A stretch of 52,593 nt of DNA, taken from contig CACXMK010000008.1 in the NCBI GenBank assembly GCA_902768735.1, positions 1 to 52,593 on the forward strand, read 5' to 3'. Position 1 is the stretch's first letter. The number at the start of each line of letters is the position of its first letter. The notes below the pieces were generated by a model that was given only the letters and a program-made list of their open reading frames with translations, was not told the DNA's origin and did no database searches. Position numbers and translations under genes: made by a program. Source of the stretch: an uncultured Lachnospiraceae bacterium (GTDB lineage Bacteria; Bacillota; Clostridia; Lachnospirales; Lachnospiraceae). Shown piece after piece: positions 1-52,593 of the stretch.

Positions 1-1
1 G

Positions 2-91
2 GCCTATAATGTGCCCTGTGCCATAGAGGGCGTTCTCCGAACGGAACACATAACATGCCTTTCCAAAGAGGAATGGCAGTCTGTCAGATAA
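2..91 (+). CDS. 3' end of an unidentified gene cut by the window edge
   Basis: One frame is open from base 2 to a TAA at 89-91 and encodes 29 residues ending in CLSKEEWQSVR; the other two forward frames stop within about 27 bases. The composition looks protein-like but is too short to assign to a family. The next gene starts 25 bases downstream on the same strand, so the two may be co-transcribed. It could also be a chance open frame. Confidence 0.35.
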   Translation, partial: AYNVPCAIEGVLRTEHITCLSKEEWQSVR

Positions 92-116
92 CTTCCAGTA
101 TATAGGGATGAAAGAT

Positions 117-791
117 ATGATCGATATTACTTTCGATTTCAGGTCAGATGCAAGAGGCAAGGATCCCGATGCCTATAGCCCGACGCTTAATGCGTATCAC
201 AGGATCCTGTGGAGCAAGGAACTTCCCAACGGCGAGGTGATGGAACTTCAATCAGGGAGAGCTCCTTATGCTCTGAAATGGAAAGACTTCTGGTTTTCAA
301 GTGACACAATCATAGTAGAAATGACCCATTTGAAAAACAAAAAAATGATCGACCAGGTGAGAGAGCGGTACAGTGATTTTGATGTGTATATTGAACATCT
401 GTTGCACAGGTCATATACAATCGGCAGCATGGTCATCTTTCCGGTCCATGTGAACAGCATGAACCAGAGAAAGGGAACTAATTTACGCATTGCTGACCGG
501 TGCATCCGCAGGCATTACGCCGGTGAGGAGAGTCCTCTTTCAAAGGTAATCGAAAGCGATAAAGCCTTTTATGATCTGTTTGTGGACTTCAAAGGCTATG
601 TGGATTTTTTCTTTATGCAGGACTGCGTTTCGGATGATTACTCTTCGGTCGATATATGGATGGGAGACGCATCCTTCAAGAAAAATGGACTGCCAGAAAC
701 GGTAGAAGACTACTTCAGGTTCAGGGAACATATCTTTTTGGACAAAAGAAACAAAAGGATTCAGGGATATTGCATAGAGCATGACCTTTAA
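117..791 (+). CDS. DUF6994-like protein of unknown function
   Basis: A 224-residue soluble protein with no signal peptide or membrane segment. The opening MIDITFDFRSDARGKDPD and the following stretch with YHRILWSKELPNGE resemble the uncharacterised DUF6994 family; I recognise the family by its N-terminal pattern only, and no function is known. An ATG lies at 108, but the ATG at 117 is preferred because AGGGATG (about 104-110) gives it a plausible Shine-Dalgarno spacing and because family members start with MID. The gene uses more A+T-rich codons than the housekeeping genes from 5036 onward and has no recognisable functional partner, which suggests accessory or transferred DNA. A small hairpin (831-847) follows it but lacks a T run. 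Confidence 0.75.
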   Translation: MIDITFDFRSDARGKDPDAYSPTLNAYHRILWSKELPNGEVMELQSGRAPYALKWKDFWFSSDTIIVEMTHLKNKKMIDQVRERYSDFDVYIEHLLHRSYTIGSMVIFPVHVNSMNQRKGTNLRIADRCIRRHYAGEESPLSKVIESDKAFYDLFVDFKGYVDFFFMQDCVSDDYSSVDIWMGDASFKKNGLPETVEDYFRFREHIFLDKRNKRIQGYCIEHDL

Positions 792-907
792 TCCAATGCT
801 GCCAGATGGAGTACCCACGAGTGACTTTGGGTTTAGCATTACTAAACAGAACCATGAGTAGTAAAACACCCCGATTTCTACTACGATTTTACTACTTTTG
901 ACGTCCT

Positions 908-1011
908 CGATTTGCCTCATTTTGCCACGATTTGCCATTTCGGCCTATCATTTTGGATAGTATGTGCCTGCACAGAGCCCTGCGCAAAGTGCGGCAAAAC
1001 GCGGCAAATCG
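908..1011. repeat. Two opposed arrays of 10-bp-phased TTTGCC boxes
   Basis: TTTGCC occurs at 911, 921 and 931, exactly 10 bp apart. The reverse-complement box occurs at 983 (as CGCAAA), 993 and 1003 (both GGCAAA), again exactly 10 bp apart. The segments 908-926 and 993-1011 form a 19-bp inverted repeat matching at 17 positions, with about 66 bp between the arms. The block ends 25 bp before the start of the phosphatase gene. One box per helical turn places all sites on one DNA face, as in a cooperative operator or a set of iteron or integrase arm sites. The function is inference. Confidence 0.6.
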
Positions 1012-1036
1012 CGCCCTTACAGGAAGGAACCCCAAT

Positions 1037-1531
1037 ATGATTAAAGTGCTTTTTATTTGCCACGGCAATATCTGCCGCTCACCTATGGCAGAGTTTGTTA
1101 TGAAGGATCTCGTGAAAAAGGCGGGGATGGAAGATCGGTTTGAGATCGCCTCCGCGGCAACGAGCAGCGAGGAGATCTGGGGCGGCAGAGGCAACCCGGT
1201 CTATCCGCCCGCCCGTGCGAAACTCAAGGAGCACGGTATCGATCCGGGCGGCAAGCGCGCCCGCAAGACGACCCGCGAGGACTATAAATATTACGACTAT
1301 CTGATCGGAATGGACAGCGAGAACCTTTGGAATATGAAGCGCATCTACGGCGGCGATCCCGATGGCAAAATATCGCTGCTCCTGGATTACTGCGGCAGAA
1401 CCGGGCAGGAAGTGGCAGATCCCTGGTACACGGATGATTTCGATGCGACTTGGGACGACGTGCTGCAGGGATGCACAGCGCTGTTCGCAGTTTTGCGGCA
1501 AACAAAGCAAATAGGTAAAAAGCGACAGTAA
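1037..1531 (+). CDS. Low-molecular-weight protein tyrosine phosphatase
   Basis: A 164-residue cytoplasmic phosphatase that would hydrolyse phosphotyrosine, or act as an arsenate-reductase-like enzyme. The signature P-loop is at the N-terminus: VLFICHGNICRSPMAEF contains the C-x5-R-S motif whose cysteine is the nucleophile. The general-acid aspartate lies in the C-terminal motif VADPWYTDDFDATWDD. The length is normal for the family. The frame is open upstream to 932, but the ATG at 1037 follows AGGAAGG (about 1021-1027) and directly starts the conserved MIKVLFICHGN, so it is the real start. It stands alone behind the phased-box array and ends before a strong terminator. No cognate tyrosine kinase or exopolysaccharide genes are adjacent. 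Confidence 0.93.
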   Translation: MIKVLFICHGNICRSPMAEFVMKDLVKKAGMEDRFEIASAATSSEEIWGGRGNPVYPPARAKLKEHGIDPGGKRARKTTREDYKYYDYLIGMDSENLWNMKRIYGGDPDGKISLLLDYCGRTGQEVADPWYTDDFDATWDDVLQGCTALFAVLRQTKQIGKKRQ

Positions 1532-1660
1532 TATGGAGAAGAACATGATCGGGACTTAAGAGAAGCGAAGGAAATCCTGAAAAGGTGATCTGCCCGCCGC
1601 CTTCGATTTACATAGAGGACGGGGTGTTCTGCTATAAAATGAAGAAACAGATTAAAGTCG

Positions 1661-1708
1661 GCCGGGCCGTCCGCGGGGGGAAGAACGCGGACGGCCCGGC
1701 TGGCTTTT
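1661..1708 (+). terminator. Rho-independent terminator after the phosphatase gene
   Basis: A perfect 15-bp G+C-rich stem (1661-1675 with 1686-1700) and a short GGGGGAAGAA-type loop are followed by TGGCTTTT. It separates the rightward phosphatase from the leftward permease. The 130 bp between the phosphatase stop and this stem contain short broken open frames but nothing I can assign. Confidence 0.85.
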
Positions 1709-1732
1709 ATGTTTGGGAAATAGGCAGTTGTT

Positions 1733-2995
1733 TTAATGAAGGACAATATACATGATCACAGAGACGATGGTGCTCGTGATACCGATTGCTGCCTCGAAGG
1801 GGATCAGCTTCATGCGGTCGTTAATTGACAGGTTGACTGCGCCGCCGGTGGCGTGGAAGAAGGAGCCGTGGGGCAGGGAGTCGAGGACTGTCGCGCCCGC
1901 ATGGATCATTGCTGCCGCAGCAAGCCCGGATACACCGTTGGCGATAAGGGTGGGGGCAAAGGTCTGCGCGGCGACGGTTGCGCCTGCTGTAGTGGAAGCG
2001 GTGGCTGCTGCCATAAGGATACCTGCGAGCGGCGCAAGAATGAAAGCGGGCATGTTCATTGCTTCCAGAACATTGGTGACATCATACTGGAGGGCGGAAG
2101 CCTTGATGATGCCTGCAATCGTACCTGTACCGATCAGAAGGATGGATACGCCGATGACTTTGCTGAGGCCGAATTCCATGTATTCGACGCAGTGTTTGAT
2201 CTTACCGGTTGCCAGCATGCTCACGAAACCGCCGACGGGGAGGGCGATCAGGGGATCGATCGCGATGCCTGCGATGGGACGGAGGGCCAGCATGATGATC
2301 ACGACAACGGGACCAAGAACTGCGGGTCCGAAGCCGGGAAGGTTCTTTTCGCCGGAGCCCTCAATGTCGGAAGAGGAGATCGCGTCACCGCTCTTTTTGC
2401 ACAGGAGGGAAGCGAGTAAGATCGCCATGACGAGTGCGAACAGAGCCGGAATGAAGTTTCTCATCATGACAGCTGTCAGGTCCTGCTCAAATGCTTCGGA
2501 AACAGCGATCGTGTTGGGGTTGGGCGAAATAATGTTTCCGGCCTTGCCGCCGCCGATCATAGCGATGAGGATACCGCTCTTGGAAAGATTTGCTCTTTTG
2601 CCGATCGCAAGGGCGATGGGAGCAACCGTGATGACAGAGATATCGACGAATACACCGACTGCGCAGATGATCATGGTTGCGATCGCGATCGCTGCGACGG
2701 CTCTCTTTTCACCGAGCTTTTCGACGATAGTCTCGGCGATCTTCTCCGCCGAGCCGGTCTTGATCAGCGCGCCGGCCAGGATGCCGCTGGTAAGGATCCT
2801 CAGGATCGATGACATCATGGATCCTGCGCCGCTCACCATAGTACTGACAGTAGTTGCGAGTCCGCCGCCGCCGATCAGGCCGCCGATCAGCGCGCCGAGG
2901 ATCAGGCTGTATGCGGGCTGGACTTTTCTTATGATCAAAACAATTGCAATGACGAGACCGATGATTGCTCCTAATGTTGTGAATTGTGCTTCCAT
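1733..2995 (-). CDS. GntP-family permease, probably for glycerate or a sugar acid
   Basis: A 420-residue integral membrane protein of the GntP (gluconate:proton symporter) family with about a dozen hydrophobic segments. Recognisable parts include the N-terminal GALIGGLIGGGGLATT stretch, the conserved MIGGGKAGNIISPNPNT loop around residue 150, and the C-terminal TASTTAGATVAAQTFAP and GATVLDSLPHGSFFHATGG segments. The start at 2995 follows AAAGGA with normal spacing. It is the distal gene of a minus-strand group led by a CdaR regulator and a glycerate kinase remnant, and that context favours glycerate or a related hydroxy acid as substrate. Substrate choice is inference; other GntP members carry gluconate, idonate or lactate-like acids. 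Confidence 0.9.
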   Translation of the reverse strand: MEAQFTTLGAIIGLVIAIVLIIRKVQPAYSLILGALIGGLIGGGGLATTVSTMVSGAGSMMSSILRILTSGILAGALIKTGSAEKIAETIVEKLGEKRAVAAIAIATMIICAVGVFVDISVITVAPIALAIGKRANLSKSGILIAMIGGGKAGNIISPNPNTIAVSEAFEQDLTAVMMRNFIPALFALVMAILLASLLCKKSGDAISSSDIEGSGEKNLPGFGPAVLGPVVVIIMLALRPIAGIAIDPLIALPVGGFVSMLATGKIKHCVEYMEFGLSKVIGVSILLIGTGTIAGIIKASALQYDVTNVLEAMNMPAFILAPLAGILMAAATASTTAGATVAAQTFAPTLIANGVSGLAAAAMIHAGATVLDSLPHGSFFHATGGAVNLSINDRMKLIPFEAAIGITSTIVSVIMYIVLH

Positions 2996-3079
2996 GATTT
3001 ATTCCTTTCTGTGAAGATCCGTATATCCGGGTGATGAAAACGGAGGAGTTATATATTGACGTAAGGGATCGGTTTGCCC

Positions 3080-3234
3080 TCAAATTACAGTTTCATGTCT
3101 GCCGCTGTCCGCGACCGGAACGCCGATCGTCTCGCAGGGGTCGAACACTCGCGTGCCGCCTTGGTGAGGAATTCTGCGGCCTGTTCGCTGCTGACTGTTC
3201 CCTTAAAAGAATCTGATGCAAAAACAAGTTTCAT
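3080..3234 (-). pseudogene. Glycerate kinase remnant, N-terminal fragment only
   Basis: The start at 3234 behind GGAGG gives MKLVFASDSFKGTVSSEQAA, the classic opening of family-1 glycerate kinases (GarK/GlxK). After about 30 residues the frame is disrupted: one base appears missing in the GAG-TGT-TCG stretch near 3145. Shifting frame restores VFDPCETIGVPVAD, the expected continuation up to the GVPVADGGEG region, where TGA (3080-3082) soon ends it. The original frame stops at 3085. The remaining 300 or more residues of a normal kinase are absent, because the permease starts only 84 bp further on. This is therefore a frameshifted and deleted gene, although its ribosome binding site is still excellent. 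Its position between regulator and permease fits a former glycerate utilisation operon. Confidence 0.85.
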
Positions 3235-3376
3235 TTTGACCTCCTTTTTTGTTTTGCTATACCAAATACCTTTTTTCTCTTTCCGCATTTCATCACTACC
3301 TGTCAAAACAGTGATGACCGCTTAGTTTATCGAGGTTTTTCGTGACCTCTCTTTGATCTGTATTAAGAATACTGTT

Positions 3377-3405
3377 AGTGCGCGGATTTTCGTAGATTCG
3401 CACAC
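3377..3405. promoter_or_regulatory. Imperfect inverted repeat, possible CdaR operator
   Basis: GTGCG at 3378-3382 and CGCAC at 3399-3403 flank an A+T-rich centre, giving an imperfect palindrome upstream of the kinase remnant and permease and just after the regulator gene. CdaR-type activators bind upstream of the operons they control, so this is a candidate site. No experimentally defined motif was used, and a clear promoter was not found beside it. Confidence 0.25.
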
Positions 3406-3414
3406 AATAAAATA

Positions 3415-3453
3415 AACGCACGATATTTGTATTTAAAATACAAAACGTGCGTT
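3415..3453 (-). terminator. Rho-independent terminator of the cdaR gene
   Basis: AACGCACG (3415-3422) pairs with CGTGCGTT (3446-3453), and the A+T-rich interior also pairs partly (TTGTATTT with AAATACAA). On the minus strand the stem is followed by TTATTTTATTG. It lies about 30 bp past the regulator stop codon, separating it from the kinase/permease transcription unit. Confidence 0.7.
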
Positions 3454-3482
3454 CTGAAAGGCGATATATTTCTGCGCGGGCT

Positions 3483-4631
3483 CTATTTTGCCAGATACAT
3501 GTATAAGAGCTCCATAAATCCTCTGTCCAGTGAACGTTCCAGAGGATCTACGCCGAGCATATCCTTGAATTTGTTGTAGCGGTAGATCAGGGTGTTCTTG
3601 TGAATGTAAAGCCTGGCGGCCGATTCGGAGAGATTGTAATTGGTCTCCTCAAAGGCCCGCATCATCTCGATGAACTGCTGCTTGCTTTCTTCCGGCATCT
3701 GCTGCCCATAGATGATAAAAGCTCTCTGCAGTTCCTGACGGGGGATCAGCGTCCGGAAGTATTCCCGGACATAGTCGTTAAAGAAAACGATCTCGTCAGG
3801 TTCCCGGAGGTGGGACTCAAGCCACTTACAATGCCGGTATGTGTAATAATACCGAGTGAAGGAGGTCTGGAGCGATCCGACATAGAAGACGGCCCGGACG
3901 CCTTTGTGATGCAGCCAGTTCCGGATGTGCTCAAGGTACTCGGCGAGTTCCTCCCTGTAATCGACGAAGTTCTTCCTGCCATTGAGTTTTACCGTCTTGT
4001 AGACCAGCAGATGCGTCTCATCCAGAACGGCGCTGAAGTCCTGGACCCAGTGTCCCTTTCCGCGCCGCAGCTCTTCGAGGGCTTCCTCCGGGCCGGGTAG
4101 ATCAGCCGTCGCTCCTTTGCGCGCACCTGTGAGCCGGCAGACGATCGACACTCTAACCAGCGACTCGTCCAGCCCCAGCTGCCGCGCTATTCCCCTCAGT
4201 TCTGAAGAATCCGCAAACTCCTTCTGTGTCAAAATATTGAGAAAGTGCTCTTTCCTGTTCCTGCGCAGCCGGATCTCCTCCTGCTGTTTTTCGTAGCGGA
4301 GCATGGTCTCCATCGCGAGCCTTGTGATCAGCGCGACTTCGTGGATCCTGTCAGGATCGCCGGTCACGCCGATGACGCCTTCCTTGCGCCCCTGGTGAGT
4401 GATCGCCATGTTGATGCCCGGCAGGACTCCGGGGAATTCTTTGTCGTCATGGATCACGATCATATCCTGTTCGCTGTGAATGATCCGGTCCGCCACTTCA
4501 TGGTAAGTGCCGACCCGCGCGGGATCGCGGCTGGCGATGATCACACCGCTCTCATTCATGATGTTGATGTTGTATTCGGTGTACTGTGTGAGCCGCTCGA
4601 TGAATTTTCTCGCCAGTTCGCGTTCGATCAT
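3483..4631 (-). CDS. cdaR: CdaR-type sugar-diacid/glycerate transcriptional regulator
   Basis: A 382-residue cytoplasmic DNA-binding protein. Residues 1-130 match the putative sugar-diacid recognition domain (TEYNINIMNESGVIIASRD, then GVLPGINMAI and VIGVTGDP). The C-terminus carries the PucR-type helix-turn-helix (NYNLSESAARLYIHKNTLIY followed by RYNKFKDMLGVDP). CdaR proteins activate glycerate, galactarate and glucarate operons in response to the substrate. Here the gene directly precedes, on the same strand, a glycerate kinase remnant and a GntP permease, which supports a local role. It has its own promoter candidate (4691-4719) and terminator (3415-3453). AAGGAAG precedes the ATG at 4631. 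Length and domain order are normal. Confidence 0.9.
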   Translation of the reverse strand: MIERELARKFIERLTQYTEYNINIMNESGVIIASRDPARVGTYHEVADRIIHSEQDMIVIHDDKEFPGVLPGINMAITHQGRKEGVIGVTGDPDRIHEVALITRLAMETMLRYEKQQEEIRLRRNRKEHFLNILTQKEFADSSELRGIARQLGLDESLVRVSIVCRLTGARKGATADLPGPEEALEELRRGKGHWVQDFSAVLDETHLLVYKTVKLNGRKNFVDYREELAEYLEHIRNWLHHKGVRAVFYVGSLQTSFTRYYYTYRHCKWLESHLREPDEIVFFNDYVREYFRTLIPRQELQRAFIIYGQQMPEESKQQFIEMMRAFEETNYNLSESAARLYIHKNTLIYRYNKFKDMLGVDPLERSLDRGFMELLYMYLAK

Positions 4632-4690
4632 GGGGCACTTCCTTATCCGGCAGTCCGGCTGCCTGTCAGTTTGCTGAGACTTGAAAGCTA

Positions 4691-4719
4691 TATATATGAT
4701 TATATAACACCTCGGACAA
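4691..4719 (-). promoter_or_regulatory. Promoter candidate for cdaR
   Basis: Read on the minus strand, TTGTCC (4714-4719) is separated by 17 bp from TATATA (4691-4696), about 60 bp upstream of the regulator start codon. The region is strongly A+T-rich compared with its surroundings. Alternative -10 hexamers overlap in the run of TA repeats. Confidence 0.5.
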
Positions 4720-4741
4720 GAAATGATTTAGACTGGAAAAA

Positions 4742-4798
4742 AAAAGAGCCCTTCAGAACAAGTGCCGGATGCCGGTACCCATTCTGAAGGGCTCTTTT
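4742..4798. terminator. Orphan perfect 17-bp hairpin flanked by A and T runs
   Basis: Bases 4742-4758 (AAAAGAGCCCTTCAGAA) pair perfectly with 4782-4798, enclosing a 23-base loop that contains CCGG twice. The A run on the left and T run on the right make it a potential bidirectional terminator. No gene ends here: cdaR starts at 4631 leftward and the next rightward gene starts at 5036. The 404-base gap 4632-5035 therefore holds the cdaR promoter, this hairpin and a possible 41-codon frame (4903-5028), and nothing else that I recognise. Confidence 0.7.
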
Positions 4799-4902
4799 CT
4801 GAAAGGGGGAAATGATAAACAATACTTCGACAGAGAGGAGATTTTTTGAGGGGGGAGTTATTTCTTACGTCCCTGTCGATGATGTCATCATAAAGGAGAA
4901 TT

Positions 4903-5028
4903 ATGTTCAAATCGGGGATATCCTGTGAAGAATCTGTGAAAATTCCGTTCCGGGACGCAAAAACCGTGGCAGAACCGCTCCACAGGGTTCTACATTTTAT
5001 ATTCCCAATTTGTTGTTGTTTGTTATAA
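4903..5028 (+). CDS. Possible 41-residue small protein, unassigned
   Basis: ATG at 4903 follows AAAGGAG with ideal spacing, and the frame runs to TAA at 5026-5028. It encodes MFKSGISCEESVKIPF and onward, ending in a cysteine-rich hydrophobic tail (FIFPICCCLL). It resembles nothing I know. It is not in frame with the gene at 5036, and its last codons overlap that gene's -10 element. The good ribosome binding site is the only positive evidence. Confidence 0.25.
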   Translation: MFKSGISCEESVKIPFRDAKTVAEPLHRVLHFIFPICCCLL

Positions 5029-5036
5029 TGGTGCTA
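5021..5036 (+). promoter_or_regulatory. Extended -10 promoter placing +1 at the start codon
   Basis: TGTTATAAT (5021-5029) is a perfect extended -10 element (TGn followed by TATAAT). Six bases separate it from the ATG at 5036, so transcription would be expected to begin at about the A of that ATG. No -35 hexamer is evident, which is common with extended -10 sites, and no Shine-Dalgarno sequence precedes the ATG. Confidence 0.6.
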
Positions 5037-7855
5037 TGCAGACACCTATAGATTTTGGTAAAACCTTTTTAAACAGCTTTTTCAGCATGCGGGACCCGGA
5101 CCGTTGCCTTGAAGACCTGGCTTACGATGTGGTCTGGATCACGCCCAAGCAGATGTACCATTTCCTCACCGCTATGGAACTCAGGAAGTTTCTGCAGGAG
5201 GAAATGGCAGCGAGACCCGAGCGGTATTACGTGGACATTGTGTCGATCAAGAGTTCACCGAGCGCTACGGACATTTCGACGGTGGCATACGAGGTCAATC
5301 TCGTTCCAAAGGAGGAGGACAAGGCCGTCTATCTTCGCTGCAGTATGGCGATCTGCAAACGCGGGCAGCACTTTGAGATCACGTTCCTTCACATGTCGGA
5401 GAAACAGGGGCAGGGCGGAATGGAGCAGATCCGGGAGTTTACGGAGAATCTCCCGTGCGGCGTGCTGATCTTTGCATATATGGGAAAAGAGGGTCTCAAG
5501 ACCCTGTTCTATAACGAGTATTTCTGGAAGAAGCTCCACTACAGGGAGGACCAGTTCCGCAAACAGATGGAACGGGATCCTTTCTTTATGGCGCAGGAAG
5601 AAGAGCGCGACAAGATCCTCGAAAGACTCAAAGAGGTCCAGGGGACCGGCGGCCATCTCGCTGCCAACGTGACGTTCTACAGAAAGGACGGAAACCGTTT
5701 CCAGTACCGTATGGTCGGCGCCCCCGCCTATCAGGAAGGCGACAATACGGTCTACTACTGCGTCTTCCAGGAGACGACGGGGTTCCACCAGCTCCACACG
5801 AGAATGCAGGAGCGCATCGCGTCGGCCTCTGAGATCCTTGCCAAAATACCGGCGAGCCTCTGTGTTTTGACAGGAGATGCCGGAAACTGGCATCCTGTTT
5901 ACGTGAGCCGGCAGTTCCCGGAGCGGTTCGGCATGACGATGGCCGGATTTGCGGAAGCGGTCGCGAAAGATCCGTTCTACGGCCTCGAGATGACGAGCAT
6001 CACGAGGGACAGGCTGACAGAAGTACATCTCCAGCTGCTCTCGAAGGATCCGTACCTCGGCGTCTTTGAAATGGTGCAGAAGGACGGCTCGAAACGCTGG
6101 ACAGACGTCTATCTGATCAACAGCGCGGACCACAACGGAAACCGGCTGCGGATGCTCTTCTACGTGGACAAGGACGATGAAAAGAGGGACATCGACCAGC
6201 AGATCGCGAAGGCGGAGAACGCCTCGAGGCAGCAGCAGGAGAGGGCGAAGGCCGAGGTGAAAGAGGCGCAGGAGAAGGCGAAGCAGCAGGTGGAGGAGGC
6301 GCAGACGACGGTCCGCAAAGAGATCGAGGAGGCACAGGCCAAGACCCAGGAGCAGATCGAGTCCTTCCGCGTGAAGATGAACCAGGTGCTGGAGTCCCAG
6401 AAGGGGTCCATCGAGATCAAAGAGAAACAGATCCGGATGGAGTACGAGGCCAAGGAGCAGGAGCTTCAGAAGGCTTTCGCCGAAAAGGAGAGGATGCTGG
6501 AGAAGCAGCTGGAGAACTATAAAAAGACGCAGGAAGCGGAACTGGCCAATCAGAAACGGACCGTCGATATTCTCCTTTCGGAACGCGATAAAGAGCTGGA
6601 GAAAAAGCAATCGGAGATCGACCGCCTGGAGAAGGAGCTCTCGAGGACGCTGGATTCGCTCCGCGACTCTGAGAACCTGCGGGAACAGCTAAAGAGAAGC
6701 AGCGAGCTTCGCGAAAAGGAACAGGAAAAGGCGGCCAGAAGGCTGCAGGAAATGATAGAGACGATCCAGCGGACAGGCGGAGCGGCAGCTTCTGCCGCAA
6801 GGCCCGCCGAAGCGGTGTTTACCGCGGAACAGGACGCGGACGCGTGGCCGGGCGCGGAGGAAGTCTATGCACAGCCGGAAACGGCGATGGATCCCGTGCG
6901 GAGCATCGAAGAGGATGAGCCTTTAAGGACGCGCGGAACAGCCGGCGACGTGAGGGAGATCGGCGCGGACAGCTGGATGGACGGTATGGAGGAGTACTCC
7001 TCCGGTGAGATCATGAGAAAAGGCGCTGTCAATGAGGAGAGCATGAAGCCGTTCGCGGCGGGGATCCGACCCGTGGCACCGGCGCGCACGGAGAGTACGG
7101 CAGTCGGAACCGGCAGAACATCACGGCCGGGCAGCCCGTCCCGCATAGGAAGCGCGGCCATCAGCGCAGGCAGCCAGTCCCGTGTGGGCAGAATGACGAC
7201 CGGCACAGGCGGTACATCCCGTATGGGCACAACGGCTGGCGCAGGAAGCACATCCCGTATGGGGGGAATGACAGCCGGTGCATCCCGCAAGGGCGGTGCG
7301 GTACAGAGCGCTCCTGCGGAACCGGAGAAGGCCAGAAGTTCGGTGATGGACGACCTCGTGCAGATGGCCTCCGCAGACGACGGCGTTATCAGAAAGGAGC
7401 TCTTCTCCCTCGATGAGTGCCTTGAGAATGTTATGATGCTGCAGGAGCCGGTATGCGACGCAAAGAAGATCCGAATGGAGCTCAAGAAGAGCGCCAGCAT
7501 GCCGCCCCAGGCGATCGGAGACAAGTCGAAGCTGCAGAGAGCGCTGGTGAGCCTTCTGGAGAGCGCGATAGAGCAGACGCCTATTGGCGGCGAGATCAGT
7601 CTGGCCTGCAGGGCAGACAGGGCTTCCGGTAACAGGGTGTATCTGTACTTTATCATCAGGGACAACGGCAGCAATATCGCCAGCGACCTGATGCAGGGAA
7701 TGTTCGATAAGAGAGACGAGAAAGACGATCCGCTCCGCGCAGGACTCTATATCGCGAGAGAGATCGTCTCGATGATGGGAGGAAACGTCCGGGTCCGCAG
7801 CCGCAGAGGCGAGGGAACCGAGTTTATGGTCACTGTTTGCATGAACCTGCCGTAA
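5036..7855 (+). CDS. Large PAS/coiled-coil signalling protein with degenerate histidine-kinase ATPase domain
   Basis: A 939-residue soluble protein. Apparent order: NTF2/SnoaL-like domain (about 1-122), two PAS-type domains (about 130-250 and 255-380), a long Glu/Lys/Gln-rich coiled coil (about 381-578), a Ser/Thr/Gly/Arg low-complexity stretch with a degenerate roughly 13-residue repeat (about 690-755), and a C-terminal HATPase fold (about 785-939). No dimerisation domain with a phosphorylatable histidine is visible. The ATPase motifs are altered: the N-box reads LLESAIEQTP, where the usual Mg-binding Asn is Ser, and the G1 box reads DNGSNI, where DxGxG loses its second glycine. The G2 region AGLYIAREIV is kept. 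It is therefore probably a pseudokinase or scaffold rather than an active kinase. There is no Shine-Dalgarno sequence; the overlapping extended -10 suggests a leaderless message. An alpha/beta hydrolase follows after 22 bp. Confidence 0.8.
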   Translation: MQTPIDFGKTFLNSFFSMRDPDRCLEDLAYDVVWITPKQMYHFLTAMELRKFLQEEMAARPERYYVDIVSIKSSPSATDISTVAYEVNLVPKEEDKAVYLRCSMAICKRGQHFEITFLHMSEKQGQGGMEQIREFTENLPCGVLIFAYMGKEGLKTLFYNEYFWKKLHYREDQFRKQMERDPFFMAQEEERDKILERLKEVQGTGGHLAANVTFYRKDGNRFQYRMVGAPAYQEGDNTVYYCVFQETTGFHQLHTRMQERIASASEILAKIPASLCVLTGDAGNWHPVYVSRQFPERFGMTMAGFAEAVAKDPFYGLEMTSITRDRLTEVHLQLLSKDPYLGVFEMVQKDGSKRWTDVYLINSADHNGNRLRMLFYVDKDDEKRDIDQQIAKAENASRQQQERAKAEVKEAQEKAKQQVEEAQTTVRKEIEEAQAKTQEQIESFRVKMNQVLESQKGSIEIKEKQIRMEYEAKEQELQKAFAEKERMLEKQLENYKKTQEAELANQKRTVDILLSERDKELEKKQSEIDRLEKELSRTLDSLRDSENLREQLKRSSELREKEQEKAARRLQEMIETIQRTGGAAASAARPAEAVFTAEQDADAWPGAEEVYAQPETAMDPVRSIEEDEPLRTRGTAGDVREIGADSWMDGMEEYSSGEIMRKGAVNEESMKPFAAGIRPVAPARTESTAVGTGRTSRPGSPSRIGSAAISAGSQSRVGRMTTGTGGTSRMGTTAGAGSTSRMGGMTAGASRKGGAVQSAPAEPEKARSSVMDDLVQMASADDGVIRKELFSLDECLENVMMLQEPVCDAKKIRMELKKSASMPPQAIGDKSKLQRALVSLLESAIEQTPIGGEISLACRADRASGNRVYLYFIIRDNGSNIASDLMQGMFDKRDEKDDPLRAGLYIAREIVSMMGGNVRVRSRRGEGTEFMVTVCMNLP

Positions 7856-7877
7856 TGACAGGCGAAAGGTGATTTTG

Positions 7878-8945
7878 ATGAAAAAGACGGATATGAAAAA
7901 GAGGAACATCGATCCGGAGCAGGAAGAACTTCGCGAAGAGGACAAAAAATCCACCGGCCGCAAAATGCTCGAGTTCGCGGCGGAGACAGGCCTCTGGGCG
8001 AGTGCGGGCGCACTTGCCGGCGCTGCGAATTACTTCTATGATTTTTCCATGAAGCCGGTAAAGCATGATCCGAGTGAAGACGGAGATCCGAAGGAAGACC
8101 CCTATACGTGCGGCAGGCTTTGGATGAACAACCACCCCCTCAGGGAGGATTGGTATGCAAAGTCGGACGACGGACTCCTTATCCACTCGAATTATATTCC
8201 TTCTCCGCAGCCGGAGGGAGAGCACAGATACGCGATCTGCGTGCACGGATATTCCGACACGTCGGAGAGCGTCGGACAGTACGCGATGGTCTACCGCAAT
8301 AAGTACGGCATGAATGTCCTTCTGCCGGATCTGCGCGGACACGGCAAGAGCGAGGGGACCTATGTCGGATACGGATATCACGACAGGCTGGATATCATCA
8401 CCTGGATCGACCAGATCCTGAAAAGGGACCCCGAGGCGCTGATCCTGCTGCATGGGATCTCAATGGGCGCCGCCACGGTGATGATGGCGACCGGGGAGCT
8501 CCTTCCCTCAAATGTCAAGGCATGTGTCGAGGACGCAGGCTACAGCACCGCGGTGGAGGAGTTCAAACACGTCTACAATAACCTGAAACCGAAGCCGCCG
8601 GTCCCGGTGGACGTCATGATGCCTGCGCTGAGGGCCGTCGCGCTCATCAGAGCCGGCTATGCGCTGGGGCAGGCGTCTCCGGTCGACGCGGTGAAGCGCT
8701 CCGTGACGCCTACGCTCTTCATCCATGGGGAAGCGGATACTTTTATCCCGTGCTCCATGATGAAAAAGCTCTTCGCGGCGGCGGCATGCGAGAAGATGTA
8801 CCTGATCGTCAAGGGCGCGGAGCATGTAAAGAGCGTTGTCGTTGATCCCGAAGGATATTGGAGCAAAGTTGACAGCTTCCTTCACACAGTGGCGCCGGAA
8901 CTGGCGGAGATCAAGGGAGAACACGGTTATACCGTTCTTAAGTGA
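7878..8945 (+). CDS. Alpha/beta hydrolase
   Basis: A 355-residue serine hydrolase of unknown substrate. The oxyanion region VCVHGYSDTS-like segment (ICVHGYSDTS) is near residue 120, the nucleophile elbow is LLHGISMGAATV (GxSxG), the acid is probably the Asp of HGEADTFIP, and the catalytic His lies in KGAEHVKS. The N-terminus is highly charged, then has a Gly/Ala-rich hydrophobic stretch (residues about 35-50) that could anchor it to the membrane. A GTG at 7869 is in frame, but GAAAGG at 7864-7869 suits the ATG at 7878. It lies 22 bp after the PAS protein gene, so the two are probably co-transcribed. It resembles family members annotated as cell-envelope-associated esterases. Confidence 0.85.
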   Translation: MKKTDMKKRNIDPEQEELREEDKKSTGRKMLEFAAETGLWASAGALAGAANYFYDFSMKPVKHDPSEDGDPKEDPYTCGRLWMNNHPLREDWYAKSDDGLLIHSNYIPSPQPEGEHRYAICVHGYSDTSESVGQYAMVYRNKYGMNVLLPDLRGHGKSEGTYVGYGYHDRLDIITWIDQILKRDPEALILLHGISMGAATVMMATGELLPSNVKACVEDAGYSTAVEEFKHVYNNLKPKPPVPVDVMMPALRAVALIRAGYALGQASPVDAVKRSVTPTLFIHGEADTFIPCSMMKKLFAAAACEKMYLIVKGAEHVKSVVVDPEGYWSKVDSFLHTVAPELAEIKGEHGYTVLK

Positions 8946-8947
8946 CG

Positions 8948-8983
8948 AAGGGAGAGTTGAATTATAAGGGAGAGTTGAATTAT
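8948..8983 (+). repeat. Perfect 18-bp tandem duplication carrying the ribosome binding site
   Basis: AAGGGAGAGTTGAATTAT occurs at 8948-8965 and again, with no gap, at 8966-8983. Each copy carries the Shine-Dalgarno GGGAG. The second copy ends inside the ATG of the exonuclease gene, while the first leads only to ATAAG. Confidence 0.95.
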
Positions 8984-9740
8984 GAAGAAATTCATATCCT
9001 GGAATGTGAACGGGCTCCGCGCGTGCATTAAGAAGGACTGCTTCTATGAATTTATAAAGGCTGAAGATCCCGACGCGGTCTGCCTGCAGGAGACCAAACT
9101 GCAGGAGGGGCAGCTGGAGGTCGATCTCCCCGGATATCATCAGTACTGGAATTACGCGGACAAGAAAGGCTACTCCGGAACGGCCATCTTTGCCAAAGAA
9201 GAGCCTCTTTCCGTTTCTTACGGGATCGGCATCGACGAGCACGACCATGAGGGAAGGGTCATCACCCTGGAATATCCGGAGTATTACCTGATCACAGTCT
9301 ATACTCCGAATTCCCAGGACCAGCTCGCGAGGCTGGACTACCGCATGACGTGGGAGGACGACTTCCTCGCCTATGTAAAGGGGCTTTCGGAGAATAAGCC
9401 CGTGATCTACTGCGGCGACCTCAATGTCGCGCACAAGGAGATCGATCTCAAGAACCCGTCAACAAACCGCCGCAACGCCGGTTTTACGGACGAGGAGCGC
9501 GCCAAGATGACGACGACGCTCGAGAGCGGATTTACCGACACGTTCCGGTTTTTTTATCCGGACCTCGAGAAGGTCTACAGCTGGTGGTCTTACCGCTTCC
9601 GCGCGAGGGAGAAGAACGCGGGATGGCGCATCGACTACTTTATCGTGTCCGACAGCTTACAGCCGAGGCTGAAGGACGCCAAGATCTATACAGATGTCAT
9701 GGGATCGGACCACTGCCCCGTGGGATTGATCCTGGAATAA
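8982..9740 (+). CDS. xth: Exodeoxyribonuclease III / AP endonuclease
   Basis: A 252-residue base-excision repair nuclease of the exonuclease III family that would cleave DNA at abasic sites and trim 3' ends. Visible motifs in order: SWNVNGLRA near the N-terminus, LQETKLQ (metal-binding Glu), the YTPNSQ segment, [13 protein letters not shown] (catalytic Asp/Asn), [26 protein letters not shown] and the terminal GSDHCPVGL (catalytic Asp-His). Length is typical. Its start sits on the duplicated ribosome binding site. It is followed after 25 bp by the Mrp gene. Confidence 0.97.
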
Positions 9741-9765
9741 TATAAAATGGAGGAATGAAAGCAAC

Positions 9766-10584
9766 ATGAGTACACAGAACAACGGAGCACCGAAGCCGCC
9801 CACACCGTCCGCACAGACGGATTTCAGCATTGAAGCCCATCCCGGCAGCCATGTGAACAAAGTGATCGCGGTCGTCAGCGGAAAGGGAGGCGTCGGAAAG
9901 TCTTCTGTCACGGCGATGAGCGCGCTTTGGACAAGAAGAAACGGCTACCAGACAGCAGTCCTGGACGCGGATATCACAGGCCCCAGTGTCCCGAAGATGT
10001 TCGGCGTCGGTTACGCGGACCTCGTGGCGACCGAGGAGTGTCTCTATCCCGCAAATACCATCACAGGCATCAAGGTCATGTCCATGAACTTGCTCTCCAA
10101 GCAGGAGGACGCGCCGGTCATCTGGAGAAGTCCTGTCATCACAGGCGCGATCAAGCAGTTCTGGACGGATGTCTGCTGGGGCTATGTGGACTACATGTTC
10201 ATCGACATGCCTCCGGGAACCGGCGATGTGCCGCTCACTGTTTTCCAGTCGTTCCCGGTCGACGGTATCATCATCGTCACGACGCCCCAGGACCTCGTCA
10301 GCATGATCGTCAAAAAAGCGCTCGGCATGGCGAAACTCATGAAGGTGCCGGTGCTCGGCATCGTCGAGAACATGAGCTATGTCAAGTGCCCGCACTGCGG
10401 CGAGGAGATCCGCATCTTCGGCGACAGCCATGTGGAAGAGATCGCAGAGAAATATGACATCCCGATCATCGCCAGGATCCCGATCGATCCGGAGATGACT
10501 TCCTATATGGATACGGGAAGAGCGGAATACTATGAGAGCACCTTTATGGAGGGATTAAAGGACGTCCTTCCGCCCGTCGACTGA
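9766..10584 (+). CDS. mrp: Mrp/NBP35-family P-loop ATPase, iron-sulfur cluster carrier
   Basis: A 272-residue cytoplasmic P-loop NTPase of the Mrp/ApbC/NBP35 family, whose members carry and transfer iron-sulfur clusters. The deviant Walker A motif GKGGVGKSSVTA is near residue 45, the DADITGPSVPKMFG switch region follows, and IDMPPGTGDVPLT is the family signature. A C-terminal CPHC pair (MSYVKCPHCGEEI) would supply the bridging cluster ligands between subunits. The N-terminus lacks both the MIP18-like domain of some bacterial Mrp proteins and a cysteine-rich N-terminal cluster motif. The GGAGG at about 9749 is somewhat far from the ATG at 9766; the ATG in between runs straight into a stop. Confidence 0.93.
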   Translation: MSTQNNGAPKPPTPSAQTDFSIEAHPGSHVNKVIAVVSGKGGVGKSSVTAMSALWTRRNGYQTAVLDADITGPSVPKMFGVGYADLVATEECLYPANTITGIKVMSMNLLSKQEDAPVIWRSPVITGAIKQFWTDVCWGYVDYMFIDMPPGTGDVPLTVFQSFPVDGIIIVTTPQDLVSMIVKKALGMAKLMKVPVLGIVENMSYVKCPHCGEEIRIFGDSHVEEIAEKYDIPIIARIPIDPEMTSYMDTGRAEYYESTFMEGLKDVLPPVD

Positions 10585-10599
10585 CAGGGGGGGCCTTCC

Positions 10600-10660
10600 G
10601 CGGCACTGTTTTGACACTTTCCCGGCCGGCGCGGCACTGTTCTGACACGAGAGGCCGGGA
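10600..10660. repeat. 18-bp direct repeat, second copy inside a hairpin loop
   Basis: GCGGCACTGTTTTGACAC (10600-10617) recurs with one mismatch at 10631-10648, a 31-bp period. The second copy lies in the loop of a stem formed by TCCCGGCC (10620-10627) and GGCCGGGA (10653-10660). No T run follows, so it is not a standard terminator. The GTTTTGACAC part could also be read as a -35-like element. Confidence 0.7.
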
Positions 10661-10678
10661 GCAGCACAGGAGGAGACC

Positions 10679-11488
10679 ATGATTCTTGCGATTGATACAG
10701 GAAACACACATGTCGTACTGGGATGTATCGATAATAAAGGAGGCATCAGCCATATCATCCGCCTGGAGACCAATCTTGGGAAGACGGAGTACGAATACGC
10801 CTCGGACATCAAACAGATCCTGGAGCTGGAAGGCGTGGACAGGTTCGGCTTTGACGGAGCGATTATCTCTTCTTCCGTCCCGCCGATCATAGAGACCCTC
10901 CAGCGGGCGGTGAAGATCATCACGGGGATCGACGCGATGGTGGTCGGCATCGGCGTAAAGACAGGGCTGGACATCGTTCTGGACGATCCGAGCACGATCG
11001 CCGCTGACCTCGTGGCGACAGCGGTCGCGGCAAAGAACGAGTACCCGCTTCCCTGTATCATCATCGACATGGGGACGGCAACGACAGTGACCGTCGTGGA
11101 CGCGAAGGGACGGTATATCGGCGGAGCGATCCTGCCCGGCGTGAGACTCTCCATGCGCGCGCTGGCAGCCGGCACGTCGCTTCTGCCCAATATTGAGATC
11201 GTCCCTCCGACGAAGACGATCGCCTCTAATACGATCGACTGCATGAAATCCGGCATTATCTACGGTTCGGCAGGCGCCCTGGACGGGATCCTTGACCACT
11301 ATATCGAGGAGCTCGGCGGCTCGGTCGGAAGCATTGTGGCGACAGGCGGGCTTGCGTCGACGATCTGCCCGATGTGCAGGCATGAGATCACATTGGACCA
11401 GAACCTCCTTCTGAAAGGGCTCTATGCGATCTATAAGAAAAACAAGCCCAGAAAGACAAGGCGCCCCAGACCGGCGGACGCCGAATAA
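10679..11488 (+). CDS. coaX: Type III pantothenate kinase
   Basis: A 269-residue enzyme of the ASKHA fold that phosphorylates pantothenate in the first step of coenzyme A synthesis. Family motifs are all present: the N-terminal phosphate loop AIDTGNTHVVLG, the SSVPP segment (SSSVPPI), the DDPSTIAADLVA region, IIDMGTATTVTVVD, and GGAILPGVRLSMRAL. Type III kinases are not inhibited by coenzyme A. The start is set by AGGAGG at about 10669. The very basic tail (KKNKPRKTRRPRP) is slightly longer than usual. It is followed by ftsH after 45 bp. Confidence 0.96.
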   Translation: MILAIDTGNTHVVLGCIDNKGGISHIIRLETNLGKTEYEYASDIKQILELEGVDRFGFDGAIISSSVPPIIETLQRAVKIITGIDAMVVGIGVKTGLDIVLDDPSTIAADLVATAVAAKNEYPLPCIIIDMGTATTVTVVDAKGRYIGGAILPGVRLSMRALAAGTSLLPNIEIVPPTKTIASNTIDCMKSGIIYGSAGALDGILDHYIEELGGSVGSIVATGGLASTICPMCRHEITLDQNLLLKGLYAIYKKNKPRKTRRPRPADAE

Positions 11489-11533
11489 ATCCTGAGGACA
11501 GAAATGTCCGCAGGACAGAGAGATAGTTAGAAA

Positions 11534-13801
11534 GTGAAAATAAGAATGTTTGGAGATCTTTTTCATAACGACGACAATGACGACGTCGAGCGTTACGACG
11601 ATAACCGCCGCGGCGACCGCAGAGGAAACGGGAGCGGGAACGGCGGAGGAAACGGCGATGACGACCGTGGAAGCAGCGGCAAGGGACCGAACCGCCAGAA
11701 CCTGGTGATCATGCTCCTTGCGACAGTGATCGCGCTGGTCGTGATCAGCTACGTGATGAACGGCGATTCCGAGTCTGCATCGCGGATCAGCTACAATGAA
11801 TTTGTCCAGATGATCGACGAGCAGAAGATCGAGGAGGTCGATGTGCGTTCCGACCGTCTGGAGATCCACCTCAAGGGGTCTGACGCCGTGCGCTACACGG
11901 CGATCACGGAGGACGCGTCCGACCTGACGAAGAGGCTTTTGGAGGCAGGAGTTACGATCAACGGCTATATTCCGGACAGCTCCGGGATGGTCCTCTCGTT
12001 CCTGCTCTCATATGTGCTGCCCATCGTCTTTTTGTGGGTGATCATGGGCTTCATCTTCCGGAGAGCCGGCAGCGGAGGCCTCATGGGCAGCGTCGGCAAG
12101 AGCACTGCCAAAGAATATGTGCAGAAGGATACAGGCGTCACATTCGCGGATGTCGCGGGTGAGGACGAGGCCAAGGAGTCGCTGCAGGAAGTCGTCGATT
12201 TTCTGCATAACCCGGGCAAATACGTAAAGATCGGCGCGAAGCTCCCCAAGGGAGCGCTTCTCGTCGGCCCTCCCGGCACTGGCAAAACATTGCTCGCCAA
12301 GGCTGTCGCCGGTGAGGCGCATGTCCCGTTCTTCTCGCTGACGGGCTCAGATTTCATTGAGCTGTATGTCGGCGTCGGCGCATCCCGCGTGCGCGACCTG
12401 TTCAAGGAGGCCAATAAGAACGCCCCCTGCATTATCTTTATCGACGAGATCGACGCGATCGGACGAAGCCGTGACTCCAGATACGGCGGCGGAAACGAGG
12501 AGAGGGAGCAGACACTGAACCAGCTCCTCTCCGAAATGGACGGCTTTGAGCCGGCCAAGGGCATCCTTGTCATCGGCGCCACGAACAGGCCCGAGATCCT
12601 CGACAAGGCGCTGCTGCGTCCCGGCCGCTTTGACAGGCGGATCATCGTGGACAGACCCGATCTCAAGGGAAGGGTCGCTATTTTGAAAGTGCACGCCAAG
12701 GACGTCAAGATGGACGAGTCCGTGGATCTGGAGGAGATCGCGCTGGCAACGAGCGGCGCGGTGGGCTCCGATCTGGCCAACATGATCAACGAGGCGGCGA
12801 TCAACGCCGTCAAGCACAAGCGCAAATATGTCAACCAGCAGGATCTTTTCGAGGCAGTCGAGCAGGTCCTTGTCGGCAAGGAGAAGAAGGACCGCGTCAT
12901 GAACAAGACAGAGCGGCGCATCGTCTCCTACCACGAGGTCGGACACGCGCTGATCAGCGCGGTGCAGAAGAACTCGGAGCCCGTGCAGAAGATCACGATC
13001 GTTCCCAGGACGATGGGTGCGCTCGGCTATGTCATGCAGGTGCCGGAAGAGGAGAAATACCTCAATACGAAGGCCGAGCTGCACGACATGATCGTGGGCA
13101 TGCTGGGAGGCCGCGCGGCGGAGGAACTCAAGTTTGAGACTGTCACGACAGGCGCCTCCAACGACATCGAGCGCGCGACAGCCATCGCCCGCAACATGGT
13201 CACGCAGTACGGTATGAGCGACCGGTTCGGCCTGATGGGCCTTGCGACCGTCGAGAGCCAGTACCTGGAGGGCAGAGCTGTGCTCAACTGCAGCGATGTC
13301 ACAGCCGCAGCGGTAGACGAAGAAGTCCGAAAGATCATGGAGGACTGCTATAAAGAGGCGAAGGCCATCCTCTCCGAGAACATGGAGGCGATGGATCTGA
13401 TCGCCGAGAAGCTGATCCAGGAAGAGACGATCACCGGCAAGGATTTCATGCGACTTTACAGGAAGGCCAAAGGCCTGCCTGAGGAGGAAGAAAAAACCGC
13501 TCCCGAAAAACCCGAGGAGCCTTCTGAGATCGCGCTGGTGGAACAGAAGCCCGAAAAAGCGGTACCTAAAGCGGCACCTAAAATGAAGAGGGAAGAGAAG
13601 CCCGCTGAGCCCGCACCGGCTGCGGAGCTGCCCGCGGAAACGCCTGCGGATGCGGATGGCGACGCTAAAGGGAGCGAAGAAGACGCGGAAGACGAAACCG
13701 ACGGGAAAGCCGGAAACGAAAATAAATCCGGCAAGGACGGAGAAAAAGGGAAGTTTACGAATGTCCCCCTCGAGGGACTGGACCGCTTTTTTGAGGACTG
13801 A
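11534..13801 (+). CDS. ftsH: ATP-dependent zinc metalloprotease FtsH
   Basis: A 755-residue membrane-anchored AAA+ protease that degrades membrane and regulatory proteins. Order: a hydrophilic Asp/Asn/Gly/Arg-rich N-terminal extension (about 1-55), TM1 (VIMLLATVIALVVISYVM), an extracytoplasmic domain, TM2 (about 155-175), and the AAA domain with Walker A GPPGTGKT (about residue 243), pore motif YVGVGASR (Tyr instead of the usual Phe), Walker B IIFIDEIDAIG and ATNRPEILD. The zinc site is HEVGH (about residue 466), with the third ligand expected downstream. The last 110 or so residues are a Glu/Lys/Pro/Ala-rich disordered tail ending in LEGLDRFFED. The GTG at 11534 is assumed as start; an ATG at 11546 is a possible alternative, and neither has a strong Shine-Dalgarno sequence. 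Confidence 0.96.
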   Translation: MKIRMFGDLFHNDDNDDVERYDDNRRGDRRGNGSGNGGGNGDDDRGSSGKGPNRQNLVIMLLATVIALVVISYVMNGDSESASRISYNEFVQMIDEQKIEEVDVRSDRLEIHLKGSDAVRYTAITEDASDLTKRLLEAGVTINGYIPDSSGMVLSFLLSYVLPIVFLWVIMGFIFRRAGSGGLMGSVGKSTAKEYVQKDTGVTFADVAGEDEAKESLQEVVDFLHNPGKYVKIGAKLPKGALLVGPPGTGKTLLAKAVAGEAHVPFFSLTGSDFIELYVGVGASRVRDLFKEANKNAPCIIFIDEIDAIGRSRDSRYGGGNEEREQTLNQLLSEMDGFEPAKGILVIGATNRPEILDKALLRPGRFDRRIIVDRPDLKGRVAILKVHAKDVKMDESVDLEEIALATSGAVGSDLANMINEAAINAVKHKRKYVNQQDLFEAVEQVLVGKEKKDRVMNKTERRIVSYHEVGHALISAVQKNSEPVQKITIVPRTMGALGYVMQVPEEEKYLNTKAELHDMIVGMLGGRAAEELKFETVTTGASNDIERATAIARNMVTQYGMSDRFGLMGLATVESQYLEGRAVLNCSDVTAAAVDEEVRKIMEDCYKEAKAILSENMEAMDLIAEKLIQEETITGKDFMRLYRKAKGLPEEEEKTAPEKPEEPSEIALVEQKPEKAVPKAAPKMKREEKPAEPAPAAELPAETPADADGDAKGSEEDAEDETDGKAGNENKSGKDGEKGKFTNVPLEGLDRFFED

Positions 13802-13849
13802 GAGCGGGAATGCGATATCCAGATTTAACAATAATCCGGAGCAGAGAAA

Positions 13850-15733
13850 ATGTTTGATGTGCAGGAAGAACTGAAAAAACTGCCTGCGAAGCCGGGCGTT
13901 TATATCATGCACGATGAGCGGGATGCGATTATCTATGTGGGAAAGGCGGTGAACCTCCACAATCGCGTCCGCTCTTATTTTCGTAAGATCGTAGGGAGAG
14001 GCCCCCAGATCGACCAGATGGTCAGGCAGATCACGCGCTTCGAGTACATCGTCACAGACTCGGAACTGGAGGCGCTGATCCTTGAGAACAACCTGATCAA
14101 AGAGCACCGTCCCAAGTACAACACGATGCTCAAGGACGACAAGACCTATCCCTATATCAAGGTGACGACAGGGGAGGCTTATCCGAGGATCCTCTTCGCG
14201 AGAAGGCAGAAGAAGGACAAAGCGCGGTATTTTGGCCCCTATTCGAGCGCGCAGGCAGTAAGGAGCACGATCGAGCTCTTAAACCGGATGTACGGGCTGC
14301 GGGACTGCGCGAGGGCGCTTCCCAGAGATTTCGGAAAAGAGAGGCCCTGCCTGAACTTTCACATGGAGCGCTGCTGCGCGCCGTGCACCGGGAACGTCCC
14401 GGAGGAGGAGTACAGGAAAAGGGTGGATATGGCGCTGGAATTCCTTTCCGGGCACTATGACCCGATCATCCGGGATCTGACGCAGAAGATGACAGAGGCC
14501 TCGGAAGCCATGGAATTCGAGCGGGCGATCCGCTTTCGCGACCTGTTGAACGATGTGCAGCAGGTGGCCCAGAAGCAGAAGATGTCGGAGAGCATCGGCG
14601 AGAACCGGGACATCCTCGGGATCGCGGTGGACACGTCGAGTCCCGATTCGGACGGCGTCGTGCAGACGTTCTTCCTTCGCGACGGGAAGCTGATCGGCCG
14701 GGAGCACTTCTATATGACCCATGTGGCGGGAAGGAAGAAACCGGAGATCCTCTCGGACTTCATCAGACAGTTTTACGGCGGCACGCCCTCCATCCCGAAG
14801 GAGATCATGCTCCCCTGCGAGCCCGCGGACAGAGAGCTCCTCGAGCAGTGGCTGACCGCGCTCAGGGGCGGCAAAGTCACGCTGAAAGTCCCGGCAAAGG
14901 GCCAGAAGGAGAAGCTTGTGGAGCTCGCCAACACCAACGCGGGCCTTATCCTCGACAAGGACAGGGAGCGTCTCAAGAGAGAGGAGGGACGGACGATCGG
15001 CGCTGTCAAAGAGCTCGAGGATCTTCTGGGGATCGGGAGCGCCAGCCGCATGGAGGCTTTTGACATCTCCAACATCAGCGGATTCGCCAACGTCGGGTCC
15101 ATGGTCGTCTACGAGAAAGGAAAGCCCAAAAGGAGCGATTACCGCAAGTTCCGGATCAAAACAGTGGCCGGCCCCAATGATTACGCCTGCATGAAAGAGG
15201 TGCTCACGAGGCGCTTCCGCCACGGCATGGACGAGCAGAAAGAGCTGTCCGAAAAGCAGATCGACAGCGAATTCGGGAGTTTTACCAGGTTCCCGGACCT
15301 TCTGATGATGGACGGCGGCAGAGGGCAGGTCAATATCGCCCTGCAGGTCCTGGGGGAGATGGGGCTAACGATCCCGGTCTGCGGAATGGTCAAGGATGAC
15401 CACCACAGAACGAGAGGTTTGTATTACAATAATAGAGAGATCCCGATCGACCGGTCGGGAGAGGCGTTTAAACTGATCACCCGCATTCAGGACGAGGCGC
15501 ACAGGTTTGCGATCGAGTATCACCGGTCGCTCCGCGGGAAGGCACAGACCACTTCGAGGCTGGATGAGATCCCGGGGATCGGCCCTGCGAGGAAAAAGGC
15601 GCTGATGCGGGAGTTCGGCTCCATTGCGGAGATCATGGAGGCGGACGCGGAGAGACTGGCGCAGGTCCCGGAGATCCCGGAAAGCACCGCGGAAGAGATC
15701 TACAGGTTTTTTCATAAAGAAGAGACGGAATAA
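13850..15733 (+). CDS. uvrC: Excinuclease ABC subunit C
   Basis: A 627-residue subunit of the UvrABC nucleotide-excision repair nuclease that makes both incisions. The N-terminal GIY-YIG domain (PGVYIMHDERDAIIYVGKA) makes the 3' cut. A cysteine cluster (CLNFHMERCCAPC) and the UVR motif (MEFERAIRFRD) follow. The RNase H-like domain for the 5' cut shows AFDISNISG, MMDGGRGQ and MVKDDHHRTRGL. A helix-hairpin-helix pair ends the protein (IPGIGPARKKALM). Length is typical. It heads the uvrC-hprK-murB-rapZ-whiA series, all on the plus strand with short gaps. Confidence 0.97.
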   Translation: MFDVQEELKKLPAKPGVYIMHDERDAIIYVGKAVNLHNRVRSYFRKIVGRGPQIDQMVRQITRFEYIVTDSELEALILENNLIKEHRPKYNTMLKDDKTYPYIKVTTGEAYPRILFARRQKKDKARYFGPYSSAQAVRSTIELLNRMYGLRDCARALPRDFGKERPCLNFHMERCCAPCTGNVPEEEYRKRVDMALEFLSGHYDPIIRDLTQKMTEASEAMEFERAIRFRDLLNDVQQVAQKQKMSESIGENRDILGIAVDTSSPDSDGVVQTFFLRDGKLIGREHFYMTHVAGRKKPEILSDFIRQFYGGTPSIPKEIMLPCEPADRELLEQWLTALRGGKVTLKVPAKGQKEKLVELANTNAGLILDKDRERLKREEGRTIGAVKELEDLLGIGSASRMEAFDISNISGFANVGSMVVYEKGKPKRSDYRKFRIKTVAGPNDYACMKEVLTRRFRHGMDEQKELSEKQIDSEFGSFTRFPDLLMMDGGRGQVNIALQVLGEMGLTIPVCGMVKDDHHRTRGLYYNNREIPIDRSGEAFKLITRIQDEAHRFAIEYHRSLRGKAQTTSRLDEIPGIGPARKKALMREFGSIAEIMEADAERLAQVPEIPESTAEEIYRFFHKEETE

Positions 15734-15745
15734 AGAAGAGATTGA
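15714..15745 (+). repeat. 16-bp near-perfect tandem duplication across the uvrC stop
   Basis: ATAAAGAAGAGACGGA (15714-15729) is followed immediately by ATAAAGAAGAGATTGA (15730-15745), differing at two positions. The junction includes the uvrC stop codon TAA (15731-15733), so the first copy is coding and the second is spacer. Confidence 0.8.
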
Positions 15746-15764
15746 ACAGTAAAAAGGAGCAGCT

Positions 15765-16709
15765 ATGGGCATCGTTCGCTTGAATGAGGTGATCACCAAG
15801 ATGAACCTCGAGAATCTGACGCCGCAGATCGATGTTTCGAAGATCAAGATCCGGCAGCCGGACATTAACCGTCCCGCACTGCAGATGACGGGATACTTCG
15901 AGCATTTTGCGGCGGGAAGGATCCAGATCATCGGCCTTGTGGAGTATTCCTACATGCAGCAGATGAAGGACGAAGAGAAGGAGCGGATCTATCAGAAATT
16001 CCTTTCTCTGGATATTCCCTGCGTGGTGTTCTGCAGGGAGCTGGAGCCGGATGAGATCTTTAAAAAATACGCGCTGGAGAACGGCGTCGCGCTCCTGATG
16101 ACGAGAAATTCCACTTCGAACTTCTGCGCGGAGCTGATCCGGTGGCTGAATGTCCGCCTGGCGCCCTGCATCACGATCCACGGCGTTCTCATCGACGTCT
16201 ACGGCGTCGGCGTCCTGATCACCGGCGAGAGCGGCATCGGTAAGTCTGAGATGGCGCTGGAACTGATCAAGAGAGGACACCGCCTGGTCTCAGACGACGT
16301 GGTCGAGATCCGCAAAGTGAGCGAGGAGACGCTCATCGGGACCGCGCCGGAGATCACGAAGTACCTGATCGAACTGCGCGGCATCGGAATCGTCGACGTG
16401 AAGACCCTGTTCGGCGTCTCGAGCGTGCGCGACAGCCAGAGCATCGACCTGGTCATCGAACTGGAGGAGTGGAGCAAGGAGAAGGAATTCGACCGGCTCG
16501 GCCTCGAGGAACATTACATCGAGTATCTGGGCAACCGTATCGTGTGCCACAAGATCCCGATCCGGCCCGGCCGGAACCTGGCGATCATCTGCGAGGCGGC
16601 GGCGGTCAACCACAGGCAGAAGCTCATGGGCTACAACGCCGCCCAGGAGCTGTATAAACGCGTCCAGGCGAACCTGATGAGCGGACACAGGAACGACGAG
16701 GACGATTGA
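15765..16709 (+). CDS. hprK: HPr kinase/phosphorylase
   Basis: A 314-residue bifunctional enzyme that phosphorylates and dephosphorylates the regulatory serine of HPr and Crh, controlling carbon catabolite repression. The N-terminal domain covers about residues 1-125. The C-terminal catalytic domain has Walker A GESGIGKSE (about residue 155), followed by LIKRGHRLVSDDVVEI with the conserved Asp pair, and the family signature ELRGIGIVDVKTLFG. The start is fixed by AAAAAGGAGCAGCT before the ATG. Its plausible substrates here are the HPr-like protein at 19631-19900 in the same gene series and the paralogue at 33829-34056, both with the target serine. Confidence 0.97.
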   Translation: MGIVRLNEVITKMNLENLTPQIDVSKIKIRQPDINRPALQMTGYFEHFAAGRIQIIGLVEYSYMQQMKDEEKERIYQKFLSLDIPCVVFCRELEPDEIFKKYALENGVALLMTRNSTSNFCAELIRWLNVRLAPCITIHGVLIDVYGVGVLITGESGIGKSEMALELIKRGHRLVSDDVVEIRKVSEETLIGTAPEITKYLIELRGIGIVDVKTLFGVSSVRDSQSIDLVIELEEWSKEKEFDRLGLEEHYIEYLGNRIVCHKIPIRPGRNLAIICEAAAVNHRQKLMGYNAAQELYKRVQANLMSGHRNDEDD

Positions 16710-16742
16710 GTCAAGGGGATAAGGAATTAAGAGGACGAGCAA

Positions 16743-17675
16743 GTGATTACGACGGAACTACTCAGGGAACTTCGAAATATAGCTTCAGCGGACCGCGTTC
16801 ATGAGAAGGAGATCCTTGCGCAGCACTGTTCTTTTAAGACCGGCGGGCCGGCGGATCTGTTCATCCGCGTGGTCACGGCGGACGAACTGGAGCGGACATT
16901 GGAATGTCTTTCAGAGGCGGGCTGTGAAACGTTCCTGCTCGGCAGGGGAACGAACCTCCTGATCGGAGACGGAGGTTTCCGCGGCGCTGTCGTCACAATG
17001 TGCGCGCCCGCGGGAGAGAGATCAGAACTGTGCGAGGTCGCCGCGGACGGCTGCGTCATCAGAGCCGGTGCAGGGGCGTCCCTGTACAAAATTGCAATGG
17101 CGGCGAAAGACGCGGGCCTTTCCGGTTTCGAGTTCGCGGCAGGCATCCCGGGCTCCCTTGGCGGCGCGGTCATAATGAATGCCGGAGCGTACGATGGAGA
17201 GATGAAGCAGGTGATCAGGTCTGTGGAGGTCCTCTGTCCCGGAACCGGTGTGAACTGTTGCAGCGGGGAAGAGGCGGGATTCGGTTACAGGACCAGCCGT
17301 TTTAAGAGAGAAGGCGGGATCGTGCTCGGCGCGGAGATCGAACTGACGCCGGGAGACAAAGAAGGGATCGCCGCCCGGATCGCGGAGCTGGCACAGCGCC
17401 GGAGGGACAAGCAGCCGCTGGAATTCGCCAGCGCGGGCAGCACGTTCAAACGGCCGGAGGGCTATTTTGCCGGCAAACTGATCCAGGACGCGGGACTGAA
17501 GGGATTCAGCGTCGGCGATGCGCAGGTATCGGAGAAGCACGCGGGATTTGTCATCAACCGCGGAGGCGCGAGCGCCGCGCAGATCCGGGAACTGATCGAG
17601 GAGATACAGAGGATCGTCTTTGAAAATTCCGGCGTACAGCTGGAGCGGGAAGTGATCTATCTGGGTGACTTCTGA
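16743..17675 (+). CDS. murB: UDP-N-acetylenolpyruvoylglucosamine reductase
   Basis: A 310-residue FAD enzyme that completes UDP-N-acetylmuramate synthesis for peptidoglycan. The FAD-binding half shows SFKTGGPADLF (residues about 30-40), LGRGTNLLIGDGGFRG and AGIPGSLGGAVIMNAGAYDG. The substrate domain shows YRTSRFK and the Ser-containing SAGSTFKRPEGYFAGKLI, and the C-terminus has the VSEKHAGFVIN motif with the catalytic Glu. The start codon is GTG at 16743. The last codons (GDF and stop) form the first unit of a four-copy 17-bp repeat leading to rapZ. Confidence 0.96.
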   Translation: MITTELLRELRNIASADRVHEKEILAQHCSFKTGGPADLFIRVVTADELERTLECLSEAGCETFLLGRGTNLLIGDGGFRGAVVTMCAPAGERSELCEVAADGCVIRAGAGASLYKIAMAAKDAGLSGFEFAAGIPGSLGGAVIMNAGAYDGEMKQVIRSVEVLCPGTGVNCCSGEEAGFGYRTSRFKREGGIVLGAEIELTPGDKEGIAARIAELAQRRRDKQPLEFASAGSTFKRPEGYFAGKLIQDAGLKGFSVGDAQVSEKHAGFVINRGGASAAQIRELIEEIQRIVFENSGVQLEREVIYLGDF

Positions 17676-17731
17676 GCACTGGTGATTTCTGAGCTTTGTT
17701 GACTTCTGGGCATTGTTGACTTCTGGGCATT
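17664..17731 (+). repeat. Four tandem 17-bp units spanning the murB stop and the rapZ ribosome binding site
   Basis: Units lie at 17664-17680, 17681-17697, 17698-17714 and 17715-17731 with no gaps. The last two are identical (GTTGACTTCTGGGCATT); the first two differ at a few positions. Unit 1 contains the murB stop codon TGA (17673-17675). Unit 4 abuts the GGAGG of rapZ. Confidence 0.95.
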
Positions 17732-17743
17732 GGAGGAATGCGA

Positions 17744-18598
17744 ATGAGATTTGTGGTGGTTACAGGAATGAGCGGCGGAGGAAAGCTGACGGCGATCCGT
17801 TTTTTGGAGGATATGGGCTATTACTGCGTTGACAATCTTCCCGTGCGCCTGATCGACCCCTTTATGGAACTGGTGTCCGCACCGGGGAGCGAGATCAGCA
17901 AGGTAGTGCTCGGACTGGACGTCCGGGCGGACAAATCCTTTGACAACGTGGAACAGGTGCTCGCCGCTCTCAGAAAAAAGGGTTATCACTACGAGATCCT
18001 GTTCATGGACGCGAGCGACGAGGTCCTGATCAAGAGATATAAGGAGACGAGAAGGGCGCACCCCGTAAGTCCGACGGGGCGCGTGGAGGAAGGCATCGCC
18101 CGGGAGAGGGAGATCCTCAGGCAGATCAAGTCCGAGGCCGACTACGTGATCGACACGTCGGGGCTTCTTACGAGGGTGCTCAAGGAGGAGCTCATCCGGA
18201 TCTTCGTCGAAGACAAAAAGTACAACTCCCTCATGATCTCCGTGATGTCCTTCGGCTTTAAGAAGGGGATCCCGACAGACGCGGACCTTGTGTTCGACGT
18301 GCGTTTTTTGCCCAACCCCTTCTATGTGGAAAGCCTCAAGAGGCTGACGGGGAACGACGCGCCTGTGCGCGACTACGTCATGTCCTTCCCGGAGTCGGCG
18401 CAGTTCATGGACAAACTCGTGGACCTGATCACTTTTTTGATCCCCGGGTACATTAAAGAGGGCAAGAACCAGCTGGTGATCGCCATCGGCTGTACCGGAG
18501 GGCAGCACCGGAGCGTTACGATCGCGAACGCGCTGTCCGAAAGGCTGCAGGGCGGTGATTACGGACTGAACCTCATTCACAGGGACGCGAACATCTAA
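17744..18598 (+). CDS. rapZ: RapZ/YvcJ-family nucleotide-binding protein
   Basis: A 284-residue RNase adapter-type protein of the RapZ/YvcJ family, linked to cell-envelope amino-sugar control in Enterobacteria and to competence in Bacillus. The P-loop reads GMSGGGKLTA: the Ser/Thr that normally follows the Walker A lysine is replaced by Leu, although a Thr is one residue later. GYYCVDNLP and the C-terminal GCTGGQHRSVTIAN motif are intact. The ATG at 17744 is chosen because GGAGG (17732-17736) is only one base from the alternative ATG at 17738. Position between murB and whiA is the conserved Firmicutes arrangement. Confidence 0.94.
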   Translation: MRFVVVTGMSGGGKLTAIRFLEDMGYYCVDNLPVRLIDPFMELVSAPGSEISKVVLGLDVRADKSFDNVEQVLAALRKKGYHYEILFMDASDEVLIKRYKETRRAHPVSPTGRVEEGIAREREILRQIKSEADYVIDTSGLLTRVLKEELIRIFVEDKKYNSLMISVMSFGFKKGIPTDADLVFDVRFLPNPFYVESLKRLTGNDAPVRDYVMSFPESAQFMDKLVDLITFLIPGYIKEGKNQLVIAIGCTGGQHRSVTIANALSERLQGGDYGLNLIHRDANI

Positions 18599-18674
18599 GT
18601 GGCTGCGGGAGACCGCGGCAGGGTCCGCAGTCTGAGACGGCGGGGGAGACCGCCATAAGAAACGGAGGGCGGCC

Positions 18675-19634
18675 ATGTCTTTTTCTTCTGACGTAAAAGC
18701 GGAGATCGCCGGCAATATCCCGCCGGCAAAACACTGCAGGCTCGCTTCTTTAGCCGCCCTGCTCAGCTGTATCGGCAGATTTGAGGGAGGCCCGGAGGAA
18801 GGATACAGCCTGTCCTTGAATACGGATAACGCGGAAGCTCTCAGAAAGTGCTTTACTTTACTTCGCAAAACCCTTAATATAAGTACCGTACTGTGCACCC
18901 GGCAGGACGAAAAGCGCCGGGAGATGCGGGGATGGATGCGGACAGGGCATTCGTCGGACGCAGTGAGGGATCTTGCGCAGAAGATCCTGGTGTGTGACAA
19001 CGCCGGACAGCTGCGCGGGGACAGGACAACGGCAGCGGAACTTCTTGGGAGGAACTGCTGCAGGCGGAACTATCTCGGGAACCTTTTTCTGTGCTGCGGA
19101 TCGGTCAGCGACCCTCGCAAAGAGTATCACCTGGAATGGAGCTGTTCCTTTGCGGAACAGGCCTCACAGCTGCAGGGTGTCGTACAGAGCTTTGGCATAG
19201 ACGCGAAGATCGTTCTTCGCAAGAAACTTTATGTCGTGTACGTGAAGGATTCCGAGGGGATCGTCAATCTTCTGAACCTGATGGGAGCGACCGTCAGCAT
19301 GATGGAGATGGAAAACCAGAGGATCCTGAAGGAACTGCGAAATTCTGTCAACCGCCGTGTGAACTGCGAAGCAGCTAACATCGGCAAGACAGTCAGCGCG
19401 TCGGGCAAACAGATCAGTGACATTCAGTTCCTGGAGGAAAAGGGCATCCTGAAGACGCTGCCGGAAAGCCTTCGCAAGATGGCGGAGCTCCGGTTGGAGT
19501 ATCCGGATGTACCGCTGAGGGAACTGGGAGAACTGGCTGTGCCGCCCATCGGAAAGTCGGGGGTAAACCACCGGCTGCGGAGGCTGTCAGAGATCGCAGA
19601 GAAGTACAGAACTGTCAAGGAGAGAGTGGAATGA
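18675..19634 (+). CDS. whiA: DNA-binding protein WhiA
   Basis: A 319-residue protein of the WhiA family, linked to sporulation and cell division. The N-terminal two-thirds are a degenerate LAGLIDADG homing-endonuclease fold (LASLAALLSCIG, then NYLGNLFLCCGSVSDPRKEY); the C-terminus has the helix-turn-helix (VPLRELGELAVPPIGKSGVN followed by HRLRRLSEIA). AACGGAGG precedes the ATG. The gene ends in ATGA shared with the next gene, so translation of the HPr-like protein is probably coupled to it. Confidence 0.96.
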   Translation: MSFSSDVKAEIAGNIPPAKHCRLASLAALLSCIGRFEGGPEEGYSLSLNTDNAEALRKCFTLLRKTLNISTVLCTRQDEKRREMRGWMRTGHSSDAVRDLAQKILVCDNAGQLRGDRTTAAELLGRNCCRRNYLGNLFLCCGSVSDPRKEYHLEWSCSFAEQASQLQGVVQSFGIDAKIVLRKKLYVVYVKDSEGIVNLLNLMGATVSMMEMENQRILKELRNSVNRRVNCEAANIGKTVSASGKQISDIQFLEEKGILKTLPESLRKMAELRLEYPDVPLRELGELAVPPIGKSGVNHRLRRLSEIAEKYRTVKERVE

Positions 19635-19900
19635 TTAAGAAGTCAATTAAGATCTCCTGCCCTCACGGGCTGGAGCCGAGACCCATTGCGGAACTGGTGC
19701 AGGTGGCCAGCAGGCATGAGAGCAAGACCTATCTGGAGACAGAGACCAAGCGCGTCAACGCGAAGAGCATCATGGGTATGATGTCCCTGAATCTGGAAAA
19801 CGGCGATCTTCTCACCGTAACGAGTGATGGAAACGATGAGGAAGGAGCTATGGAGGAGATCCTGAGCTTCTTGAAGAGCAAGCTCAACCTTGTGGGATGA
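19631..19900 (+). CDS. Crh-like HPr paralogue with Glu at position 15
   Basis: An 89-residue HPr-fold protein. The regulatory serine is exactly at residue 46 in VNAKSIMGMMSL, the HprK target. The phosphocarrier histidine of HPr at residue 15 (GLHARP-type motif) is replaced by glutamate: the sequence reads PHGLEPRPIAEL. Bacillus Crh has Gln at this place and cannot carry phosphate from enzyme I, so this protein is expected to act only in regulation (Ser46-phosphorylated corepressor of CcpA-type control), not in sugar transport. It overlaps whiA by four bases (19631-19634) and lies 2.9 kb downstream of hprK, its probable kinase. A terminator follows at 19925. The C-terminal stop region starts a degenerate 13-bp duplication (19888-19913). 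Confidence 0.9.
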   Translation: MIKKSIKISCPHGLEPRPIAELVQVASRHESKTYLETETKRVNAKSIMGMMSLNLENGDLLTVTSDGNDEEGAMEEILSFLKSKLNLVG

Positions 19901-19924
19901 TCTTGTGGAATAAAATAGAATAAG

Positions 19925-19957
19925 AAAAAGGCCGGCGCTTTCCTGCGCCGGCCTTTT
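19925..19957 (+). terminator. Terminator of the uvrC-to-HPr-like gene series
   Basis: AAAAGGCCGGCGC pairs with GCGCCGGCCTTTT around a short TTTCCT loop, giving a strong G+C stem with an A run before and a T run after it. It closes the rightward gene series that begins with uvrC or earlier. Confidence 0.95.
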
Positions 19958-19960
19958 ACG

Positions 19961-20077
19961 TACATAAAACCCTCTTACATAAAACCCTCTTAAAAACTCT
20001 CCGCCGAAACCCCTGCAATAAAAATCCCCATAAAAAATTCCCAAAAGAAAATCCCATAAAAATATCCCCCATAAAAG
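19961..20077. repeat. Decaying tandem array of 13-16-bp A-rich/C3-5 units
   Basis: Two perfect 15-bp copies (TACATAAAACCCTCT at 19961-19975 and 19976-19990) lead into about six further degenerate units of the form ATAAAAANTCCC. Unit length varies from about 13 to 16 bp. Read on the minus strand it looks like repeated TTTTTATGGGA. It has no Shine-Dalgarno sequence or protein-like frame of its own and lies directly after a terminator. Confidence 0.75.
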
Positions 20078-20081
20078 GGAG

Positions 20082-20109
20082 GATGCCAGGTACATTACGT
20101 ACCTGGCAT
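20082..20109. repeat. 11-bp inverted repeat
   Basis: ATGCCAGGTAC pairs with GTACCTGGCAT across a short loop. No T run follows. It separates the decayed tandem array from an A+T-rich gene-free stretch and could be an operator-sized palindrome or a weak hairpin. Confidence 0.6.
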
Positions 20110-20417
20110 GTTATGAAAAAGTTATTCGTAAACCAATGGCTGGCAGTTGGCTTTGTTGTTTTCTATGTTTTGAATTATAGAGACCAATCGTGTACAGAAA
20201 TTTAGTAATTATTGAAGATTGCATAAATAATATATGAACAAAATATGAACATGCAGCCTGCGATCGGTTTTTTTGCATTCTACGGCACGAAAATGTATAA
20301 TGTTGCGTAATCAGGAGCTGAGTATTCATTATAGTATTCATTTTTGATCAGTATGTCAATGACCGTGGGAATGACTGCATCACAAGAGCCTGAAAAAGGG
20401 TTTATGAAAAGGATTAT
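20110..20417. other. A+T-rich spacer without a recognisable gene
   Basis: About 300 bp distinctly richer in A+T than both sides. A 30-codon frame from 20112 (MKKLFVNQWLAVGFVVFYVL and ten more residues) has a hydrophobic centre but no Shine-Dalgarno sequence and is not accepted as a gene. The spacer ends with a degenerate repeat around TTATGAAAAGGA (20402-20413), which supplies the ribosome binding site of the GNAT gene at 20418. Confidence 0.5.
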
Positions 20418-21347
20418 ATGAAAAGAGTGTTTATCCTGCTCGAAGAACAATGGCAGAGCGAGAGCCTCCCTGAAGCGGAGGCGGCAGTACGCACATACCG
20501 GGAATATGGTTTCGATGCGGAACTGCGGGTCTTCGGAGCGCGGGAGAGGATCGAAAGGGTGCGGGAGAGGATGTGCGAAGCGCGGGCGGCTTTTGGCACA
20601 CTGTGCATCGCGGATTCCTGGAGACTCCTCGGACAGCTCGCGGACTGCGGGGCGGCCTTCTGCGCCTATTCCCACAGCGGCAATGCGGGGGAAGACCTCA
20701 GCGCCGCGGAATATATCCTGATGGAGCCGCAGTGGGTGGACCGCGACTCCCTGGTGAAGATCTGGCAGCGGCAGAGAAACCTCCCGTGGACGATCCTTCA
20801 GACGGAGCGCTGCATCGTCCGCGAATTTGTCCCGGAGGACCTGGACGCGATCTATGAATTGTACGATGAGGAGGCGAGGCGCTTTTTAGAAGCGCCGTCC
20901 GGGAACAGGAGCCTTGAGAAGGAGATATTGACCGCCTATATCCGCAGAGTGTACCGCCTCGGCGGATACGGCGACTGGGCGGTGATCGAAAAGACGTCCG
21001 GCAGGCTGATCGGGAGGATGGGCTACTCGTTCCCTTCCGCGGAAACGCCGGAACCTGCTCCGGACGTGACCTTCGGATACCTCATCCACTCCGGATGGCG
21101 GGGCAGAGGGATCGCGAAGGAAGCCGGAAAAGCGATATTGGAGTATGGCTTTACACAGCTGGGATTTGAGACCATCGGCGCAGATGCAGCGGTCTCTAAC
21201 ACGGTGTCAGACAAACTTCTGCGGTCCTTCGGATTCGTCCCGGCATCTGACAGCGTTCCTTCAGATAGAATAGAAAACAATAGAATAGAAAACAATAGAA
21301 TAGAGGACAGGAGATACTATGTTTTGACCCGAGAGGTTCTGTCTTGA
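20418..21347 (+). CDS. Two-domain GNAT acetyltransferase
   Basis: A 309-residue protein. The C-terminal half (about 130-300) is a RimJ-like GNAT N-acetyltransferase: it starts ILQTERCIVREFVPEDLDAI, has the acetyl-CoA loop in HSGWRGRGIAKEAGKAI and ends in LLRSFGFVPAS. The N-terminal 120 or so residues look like a small Rossmann- or HAD-like domain of unknown role, a combination seen in other clostridial GNAT proteins. The tail contains a five-residue repeat (RIENN, RIENN, RIEDR) produced by a 15-bp tandem duplication at 21266. The acceptor substrate cannot be inferred. It stands between a gene-free spacer and the aminotransferase. Confidence 0.85.
   Translation: MKRVFILLEEQWQSESLPEAEAAVRTYREYGFDAELRVFGARERIERVRERMCEARAAFGTLCIADSWRLLGQLADCGAAFCAYSHSGNAGEDLSAAEYILMEPQWVDRDSLVKIWQRQRNLPWTILQTERCIVREFVPEDLDAIYELYDEEARRFLEAPSGNRSLEKEILTAYIRRVYRLGGYGDWAVIEKTSGRLIGRMGYSFPSAETPEPAPDVTFGYLIHSGWRGRGIAKEAGKAILEYGFTQLGFETIGADAAVSNTVSDKLLRSFGFVPASDSVPSDRIENNRIENNRIEDRRYYVLTREVLS
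21266..21306 (+). repeat. In-frame 15-bp tandem duplication in the GNAT gene
   Basis: TAGAATAGAAAACAA at 21266-21280 is repeated exactly at 21281-21295, with a partial third copy to about 21305. In the coding frame this yields RIENN-RIENN-RIEDR. It lies near the 3' end of the gene, as do the spacer duplications elsewhere in the window. Confidence 0.9.
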
Positions 21348-21405
21348 CAAGTAAAACGGAAGAAGAATAATATTAATATTCAGAATAAGGAAGGAGGCGC
21401 TGGAT

Positions 21406-22602
21406 ATGATCAATCAGAAATATCTGGGTATGTTAGATAATAGAAATGTGATCCGGAACCTTTCGGAATACGCAACAAAAAGATCCAAGGAGATCGGCGA
21501 AGAGAACGTATTTGATTTCAGCCTTGGAAACCCCTCGGTGCCCGCGCCCGAGAGTTTCAAAGAGGTTTCGATCAGGCTCCTTGAGACAATGGCTCCCTTA
21601 AAGCTCCATGGCTACAGTCCTACGCTGGGCATTCCGGAAGTCAGGGAGAAAGTTGCGGCATCCCTGAACCGGAGATTCGGCATGAACTATACGGCTGATC
21701 ATATCTTCCCCACTTCGGGAGCGGCGGGCGCCCTCGCGCACGCGCTGCGCGCGGTGTCAAAGTCCGGTGACGAGATCCTGGTCTTTGCCCCCTATTTCCC
21801 GGAGTACAACCCGTATATCGAAGCGACGGGTGCGACGATCAAAGTGGTTCCCGCCGATTTCGACTCCTTCCAGATCAACTTTGAAAAGGCGGAAGAATTC
21901 CTGACGGAGAACGTCGCGGCGGTCCTCATCAACACGCCCAACAACCCCTCCGGTATTCTGTACAGCGAGGAGACGCTGGTGAAGCTCGGCGATCTTTTGA
22001 CAAGGAAATCCCGGGAGTTCGGACACAATGTGTTCCTGATCTCCGACGAGCCGTACAGGGAGATCGCATTCGACGGCAAGAAGGCCCCTTATGTGGCAAA
22101 ATATTACCCGCACACGCTCACCTGCTACTCCTTCTCGAAATCCCTCTCCGTACCGGGAGAGCGTATCGGCTACGTGGCAGTAAATCCCGCGTGCGAGCAT
22201 GCCGAGCACCTTGTGCCGATGTTCGGCCAGATCTCCAGAGGCATCGGGCACAATTGCCCGTCCTCGCTCATCATGCTGGCAATGGCGGAGACCTGTGACG
22301 ACACGGCGGACCTTTCGGTCTACGAAACGAACATGAATCTTCTGTACGACACCTTCAAGGAGCTCGGATTCACGGTCGTTCGCCCCGGCGGGACATTTTA
22401 CATCATGCCTAAAGCGCTCGAAGACAGCTCGATCAAATTCTGCGAGAAAGCAAAGAATTACGATCTGATCTTTGTCCCCGCCGATGCATTTGGCGCGCCC
22501 GGTTATTTCCGCGTGGCGTACTGCACCGACACGGAGAAAGTGAAGCGCTCGCTGCCCAGGATCCGTGAGTTTGTTGAGAAGGAATATGCGCGTAAGCAAT
22601 GA
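21406..22602 (+). CDS. PLP-dependent aminotransferase, class I/II
   Basis: A 398-residue fold-type I pyridoxal-phosphate enzyme of the aspartate aminotransferase superfamily. Visible elements: FDFSLGNPSVPAPES near residue 40, the PLP phosphate region PTSGAAGALAHAL, the NTPNNPSG motif, SDEPYREIAFDG (Asp contacting the pyridine nitrogen), the Schiff-base lysine in YSFSKSLSVPGERIGY, and FRVAYCTD with the substrate-carboxylate Arg. The start is supported by AAGGAGG. The amino donor and acceptor cannot be told; in clostridia such enzymes usually act on aspartate, alanine or aromatic amino acids. It is followed by a structured spacer and uppP. Confidence 0.92.
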   Translation: MINQKYLGMLDNRNVIRNLSEYATKRSKEIGEENVFDFSLGNPSVPAPESFKEVSIRLLETMAPLKLHGYSPTLGIPEVREKVAASLNRRFGMNYTADHIFPTSGAAGALAHALRAVSKSGDEILVFAPYFPEYNPYIEATGATIKVVPADFDSFQINFEKAEEFLTENVAAVLINTPNNPSGILYSEETLVKLGDLLTRKSREFGHNVFLISDEPYREIAFDGKKAPYVAKYYPHTLTCYSFSKSLSVPGERIGYVAVNPACEHAEHLVPMFGQISRGIGHNCPSSLIMLAMAETCDDTADLSVYETNMNLLYDTFKELGFTVVRPGGTFYIMPKALEDSSIKFCEKAKNYDLIFVPADAFGAPGYFRVAYCTDTEKVKRSLPRIREFVEKEYARKQ

Positions 22603-22683
22603 GCCATGCGTGGACAGGCCGGATGAAGGACGATGAGAGTCTGCTTTCAATCGGCCGACAGACGGACTGGACACATACGGCGA

Positions 22684-22727
22684 ATGCCGCGACAGTGAGC
22701 AGCCGAAGGCTGCGAACCTGTCGGCAT
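22684..22727 (+). other. Two-helix hairpin with GA/GA internal mismatch and GAA loop (site A)
   Basis: ATGCC/GGCAT and GACAG/CTGTC form the lower helix (with an unpaired GC on the 5' side); GCAGCC (22699-22704) and GGCTGC (22708-22713) form the upper helix capped by GAA. Between the GACAG and GCAGCC helices lie TGA on one side and GAAC on the other, allowing a tandem G-A/A-G mismatch. A smaller GAAT-capped hairpin (CGGC/GCCG, 22678-22689) overlaps its base. It lies in the aminotransferase-uppP gap and may be transcribed. Confidence 0.65.
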
Positions 22728-22767
22728 GGATCATCGCAACAAGCACTAACCATATGAAGGAGCATAT

Positions 22768-23628
22768 ATGCAGATTATCGAAATCTTAAAAGCCATATTA
22801 TTCGGCATCGTGGAAGGCGTTACGGAATGGCTTCCGATCAGCAGTACCGGCCATATGATCCTGCTCAACGAGTTTGTGAAGCTGGACGTGTCCCCGGAAT
22901 TCTGGAACCTGTTCCTCGTCGTGATCCAGCTCGGCGCGATCCTGGCGGTCGTCATCCTTTACTGGAAAACGATCTGGCCGTTTAAGAGAGTGAGGCTCAG
23001 ATCCGGCGGCACGAAGATCAAATTCAAAAAATCGACGATCATCCTCTGGCTTAAGGCTATTGTGGCATGCATCCCCGCCGCAGTTGTCGGCATCCTTTTC
23101 GATGACTGGCTGGAAGAGCATTTCTACAACGCGGTCGTCGTCGGCGCAATGCTGATCATCGTCGGTCTGGCATTCATCATCGTCGAGAGCATCAATAAGA
23201 ACAAGGTCGCGAGAGTCGACAGGCTCAGTGAGCTGACCTTCGGGGACGCCTTTATCATCGGACTTTTCCAGCTGATCGCGGCGATCTTCCCGGGGACATC
23301 CCGTTCCGGCGCAACGATCGTCGGCGGCCTCCTGATCGGCGTCTCCCGCACGGTAGCGGCGAAGTTCACGTTTATTCTGGCGATCCCGGTCATGGCCGGA
23401 GCGAGCCTTTTAAAGATCGTCAAGTACGGCCTGGGGTTCTCCGCGGCAGAGTGGGTGCTTCTGGGAGTCGGCATGGTAGTCGCCTTCCTGGTATCCATTT
23501 TCATCATCGCTTTCCTTATGAACTACATCAGAAAGCATGACTTCAAGGCCTTTGGCATCTACCGGATCCTCCTTGGAATCCTGGTACTCGTGTACTTCCT
23601 GGTGATCAAGAAACCGGTGGTTGGGTGA
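22768..23628 (+). CDS. uppP: Undecaprenyl-diphosphatase
   Basis: A 286-residue membrane enzyme of the UppP/BacA family that dephosphorylates undecaprenyl diphosphate to recycle the lipid carrier for cell-wall synthesis; overexpression is known to give bacitracin resistance. Motif 1 is GIVEGVTEWLPISSTGHMIL (residues about 12-31) and motif 2 is FPGTSRSGATI (about 175), which carry the catalytic Glu, Ser, His and Arg residues. Several hydrophobic helices fill the rest. AAGGAG precedes the ATG. The gap upstream contains hairpin site A; a tandem repeat and a long terminator follow. Confidence 0.97.
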   Translation: MQIIEILKAILFGIVEGVTEWLPISSTGHMILLNEFVKLDVSPEFWNLFLVVIQLGAILAVVILYWKTIWPFKRVRLRSGGTKIKFKKSTIILWLKAIVACIPAAVVGILFDDWLEEHFYNAVVVGAMLIIVGLAFIIVESINKNKVARVDRLSELTFGDAFIIGLFQLIAAIFPGTSRSGATIVGGLLIGVSRTVAAKFTFILAIPVMAGASLLKIVKYGLGFSAAEWVLLGVGMVVAFLVSIFIIAFLMNYIRKHDFKAFGIYRILLGILVLVYFLVIKKPVVG

Positions 23629-23634
23629 TAAATG

Positions 23635-23666
23635 TATAAATAACAGGCATTATAAATAACAGGCAT
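23635..23666 (+). repeat. Perfect 16-bp tandem duplication after uppP
   Basis: TATAAATAACAGGCAT at 23635-23650 is repeated without gap at 23651-23666, directly between the uppP stop codon and its terminator. Confidence 0.95.
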
Positions 23667-23670
23667 AAAG

Positions 23671-23743
23671 AAGACCGGCTATGTAACCGGCGGGGAGCAT
23701 GAGAGGATCGTGAGCCTCCGACGGGTACACAGCCGGTCTTTTA
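23671..23743 (+). terminator. Long branched terminator after uppP
   Basis: AAGACCGGCT (23671-23680) pairs with AGCCGGTCTT (23731-23740), followed by further Ts. The arm continues as TGT/ACA after an A-C mismatch (GGCTATGT with ACACAGCC). About 45 bases lie inside, with partial pairing (GGGGAG against CTCC and ATGA against TCGT). The shape and arm sequence closely resemble the terminator at 48107-48178. Confidence 0.8.
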
Positions 23744-23790
23744 CTATGCCCGTTTTCACAAAGTTTTTATACTTTCGTAAACAAATGCAG

Positions 23791-23819
23791 TTGACATCCC
23801 CTATGCCTGGTGCTATTTT
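23791..23819 (+). promoter_or_regulatory. Promoter of the heat-shock operon
   Basis: TTGACA (23791-23796), a 17-bp spacer, and TATTTT (23814-23819) preceded by TGC form a consensus housekeeping promoter with an extended -10. The CIRCE operator starts 14 bp downstream, at or just after the expected transcription start. Confidence 0.92.
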
Positions 23820-23833
23820 ATACAGGAAGAGTG

Positions 23834-23860
23834 TTAGCACTCGAGTCGGTTGAGTGCTAA
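23834..23860 (+). promoter_or_regulatory. CIRCE operator (HrcA binding site)
   Basis: TTAGCACTC (23834-23842), a 9-bp spacer, and GAGTGCTAA (23852-23860) form the perfect CIRCE inverted repeat. HrcA bound here would block transcription of hrcA-grpE-dnaK-dnaJ until heat stress. Confidence 0.98.
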
Positions 23861-23928
23861 TAACGAAGAGCCAAAAAAGAGAGATCCGGAAGGAATCAGC
23901 TTCGGATCGCTTTTATATGGAGGAGAGT

Positions 23929-24960
23929 ATGGAACTGCAGGATCGTAAAATGAAAATTTTGCAGGCCATCATCCGAAATTACCTGGAGACCGGCGAACCG
24001 GTAGGCAGCAGGACCATTTCCAAGTACACCGATCTCAAGCTGAGCAGCGCAACGATCAGGAATGAGATGGCGGACCTCGAGGAGATGGGGCTGATCATGC
24101 AGCCGCACACGTCGGCGGGACGCATTCCGACGGACGCGGGCTACCGCCTCTATGTGGACAACATGCTGGGGACGGAGCGCAGGCAGGTCGATGAGATGAA
24201 GAGCATGCTGCTTCAGAAGCAGGACCGGCTGGAGAACCTCCTGCAGCAGGTGGCAAGGCTTCTGGCGGCGAACACCAATTACGCCTCAATGATCTCATCG
24301 CCTCTGATGCACCGGAACAAGATAAAGTTCATTCAGCTGTCACAGCTGGACGACGACAGTGTTTTGGCCGTGCTCGTACTTGAGGGGAACCTCATCAGGA
24401 ACAAGGTGATCCCGGTGGAGGGACCGCTCGGCGCCGAGCAGATGCTCAGGTTGAACATGCTTCTTAATACGAACCTGTGCGGCCTGTCCATCGAGGAGAT
24501 CACGCTGGGACTGATCGAATCCATCAAGAGGGATGCGGGCATCCACACAGAGATCGTGAACGATGTCTTTGATGCCGCTGCGGAGATCGTCCGGCAGGAG
24601 GAAGATCTCAAGATCTACACGAGCGGGGCCAACAACATTTTCAGGTACCCTGAGCTCGCGGATCACCGCAAGGCCAGCGAGATCATCAGTGACTTCGAGG
24701 AGAAGCAGGCGCTGACCAGCATCGTGCAGGAATCCCTTGCGGACAGTACCAGCAGCGAGACCGGTATTCAGGTGTATATCGGCGGCGAGATGCCTGTTCC
24801 GAGTATGAGGGACTGCAGCGTGGTCACCGCGACCTATGATCTCGGAGATGGTATGAAGGGAACGGTGGGCATCATCGGACCCAGGAGAATGGATTACGAG
24901 CGAGTCGTAGGGGTGCTCCGCAATATCATGAAGCAGCTCGACGATCTCTATAAACACTGA
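23929..24960 (+). CDS. hrcA: Heat-inducible transcription repressor HrcA
   Basis: A 343-residue repressor that binds CIRCE. The N-terminal winged helix is clear: RKMKILQAIIRNYLETGEPV followed by GSRTISKYTDLKLSSATIRN, then EMADLEEMGLI and HTSAGRIPTDAGYRLYVD. The C-terminal GAF-like domain includes the GTVGIIGPRRMDYERV signature. Open frame extends upstream to 23854, inside the CIRCE site, but the ATG at 23929 follows GGAGGA and starts the conserved MELQDRK. It regulates its own operon through the perfect CIRCE 69 bp upstream. Confidence 0.97.
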   Translation: MELQDRKMKILQAIIRNYLETGEPVGSRTISKYTDLKLSSATIRNEMADLEEMGLIMQPHTSAGRIPTDAGYRLYVDNMLGTERRQVDEMKSMLLQKQDRLENLLQQVARLLAANTNYASMISSPLMHRNKIKFIQLSQLDDDSVLAVLVLEGNLIRNKVIPVEGPLGAEQMLRLNMLLNTNLCGLSIEEITLGLIESIKRDAGIHTEIVNDVFDAAAEIVRQEEDLKIYTSGANNIFRYPELADHRKASEIISDFEEKQALTSIVQESLADSTSSETGIQVYIGGEMPVPSMRDCSVVTATYDLGDGMKGTVGIIGPRRMDYERVVGVLRNIMKQLDDLYKH

Positions 24961-24986
24961 GTAGTAAGGCATAAGTTATTTTCATC

Positions 24987-25019
24987 AAGTAAATCCATAA
25001 GTAAATCCATTAAGTAAAA
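24987..25019 (+). repeat. 12-bp tandem repeat between hrcA and grpE
   Basis: AAGTAAATCCAT at 24987-24998 is repeated at 24999-25010; after one extra T a partial third copy (AAGTAAA) follows. The units lie about 25 bp past the hrcA stop. Confidence 0.9.
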
Positions 25020-25072
25020 AAACAGCGCCTTCCGCGACCGTTCCGGGAGCGGCAGGGAGCGGAAAGGAATAT

Positions 25073-25687
25073 ATGGCAGAACCCGATTTCAAGAAAAACG
25101 AGCAGCCCGGAACAGAACCCGAAGAGACCGCTGCAGGCGCTCAGGAGGGGAAGCCGGAAGAAGCCGCTGAGGAATCCGTAAAGGCGGAAGAAGCGGCACA
25201 GACTGACGGGGAAGAAACGGCAGAGGAAGAACTTCCCGCAGGCAGGGAGAAAGCGCTCCAGGAAAAGGTCGCGGCGCTGGAAGACAGGGTGCTTCGCCAG
25301 ATGGCGGAGTTCGAGAACTTCAGGAAGCGCACGACCAAGGAGAAGGAGCAGATGTTCTCCATGGGCGAGAAGAACGTGATCGAGAAGATCCTTCCCGTCG
25401 TCGACAACTTTGAGAGAGGCCTCGTTGCGATCCCGGAGGACGAGAAAGACAACGCGATCGCGAGCGGCATGGAGATGATCTACAAGCAGCTTGCGAAGAC
25501 CCTCGAAGACCTCGGCGTCAAGCCGATCGAAGCGGTCGGCAAGGAATTTGACCCCAATTTCCACAATGCGGTGATGCAGGTGGAGAGCGAGGAGTATGAG
25601 AGCGGCGTTGTGGCGCAGGAGTTCATTAAGGGCTATATGTACCACGACACAGTGATCCGCCATTCGATGGTCGGCGTTGTCCGGTAG
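25073..25687 (+). CDS. grpE: Nucleotide exchange factor GrpE
   Basis: A 204-residue co-chaperone that releases ADP from DnaK. The first 60 or so residues are acidic and disordered (Glu/Ala/Gly-rich), followed by the long dimerisation helix and the core with AEFENFRKRTTKEKEQMF, KILPVVDNFERGL, EMIYKQLAKTLEDLGVKPIE and the C-terminal wing (GKEFDPNFHNAVMQVESEEY). Ribosome binding site AAAGGAATAT precedes the ATG. Second gene of the CIRCE operon. Confidence 0.97.
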   Translation: MAEPDFKKNEQPGTEPEETAAGAQEGKPEEAAEESVKAEEAAQTDGEETAEEELPAGREKALQEKVAALEDRVLRQMAEFENFRKRTTKEKEQMFSMGEKNVIEKILPVVDNFERGLVAIPEDEKDNAIASGMEMIYKQLAKTLEDLGVKPIEAVGKEFDPNFHNAVMQVESEEYESGVVAQEFIKGYMYHDTVIRHSMVGVVR

Positions 25688-25860
25688 ACGGACGAGCGGA
25701 CGGCAGGATGGCCGGCGGAAAGCAGGAAAGATACGAAAATTACGGATCCGAGGACGGCAGGCAGCTGTCCCGCCCGAAGAAGCATAGATCTTAAAGATAA
25801 ATCACAGGATTCATTACAAGTCAAAACATCAAAACAAGAATAATTCAGAACAAACAATAA

Positions 25861-27783
<1,923 letters not shown>

Positions 27784-27793
27784 TATGTAATAA

Positions 27794-27920
27794 CCCTAAG
27801 GCGCGAAGCGCCTCCAGGCGCCCGCAATCCCGAATGCGGAGCATGAGGGACGCGAGGTGCAGGGTGAATTGGAAATAGTTAATCGGGTGCCCAGGCGGCG
27901 CGTACAGCGCTGCTTGGGCA
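27794..27920 (+). other. Three-hairpin cluster between dnaK and dnaJ (site B)
   Basis: Hairpin 1 is AGGCGC-GAA-GCGCCT (27799-27813). Hairpin 2 is CCC-GA-ATGC, loop GGA, GCAT-GA-GGG (about 27829-27849), a two-helix stem joined by a GA/GA tandem mismatch. CCCT (27794-27797) and AGGG (27861-27864) can close both. Hairpin 3 pairs 27888-27901 with 27907-27920 over 14 positions, two of them G-T. There is no T run. Lying inside the operon, it may be an RNA processing or partial attenuation element. Confidence 0.65.
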
Positions 27921-27968
27921 ACTCCCTTGTAAAGAAGGCCAATATTATGGCAGGAATAGTAGAGGACC

Positions 27969-29141
27969 ATGGCTGAACAGAAACGGGATTACTACGAAGT
28001 ACTTGGTGTCGCGAAAGACGCCTCTGACGAAGATATTAAAAAAGCATATCGAAAGCTTGCGAAGAAATATCACCCCGACATGAATCCCGGCGACAAGAAT
28101 GCCGAGGCCAAATTCAAGGAGGCGTCCGAAGCGTACGCGATCCTGAGTGACGCGGACAAGCGCAGACAGTATGACCAGTTCGGCCACGCGGCGTTTGACG
28201 GCACGGGCGGATTCGGCGGATTTGATTTCAACGCTTCCGATTTCGGGGATATTTTCGGAGACCTGTTCGGAGATTTCTTCGGAGGAGGAAGGAGAGGACC
28301 CGCGAACGGCCCTATGAAGGGTACAAATGTGCGCACCAGCGTGAGGATCACGTTCCTTGAGGCAGTGACAGGCGTTGAAAAGGAGATCACGCTTTCTCTC
28401 AAAGATCCCTGCCCGACCTGTTCGGGAACCGGTGCAAAGCCGGGGACGACGCCCCAGATGTGCCCCAAGTGCGGCGGAAAAGGACAGGTCGTGTTCACAC
28501 AGCAGTCGTTCTTTGGCACGGTGCGCAATGTGCAGACCTGCCCGGACTGCGGCGGAAGCGGCAAGATCATCAAGGACAAGTGCACGCAGTGCGGCGGAAG
28601 CGGCTATATCTCCAGCAAGAAGACCATCAAGGTCTCGATCCCCGCGGGAATTGACAACGGACAGAGCGTTCGGATCCGCGACAAGGGCGAACCTGGGGTG
28701 AACGGAGGTCCCAGAGGCGATCTTCTCGTGGAAGTCATCGTGGAGCCGCATCCCGTGTTCCTGCGTCAGGATTACGACATTTTCTCCACAGTGCACATCT
28801 CCTACGCGATGGCAGCGCTGGGCGGAAGCGTCGTGATCGATACGGTGGACGGCAAGGTCATCTACGACGTGAAACCGGGAACTCAGAGCGCCACAAGGAT
28901 CCGCCTGGGGAACAAGGGCGTGCCCACGATCCGCAACAACGCGATCCGCGGCGACCACTATGTGACGCTCGTGATCGAGACGCCTACGAAGCTCAGCAAA
29001 GAGGCGAAGGAGCTGCTCAGGCAGTTCGATGCTTTGACAGGTGATTCCCTTGGGGAAGCGGCGCGTGTCTCGGAGGAAGGCGGCGTAGCGAAAGAGCATG
29101 CCAAAGATAATTCCAAGAAGAAGAAATTCTGGAAGAACTGA
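27969..29141 (+). CDS. dnaJ: Chaperone protein DnaJ (Hsp40)
   Basis: A 390-residue type I J-protein that stimulates the DnaK ATPase. The J domain ([20 protein letters not shown] onward) carries HPD at about residue 36, followed by a Gly/Phe region ([10 protein letters not shown]). Four CxxCxGxG zinc motifs follow: [24 protein letters not shown] and CTQCGGSG. The C-terminal substrate domains end in a Lys-rich tail. Start at 27969 behind AGAGGA. A hairpin (29187) lies in the gap to prmA. Confidence 0.97.
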
Positions 29142-29186
29142 TGCCTGGGCAAAACATAGAAGTCACGGCAAAAATGATAGAAAACT

Positions 29187-29218
29187 GCCCCGTAGCGGAT
29201 GAAAATCCGGTACGGGGC
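29187..29218 (+). terminator. GAAA-capped hairpin between dnaJ and prmA
   Basis: GCCCCGTA-G-CGGAT (29187-29200) pairs with ATCCG-G-TACGGGGC (29205-29218) around a GAAA tetraloop, broken only by one G-G mismatch. CATTGTTG follows, a weak T tract, so it may be a leaky terminator reducing prmA/rsmE expression relative to the chaperones. Confidence 0.7.
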
Positions 29219-29248
29219 ATTGTTGCGCTCACAGGAGGAACAAAAAAT

Positions 29249-30250
29249 ATGAAGTGGATGCGGTTTAAAGTGCGCACGAAAGTGGACGCGGAGGATATCC
29301 TGATCAGCTCCATGCAGGACATTGGCCTGTACGGCGCGCAGATCGAGGACAATGTTCCGCTGACGGCGGCGGAGAAGGAGCAGATGTTCGTTGACATCCT
29401 TCCCGTGACGGGAGAGGATGACGGCACGGCAGTGCTCAGCTTCTTCCTCGAAGAGACCGAGGACGGCCGCGTTCTCGTGAACGATGAACCGAAAACACCG
29501 GAGGAAGTAAAGGCCTCCATCGAAGAGGAGCTGGCGGAACTTCGGACCTATTGCGAGATCGGAGACGGAACGGTCATGATCGAAGAGACCGAGGACCTGG
29601 ACTGGATCAACAACTGGAAGCAGTATTTTCACCAGTTCTGGATCGATGATATTCTGGCCATTCCTTCCTGGGAGGAGCCGGAAGTCACGGACAAGAAGCC
29701 GGCGCTGGTATTCCACATCGATCCCGGGACTGCGTTCGGGACAGGAATGCACGAGACGACGCAGCTCTGCATCCGCCAGATCCGCAAGTACATCACGCCG
29801 GAGACAGTGATGCTCGACGTGGGGACAGGAAGCGGGATACTCGCTATTTTGGCCCTGATGTTTGGTATTCAGAGAGCGGTGGGCACGGACCTCGATCCCT
29901 GCGCGCCGCCTGCCATCGAGGACAATCTGCGCACGAACGGGGTGGACCCCTCAAAACTGCAGGTGATCCTCGGAAACCTCATCGACGACGAAAAGGTGCA
30001 GGAGGAAGTCGGGACAGAGCGGTACGATATCGTGGCAGCCAACATCCTCGCGGACGTGCTGATCCCTTTGACGCCGCACGTCGTGCCGACGATGAAGCCG
30101 GGCGCATACTACATCACATCGGGAATCCTCGAGGGGCGGGAGGAGAGCGTCGCGAATGCGATGAAAAAAGCCGGCCTTGAGGTGATCAGTGTGACGGCGC
30201 AGGGCGAGTGGCGCTGCGTGGTCGGAAGAAAGCCTGAGGTGTGTGTATGA
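29249..30250 (+). CDS. prmA: Ribosomal protein L11 methyltransferase
   Basis: A 333-residue SAM-dependent enzyme that trimethylates ribosomal protein L11. The N-terminal recognition domain (MKWMRFKVRTKVDAEDILIS) precedes the Rossmann methyltransferase with HIDPGTAFGTGMHETTQLC, motif I VMLDVGTGSGILAILAL, the acidic GTDLDPCA, and the NILADVL motif. The frame is open upstream to dnaJ, but AGGAGG at about 29233 and the conserved N-terminus place the start at 29249. Its stop codon lies in a perfect 16-bp hairpin. prmA and rsmE after dnaJ is a common Firmicutes arrangement. Confidence 0.96.
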   Translation: MKWMRFKVRTKVDAEDILISSMQDIGLYGAQIEDNVPLTAAEKEQMFVDILPVTGEDDGTAVLSFFLEETEDGRVLVNDEPKTPEEVKASIEEELAELRTYCEIGDGTVMIEETEDLDWINNWKQYFHQFWIDDILAIPSWEEPEVTDKKPALVFHIDPGTAFGTGMHETTQLCIRQIRKYITPETVMLDVGTGSGILAILALMFGIQRAVGTDLDPCAPPAIEDNLRTNGVDPSKLQVILGNLIDDEKVQEEVGTERYDIVAANILADVLIPLTPHVVPTMKPGAYYITSGILEGREESVANAMKKAGLEVISVTAQGEWRCVVGRKPEVCV

Positions 30251-30372
30251 ATAAAACGCTCGATAGCGTTTTATTCATACTCGAAGTTTGCGTCGAAGTG
30301 CCGCAAACTTCGTGATCGCATCGGAGAATTCGCCTTCGCGAAATTCTCCTCGCGGTCTCAGCGCAATGCGCT
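30245..30372 (+). other. Four consecutive hairpins between prmA and rsmE (site C)
   Basis: Hairpin 1: 30245-30260 pairs perfectly with 30265-30280 (16 bp, loop CGAT) and includes the prmA stop codon. Hairpin 2: CGAAGTTTGCG (30282-30292) with CGCAAACTTCG (30302-30312). Hairpin 3: GGAGAATTCGC (30323-30333), loop CTTC, with GCG-A-AATTCTCC (30338-30349). Hairpin 4: AGCGC-AAT-GCGCT (30360-30372). Almost the whole spacer is self-complementary. The rsmE ribosome binding site lies just after the last stem. Confidence 0.85.
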
Positions 30373-30388
30373 TCGACTAGGAGGAATA

Positions 30389-31135
30389 ATGCTTCATATC
30401 TTTGTGGATCCCTCGCAGATGCAGGGCGACCTCCTGCGGGTGACGGGAAAGGATGTCAACCATATCAAAAATGTGCTGCGTCTTAAACCGGGCGAAGAGA
30501 TCAGCGTAAGGACCGGACAGGACGGGCGGGAGTACCGCTACGGGATCGAGGAATATACGGATTCCGAGGTAATCTGCCGGTTGCGCTTCGTCAAGGAGTC
30601 CGACGTGGAACTGCCGGTGAAAGTCCTGCTGTTCCAGGGACTTCCCAAGTCTGACAAGATGGACCTGATCGTGCAGAAAGCCGTGGAACTGGGCGTGGCT
30701 GAGATCATCCCTGTCGAGATGCGCCGCAGCGTCGTCAAACTTGACGGCCCCAAGCGCGTAAAGCGCACCCAGCGCTGGCAGTCGATCGCGGAAGGCGCGG
30801 CCAAACAGAGCCGGCGCGCCATTGTCCCGCTCGTGCGCGAGCCCATGACCATGGAAGAGGCTGTCCGCTTCGCGGGCCAAAACACAGACGTCCGCCTTCT
30901 TCCCTACGAACTGCAGGAGGAAGACGGCAGTACCAGAGAGCTGATGGAGAGCATCCATAGCGGAAGAGCCGTGTCCGTTTTTATCGGACCGGAAGGCGGT
31001 TTTGAGCCGGAGGAAGTGGAACTTGCGAGGCAGGCGGGTATCCTTCCGATCTCCCTCGGAAAGAGGATCCTAAGGACAGAGACAGCGGCGCTCGTCGTGC
31101 TCTCGTGGCTGATCTACCGGTTTGAGATCTGCTGA
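30389..31135 (+). CDS. rsmE: 16S rRNA m3U1498 methyltransferase
   Basis: A 248-residue SPOUT-class enzyme that methylates N3 of U1498 in 16S rRNA. The N-terminal PUA-like domain (MLHIFVDPSQ, DVNHIKNVLRLKPGEEI) precedes the knotted SPOUT domain with LFQGLPKSDKMDLIVQKAVE, RRSVVKLDGPKRVKRTQRWQ and the SAM-binding FIGPEGGFEPEEVELA with LGKRILRTETAAL. AGGAGG lies eight bases before the ATG. Last gene of the heat-shock/ribosome block. Confidence 0.96.
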   Translation: MLHIFVDPSQMQGDLLRVTGKDVNHIKNVLRLKPGEEISVRTGQDGREYRYGIEEYTDSEVICRLRFVKESDVELPVKVLLFQGLPKSDKMDLIVQKAVELGVAEIIPVEMRRSVVKLDGPKRVKRTQRWQSIAEGAAKQSRRAIVPLVREPMTMEEAVRFAGQNTDVRLLPYELQEEDGSTRELMESIHSGRAVSVFIGPEGGFEPEEVELARQAGILPISLGKRILRTETAALVVLSWLIYRFEIC

Positions 31136-31192
31136 GGGATAAGCGCAATCCATATCCGCGAAGACCGGATACACGGAATGGAGCGGTTTGGT

Positions 31193-31221
31193 TTGTAATC
31201 GCGAAAATGATATGGTATTAT
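31193..31221 (+). promoter_or_regulatory. Promoter of the cysteine desulfurase-thiI pair
   Basis: TTGTAA (31193-31198), a 17-bp spacer, and TATTAT (31216-31221) preceded by TGG form a good promoter with an extended -10, about 88 bp upstream of the desulfurase start. Confidence 0.75.
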
Positions 31222-31308
31222 GCAGGGTGCGGCAGCGCCAAATAAAAATGCGGCATACAGCCGTCTGCAGCGTAAGAGCGCGGAAACGGGCGTGGAATAA
31301 AGGTGGAA

Positions 31309-32466
31309 ATGAGAGAAGCATATCTGGACAATTCAGCCACGACGAGGTGTTTTCCGGAGGTCGTGGAACTGATGAATAAGATCTATCTGGAGGATTACGG
31401 CAATCCTTCCAGTATGCACCACAAGGGTGTGGAGGCGGAAAGATACATTACGGAAGCCAAACGGACACTGGCGCAGATCCTCAAGGTCAGTGAGAGGAAT
31501 CTTCTGTTTACTTCCTGCGGGACGGAGTCCGATAACATCGCGATCATCGGCGGCGCGCTGGCGAACTGCAGAAAAGGGCGTCACCTGATCACGACTGAGA
31601 TCGAACATCCGGCGGTGCTGGAAGCGATGAAGTATCTGGAGAGCCGGGAGTTCGAGGTGACCTATCTTCCTGTGGACGGGAGCGGGATCGTTTCCCCTCA
31701 GTCTGTGGAGGAAGCTGTGAGGGAGGACACGATCCTTGTGTCCATCATGCACACCAACAACGAGATCGGATCCGTTCAGCCCATAGAAGAGATCGGAAAG
31801 AGGATCAAGAAGAAAAACCCGTCGACACTCTTCCACGTGGATGCAGTGCAGGGATTCGGAAAGGCACGGATCTACCCCAAGAAGTGGAACGTCGACCTTA
31901 TGGCTGTGAGCGGTCACAAGATCCATGCGCCGAAAGGCATCGGATTTTTATATATCGGCGATAAAGTGAAGGTGAAAAATCTGATCTTCGGCGGAGGGCA
32001 GCAGAACGGCATGCGCTCCGGAACGGAAAATGTCGCCGGGATCGCCGCGATGGGGCTGGCTGCGAAGCTGCTCTATCAGGATTTTGACACAGAGACCGGA
32101 AAGCTGTATGACCTGCGGGAGCTCTTCATCAAAGAAGTCGGGGATATCCCGGACGTGCAGATCAACGGACCGCAGGGAAGAGAAGGCGCGCCGCACATCG
32201 TGAGCCTCACGGTTCCGGGCGTGCGCGCGGAAGTGCTCCTGCACGCACTGGAGGACCACGGAGTCTATGTGTCGTCGGGAAGCGCCTGCGCGACCAACAA
32301 GCCGCATCTGTCAGGGACGCTGCAGGCGATCAAATTGCCGAGGCCTTACCTCGACAGCACGATCCGGATCAGCTTATCAGGAATGAATACAGAGGAGGAC
32401 ATCCTGCAGGCGTCTTCGGCACTGCATGAGATCGTCCCGTTTTTGAGAAAGTATACGAGGCATTAA
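31309..32466 (+). CDS. Cysteine desulfurase (NifS/IscS type), sulfur donor for ThiI
   Basis: A 385-residue PLP enzyme that takes sulfur from cysteine as a persulfide. Signature parts: AYLDNSATT near the N-terminus, YGNPSSMHHKGVEAE, FTSCGTESDN, the Schiff-base lysine in AVSGHKIHAPKGIGF, and the active-site cysteine in SSGSACATNKPHLSGTL. The GTG at 31303 is in frame, but AAAGG at 31299-31303 suits the ATG at 31309. thiI begins two bases after its stop, so the pair is co-transcribed; this matches the Bacillus arrangement in which a dedicated desulfurase feeds ThiI for 4-thiouridine in tRNA. A general role in iron-sulfur assembly cannot be excluded. Confidence 0.94.
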   Translation: MREAYLDNSATTRCFPEVVELMNKIYLEDYGNPSSMHHKGVEAERYITEAKRTLAQILKVSERNLLFTSCGTESDNIAIIGGALANCRKGRHLITTEIEHPAVLEAMKYLESREFEVTYLPVDGSGIVSPQSVEEAVREDTILVSIMHTNNEIGSVQPIEEIGKRIKKKNPSTLFHVDAVQGFGKARIYPKKWNVDLMAVSGHKIHAPKGIGFLYIGDKVKVKNLIFGGGQQNGMRSGTENVAGIAAMGLAAKLLYQDFDTETGKLYDLRELFIKEVGDIPDVQINGPQGREGAPHIVSLTVPGVRAEVLLHALEDHGVYVSSGSACATNKPHLSGTLQAIKLPRPYLDSTIRISLSGMNTEEDILQASSALHEIVPFLRKYTRH

Positions 32467-32467
32467 T

Positions 32468-33697
32468 GTGAAATATCAGTCTTTTTTGATCAAGTACGCC
32501 GAGATAGGCATCAAGGGAAAGAACCGTCACATCTTCGAGGAGGCGCTGGTGCGCCAGATCAAGCACGCGCTCAAACCCTGCGAGGGAAATTTTGCCGTGC
32601 ACAGGACCTACGGAAGGATCTTCGTGGAGTGCCTGTCGGAGTATGAATACAGCGAAGTCACCGAGGCGCTGAGCCGTGTTTTCGGCATTTCCGGCATCTG
32701 CCCCATCGAGGAACTCCCGGTGGTGCCTGTCGAAGAGCTCAGGGAGGCGGCGGCCGCCTTTATGAAGGAGGAGTATCCTGAAGAAAAAGCGACATTCAAG
32801 GTGCACGCGAAAAGACTGAACAAGGAATATCCGACGGAGTCCATGCGCGTCAACGAGGAAGTCGGCGAGGCGGTCCTTATGGCGTGCCCGAATCTGGCTG
32901 TCGATGTGCATGACCCCGAGATCATGCTCCATATCGAGATCCGGGAGAAGATCTACATCTACTCCCATATCATTCCCGGGCCGGGCGGGCTTCCCGTCGG
33001 TGTGGGCGGCAAGGCTATGCTGCTCCTGTCGGGCGGCATTGATTCTCCTGTAGCGGGATATATGATCGCGAAGCGGGGCGTGAAACTGGACGCGGTCTAT
33101 TTTAACGCGCCTCCGTATACCAGCGAGAGGGCGCTGCAGAAAGTCGTCGACCTTGCGAGCCAGGTGGCGGCTTACACGGGACCGATCTGGCTGCACAACA
33201 TCAACTTTACGGAGATCCAGCTGTATATCTACGAGAAGTGCCCGCACGACGAGCTCACGATCATCATGCGCCGCTATATGATGCGCATCGCTCAGATGCT
33301 CGCGCAGAAGGCGGAATGTTTGGGCCTGATCACCGGCGAGAGCATCGGCCAGGTGGCGAGCCAGACCCTGACAGCGCTCGGTGTGACCAACGAAGTGTGT
33401 ACGCTTCCGGTCTTTAGGCCGCTGATCGGATTTGACAAAGAGGAGATCGTCAAGGTCTCCAAGAAGATCGGCACCTTTGAGACATCGATCCTTCCCTATG
33501 AGGACTGCTGCACGATCTTTGTGGCCAAGCATCCTGTGACGAAACCGCGCCTCGACGTGATAAAGCGCCACGAGAAGAACCTGGAGGAAAAGATCGACGA
33601 GATGGTGGAGAGGGCGATCGCCACGGACGAGATCATGATCGTGGACAAAGACAGCGTGAGGATCATCAAGACCAGGGAAGGACAGCTCGAAGTCTGA
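32468..33697 (+). CDS. thiI: tRNA 4-thiouridine synthase ThiI
   Basis: A 409-residue enzyme that adenylates U8 of tRNA and replaces oxygen with sulfur. Domains in order: ferredoxin-like N-terminus (FLIKYAEIGIKGKNRHIFEE), THUMP domain (about 60-165), and PP-loop ATPase with LLLSGGIDSPVAGYM at about residue 187, followed by GLITGESIGQVASQTL. There is no C-terminal rhodanese domain, as in Firmicutes, so sulfur should come directly from the adjacent desulfurase. The start is GTG at 32468, translationally close to the upstream stop. It also ends just before a bidirectional terminator. Confidence 0.96.
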   Translation: MKYQSFLIKYAEIGIKGKNRHIFEEALVRQIKHALKPCEGNFAVHRTYGRIFVECLSEYEYSEVTEALSRVFGISGICPIEELPVVPVEELREAAAAFMKEEYPEEKATFKVHAKRLNKEYPTESMRVNEEVGEAVLMACPNLAVDVHDPEIMLHIEIREKIYIYSHIIPGPGGLPVGVGGKAMLLLSGGIDSPVAGYMIAKRGVKLDAVYFNAPPYTSERALQKVVDLASQVAAYTGPIWLHNINFTEIQLYIYEKCPHDELTIIMRRYMMRIAQMLAQKAECLGLITGESIGQVASQTLTALGVTNEVCTLPVFRPLIGFDKEEIVKVSKKIGTFETSILPYEDCCTIFVAKHPVTKPRLDVIKRHEKNLEEKIDEMVERAIATDEIMIVDKDSVRIIKTREGQLEV

Positions 33698-33712
33698 CCC
33701 GGACGCGTGAAA

Positions 33713-33743
33713 AAGCCCCGAAACCGCACTGGCTTCGGGGCTT
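33713..33743. terminator. Bidirectional terminator between thiI and the minus-strand HPr-like gene
   Basis: GCCCCGAA (33715-33722) pairs with TTCGGGGC (33734-33741), with AAAA before and a T-rich stretch after. It lies between convergent genes. A triple 15-bp tandem repeat follows at once. Confidence 0.8.
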
Positions 33744-33751
33744 CATTCATA

Positions 33752-33796
33752 ACTGACTTGTTATTTACTGACTTGTTATTTACTGACTTGTTATTT
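33752..33796. repeat. Three perfect 15-bp tandem copies
   Basis: ACTGACTTGTTATTT occurs at 33752-33766, 33767-33781 and 33782-33796 without a mismatch, between the thiI terminator and the 3' end of the HPr-like gene on the other strand. Confidence 0.97.
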
Positions 33797-33828
33797 GCGG
33801 CGGGTAACCACCGCCGGTCCGATCATGG

Positions 33829-34056
33829 TCAGACGATATAGGGTGCGAGAGCCTCAATGACCGCATCGGCGTCATCCGTGTGGATGTCAAGCTGGATGGG
33901 CTTGCTCAGATCCAGGGAGAAAATTCCCATGATCGACTTGGCGTCGATGATATATCGCCCGGAGATCAGGTCAAAATCGTAGTCAAAGCGGGCGATTTCG
34001 TTTACAAAGGACTTAACTTTATCGATAGAATTTAATGAGATCATTACAGTCTTCAC
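33829..34056 (-). CDS. HPr-like regulatory protein lacking the phosphocarrier histidine
   Basis: A 75-residue HPr-fold protein. The serine region IDAKSIMGIFSLDLSKPI (Ser at residue 41) matches the HprK target segment of HPr around Ser46. The N-terminal strand and helix (MKTVMISLNSIDKVKSFVNE) contain no GLHxRP motif and no histidine at all, so it cannot act as a phosphocarrier. This is a second regulatory-only HPr paralogue in the window. It has its own promoter (34097-34125), AAGGAGG and a GTG start, is monocistronic, and faces away from thiI's transcription. Its partner is unknown; HprK and a CcpA-type regulator are reasonable candidates. Confidence 0.85.
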   Translation of the reverse strand: MKTVMISLNSIDKVKSFVNEIARFDYDFDLISGRYIIDAKSIMGIFSLDLSKPIQLDIHTDDADAVIEALAPYIV

Positions 34057-34096
34057 AGGGCGCTACCTCCTTACTATTTATCTCGTGCTTGTTTTA

Positions 34097-34125
34097 ATAG
34101 TACGTTCTGCGCAGGGAAAAGTCAA
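34097..34125 (-). promoter_or_regulatory. Promoter of the minus-strand HPr-like gene
   Basis: Read on the minus strand, TTGACT (34120-34125) is 17 bp from TACTAT (34097-34102). The transcript would start about 30 bp before the GTG start codon. Confidence 0.85.
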
Positions 34126-34166
34126 TGTGAAGAGACGTTTACATGGTCTGATAATTAAAGTAAGGC

Positions 34167-34192
34167 AATAGCTTCAGAAAATAGCTTCAGAA
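34167..34192. repeat. Perfect 13-bp tandem duplication upstream of mtaB
   Basis: AATAGCTTCAGAA at 34167-34179 is repeated at 34180-34192, about 24 bp before the mtaB start codon. Confidence 0.93.
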
Positions 34193-34215
34193 GCGTTTTT
34201 CATGGGAGAGAGCAA

Positions 34216-35685
34216 TTGAAACGTGTAGCATTTCACAACCTCGGATGTAAGGTCAATAGCTATGAGCTGGATGTAATGCGGCATAAAATGGAGGCGGCCG
34301 GCTACACGACCGTCCCTTCCTCAGAGGAGGCGGACGTGTACGTGATCAACACCTGCACGGTGACCAACATCGCTGACAGGAAGAGCCGCCAGATGATCCA
34401 TAAGGCCAAAAAGAGAAATCCGGACGCGGTGGTCATCGCGGTGGGATGCTACGTGGAGACCGACCCGGAGAGGGTCGGCACGGATCCGGCCATCGACCTC
34501 GCGATCGGAAACAACAACAAGGGCAGGATCGCGGAGATCCTGGAGGAGTTTTTGAATAAGCCCCTTAAGGACGGGGAGCAGGAGGCGCTCCTTGAAAAGA
34601 GCGGTCAGCCAAAGCTATCTGAAGAAAAAAGCGGACAGTCCTCCCTTTCGGCGCGCACGCTGGGCGGCAGGACGATGTCCGACCTCACGCACAGGCCCGA
34701 ATACGAGGACATGCAGCTCGAGGATCCAGGCCACACAAGGGCCTATGTCAAAATACAGGACGGCTGCAACCAGTTCTGCTCCTACTGTATCATTCCCTAT
34801 GCCAGGGGCAGGATCAGGAGCCGGCGACCGGGCGAGATCCTCAAAGAGATCCGGACTGTGGCGGACAAAGGGATCCGCGAAGTGGTCCTGACCGGCATCC
34901 ACGTCAGCTCCTACGGGCTGGAATGGGACGCGCAGACGGACGCTGTGCGCTTTGATCCCCATAAGTCCGGCGCAATACTGCTGGATCTCTTGGAAAGCAT
35001 CCGGCAGATCCCCGGCATCGAGAGGATCCGCCTCAGCTCCCTTGAACCGAGGATCATGACGGAGGAATTTGTCAAAGGGATCGCGGCGATGCCGGAAGTG
35101 TGCCCGCACTTCCATCTCTCTCTCCAGAGCGGATGCAACGCGACCCTGCGGAGGATGAACCGACACTATACGACAGAAGAGTATATGGAGGGGGTGAAGC
35201 GCCTGCGCAGATATTACGAGGATCCCGCCATCACGACGGACGTGATCGTGGGATTCCCCGGGGAGTCCGGGGCGGAGTTCGCCGAAACGGTGGAATTCCT
35301 TAAAGAAGTGAATTTTTACGAGATGCACGTCTTTAAGTATTCTGTCCGGAAGGGAACCGTGGCGGCGAAGATGCCGATCCAGATTCCCGAACCCGTAAAG
35401 GGAGTCCGCAGCGACAGGCTGCTCGAGATGACTAAGGAGCAATCGAAAGCTTTCCGGGCCGGGTTCATCGGAAAAGAAGAGGAACTGCTCCTGGAAGAGA
35501 AGGCCGTGATGCCGTTCGGCCTGTGCTGGCGCGGCCACACGAAGCGTTATGTCGAGGGATATATCCCCTGCGAAGAAGAGCGCGGTCCGCAGTACGGTTC
35601 CGGACAGCTTGTAAGCGGGACATTTACCGCCGCGGCGGACGGAGCAGAGGGGTTGCTCTTTGCACCGCATAACGACACTGTATGA
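34216..35685 (+). CDS. mtaB: tRNA t6A37 methylthiotransferase MtaB
   Basis: A 489-residue radical-SAM enzyme that converts t6A37 of tRNA to ms2t6A. The N-terminal MTTase domain has the cysteines of LGCKVNSYE, NTCTVTN and VGCYVET binding the auxiliary cluster. The radical-SAM motif is CNQFCSYCIIPYARGRIRSR, and a TRAM-like domain ends the protein. Length is somewhat greater than usual because of a linker at about residues 120-155. That linker contains a ten-residue tandem repeat (EKSGQPKLSE then EKSGQSSLSA) from a 30-bp duplication at 34594-34653. The start is TTG at 34216 after GGGAGAG; the nearby ATG runs into a stop after five codons. Confidence 0.95.
   Translation: MKRVAFHNLGCKVNSYELDVMRHKMEAAGYTTVPSSEEADVYVINTCTVTNIADRKSRQMIHKAKKRNPDAVVIAVGCYVETDPERVGTDPAIDLAIGNNNKGRIAEILEEFLNKPLKDGEQEALLEKSGQPKLSEEKSGQSSLSARTLGGRTMSDLTHRPEYEDMQLEDPGHTRAYVKIQDGCNQFCSYCIIPYARGRIRSRRPGEILKEIRTVADKGIREVVLTGIHVSSYGLEWDAQTDAVRFDPHKSGAILLDLLESIRQIPGIERIRLSSLEPRIMTEEFVKGIAAMPEVCPHFHLSLQSGCNATLRRMNRHYTTEEYMEGVKRLRRYYEDPAITTDVIVGFPGESGAEFAETVEFLKEVNFYEMHVFKYSVRKGTVAAKMPIQIPEPVKGVRSDRLLEMTKEQSKAFRAGFIGKEEELLLEEKAVMPFGLCWRGHTKRYVEGYIPCEEERGPQYGSGQLVSGTFTAAADGAEGLLFAPHNDTV
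34594..34653 (+). repeat. In-frame 30-bp degenerate duplication in the mtaB linker
   Basis: Ten codons at 34594-34623 (EKSGQPKLSE) are followed by ten related codons at 34624-34653 (EKSGQSSLSA). The first halves match best at DNA level. It sits in a variable loop before the radical-SAM domain and is unlikely to disturb catalysis. Confidence 0.75.
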
Positions 35686-35724
35686 CAGCATGACTCTGAC
35701 GCCGTAAGATGGCGGCGCCATATG

Positions 35725-35753
35725 TTGAAACTGTCTGAAAAATAAGGTATCAT
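35725..35753 (+). promoter_or_regulatory. Promoter of the ireB-ruvX series
   Basis: TTGAAA (35725-35730), a 17-bp spacer and TATCAT (35748-35753) lie about 80 bp upstream of ireB, giving a leader of roughly 75 bases with a possible AAACGG/CCCGTTT stem. Confidence 0.8.
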
Positions 35754-35834
35754 TAGGAGATGTAAACGGACGTTCCCGTTTGTGAACCGTTTGACGGCGG
35801 GAATGGCAACAGTAAAGGCGAGGTCGGTAAATTT

Positions 35835-36131
35835 ATGGATCAGAGCAACACGAAAAAAACAGGAATGAACCTGGGAAACACGCAGTTTTTTAAGGTGCAG
35901 CCGGATCAGGAGACGGGCGTCAAGAAGATCCTTTCCGTGGTCTACGAAGCCCTGTCCGAGAAAGGGTATGACCCGGTGAACCAGATCGTCGGGTATATCA
36001 TGTCCGGTGATCCGACCTACATCACTAACTACATGGGGGCGAGAAGCCTCATCATGAAGGTGGAGCGCGATGAACTCGTGGAAGAGATCATGAACGATTA
36101 CATTGCGTTTAACCACTGGGACAAGAAATAA
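35835..36131 (+). CDS. ireB: IreB-family (UPF0297) regulatory phosphoprotein
   Basis: A 98-residue protein of the UPF0297/IreB family. In Enterococcus faecalis IreB is phosphorylated on N-terminal threonines by the wall-sensing kinase IreK and lowers cephalosporin tolerance. The conserved core is present (VVYEALSEKGYDPVNQIVGY, then GDPTYITNY and RDELVEEIMNDYI). The N-terminus (MDQSNTKKTGMNLGNTQFFK) is about ten residues longer than common members and offers several threonines. ireB-ruvX-DUF1292 is the conserved Firmicutes order (yrzL-yrrK-yrzB in Bacillus subtilis). Confidence 0.94.
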   Translation: MDQSNTKKTGMNLGNTQFFKVQPDQETGVKKILSVVYEALSEKGYDPVNQIVGYIMSGDPTYITNYMGARSLIMKVERDELVEEIMNDYIAFNHWDKK

Positions 36132-36142
36132 AGTGATCGGAT

Positions 36143-36601
36143 ATGAGGATCATGGGATTGGATCTTGGCTCTAAGACCTGCGGAGTGGCGATGAGCGACG
36201 AGCTGCTGATGACGGCGCAGCCTGTGGAGATCATAAGGCGCGAAAGGGAGAGCAAGATCCGAAAGACGTTATCCAGGATAGAACAACTGTGTCTTGAAGG
36301 GGACGTAAAGCTGATCGTGCTTGGGCTTCCCCTCAACATGGATGATTCCGCCGGGTTCAGAGCAGAGAACACAATGGAGTTCCGCAGCCAGCTGGAACGA
36401 AGGACAGGCCTGCCGGTCGTGATGAGCGATGAAAGACTCACGACTGTGGAGGCCTATGAGATTATGGACCGAATGGAGATCCGTCCGGAGGACCGGGGGC
36501 GCTACGTGGATATGATCGCGGCGAACATCATCCTGCAGGAATACATGGAGAACCACCGCGGGGAGCTCGAAGAGATGCGCTCTGCGATGGAGGCAAAATA
36601 A
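36143..36601 (+). CDS. ruvX: Putative pre-16S rRNA nuclease / RuvX
   Basis: A 152-residue RNase H-fold nuclease of the YqgF/RuvX family, implicated in 5' maturation of 16S rRNA and proposed earlier as a Holliday junction resolvase. Motifs: IMGLDLGSKTCGVAMSDE with the catalytic Asp, VLGLPLNMDDSAG, SDERLTTVEAYEIM and the C-terminal VDMIAANIILQEYME with the second acidic residue. The gap to ireB is 11 bp. It is followed by an array of five ribosome-binding-site-like repeats. Confidence 0.95.
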   Translation: MRIMGLDLGSKTCGVAMSDELLMTAQPVEIIRRERESKIRKTLSRIEQLCLEGDVKLIVLGLPLNMDDSAGFRAENTMEFRSQLERRTGLPVVMSDERLTTVEAYEIMDRMEIRPEDRGRYVDMIAANIILQEYMENHRGELEEMRSAMEAK

Positions 36602-36607
36602 AGCGGT

Positions 36608-36679
36608 AAGGATTGTTTTAAGAGGACTGCTTTTAAGAGGATCGCTTTAGAGGGGACCATTTTCGGAAAGGACTGTTTT
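36608..36679 (+). repeat. Five degenerate 12-15-bp units, each with a Shine-Dalgarno-like core
   Basis: Units start at about 36608, 36620, 36635, 36649 and 36667 with consensus AAGAGGACTGCTTTT. Each contains AGAGGA, AAGGA or AGAGGGG. The last unit supplies AAAGGA seven bases before the ATG of the DUF1292 gene at 36680. Together they fill the whole ruvX-DUF1292 gap. Confidence 0.85.
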
Positions 36680-36949
36680 ATGGAAAAGATCAGATTGGTG
36701 TCGACCGATTCCACGGAAGTGGAGGAATTCTATGTTTTGGACCAGGCAAAGCTTGGAGGAAAGACATATATTCTGGTGGCGGACGAAGAAGAAGGCGACG
36801 GGATGGCCATGATCCTCAGGGACGATGCCGAGCCCGGAGCGGAGGAAGCGCTCTACGCTATCGTAGATGACGACAATGAACTGAACGCGCTGCTGCTGCT
36901 GTTTGAAGACAAGCTGGAAGAACTTGGAATCCTGATCGAAGAAGAATAG
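36680..36949 (+). CDS. DUF1292 (UPF0473) family protein
   Basis: An 89-residue acidic protein of the DUF1292 family, unknown in function, conserved beside ireB and ruvX across Firmicutes. The core TEVEEFYVLDQAKLGGKTYI, LVADEEEGDG, and the C-terminal FEDKLEELGILIEE fit the family. It has no membrane segment or signal peptide. RNase J starts nine bases after its stop, so the two are co-transcribed. Confidence 0.93.
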   Translation: MEKIRLVSTDSTEVEEFYVLDQAKLGGKTYILVADEEEGDGMAMILRDDAEPGAEEALYAIVDDDNELNALLLLFEDKLEELGILIEEE

Positions 36950-36958
36950 AGGACAGAA

Positions 36959-38638
36959 TTGAAGAAAAACAACATAACAGATCAGAAGCCGTCGCCGCTC
37001 AAGATCATCCCGCTTGGAGGACTTGAGCAGATCGGCATGAACATAACTGCCTTTGAGTATGAAGACAGTATTATTGTGGTAGACTGCGGCCTTGCGTTTC
37101 CCGAGGACGACATGTTCGGGATCGACCTTGTGATCCCTGACACCAGCTACCTGGAAGAAAATATCGCGAAAGTCAAGGGATTTGTGATCACACACGGGCA
37201 CGAGGACCACATCGGCGCACTGCCGTACGTCCTGCAGAAGATCAACGTGCCTGTGTTCGCGACAAGGCTCACGATGGGTATCATCGAGAACAAGCTGAAG
37301 GAGCGGGGCATGATGGAGACGACCCAGCGCAAGGTCGTAAAGTTCGGCTCCTCCGCGAACCTCGGCTGTTTTCGCGTGGAGTTTATAAAGACCAACCACA
37401 GCATCGTGGACGCGGCGGCGCTCGCCATTTATTCTCCGGTGGGCATCGTCATCCACACGGGAGACTTCAAAGTCGATTACACACCGGTCTACGGCGACGC
37501 GATCGACCTGCAGAGATTCGCGGAACTGGGGAGAAAGGGCGTCATTGCGCTCTTATGCGATTCGACCAACGCGGAGAGACCCGGTTTTACGCCTTCAGAG
37601 AGAACGGTCGGAAAGACGATCGACCAGCTGTTCCAGGAGCACAGCGACACGAGGATCATCATCGCGACGTTTGCCTCCAACGTGGACAGGGTGCAGCAGA
37701 TCATCGATACCGCCAATAAATACGGAAGAAAGGTCGTGGTGGAAGGACGCAGCATGGTCAATATCATCGCGACGGCCTCGGAGCTCGGATGTCTGAACGT
37801 CCCGGAAAACACGCTGATCAAGGTGGACCAGCTCAAGGATTATCCCGGCGAACAGACTGTCATCATCACGACAGGAAGCCAGGGAGAGAGCATGGCTGCC
37901 CTCAGCCGCATGGCGGAGAGCAGCCACCGCAAGATCTCCATCGGCGAGGGAGATACCGTGATCTTCTCCTCCAGTCCCATTCCGGGGAACGAGAAGGCGG
38001 TCACAAACGTCATCAATAAGCTTTTGCTGAAAGGGGCGGACGTGGTATTCCAGGATGTCCATGTCTCGGGACATCCCTGTCAGGAGGACATTAAGCTCCT
38101 CTATACGCTGATCCAGCCGAAATATGCGATCCCTGTGCACGGCGAGTACAGGCATCTGAAAGCACAGGCCAAACTGGTGGAATCTTTGGGGTATACATCT
38201 CAGAACACGTTCCTTCTCCAGTCCGGCAATGTCCTTGAGATCACGCCGGATTCGGCGGAGGTCACCGGAGATGTGCCGGTGGGCATTATCCTTGTGGACG
38301 GCATCGGCGTCGGAGACGTCGGGAACATCGTCCTGCGGGACCGCCAGCACCTGGCGGAGGACGGGATCGTCATTGTCGCGTTCGCGCTCGAGAGCGGAAC
38401 AGCGAGACTGGCGGGCGAACCGGAGATTGCCTCCAGGGGATTTGTCTATATCAAGGAAGCGGAAGGAATGATGAAAGGCGCGGGCACCGTCGTGCAGGAC
38501 GCCCTGTACAAGTGCGAGGAGCGCGGATGGACGGACCGCAACCACATCAGGTCGGTCGTAAAAGACACGCTCAGCGATTTCTTCTGGAAAAAGACACAGA
38601 GAAGACCGATGGTCCTCCCTATGATCTTGGAGATCTGA
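36959..38638 (+). CDS. rnj: Ribonuclease J
   Basis: A 559-residue metallo-beta-lactamase/beta-CASP ribonuclease with 5'-to-3' exonuclease and endonuclease activity in mRNA decay. Motifs: VVDCGLAFPEDDMFGIDLVI, the zinc motif THGHEDHIGALPYV at about residue 79, HTGDFKVD, the beta-CASP motif LLCDSTNAERPGFTPSE, TTGSQGE, and VSGHPCQED with IPVHGEYRHL. The C-terminal domain (about 450-559) is of normal size. The start is TTG at 36959 after AGAGGA. A single RNase J gene is visible in the window. Confidence 0.96.
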   Translation: MKKNNITDQKPSPLKIIPLGGLEQIGMNITAFEYEDSIIVVDCGLAFPEDDMFGIDLVIPDTSYLEENIAKVKGFVITHGHEDHIGALPYVLQKINVPVFATRLTMGIIENKLKERGMMETTQRKVVKFGSSANLGCFRVEFIKTNHSIVDAAALAIYSPVGIVIHTGDFKVDYTPVYGDAIDLQRFAELGRKGVIALLCDSTNAERPGFTPSERTVGKTIDQLFQEHSDTRIIIATFASNVDRVQQIIDTANKYGRKVVVEGRSMVNIIATASELGCLNVPENTLIKVDQLKDYPGEQTVIITTGSQGESMAALSRMAESSHRKISIGEGDTVIFSSSPIPGNEKAVTNVINKLLLKGADVVFQDVHVSGHPCQEDIKLLYTLIQPKYAIPVHGEYRHLKAQAKLVESLGYTSQNTFLLQSGNVLEITPDSAEVTGDVPVGIILVDGIGVGDVGNIVLRDRQHLAEDGIVIVAFALESGTARLAGEPEIASRGFVYIKEAEGMMKGAGTVVQDALYKCEERGWTDRNHIRSVVKDTLSDFFWKKTQRRPMVLPMILEI

Positions 38639-38670
38639 CGGAAAAACACAGCAGGAGGCGTTATTAATCT

Positions 38671-39105
38671 ATGAAAAAAGTTCTCAGCACGGTAGGCGTA
38701 GTCATAGACACTATGGGAAGCCTGATCATCTATGGGCTGATCGCACTGGCGGTCCTGTTTATGGCGGGACAGGCCAAACACTATTATGATGTCGGATACG
38801 GCGTCTTCTCCCAGCAGAGCAAGGACGCGCCGGGGACCGGCATTGTTGTGATGTTCACAGTTGAAGAGGGCATAAGCGCCTCAAAGCTCGGAGACCAGCT
38901 CGAAGCGGAGGGACTCGTGGAATCTTCGAGGCTTTTCCTGATCCAGGAGAAAGTCTCGGACTATGCGGGCAAATTTGTGGCTGGCACCTACGCGCTCTCT
39001 TCGGAGATGACGACGGAGGAGATAATGAGAGTGATCTGCGGAGTGGAGGAGTCGCGCTTCGCCCCGGAACCTGAGGCGGAAGGGTCGGCGGAAGCAGCGC
39101 AGTGA
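38671..39105 (+). CDS. Short MltG/YceG-like membrane protein
   Basis: A 144-residue protein with one N-terminal membrane helix (about residues 18-36, LIIYGLIALAVLFMAGQ) and an extracytoplasmic domain containing FTVEEGISASKLGDQLEAEG, RLFLIQEKV and GTYALSSEMTTEEIMRVICG. These match the LysM-like N-terminal part of the endolytic transglycosylase MltG/YrrL. The catalytic YceG domain with its Glu is missing, so it is probably not a glycan-cutting enzyme. Short versions are known in Lachnospiraceae, so this is more likely a family form than a recent truncation. It occupies the yrrL position between RNase J and trmR. Confidence 0.8.
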   Translation: MKKVLSTVGVVIDTMGSLIIYGLIALAVLFMAGQAKHYYDVGYGVFSQQSKDAPGTGIVVMFTVEEGISASKLGDQLEAEGLVESSRLFLIQEKVSDYAGKFVAGTYALSSEMTTEEIMRVICGVEESRFAPEPEAEGSAEAAQ

Positions 39106-39124
39106 CGGCCCGGATGAAGGCGGA

Positions 39125-39817
39125 ATGAAAGCTATGGCAGATCTTATAGAAATATTGGCGGCGCAGAGGGATCCCGCCGAGCGGATCGGCGTATTCTCGG
39201 AATCTCTGCACGCGGAAGAGACGGAAGCGCTCAGAGAGCTGGAGAAACATGCTCTGGAGAAAGGCATACCGATCATACGGCCCCATACAAGGGGCCTTCT
39301 TCAATGTATCCTGGAAATGAAGGAGCCCGGCCGGATCCTTGAGATCGGAACGGCGACCGGTTATTCGGCGCTTGTCATGTACACGTACGCGCCGTCTCCC
39401 TGCAGCATTGTCACGATCGAAAAGGACGAGGGGAGAGCGGCGGAGGCAAGGCGGAATTTTGACACGTTCGGCGCGGAGCGGATCGAACTCATAGAAGGGG
39501 ATGCGGCAGAGATCCTTCCGGAACTTACAGGCGCTTTTGACCTGATCTTTCTTGACGCGGCCAAAGGACAGTATATCCGGTATCTTCCGGAACTGATCCG
39601 GCTTCTGCCGCCCGGCGGCGTTCTCCTTACGGACAACGTCCTCAAGGAGGGGGAGATCACGGCGTCCAAATTTGCCGTGACAAGGCGCAATCGAACGATC
39701 CACAAGAGGATGCGGGAGTATCTCACGGCGATCTCGCGGGACGAGCGGCTGCGGACCGTGCTCCTCGAGACGGGAGACGGAGCGGCGATCAGCGTGAAAC
39801 GGCGCGGCGTGCAGTAA
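39125..39817 (+). CDS. trmR: tRNA 5-hydroxyuridine O-methyltransferase (TrmR-like)
   Basis: A 230-residue SAM-dependent O-methyltransferase of the family containing Bacillus TrmR (YrrM), which turns 5-hydroxyuridine at tRNA position 34 into 5-methoxyuridine. Motif I is ILEIGTATGYSALVMY, followed by VTIEKDEGRAAEAR, the metal-binding FDLIFLDAAKGQYIRYLPE and LLTDNVLKEGEI. The neighbour downstream is a U32 protein of the hydroxyuridine-making type, as in Bacillus, which supports this assignment over catechol or caffeoyl-CoA methyltransferases of the same fold. ATGs at 39125 and 39134 are both possible starts. Confidence 0.85.
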   Translation: MKAMADLIEILAAQRDPAERIGVFSESLHAEETEALRELEKHALEKGIPIIRPHTRGLLQCILEMKEPGRILEIGTATGYSALVMYTYAPSPCSIVTIEKDEGRAAEARRNFDTFGAERIELIEGDAAEILPELTGAFDLIFLDAAKGQYIRYLPELIRLLPPGGVLLTDNVLKEGEITASKFAVTRRNRTIHKRMREYLTAISRDERLRTVLLETGDGAAISVKRRGVQ

Positions 39818-39874
39818 GCGGCAGATGCGCGGAGCGTGTGCAGACGGCGTGACATGCAGTGAAAACAGGTAAAG

Positions 39875-41161
39875 ATGATGAAAACAGATACAGAGAACAA
39901 GAGAAAAAGGCCGGAGCTCCTCATGCCGGCGAAGGATCTGGAGGTGCTAAAGACCGCAGTGCGGTACGGCGCCGACGCGGTCTATATCGGAGGAGAGGCG
40001 TATGGCCTTCGGGCCAAAGCCAGGAATTTTTCGCCGGAGGAGATGGCGGAAGGGATCCGCTATGCCCATGAGCGCGGAGTCAAGGTGTTTGTCACCGCCA
40101 ACATCCTGGCGCACAACGGGGATCTGAACGGGGCCGAACAGTATTTTGGCGAACTGGCGAAGATGCAGCCGGACGCGGTCCTGGTGGCGGACCCGGGGAT
40201 GTTCCTGCTTGCGAGAAAGGCATGTCCCCGGATCCCGATCCACATTTCGACCCAGGCAAACAACACCAATTACGGGACGTTCAACTTCTGGTTCGGGCTG
40301 GGTGCGGAGCGCGTCGTCTGCGCGCGGGAGCTGAGCCTTCGCGAGATCGCGCAGATCCGGGAGAATATCCCGGCGGACCGGGAGATCGAGGCGTTTGTCC
40401 ACGGTGCGATGTGCATCTCCTATTCGGGACGCTGCCTTCTGTCCAACTACTTTACGGGACGGGACGCCAACCGCGGAGCCTGCACGCACCCCTGCCGCTG
40501 GAAATACGCAGTGATGGAGGAGTCGAGGCCGGGTGTATATCTTCCCGTTGAGGAGAATGAGAGGGGGACTTTCGTCTTTAACTCAAGGGACCTGTGCATG
40601 ATCGAGCACATTCCGGACCTTCTGGACGCGGGCGTCAACAGCTTCAAGATCGAGGGCCGCATGAAGACGGCGCTCTATGTGGCTTCGGTGGGCAGGGCGT
40701 ACCGGCAGGCCATCGACGACTGCCTTGAGAGCGAGGAACTTTACCGCTCGAGGATCCTGCAGTATCAGGACGCGATCAGAAAGTGCACGTACCGCCGTTT
40801 CACCACGGGCTTTTATTACGGAAGGCCGGATGAAGAGGCGATGGTCTACGACAGCAACACGTATGTCAACGAGGCGGTCTTCCTCGGGATCGTGGAGGAG
40901 ATCACTCCGGAGGGAAAAGCCAGGATCACGCAGCGCAACAAATTCTGTGTCGGGGACCGCATAGAAATCATGAAACCTGACGGGTCAGATATTCCTGTAA
41001 TCGTCTCGGCGATGTATAATAAAGAGGGAGTCTCTGTTCAGAGCGCTCCCCACCCGAAACAAGTCGTGGATCTGGTACTCAGGCAGGAAGGGGACCCCTG
41101 CGCGGAAACGGGAGTGGAAGCCGGGGACCTTCTAAGGGCAGTGATGAGCGACAGCATTTGA
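39875..41161 (+). CDS. trhP: U32-family tRNA uridine hydroxylase (TrhP/YrrO-like)
   Basis: A 428-residue protein of peptidase family U32. Despite the name, TrhP/YrrO-type members make 5-hydroxyuridine in tRNA and use an iron-sulfur cluster. The N-terminal barrel has MPAKDLEVLKTAVRYGADAV, YIGGEAYGLRAKARNF, ISTQANNTNYGTF and AERVVCARELSL. The signature EAFVHGAMCISYSGRCLLSN plus GACTHPCRW supplies four cysteines spaced as in cluster-binding members. The C-terminal domain (about 330-428) is a beta-barrel add-on. It stands after the methyltransferase that would use its product, so the two should form one modification pathway for U34. Confidence 0.9.
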   Translation: MMKTDTENKRKRPELLMPAKDLEVLKTAVRYGADAVYIGGEAYGLRAKARNFSPEEMAEGIRYAHERGVKVFVTANILAHNGDLNGAEQYFGELAKMQPDAVLVADPGMFLLARKACPRIPIHISTQANNTNYGTFNFWFGLGAERVVCARELSLREIAQIRENIPADREIEAFVHGAMCISYSGRCLLSNYFTGRDANRGACTHPCRWKYAVMEESRPGVYLPVEENERGTFVFNSRDLCMIEHIPDLLDAGVNSFKIEGRMKTALYVASVGRAYRQAIDDCLESEELYRSRILQYQDAIRKCTYRRFTTGFYYGRPDEEAMVYDSNTYVNEAVFLGIVEEITPEGKARITQRNKFCVGDRIEIMKPDGSDIPVIVSAMYNKEGVSVQSAPHPKQVVDLVLRQEGDPCAETGVEAGDLLRAVMSDSI

Positions 41162-41224
41162 TCGATATTGAATCAGCGTCTGATCAGTATTTGGTCATAC
41201 AAATATCGGCAAAGGGGACAGGAT

Positions 41225-42580
41225 ATGAAGATCATAGTGGTTGGATGCGGAAGAGTCGGAGCTGCCGTTGTGAAACAGCTCAGCCGCGAGGGGCATGATA
41301 TTTCTATCATAGACATGAACAGCACGGTCGTTACGGACATATCAAACAACTATGACGTAATGGGAGTAGTGGGAAACGGCGCGAGCCACGCCCTGCAGGT
41401 GGAAGCCGGCATTGAGGCGGCGGATCTTTTGGTAGCTGCGACGGATTCGGACGAGCTGAACCTGCTCTGCTGCCTGATCGCCAAAAAAGCGGGCGGCTGC
41501 AATACGATCGCAAGAGTGCGGAGTCCGATCTACAACGAGGAGATCGGGTTCCTCAAGGAGGAATTGGGACTCTCTTTGACCGTCAACCCTGAGTTTGCGG
41601 CAGCGACGGAGATCGCAAGAGTGCTGAGGGTTCCCTCCGCTGTGCACATCGAGACGTTCGCGAAGGGAAGGGTGGAGATCGTAAAAGTCAGGATCCCGGA
41701 GGGTTCGATCCTGGAAGGCTGCCCGCTCTCGCAGATCCAGAAAAAGACCGGCGCGGAAGTGCTGATCAGTACAGTGGAAAGAGACGACCACGTCGAGATC
41801 CCGAACGGATCCTTTGTCCTTCAGGCAGGAGACGTGATCAGCATTGTCGCCTCCAAACAGAACACCAGGGACTTTGTAAGCAGGATCGGCCTTAAAAGCC
41901 GCAGGGTCAGGGACTGCATGATCATCGGCGGCGGAAAGATCGCGTTCTATCTGGCTCAGCAGCTTATAGAGAGCGGGATCCGCGTCAAGATCATTGACAG
42001 GGACAGGGATCGCTGCGAGGAGCTCTCAGATCAGCTTCCCAAAGCGACGATCATCCATGCGGAGGCAGCCAACCAGGCGATCCTGCGCGAAGAAGGCGTC
42101 ACGGACTGCGAGGCTTTTGTCACCCTTACCGGCATGGACGAAGAGAACATCTTCCTGTCCATGTTCGCGCAGAACGTCTCGAAAGCCAAGGTCATCACAA
42201 AAGTGGACCGCACGGGATTCGACGATATCATCAAGAGGCTGGAACTGGGGACGATCATCCATCCCAAGAGCATCACGGCAGACAATATCGTAAGATACGT
42301 GAGGGCGCTCCAGAACTCGATCGGCAGCAACGTTGAATCCCTGTATAAGATCATCGACAACAAAGTGGAAGCGCTGGAATTCCTGATCCAGAAAGATTCT
42401 CCGATCATTGGCATTCCGCTTGCTGATCTGCGGGTCAAACCCGGCGTCCTGATCGCCTGTATCAACAGGGGCGGGAGGATCATGATCCCCAACGGAAATA
42501 CAACGATCCACGAAAAAGACAGTGTGGTCGTTGTTACGACACATCTGGGATTCGGCGACATCCGGGACATTCTCCGCTGA
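41225..42580 (+). CDS. trkA: Trk potassium uptake protein TrkA
   Basis: A 451-residue cytoplasmic gating subunit with two tandem RCK units. Each has a Rossmann NAD-binding part: MKIIVVGCGRVGAAVVKQLS at the N-terminus and DCMIIGGGKIAFYLAQQLIE at about residue 230; each is followed by an RCK-C domain. Acidic residues ending the second strand of each unit (SIIDMN and KIIDRD) bind the adenosine ribose. The frame is open upstream, but AAGGGGA before the ATG at 41225 and the conserved start decide. It is followed after 16 bp by trkH. Confidence 0.95.
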   Translation: MKIIVVGCGRVGAAVVKQLSREGHDISIIDMNSTVVTDISNNYDVMGVVGNGASHALQVEAGIEAADLLVAATDSDELNLLCCLIAKKAGGCNTIARVRSPIYNEEIGFLKEELGLSLTVNPEFAAATEIARVLRVPSAVHIETFAKGRVEIVKVRIPEGSILEGCPLSQIQKKTGAEVLISTVERDDHVEIPNGSFVLQAGDVISIVASKQNTRDFVSRIGLKSRRVRDCMIIGGGKIAFYLAQQLIESGIRVKIIDRDRDRCEELSDQLPKATIIHAEAANQAILREEGVTDCEAFVTLTGMDEENIFLSMFAQNVSKAKVITKVDRTGFDDIIKRLELGTIIHPKSITADNIVRYVRALQNSIGSNVESLYKIIDNKVEALEFLIQKDSPIIGIPLADLRVKPGVLIACINRGGRIMIPNGNTTIHEKDSVVVVTTHLGFGDIRDILR

Positions 42581-42596
42581 CGGATAGGAGGTCTTT

Positions 42597-44042
42597 ATGA
42601 ATTATTCCATTATCCGTAAAATACTGGCGGTCGTGATACAGTTTACCGGCGCGTTTCTTCTCCTTCCGGCTGCATGCGGACTGATCTACGGGGAAAGACA
42701 GGCGTTCACGTATCTTGTGCTTTCGATCGTCTACTTAGCAATCGGCAAGCTGGCAGAACCCCGCAAGATCGTTGACCAGGCGTTTTACGCGAGAGAAGGC
42801 TTTGTAGTCGTCGGACTTAGCTGGATCGTTCTGAGTGTTTTGGGAGCGATCCCCCTTGTGATCACAAAAGATATCCCGAGCTTCACGAACGCGCTGTTTG
42901 AGACGGTCTCCGGCTTTACGACTACCGGATCGAGTATCCTTGAAAACGTGGAGGGGCTCAGCCACACAGGTCTGTTCTGGAGAAGCTTTACCCACTGGGT
43001 CGGCGGCATGGGCGTCATCGTCTTCATCCTTGCGTTCCTGCCGATGACGGGCGGTTATAACATGAACCTGATGCGGGCGGAATCCCCGGGACCTACAGTA
43101 GGAAAGCTGGTGCCCAAGATCAAGGAGACGGCAAAGATCCTGTATCTGATCTATTTCGGCATAACGGTTTCCGAGATCTTCCTTCTGTTGATCGCGCGGA
43201 TGCCTTTGTTCGACGCGCTCTGCATCGCGTTCGGCAGCGCCGGCACCGGAGGATTCGGTGTCAAGAACAGCAGCTGCGCCGATTATTCCATGCTTCAACA
43301 GGGGATCATCACGGTCTTTATCATCATGTTCGGTGTGAACTTCAACGCCTATTTCTTTATTTTGCGCAAGAAAGCGGGAGAAGTTCTGAAAATGAGCGAG
43401 GTAAAGGCCTATTTTGGCATAATCGCGTTCGCGATCATTACGATCACTGCCGATATTTATAAGATGTTCCCTTCGGTATTCCAGGCTTTTCATCACGCGG
43501 CGTTCCAGGTGGGATCCATCATCACGACGACAGGATTCGCGACGCAGGACTTTGACCGGTGGCCGCAGTATTCGAGAGCCCTTCTCGTCCTGATCATGTT
43601 CTGCGGTGCGTGCGCCGGCAGTACGGGCGGCGGCATGAAGGTGTCCCGTATACTGATCATGTACAAGACAGTGTACCGCGAGATCAAGAAATACCTGCAT
43701 CCCCGCGCAGTCACGAATGTCCAGATGGACGGCAAGACAATGGACAGGAGCACGCTTCACAGCGTCAGTGTCTATCTCTCCACATACATGTTCATCTTCG
43801 TCGTCTCGATGATCACGATCACGGTATTTGAGAACGGTCTGGATCTTGAGACCATATTCACTTCCGTGGCGTGTACGTTCAACAACATCGGTCCCGGACT
43901 GTCGAAGGTCGGTCCTACCTGCAACTTTAATATGATGCAGCCGGTCACCAAGTATATCCTGATGTTCGATATGCTTGCAGGACGTCTCGAGCTGTATCCC
44001 ATGCTGATGCTCTTTACTCCGGCCGTGTGGAAGAAAGGATGA
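42597..44042 (+). CDS. trkH: Trk potassium uptake protein TrkH
   Basis: A 481-residue membrane channel subunit for potassium uptake with about ten transmembrane helices and four pore loops. Selectivity-filter-like segments are visible at FETVSGFTTTGSSIL, FGSAGTGGFGVKN, GSIITTTGFATQDF and CTFNNIGPGLSKVG. The GACAGSTGGGMKVSR stretch matches the conserved intramembrane loop region. AGGAGG precedes the ATG. It forms a two-gene unit with trkA. No clear terminator lies before the tRNA promoter 40 bp downstream; only an A/T palindrome around CGCGAATTTTTT is present. Confidence 0.95.
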   Translation: MNYSIIRKILAVVIQFTGAFLLLPAACGLIYGERQAFTYLVLSIVYLAIGKLAEPRKIVDQAFYAREGFVVVGLSWIVLSVLGAIPLVITKDIPSFTNALFETVSGFTTTGSSILENVEGLSHTGLFWRSFTHWVGGMGVIVFILAFLPMTGGYNMNLMRAESPGPTVGKLVPKIKETAKILYLIYFGITVSEIFLLLIARMPLFDALCIAFGSAGTGGFGVKNSSCADYSMLQQGIITVFIIMFGVNFNAYFFILRKKAGEVLKMSEVKAYFGIIAFAIITITADIYKMFPSVFQAFHHAAFQVGSIITTTGFATQDFDRWPQYSRALLVLIMFCGACAGSTGGGMKVSRILIMYKTVYREIKKYLHPRAVTNVQMDGKTMDRSTLHSVSVYLSTYMFIFVVSMITITVFENGLDLETIFTSVACTFNNIGPGLSKVGPTCNFNMMQPVTKYILMFDMLAGRLELYPMLMLFTPAVWKKG

Positions 44043-44081
44043 CGTGCGGCAGAAAAATCGCGAATTTTTTTAAAAAAGGGG

Positions 44082-44110
44082 TTGTAAAAACAGGAGCGTT
44101 CCACTATAAT
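44082..44110 (+). promoter_or_regulatory. Promoter of tRNA-Gln
   Basis: TTGTAA (44082-44087), a 17-bp spacer and a perfect TATAAT (44105-44110) lie 40 bp upstream of the tRNA. Confidence 0.88.
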
Positions 44111-44149
44111 ACTGCTTTGTAACCGGCTCATCGCCGTTACGATATAAAT

Positions 44150-44222
44150 AGGGCTATAGCCAAACGGTAAGGCAGCGGACTCTGACTCCGTCATTCTGAA
44201 GGTTCGAATCCTTCTAGCCCTG
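44150..44222 (+). tRNA. tRNA-Gln (anticodon CUG)
   Basis: Cloverleaf: acceptor AGGGCTA with TAGCCCT, D-stem GCC/GGC with loop AAACGGTAA, anticodon stem GCGGA/TCCGT with loop CTCTGAC (anticodon CTG, reading CAG), T-stem GAAGG/CCTTC with loop TTCGAAT, discriminator G at 44222. CCA is not encoded. It is a lone tRNA with its own promoter and terminator. The TTG-anticodon partner is not in this window. Confidence 0.95.
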
Positions 44223-44231
44223 TGCAGTACT

Positions 44232-44268
44232 AAAGAGGCTGTCGCATTAAGCGACAGCCTCTTTTTTG
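44232..44268 (+). terminator. Terminator of tRNA-Gln
   Basis: AAAGAGGCTGTCGC (44232-44245) pairs perfectly with 44251-44264 around a five-base ATTAA loop, followed by a T run. It starts ten bases after the tRNA. Confidence 0.96.
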
Positions 44269-44361
44269 TACGCAAAAGCCCACTTTTTATGTCATAATCG
44301 ACAAATACTCCCCCTCATATTTGTGAGATATTACTAATTAATAAGAAAAAATAAAAAAATA

Positions 44362-44390
44362 GTGACAAAATGTTAATAAAATGTTAAAAT
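44362..44390 (+). promoter_or_regulatory. Promoter candidate of the wall-amidase gene
   Basis: GTGACA (44362-44367), a 17-bp spacer, and TAAAAT (44385-44390) preceded by TGT form an extended -10 promoter in a very A+T-rich stretch, about 100 bp upstream of the start codon. Confidence 0.65.
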
Positions 44391-44492
44391 TCATACATAC
44401 GATATTACATTTTAAATACATTTTTAAGATGGAAGTTGTAAATACTTCATTGCAGGAAATGATTACCGTCATCATGGAGATCGGAGGGGACC

Positions 44493-46397
44493 ATGAAAAA
44501 GCACTCAGCCATTGCATTTGTTTCAGCACTTGTCATCACGGCAGGGACATTCACCGCATGCGCGGGAGGAAGCAGCTTCCCGGGAACAAAGGAAGCAGGC
44601 GTCCTTAGCGCAGTCGCAGAAGCGAGCGTAACAGGCGCATCCGCAGAAGGAGGCGTATTAAGCGCATCCGATAGCAGCATCGATCATGATGGCAGCATCG
44701 CTTATGAAGAAGCGATCGCGGAACTGTACGCGCGCAGCACATCTATTTCCGATCAGGAAATCCTTGAAATCGCCCGGAAAATGAAACCAGACGGCACGGC
44801 AGCAGCCAAGGTGCTCGGTGACGCGGAAGCCGCTGCAATACTTGAGACGATCTCCCGGTATGAGAGTGAGAAAGCTTCTTATCTGCTGGACGGCGAAGAT
44901 GCCCCCGCGGAGGAGGCTCTTTCCTGCGAGTGGAAGAGACAGGACGCGTACACACAGATGGGAATGTGCGGCGGACAGACGCTGACAAGCCTGATTCCCG
45001 GTTACACGATCACTTCCTGCAGGGCAGAGGACGGAAAGGTCCTTGTGGATGTGGATGAGTGGATGACGGAAGGCTATACGGAAGGCGAGGACCTGGATAC
45101 CGTCAATGTTTCCGCGTACCGCTATTACTTTACGGCGGTTCTGGCAAAAAACAGCGCCGGCAGCTGGAAAGTCGTTTCCGTGACGGATACTGACAGAAAC
45201 TTTACGTGGCTTGAAGATATCGAAGTACAGGAAGAGTATTTCACAGGTGAGGAGAGCGATCTCTTCGCGGCGGCGGAAGCGGATGCGGCAGCGGCGGCAT
45301 CTCCCTCGACATGGGGAACCGTGCAGAAAGCGGCAGCGGGCGACGTCATGACCTCGACCCTTAAGACCTACGGCGACGGCAAGTACACCTATTCGCCGGA
45401 GAAGGCTGTGGCTTACGCTGACAAGTGGGCTACCTCAAGAAACCCTCAGTACAAGCAGTATCCCGGCGTGGATTGCTGCAACTTCGTCTCCCAGTGCCTG
45501 TATGCAGGCGGAATGCCCAAGAACAGCACCTGGTATCCGGCTTCCTATGACTGGATCAACTGCAGCGGAGCGATCTCCAACTTCAAAAAATACGGCAAGT
45601 TCATGACCGCCAATGACTCGAATGTCCTCAAGGGCAACCCGGTCTACTACGACTGGAACAGCAACGGCGTTTACGATCATACGGCGATCTGCGTCGGCAG
45701 AAACAGTGCCGGCACACCGATCATCGACGCGCATACGGGCGACCACTACCACGTGGCGTGGCGCCTTGGCAAAAACGGCAAGAGAGCTACGATCCAGCTC
45801 AGGAACGGCGGCAATGTCTCCGGAACCGCTACGCAGGCTTCTGGCGGCAAGTGGGTCAAAAAGAACGGCAAGTGGTACTACTATTCCGCAAACGGAAAGC
45901 CTGTCAGGGGATGGCTGAACTACAAGAATGAGACCTACTTCCTGAGCAAGAGCGGCATGATGGTCACCGGCTGGTACAAGATCAGCGGCGCCTGGTACTA
46001 TTTTGGCAAAAACGGAGAGATGAAGACCGGATGGGTCACGCTCGGCTCGAGGAAATACTGCCTCGCGGACAGCGGCAAGATGAAGACCGGATGGGTCAGC
46101 AGCAAGGGCAAGTGGTATTACATGTGCTCCGACGGCTATGCGGTCACGGGATGGAAGACGGTCAGAGGCGAGACCTATTACTTTAATAAACAGTGCGTGA
46201 TGCAGACAGGGCTCACGAAGATCGACGGGATGAATTACTATTTTGACTCACAGGGCCGCAAGAAGCTCGGATGGGTCACGCTCGGCAATAAGAAGTACTT
46301 TTTCAGCCCTTCCGCGGGCGGCAGGGCCGCAACCGGCTACTGGGATATTAACAATACGATCTATTACTTCAACTCTGAAGGCGTGCTGAACGGTTAA
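44493..46397 (+). CDS. Secreted amidase-like protein with C-terminal wall-binding repeats
   Basis: A 634-residue exported protein. The N-terminus is a signal peptide (MKKHSAIAFVSALVITAGTF) ending in TACAGG; the cysteine could be lipidated, but the lipobox is weak. An Ala/Glu/Asp-rich middle (about 30-280) leads to a putative amidase domain (about 295-430), with the catalytic cysteine in GVDCCNFVSQCLYAGG and histidine in VYDHTAICVG. From about 450 to the end there are seven or so roughly 20-residue aromatic repeats of the choline-binding/glucan-binding type (GKWYYYSANGKPVRGW). The protein should bind and cut, or help remodel, cell-wall material at the surface. GGAGGGG precedes the ATG; the gene stands alone behind its own promoter. 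Confidence 0.9.
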   Translation: MKKHSAIAFVSALVITAGTFTACAGGSSFPGTKEAGVLSAVAEASVTGASAEGGVLSASDSSIDHDGSIAYEEAIAELYARSTSISDQEILEIARKMKPDGTAAAKVLGDAEAAAILETISRYESEKASYLLDGEDAPAEEALSCEWKRQDAYTQMGMCGGQTLTSLIPGYTITSCRAEDGKVLVDVDEWMTEGYTEGEDLDTVNVSAYRYYFTAVLAKNSAGSWKVVSVTDTDRNFTWLEDIEVQEEYFTGEESDLFAAAEADAAAAASPSTWGTVQKAAAGDVMTSTLKTYGDGKYTYSPEKAVAYADKWATSRNPQYKQYPGVDCCNFVSQCLYAGGMPKNSTWYPASYDWINCSGAISNFKKYGKFMTANDSNVLKGNPVYYDWNSNGVYDHTAICVGRNSAGTPIIDAHTGDHYHVAWRLGKNGKRATIQLRNGGNVSGTATQASGGKWVKKNGKWYYYSANGKPVRGWLNYKNETYFLSKSGMMVTGWYKISGAWYYFGKNGEMKTGWVTLGSRKYCLADSGKMKTGWVSSKGKWYYMCSDGYAVTGWKTVRGETYYFNKQCVMQTGLTKIDGMNYYFDSQGRKKLGWVTLGNKKYFFSPSAGGRAATGYWDINNTIYYFNSEGVLNG

Positions 46398-46429
46398 CGG
46401 CGGTGCGGCCGGAAAAAGGGGAGGGAAAG

Positions 46430-47143
46430 ATGTATACGTTTGACGGACGGATCAGATACAGTGAGGTCGACAGGACCCGCAGGCTGACAGTGGAGAAGAC
46501 CATAGATTATTTCCAGGACTGCTCCACGTTCCAGTCGGAAGACCTCGGCGTCGGGTTTGACTACATGGCGCAGATGCACAGCGCGTGGGTGATCAATTAC
46601 TGGCAGATCGAGTTCCGCAGAAGGCCGGCGCTCGGCGATGCTGTCAGGATCGGGACATCTCCCTATTCGTTCAAAGGCATCCTGGGTCTTAGGAATTTCT
46701 GGATGGAAACGGCGGAGGGCGAAAAACTCGCCGTGGCCAATTCCGTCTGGTCGCTGCTGGATCTTACGAAGATGTACCCGCAGCGGATCCCGGAGGAACT
46801 TGCCGGGAAATACGAGCTCTCCCCGAAGCTGGAGATGAAGTACAGCCCGAGGAAGATCGCGGTGCCGGATGCGGGTGGAGAAGCCGCGGAGGAGATCACG
46901 GTGAGACTTCACCATCTCGACACCAACCAGCACATGAACAACGCGCAGTACGTGCACTTCGCGGTGATGTACCTTCCGGCGGACGCGGAAGTGAGAGAAC
47001 TCCGTGTCGAATACAGGAAGCAGGCAATGCTCGGGGACCGTATCACGCCGGTTCTTTACCGCACGGATGGATGCCTGCTGGTATCCATGAACGGAACAGA
47101 CGGAAAGGCGTACGCGGTAGTGGAGATCAGCCTTTCGAAATAG
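46430..47143 (+). CDS. Acyl-ACP thioesterase
   Basis: A 237-residue double-hotdog enzyme of the bacterial acyl-ACP thioesterase family (related to plant FatA/FatB), releasing free fatty acids from acyl carrier protein. The first hotdog opens with FDGRIRYSEVDRTRRLTVEK and includes SAWVINYWQIEF; the second has HHLDTNQHMNNAQYVHF with Asn and His catalytic candidates. A GTG at 46403 is in frame, but GGGGAGGG fits the ATG at 46430. The last three codons (Ser-Lys-stop) start a five-copy 13-bp repeat. Confidence 0.92.
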   Translation: MYTFDGRIRYSEVDRTRRLTVEKTIDYFQDCSTFQSEDLGVGFDYMAQMHSAWVINYWQIEFRRRPALGDAVRIGTSPYSFKGILGLRNFWMETAEGEKLAVANSVWSLLDLTKMYPQRIPEELAGKYELSPKLEMKYSPRKIAVPDAGGEAAEEITVRLHHLDTNQHMNNAQYVHFAVMYLPADAEVRELRVEYRKQAMLGDRITPVLYRTDGCLLVSMNGTDGKAYAVVEISLSK

Positions 47144-47199
47144 ATTGTCAAAACAGAGTATCAAAACAGAGTATCGAAACAGATTATCGAAATAGATTA
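47135..47199 (+). repeat. Five tandem 13-bp units starting inside the thioesterase stop region
   Basis: Units at 47135-47147, 47148-47160, 47161-47173, 47174-47186 and 47187-47199 follow the consensus TCRAAAYAGAKTA without gaps. Units 2 and 3 are identical. Unit 1 includes the stop codon TAG (47141-47143) and the preceding TCG-AAA codons. Confidence 0.93.
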
Positions 47200-47228
47200 C
47201 AGACAGATCACAGGAAATGAGGTGAGCC

Positions 47229-48062
47229 ATGAAACTTGGACAGCTGCAGACCCTGAAAGTGGAAAAAACAGTGCCGTTCGGCGTATATCTGATCGGAGAC
47301 GATCCGCAGGAAGGACGCGTCCTCCTGCCGCGATCCCAGGTGCCGGAGGGAACCTCCGAGGGAGATGAGCTGGAAGTCTTTCTCTATAAAGATTCTGAGG
47401 ACAGAATGATCGCGACCCGCAAAAAGCCCAAACTCATGCTGCACGAAGTGGGATACCTGACAGTGCTGCAGGTCGGCCGGATCGGCGCTTTTTTGGACTG
47501 GGGACTTGATAAGGATCTCCTTCTGCCGTTCCATGAGCAGCCGAGGGAGAGGGTCAAAGAGGGACAGGAAGTTCTGGTCGCTGTCTACCTCGATAAGAGC
47601 CAGAGGCTCTGCGCGACGATGAACGTCTATCCGTACCTCAGCAAGGAGAGCCCTTATAGGACCGGCGACCAGGTGACCGGCATCATCTATGAGACGAGCC
47701 GCAATTTCGGTGCATTTGTTGCCGTAGACAGCAAGTATTCGGCGCTGATCCCCAAGAGAGAGCTGGTCAGGGACCTGCGCGTCGGCGACGTGATCTCCGC
47801 GAGAGTGACAGCGGTTAAACCGGACGGCAAGCTCGATCTGAGCATCCGCGAGAAAGCACCGCTGCAGATGGACCGCGATATGGACCGGATCCTCAACAGA
47901 ATGCAGGCAAACAACGGGCGCCTTCCGTTCAATGACAGGGTGGCCCCCGAGATCATTCGCGTAGAGATGCAGATGAGCAAGAACGAGTTCAAGAGAGCGG
48001 TCGGGCATCTTTTAAAGCTCGGCAAGATCGAGATCGGCGCGAACGATATCAGAATCAAATAA
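47229..48062 (+). CDS. S1-domain RNA-binding protein, CvfB/YitL family
   Basis: A 277-residue cytoplasmic protein of the CvfB family, which in Staphylococcus affects virulence-gene expression and binds RNA. Three S1-like beta-barrels follow one another: LGQLQTLKVEKTVPFGVYLI, GYLTVLQVGRIGAFLDWGL and PYRTGDQVTGIIYETSRNFG. The C-terminal winged helix is MQMSKNEFKRAVGHLLKLGK. AATGAGGTG precedes the ATG. The final codons and stop are duplicated in the 15-bp repeat at 48050. A long terminator follows. Confidence 0.92.
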   Translation: MKLGQLQTLKVEKTVPFGVYLIGDDPQEGRVLLPRSQVPEGTSEGDELEVFLYKDSEDRMIATRKKPKLMLHEVGYLTVLQVGRIGAFLDWGLDKDLLLPFHEQPRERVKEGQEVLVAVYLDKSQRLCATMNVYPYLSKESPYRTGDQVTGIIYETSRNFGAFVAVDSKYSALIPKRELVRDLRVGDVISARVTAVKPDGKLDLSIREKAPLQMDRDMDRILNRMQANNGRLPFNDRVAPEIIRVEMQMSKNEFKRAVGHLLKLGKIEIGANDIRIK

Positions 48063-48079
48063 TGCAGAATCAAATAATG
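48050..48079 (+). repeat. Perfect 15-bp tandem duplication including a stop codon
   Basis: CAGAATCAAATAATG at 48050-48064 is repeated at 48065-48079. The first copy encodes the final Arg-Ile-Lys and the stop TAA (48060-48062). Confidence 0.95.
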
Positions 48080-48106
48080 TTATAAGAAATATCGGATAAC
48101 AGTCAT

Positions 48107-48178
48107 GGCCGGCTATGTGTACGGTGGGGGTCCGGGATACCCGCATGCTCTCCACTGAACACACAGCCCGCCTTTTTT
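48107..48178 (+). terminator. Long branched terminator resembling the one after uppP
   Basis: The outer arm is GGCCGGCTATGTGT (48107-48120) against ACACACAGCCCGCC (48159-48172) with two mismatches, followed by TTTTTT. Inside, GTGG/CCAC and CGGG-ATA-CCCG form further stems. It closes the thioesterase-cvfB unit and shares its arm sequence and architecture with 23671-23743. Confidence 0.82.
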
Positions 48179-48354
48179 GTCTGTTCTTATGAAAAATCCA
48201 CAAATTTTTCTTGTTTTTTTATGGATTTTTGTACGAATATGGGCTAAAATAAAACTGATGGCATATTTTTTGAAGAAAAAAGTTGTATTTATTCTAAGGT
48301 CCATCAGGTCAGAAGACAAAATGAAAAATTTGATAAGAAAGCGTGAGGGGGGAC

Positions 48355-49443
48355 ATGGTTTCAAATCAGGTATTACAGAATACAATCGAAGGAATTAAAG
48401 AGATCTCGCATCTCGAGCTTGGGGTGATGGACGCGGACGGAAGAGAAGTGGCTGTGACCGCGCCGGTGTTTGCCGACATTGTCAGCGCGATCCCGGATTT
48501 TGCTGCTTCTCCTGCTGATTCACAATCGGCGGGGCCTTATCAGTTCTTTAAGGTTATGGACGAGCAGCAGCTCGAATATGTCATCGTGGTCTACGGAGAG
48601 ACGGACAGCTCGCTCCTGGTCGGCCGGATGGCGGCTTTCCAGCTCAAGGGGCTGATGAGCGCCTTCAAGGAGCGCTATGACAAGGACAGCTTCATGAAGA
48701 ACCTGCTTCTTGATAACCTTCTCCTCGTGGACATCTACAGCCGGGCCAAGAAACTGCATATCGCATCCGACGCGCAGAGAGTCGTCCTGATCGTCGAGAC
48801 AGGCTCGGAGCGCGACAGGAACGTGCTCGAGGTCGTCCAGGAATTCATCGGGACAACGACAATGGACTTCGTCACTGCGGTCGACGAGAACAATGTCGTG
48901 GTGGTCAAGGACCTGACGGACGGAAGCAAGATCAGGGACATCGAAAAGACGGCGAACGGGATCGACGCTCATCTGCGCAAGATGGGCATCGGCGGGATCC
49001 GCGTCGCGTACGGCACGGTCGTGAATGAGATCAAGGAAGTGAGCCGTTCCTACAAGGAAGCCAAGATGGCGCTGGACGTCAGCAGGATCTTCTTTGAGGA
49101 CAGGACCGTGATCGCTTACAATGAGCTCGGGATCGGCAGGCTGATCTATCAGCTGCCCATTCCTCTCTGCAAGATGTTCATCCGTGAGATCTTCAAGGGA
49201 AAGAACCCCGAGGAGTTCGATCAGGAGACGCTTGCGACGATCAACAAATTCTTTGAGAACAGCCTCAATGTCTCCGAGACATCCAGGCAGCTGTTCATCC
49301 ACAGAAACACGCTGGTCTACCGTCTGGACAAGCTTCAGAAGAGCACCGGCCTGGATCTTCGTGTGTTTGAAGACGCCATCACGTTCAAGATCGCGCTGAT
49401 GGTGGTCAAGTATATGAAGTATATGAAGCAGTTTGAATATTAA
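48355..49443 (+). CDS. CdaR/PucR-type transcriptional regulator
   Basis: A 362-residue regulator. The N-terminal 130 or so residues resemble a CdaR-type ligand-sensing domain (LQNTIEGIKEISHLELGVMD, and LEYVIVVYGETDSSLLVGRM); a middle GGDEF-like regulatory region follows. The PucR-type helix-turn-helix is at the C-terminus (NSLNVSETSRQLFIHRNTLV followed by YRLDKLQKSTGLDLRVFEDA). It is only distantly similar to the CdaR at 3483-4631. No transporter or catabolic operon is adjacent, so its target is unknown. The ATG at 48355 after GAGGGGGGA is preferred to the GTG at 48343. Its 290-bp upstream region contains the long terminator and an A+T-rich leader. Confidence 0.87.
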   Translation: MVSNQVLQNTIEGIKEISHLELGVMDADGREVAVTAPVFADIVSAIPDFAASPADSQSAGPYQFFKVMDEQQLEYVIVVYGETDSSLLVGRMAAFQLKGLMSAFKERYDKDSFMKNLLLDNLLLVDIYSRAKKLHIASDAQRVVLIVETGSERDRNVLEVVQEFIGTTTMDFVTAVDENNVVVVKDLTDGSKIRDIEKTANGIDAHLRKMGIGGIRVAYGTVVNEIKEVSRSYKEAKMALDVSRIFFEDRTVIAYNELGIGRLIYQLPIPLCKMFIREIFKGKNPEEFDQETLATINKFFENSLNVSETSRQLFIHRNTLVYRLDKLQKSTGLDLRVFEDAITFKIALMVVKYMKYMKQFEY

Positions 49444-49469
49444 TTAATCCGGCACTTCGGGAACAAATA

Positions 49470-49585
49470 GGAAGCTGAGATGGGGAGCTTGCTCACCAGA
49501 TCAGCTTTCCATATGTTCGCAGGGCGTACAGAGCGCGAAGCGCTTATGGACGCCTTAAGTCGCAAATGCGAAGCATTTGGGACTT
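49470..49585 (+). other. Three-hairpin cluster upstream of ctpA (site D)
   Basis: Hairpin 1: GCTGA-GA-TGG and GAG (49474-49487) with CTC and CCA-GA-TCAGC (49492-49505), a two-helix stem with a GA/GA mismatch. Hairpin 2: GGCGT, CA and AGCGC, loop GAA, GCGCT, TG and ACGCC (49523-49554). Hairpin 3: AAGTC-G-CAAATGC, loop GAA, GCATTTG-G-GACTT (49557-49585), perfect except one G-G. Hairpins 2 and 3 align without gaps to hairpins 1 and 2 of site B. Confidence 0.75.
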
Positions 49586-49616
49586 GTGTGCTGATTACAG
49601 TGAAGGATTTATCGGA

Positions 49617-50897
49617 ATGGAAGAACAGAACGAGATCCGCGGCAGCGGACAGAGACGATATGTGAGTACCGGCGGGAGAAGGAGAGGCGGAAGCGGCTTT
49701 CTCCCCGGCGTACTTGTCGGTATCCTGATAGCGGTCATAGCTGTCGGGATTCTTTTTGCGCTCAGAGGCGGGAGCAGCATGCCGATGATCGGAGCCGGCA
49801 CGTCAACGGACGGCTTGGCGGTCGACGACGCAACGGTTCAAAAGCTCAAGGTGCTGGAACAGTATATCGATTACTATTTCTACAAATCCTCTGAAGTGAC
49901 GGACGAGCAGCTGGAAAACGGAATGTACAAGGGGCTTTTGAACTCCCTTGACGACGTCTACACCTGCTATTTCACGCCTGAGGAGTACCAGAGCATCAAG
50001 CAGCAGACCGAGGGCATCTATTACGGGATCGGCGCCTACGTGAGCAAGGACGTGGAGAGCGGCATGTGCGTCATCTCCGGCGTGATCAAGGGGACGCCCG
50101 CGGAAGCCGGCGGACTGATGGAAGGCGATATCATCTACAAGGTGGACGGCAAAGATATGGCCGGCATGGAGCTGGAGGAAGTGGTCGCTCACATCAAGGG
50201 CGAGGAAGGGTCGAAAGTCAAGGTCACCCTGATCCGGAACGGGGAAGAAATCGTCGTGGAACTGACCAGAGCGAAGGTGAGCGCTCCCACTGTGGATTCC
50301 GAGATGCTTGAAGGCGGCATCGGCTATCTGCAGATCACACAGTTCGATGACGTGACGACGAAGCAGTTCAGCGACAATCTCGCTTCGCTCAAGACGCAGG
50401 GACTTGAAGGACTGATCATCGACCTGCGGGGAAATCCCGGCGGAAACGTGACGACCGTGTGCGCGATCGCTGAGCAGTTCCTGCCGGAAGGCCTTATCTT
50501 CTACATGGAGGACAAGAATGGGACCCGGACCGAGTATACCTGCAAGGGAGCCAACTGGGATCTGCCTCTCGTCGTGCTCGTCAATGAGTACAGCGCCAGC
50601 GCCTCCGAGATCTTCTCCGGCGCGGTGAAAGATGCCGGCATCGGAAAGCTCGTCGGTAAAAAGACGTATGGTAAGGGCGTCGTGCAGAATCTGATCCCGT
50701 TTGAGGACGGCTCCGCCATCAAGATTACGGTCGCCAATTACTACACGAGAGGCGGCAACGACATCAACCTCAAGGGGATCGAGCCGGATGTCGAGATCGG
50801 ACTGGACAGCGAAGCGTACCTCGAGGACGGGACGGATACCCAGCTCGACAAGGCGGTCGAGGTCATGAAAGAGGAGATGGCTTCTCGGTCAAAATAG
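49617..50897 (+). CDS. C-terminal processing serine protease (S41)
   Basis: A 426-residue membrane-anchored tail-specific protease. A basic N-terminus leads to one membrane helix (about 25-45, GVLVGILIAVIAVGILFAL), then the N-terminal cap, a PDZ domain (about 130-215, YYGIGAYV, VISGVIKGTPAEAGGLMEGD), and the S41 domain with GGIGYLQITQF, IIDLRGNPGG, the catalytic Ser in NEYSASASEIFSG (about residue 322) and Lys in GKKTYGKG. Such proteases trim extracytoplasmic proteins. The frame is open to 49566, but the ATG at 49617 starts just before the basic and membrane segments and avoids hairpin site D. Confidence 0.94.
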   Translation: MEEQNEIRGSGQRRYVSTGGRRRGGSGFLPGVLVGILIAVIAVGILFALRGGSSMPMIGAGTSTDGLAVDDATVQKLKVLEQYIDYYFYKSSEVTDEQLENGMYKGLLNSLDDVYTCYFTPEEYQSIKQQTEGIYYGIGAYVSKDVESGMCVISGVIKGTPAEAGGLMEGDIIYKVDGKDMAGMELEEVVAHIKGEEGSKVKVTLIRNGEEIVVELTRAKVSAPTVDSEMLEGGIGYLQITQFDDVTTKQFSDNLASLKTQGLEGLIIDLRGNPGGNVTTVCAIAEQFLPEGLIFYMEDKNGTRTEYTCKGANWDLPLVVLVNEYSASASEIFSGAVKDAGIGKLVGKKTYGKGVVQNLIPFEDGSAIKITVANYYTRGGNDINLKGIEPDVEIGLDSEAYLEDGTDTQLDKAVEVMKEEMASRSK

Positions 50898-50994
50898 AGA
50901 GAGCGGGAGCGATCGCACGGCAATGATCTCACGGTAACGAAATTGTAAAAAATCTGTGATTTTTGACGATTTTCCATTGCCAATCCGCAAATTA

Positions 50995-51003
50995 TGCTAA
51001 AAT
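50995..51003 (+). promoter_or_regulatory. Extended -10 promoter candidate of the SPFH gene
   Basis: TGCTAAAAT (50995-51003) matches TGn plus a -10 hexamer, about 120 bp upstream of the start codon; TTGCCA at 50977 is a possible -35 with a short 15-bp spacer. The leader is purine-rich (AAGAAGGAAAAAGAGGAAAG). Confidence 0.5.
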
Positions 51004-51123
51004 AGTCATGGTAACGCGCTTTCTTCGTTTTACAGGGGAAAGCAAGAAGGAAAAAGAGGAAAGAAAAAGAAAGATAACTGCGGCATACACGCAGGTAAAT
51101 GGTAAAGCAAAAGGAGGTAAATT

Positions 51124-52428
51124 ATGGGACTTATTGCTGCGGCTGGTGCTTCTCTGTCATCGATCCTGGGAGATCAGTGGAAGGAGTATTTTTACTGCTC
51201 AGAGATGGGCAATAACGTACTGGTCCGTAAGGGACAGCGCAATCACGGAAAATCCGGACTTCTTAACAAGGGCGGAAGCGAAAACGTGATCACAAACGGC
51301 TCCACGATCGTTGTCAACGAGGGTCAGTGCATGATCATCGTGGATCAGGGCGCGATCGTAGATATCTGCGCACAGGCCGGCGCGTATACCTATGATGCCT
51401 CCTCAGAGCCCAGTATCTTCACGGACGGACTCGGCGCAGGGATCAAGAAGAGCTTTGAACAGTTCAAGGCGCGTGTTTCCTACGGCGGCGTGACAGCGCA
51501 TGACCAGCGCATTTACTATTTTAACACCAAGGATATCATCGGCAACAAGTACGGAACGGCCAACCCGGTTCCTTTCCGCGTTGTGGATAAGAACATCGGC
51601 CTTGACGTCGATATCGCGATCCGCTGCTTCGGCGAGTATTCCTACAGACTCAGCGATCCCATCCTGTTCTACAAGAACATCTGCGGCAACGTAAATACCG
51701 ATTACACGAAGGACCGCATCGAGAACCAGCTGCGTACAGAGCTTCTGACCGCTCTGCAGCCTGCGTTCGGCAAGATCTCCGAGATGGGCATCCGCTACAG
51801 CGCAGTGGTCAACCACACGACCGATATGGCAAACGCTCTCAACGAAGTCCTCTCCGACAGCTGGGGCGCCAAGTACGGCATCGTGATCTCCGCGTTCGGA
51901 ATCAGCAGCCTCAAGGCTTCTGAGGAAGACGAGAAGATGATCAAGGAACTTCAGAAGACCGCTGTTTTCCAGAACGCGGGCATGGCGGGCGCTATGAAGG
52001 TCAACGCAGAGGCGCAGGCGATGATGGATGCTGCCAAGAATCCCAACGGCGCGGCAATGGGCTTCATCGGAATGGGTATGGCGCAGCAGGCAGCAGGCGG
52101 CGGAACCGATGCGGCGACGCTGTTCGCAATGGCAGAGCAGCAGAAAGCGCAGCAGGCGGCAAAGATGCAGGCGGCAGCGGGCTGGAAGTGCCCTAAGTGC
52201 GGCAAGGAAGGCAATACCGGCAAGTTCTGCGGCGAGTGCGGAACACCCAAGCCGGCAGATCCCGAAGTCTGGAAGTGCCCTAAGTGCGGTACGGAAAACA
52301 AAGGCAAGTTCTGCAGCGAGTGCGGATCTCCCAAGCCGGTCGATGACGGCGCATGGACATGCCCTGCATGCGGACATGAAGGCAACAAGGGCAAGTTCTG
52401 CGGCGAGTGCGGACAGCCCAGACCCTGA
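51124..52428 (+). CDS. SPFH-domain protein with three C-terminal zinc ribbons
   Basis: A 434-residue protein of the virion-core-like SPFH/zinc-ribbon family (YdjI type). Residues about 1-270 form the SPFH-related region (WKEYFYCSEMGNNVLVRKGQ, then NGSTIVVNEGQCMIIVDQGA and VVDKNIGLDVDIAIRCFGEY). An Ala/Met/Gln-rich linker follows (about 285-350). Three zinc ribbons end the protein, each with two CxxC pairs: CPKCGKEG..CGECG, CPKCGTEN..CSECG and CPACGHEG..CGECG. Family members form membrane-associated assemblies linked to envelope stress in Bacillus. AAAGGAGG precedes the ATG. It is monocistronic, with its own promoter candidate and terminator. Confidence 0.9.
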   Translation: MGLIAAAGASLSSILGDQWKEYFYCSEMGNNVLVRKGQRNHGKSGLLNKGGSENVITNGSTIVVNEGQCMIIVDQGAIVDICAQAGAYTYDASSEPSIFTDGLGAGIKKSFEQFKARVSYGGVTAHDQRIYYFNTKDIIGNKYGTANPVPFRVVDKNIGLDVDIAIRCFGEYSYRLSDPILFYKNICGNVNTDYTKDRIENQLRTELLTALQPAFGKISEMGIRYSAVVNHTTDMANALNEVLSDSWGAKYGIVISAFGISSLKASEEDEKMIKELQKTAVFQNAGMAGAMKVNAEAQAMMDAAKNPNGAAMGFIGMGMAQQAAGGGTDAATLFAMAEQQKAQQAAKMQAAAGWKCPKCGKEGNTGKFCGECGTPKPADPEVWKCPKCGTENKGKFCSECGSPKPVDDGAWTCPACGHEGNKGKFCGECGQPRP

Positions 52429-52460
52429 GCGGCACAAGTGGCTGACGGAGGCGTCAGTAC

Positions 52461-52494
52461 AGATTTGATATTTGATAAGATTTGATATTTGTTA
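52461..52494 (+). repeat. 17-bp tandem duplication before the final terminator
   Basis: AGATTTGATATTTGATA (52461-52477) is followed by AGATTTGATATTTGTTA (52478-52494), one mismatch, between the SPFH stop codon and its terminator. Confidence 0.92.
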
Positions 52495-52495
52495 A

Positions 52496-52545
52496 GGGGG
52501 TGTTGCATCTTGCTGAATAAACAGCAGGGGCAACACCCTCTTTTG
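52496..52545 (+). terminator. Terminator of the SPFH gene
   Basis: GGGTGTTGC (52498-52506) pairs with GCAACACCC (52530-52538), with an inner GCTG/CAGC stem, followed by TCTTTT. The last 48 bases of the window contain nothing I recognise. Confidence 0.93.
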
Positions 52546-52593
52546 TGTCCAAAACCATGGTTTTTCTTTGATTTTACTGGCTTTTGATGCCGA

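Follow-up and report, generated by a model that had tools for sequence, protein, structure and literature searches.

Short tandem duplications in the intergenic spacers of an uncultured rumen bacterium of the family Lachnospiraceae (hereafter G000; 157 contigs, 85.5% completeness) point to a lineage-specific mutational process that generates tandem copies of segments of about 15 bp and is restricted, as sampled, to some lineages of the genus. The arrays are in large excess, fall within a narrow range of unit lengths and are young, and half of the simple ones lack any homology at the junction. Within the 852.6 kb of G000 examined, 97.5 kb of spacer contains 45 exact arrays with units of 12-20 bp, compared with 4 in 81.7 kb of spacer from seven relatives of the same clade (p=1.3e-8), 2 in 84.3 kb from other Lachnospiraceae (p=1.6e-10) and none in 18.8 kb from E. 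coli K-12; the density in G000 is 9 to 22 times that of the clade relatives and about 19 times that of the other Lachnospiraceae. In 452.6 kb of this genome, 28 exact runs of period 12-18 were detected in 57.6 kb of spacer, whereas dinucleotide shuffling of the spacers predicts 0.05. Genes were called with a simple custom caller that places starts approximately, and the main counts exclude period 11, since conservation across species was seen for at least two pairs of this length. The first-pass annotation of the window (the whole 52,593-nucleotide stretch of contig CACXMK010000008.1 that was analysed) attributed the duplications to a process rather than to a dispersed element, and this reading holds: the unit sequences differ, and in the samples examined the density equals neither that of shuffled spacers nor that of clade relatives or other Lachnospiraceae, but lies far above all of these.

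Part of a second clade is enriched as well, with three of the six sampled genomes (G029, G027 and G010) given this label after inspection of the data. G029, for which the isolate Sarcina sp. DSM 11001 is the match, carries 8 arrays in 17.9 kb of spacer; with the uvrC loci included, G027 has 6 in 18.4 kb, G008 none in 16.5 kb and G010 3 in 16.1 kb, so that G010 is weakly enriched. The clade-B contrast, with groups chosen post hoc, is 18 arrays in 70.2 kb against 4 in 127.0 kb (p=1.2e-5). Among the 31 genomes of the genus besides G000, which hold 22 arrays in total, heterogeneity yields p=0.014 by likelihood ratio and p=0.118 by chi-square. Further loci, five clade-A-like (7.6 kb), eight second-clade-like (11.7 kb) and five other (9.0 kb), have no arrays. 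The main counts were made without the array-free loci (the uvrC loci of G027, G010 and G008 and the 18 further loci), which were added separately, and without most of the 3-5 kb loci; nine of the 41 genus genomes used in the family searches lie outside the array sampling, and G025 and G007 were placed in clades by DNA or partial uvrC match, not by tree.

The arrays of the four enriched genomes with periods from 12 to 20 number 10, 11, 6, 10, 14, 2, 4, 3 and 2, respectively (62 arrays), and exact runs in G000 spacers include 17 of period 8-11 and three of period 21-40. The units are AT-rich, with 32% GC compared with 43% in the remainder of the same spacers (p=5e-5, n=41). An exact tandem was found in one of the 97 relative rows that span an array (12 of the 56 queried arrays are spanned, and some of the rows represent one genome twice), which indicates that the arrays are young; no relative above ~90% uvrC identity was found. 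Coding DNA is not enriched, with 9 arrays in 755 kb of G000 and 8 in 668 kb of the clade relatives, and in G000 the coding arrays of period 12-20 have periods divisible by three in 8 of 9 cases. At equal density, 132 in-frame coding arrays would be expected, so that a genome-wide process combined with selection requires purging of more than 90% of the in-frame duplications.

All 14 duplications listed for the window by the first-pass annotation are present in the sequence (direct reading, TRF, an exact-run detector and mismatch counts), with at least two exact copies at 10 of them (8948, 17664, 19961, 21265, 23635, 24987, 33752, 34167, 47135 and 48050). At 15714-15745, a 16-bp unit occurs twice, with 2 mismatches in 16 positions, across the stop codon (15733) of uvrC, a gene identified by Pfam, and 1 of 36 spanning relative rows has a tandem of similar period. 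The array at 17664-17733 (TRF), four copies of a 17-bp unit with the outer copies decayed and the exact pair at 17696-17732, crosses the stop (17675) of murB, assigned by Pfam; none of the 20 spanning rows has a tandem, and 17 of them are shorter. The HPr stop codon (19900; Pfam) lies within a weak 13-bp pair at 19888-19913 (3 mismatches in 13 by mismatch count), with no tandem in five spanning rows, and the stop at 47143 lies within five copies of a 13-bp unit at 47135-47199 (86%; exact pair at 47148; aligned with G025), again with no tandem in nine spanning rows. The exact 15-bp pair at 48050-48079 repeats the final codons and stop of a gene ending at 48062, and G025 has a single copy of the matching gene tail.

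The remaining listed arrays are positioned more diversely. The exact 18-bp pair at 8948-8983, with junction homology of 0, is located between a stop at 8945 and an ATG at 8982, the initial two bases of this start codon being also the last two of the second copy. Terminator-like hairpins, recognized by eye, lie 5' of the exact 15-bp pair at 19961-19992 (no exact tandem and one fuzzy tandem in four spanning rows) and of three exact copies of a 15-bp unit at 33752-33796 (flanked by a + gene and a weakly predicted - frame; no tandem in eight rows), and 3' of the 17-bp pair at 52461-52496 (one mismatch in 17; TRF, mismatch count). Exact pairs with units of 16 bp at 23635-23666 (6 bp past a stop; no tandem in the one spanning row), 12 bp at 24987-25018 (with a partial third copy at a one-base offset) and 13 bp at 34167-34192 (no tandem in eight rows) were, like those at 8948, 19961 and 33752, detected by both TRF and the exact-run detector. 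A decayed array of 12-15 bp at 36608-36679 (TRF, reading; 15 bp x 2.2 at 88% from 36616) precedes the gene at 36680, and its single spanning row has no tandem. TRF adds two decayed arrays absent from the original list, one of 13 bp at 20020-20076 (~4 copies at 80%) and one of 13-14 bp at 20391-20434, which overlaps the predicted start of the gene at 20418. The 15-bp unit in 2.7 copies at 21265-21304 (+ strand) lies inside the open frame 20418-21347, which encodes a GNAT acetyltransferase, is translated in frame as a pentapeptide repeat near the C-terminus, and is therefore not a spacer array. The list stands as to the existence of its members, but the site at 19888 is weak and the one given as 21266 is coding.

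Co-directional spacers hold 33 arrays of period 11-24, of which 24 (73%) overlap the upstream stop or start less than 60 bp past it, compared with 62% under uniform placement. The relative position of the 33 is skewed upstream (KS p=0.019), and 8 of them (24%) reach to within 30 bp of the following start, compared with 46% expected. Given this small excess at stops and the avoidance of the next start, the gene-end pattern mostly amounts to a location in spacers, away from the ribosome binding site; the concentration at gene ends that was initially described survives as this location with a mild upstream skew, but not as a strong excess within 60 bp of stops. The three spacer types are similarly dense, with 5.5 arrays per 10 kb in co-directional (33 arrays), 6.9 in convergent (7) and 4.9 in divergent (11) spacers; these densities and the 73% versus 62% near stops lend no support to transcription conflicts or to an enzyme acting near stop codons, both of which had been suggested. 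A concentration at stop codons as the cause was rejected on the same densities and the mildness of the positional skew. A regional hot spot in the window was considered as well, but although 9 arrays in 6.1 kb are above average, the dispersion over 41 stretches is not significant (p=0.17), and a boundary motif, G at bases 1 and 4 past the second copy (p=0.002 for each position, with 24 columns tested on 19 unambiguous arrays), is unconvincing once corrected.

The 41 simple two-copy arrays among the 78 available show 0, 1, 2 and 3 or more bases of junction homology in 24, 4, 9 and 4 cases, compared with 21.9, 11.4, 4.7 and 3.0 under a blunt null with the G000 codon model and AT matching. Junctions of at least 3 bases are not in excess (p=0.36), whereas those of at least 2 bases are (13 of 41, p=0.033), the excess being confined to the 2-base class; for periods of 12 and above, the counts are 17, 4, 9 and 4, with 13 of 34 at 2 or more bases (p=0.006). 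These counts point to duplications that mostly needed little or no matching sequence. The reading that we prefer, with a probability of roughly 40%, is that offset nicks or staggered breaks, fill-in and rejoining with 0-2 bases of homology, filtered by selection, are behind the AT-rich duplications of ~12-20 bp. The seed, as we infer it, would be two nicks offset by 12-20 nt, or a break with a stagger of that width, the ends of which would be filled in by a polymerase and then rejoined, at times aided by a 2-base match, leaving the unit twice. From two copies, ordinary slippage or unequal exchange could produce three to five, point mutations would decay the outer copies, and purifying selection, perhaps along with a preference for AT, would confine the surviving arrays to spacer DNA at some distance from ribosome binding sites. 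Several observations count against the fill-in model: the junctions do not exactly follow the blunt null, given the excess at 2 or more bases, the spread of unit lengths is wide for the stagger of one enzyme, and the flat coding count fits a genome-wide process only with the >90% in-frame purging.

The rejoining would also need to proceed without Ku, and Ku-independent rejoining of filled-in ends is, to our knowledge, poorly documented in bacteria. Classical Ku end joining is disfavoured: no match to Ku (PF02735) was obtained in any of the 41 genus genomes (15 have completeness of 90% or more and contamination of 5% or less, and many are incomplete), and among 14 control genomes B. subtilis alone matched. 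Loss of flap or single-stranded DNA processing was rejected as an explanation, with the PolA 5' exonuclease, ExoVII and RecJ over the cut-off in G000, G029 and G010; in G027 (82% complete), RecJ is present and the PolA domain and ExoVII are without a match. A mismatch-repair mutator was rejected too, MutS being over the cut-off in G000 and, with both frame pieces joined, in G029, G027 and G010. None of Ku, PolA exonuclease, ExoVII, RecJ, MutS and Y1_Tnp distinguishes the enriched genomes from the poor ones.

Textbooks trace tandem repeats to slippage, which is also the usual account of tandem duplication in bacteria. Replication slippage or template switching between short flanking direct repeats might both seed and expand the duplications, and this is a rather improbable contender. 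The 37 of 78 arrays that are not simple (three or more copies, partial or decayed extras) fit the expansion step, and the 2-base junctions are mildly above the blunt null. However, seeding by slippage predicts several bases of junction homology, and 37 of the 41 simple arrays have 0-2 bases, 24 of these none; pre-existing repeats of 3 or more bases are thus disfavoured as seeds. MutS is present, and slippage favours short units, whereas here the peak is at 12-16 with fewer arrays at 8-11. An unlikely alternative dispenses with any special process, assuming equal duplication rates and weak purifying selection in the spacers of enriched lineages with small populations and larger spacers. G029, G027 and G010, with ~18-20% called spacer in genomes of 3.9-4.2 Mb, are in line with this scenario, but G024, G018 and G061, with 19%, 25% and 27%, hold 0, 1 and 0 arrays, and G000 has 11% spacer; besides, weak selection would be expected to raise indels of all sizes, not chiefly those of 12-20 bp.

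Mobile elements deserve attention on account of the unit length, which resembles that of target-site duplications. In G000, short palindromes of two families are dispersed and Y1_Tnp has four matches, likely a REP/RAYT case, and short repeats common to three spacers occur in G027. That the arrays are scars of such elements, either target-site duplications after loss of the insert or products of nicking by a REP-associated transposase, is nevertheless distinctly unlikely: the lengths vary from 12 to 20, palindrome sequence is found in 2 of the 45 G000 arrays, G013 has Y1_Tnp and palindromes yet one array in 13.0 kb, itself inside a palindrome, G029 and G010 as sampled have no 13-mer in three or more spacers, and palindromes or REP-like repeats do not track the burst across the genomes compared. 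Functional arrays, in the form of regulator sites or, as originally suggested, of repeated stops that buffer readthrough, are a most improbable explanation. The stop codon is indeed repeated at 15714, 17664, 47135 and 48050, and 11-bp pairs resembling regulator boxes are conserved across species (AAAATATGAAC in four relatives; L201:16374 in G025 and G024), possibly akin to the direct-repeat boxes of PhoB-type regulators. Those arrays of 12-20 bp that allow a comparison, however, are not conserved in relatives, their unit sequences differ, and divergent and convergent spacers are as dense as co-directional ones; the readthrough buffer finds no support. An assembly or sequencing artefact, which the fragmented and incomplete metagenome-assembled G000 might suggest, is very unlikely, to the point of being negligible, because three of six sampled genomes of a second clade, one of them isolate-matched, are enriched, and the decayed copies, which show age, and the multiples of three in coding arrays also speak against it.

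Beyond the preferred fill-in reading, it is conceivable, if doubtful, that an undescribed activity independent of Ku exists in some species of this genus, with related species differing in whether it is switched on or off. It would introduce staggered lesions of 12-20 nt in AT-rich non-coding DNA and, after fill-in, seal the ends with 0-2 bases of homology; spacers would thereby lengthen through tandem duplication, as a bacterial analogue of eukaryotic fill-in duplication. Tandem duplication is a main way in which DNA grows, and a difference of roughly tenfold or more between related species in a single narrow class of duplications offers a natural contrast for finding the responsible gene. 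The genus also provides a test of how Ku-less bacteria duplicate DNA with little or no homology, and a warning that repeats in the spacers of such genomes may be traces of mutation rather than regulatory sites. A literature search over titles and abstract openings, with subscription journals largely outside its reach, found no description of such a burst.

A close parallel is with mammalian cells, where staggered breaks yield fill-in tandem duplications through synthesis at protruding ends and rejoining with little or no microhomology (PMC8355091), and a fill-in logic has been proposed for rice as well (as cited in PMC7407515). The arrays described here share with the mammalian duplications the tandem unit with little or no junction homology; the main mammalian route, however, drops sharply when Ku80 is missing and involves CST and Pol alpha-primase (PMC8355091), whereas this genus has no Ku match and the rejoining enzyme is hypothetical. 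REP/RAYT systems (see PMC2817692 and PMC3116915) likewise place short repeats in spacers, but these are dispersed palindromes of common sequence, as opposed to tandem copies of arbitrary local sequence. Tandem or close repeats in spacers are also characteristic of bacterial minisatellites (VNTRs) and of close direct repeats, and a survey found that close pairs of 10-mers are mostly over-represented in the intergenic regions of prokaryotes (PMC4060949); compared with these, the arrays of this genus stand apart as a genome-wide burst in some of its species, with a narrow length window and unrelated units.

All 14 short tandem duplications that the first-pass annotation had flagged at gene ends are present in the window, as established by reading of the sites, TRF and an exact-run detector; at 10 of these sites, the detector combined with a mismatch check finds at least two exact copies, and 19888 is a weak site. 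The duplication at 21265-21304 is coding: it is read in frame as a pentapeptide repeat close to the C-terminus of an acetyltransferase. A longer, 84-bp tandem repeat (52183-52413, 2.7 copies) lies near the end of the gene at 51124-52428; by eye, its consensus encodes repeats of a segment that resembles a zinc ribbon and has paired CxxC motifs.

The window corresponds to contig C8 of G000, a genome of 2.73 Mb in 157 contigs. The encoded UvrC protein shares 88-90% identity with its counterparts in several uncultured rumen Lachnospiraceae and 76-78% with those of a second clade, which contains the isolate Sarcina sp. DSM 11001; relatives here are members of the same genus unless otherwise indicated. 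In 452.6 kb of G000, 28 exact runs of period 12-18 fall within 57.6 kb of spacers (intergenic DNA), compared with 0.05 in dinucleotide-shuffled spacers, and 5 fall within 395 kb of coding DNA. When runs are merged into arrays, the 97.5 kb of spacer within the 852.6 kb sampled contain 45 arrays of period 12-20, or 4.6 per 10 kb. Coding DNA of G000 shows no enrichment over relatives from its own clade (9 arrays in 755 kb versus 8 in 668 kb, p=0.60), and the difference from 44 loci of other Lachnospiraceae (2 in 701 kb) is marginal (p=0.043). If G000 coding DNA had the same density as spacers, it should contain 132 in-frame arrays; the alternatives are near-complete purging of in-frame duplications and a process that prefers AT-rich spacer DNA. 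The GC content of the units is 32%, compared with 43% for the remainder of the same spacers.

Seven relatives from the same clade have 4 arrays in 81.7 kb of spacer (0.49 per 10 kb; p=1.3e-8 versus G000), of which 3 (in 33.2 kb) belong to G025, the genome whose uninterrupted DNA matches to the window are the longest, and 1 (in 48.5 kb) to the other six. The 44 uvrC loci from other Lachnospiraceae yield 2 arrays in 84.3 kb (0.24 per 10 kb), and none were detected in nine Butyrivibrio-like loci, eight of them so named (16.7 kb), or in two stretches of E. coli K-12 (18.8 kb). In the second clade, there are 8 arrays in 17.9 kb of G029, 6 in 15.0 kb of G027 (6 in 18.4 kb with additional loci), 3 in 11.6 kb of G010 (3 in 16.1 kb), 1 in 10.2 kb of G018, and none in 2.1 kb of G011 or in 13.5 kb of G008 (none in 16.5 kb with additional loci), which adjoins G027 on the uvrC tree. 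The array-bearing G029 is matched to the isolate DSM 11001, which makes it very unlikely that the arrays arose in assembly. The array rate seems to differ between related species, the test being only moderate (heterogeneity over 31 genomes excluding G000, p=0.014; p=0.118 with a weaker statistic).

Of 56 arrays queried for age, 12 were spanned by one or more relatives in the DNA sampled (97 rows in total). A similar-period exact tandem appears in a single row (15714, 1 of 36), and fuzzy tandems in that row and three others (19961, 1 of 4; one 11-bp pair, 2 of 2); at 48050, G025 has only one copy of the same gene tail. These comparisons indicate that the arrays are young. The originally noticed pattern is real, non-random and lineage-specific. 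Two 11-bp direct pairs, AAAATATGAAC x2 and AAAGAGTTTAG x2 (L052:16364, L054:8095, L057:15529, L080:16376; L201:16374), are conserved between species, and period 11 is therefore a separate class, excluded from the main counts; these pairs differ from the lineage-specific arrays of 12-20 bp and are probably boxes bound by regulators.

In the four enriched genomes (G000, G029, G027 and G010), periods span 12-20 bp, chiefly 12-16 (51 of 62 arrays). The proposed link to stop codons is mostly an association with spacers. Array density is similar across co-directional, convergent and divergent spacers; in co-directional ones, arrays favour the upstream half and are depleted in the final 30 bp before the start. 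Among 78 arrays (period 11-22, seven genomes), 41 are simple, with two copies and no third nearby; their junctions share 0, 1, 2 and 3+ bases in 24, 4, 9 and 4 cases, compared with 21.9, 11.4, 4.7 and 3.0 expected from random blunt duplication. There is no excess of 3+ bases (p=0.36), whereas 2+ bases exceed the expectation (p=0.033), more clearly so without the seven 11-bp pairs (17, 4, 9 and 4 of 34; p=0.006, or 0.008 with AT-matched units). Given these counts, about half of the duplication events look blunt, and a 2-base match may help part of them.

A staggered break followed by fill-in and rejoining would produce tandem copies sharing 0-2 bases at the junction. In bacterial nucleotide excision, the removed patch is 12-13 nt, and one conceivable source of the stagger is a pair of such patches that overlap on the two strands. 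In mammalian cells, one report describes the main fill-in duplication route as strongly reduced without Ku80 (PMC8355091); a profile search found no Ku match in any of 41 genus genomes, so rejoining would need a non-Ku route. Slippage between repeats of several bases that were already there is a poor match to the junctions seen in the seed events, although it can account for expansion to 3-5 copies. G000 encodes the PolA 5' exonuclease domain, ExoVII, RecJ and MutS, so its arrays are not caused by a loss of flap processing, of either of these single-strand exonucleases or of mismatch repair. Separately, the MutS matches of G010, G018, G027, G029, G061 and some others come in two pieces, with the break at about position 370 of the model but a single longer open frame containing both, a pattern that suggests that these species carry an in-frame insertion.

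Y1 transposases and dispersed palindromes are present in G000, yet their occurrence does not track the arrays. The palindromes are short and form two families in spacers, with cores AAAGGGACAGACCCTTT and GACCCCAGAGGTC (for example, L007:12036-12132, L019:12055-12163, L205:17858-18013 and L011:16043-16082), and common short repeats join 73 of 505 G000 spacers into one linked group. Four Y1_Tnp matches lie in frames of 257-309 aa, and one of them (G000:C11:43114-43446) has a palindrome of this kind about 1.2 kb away; this is likely a REP/RAYT system in Lachnospiraceae. The window spacers 27784-27968 and 49444-49616 belong to a linked group of nine sharing stretches of ~30-115 bp, which may represent a small mobile element or an RNA element.

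Short direct repeats in intergenic DNA are a kind of feature already described (PMC4060949); what is unusual here is the narrow length window, the sparse junction homology and the difference between related species.
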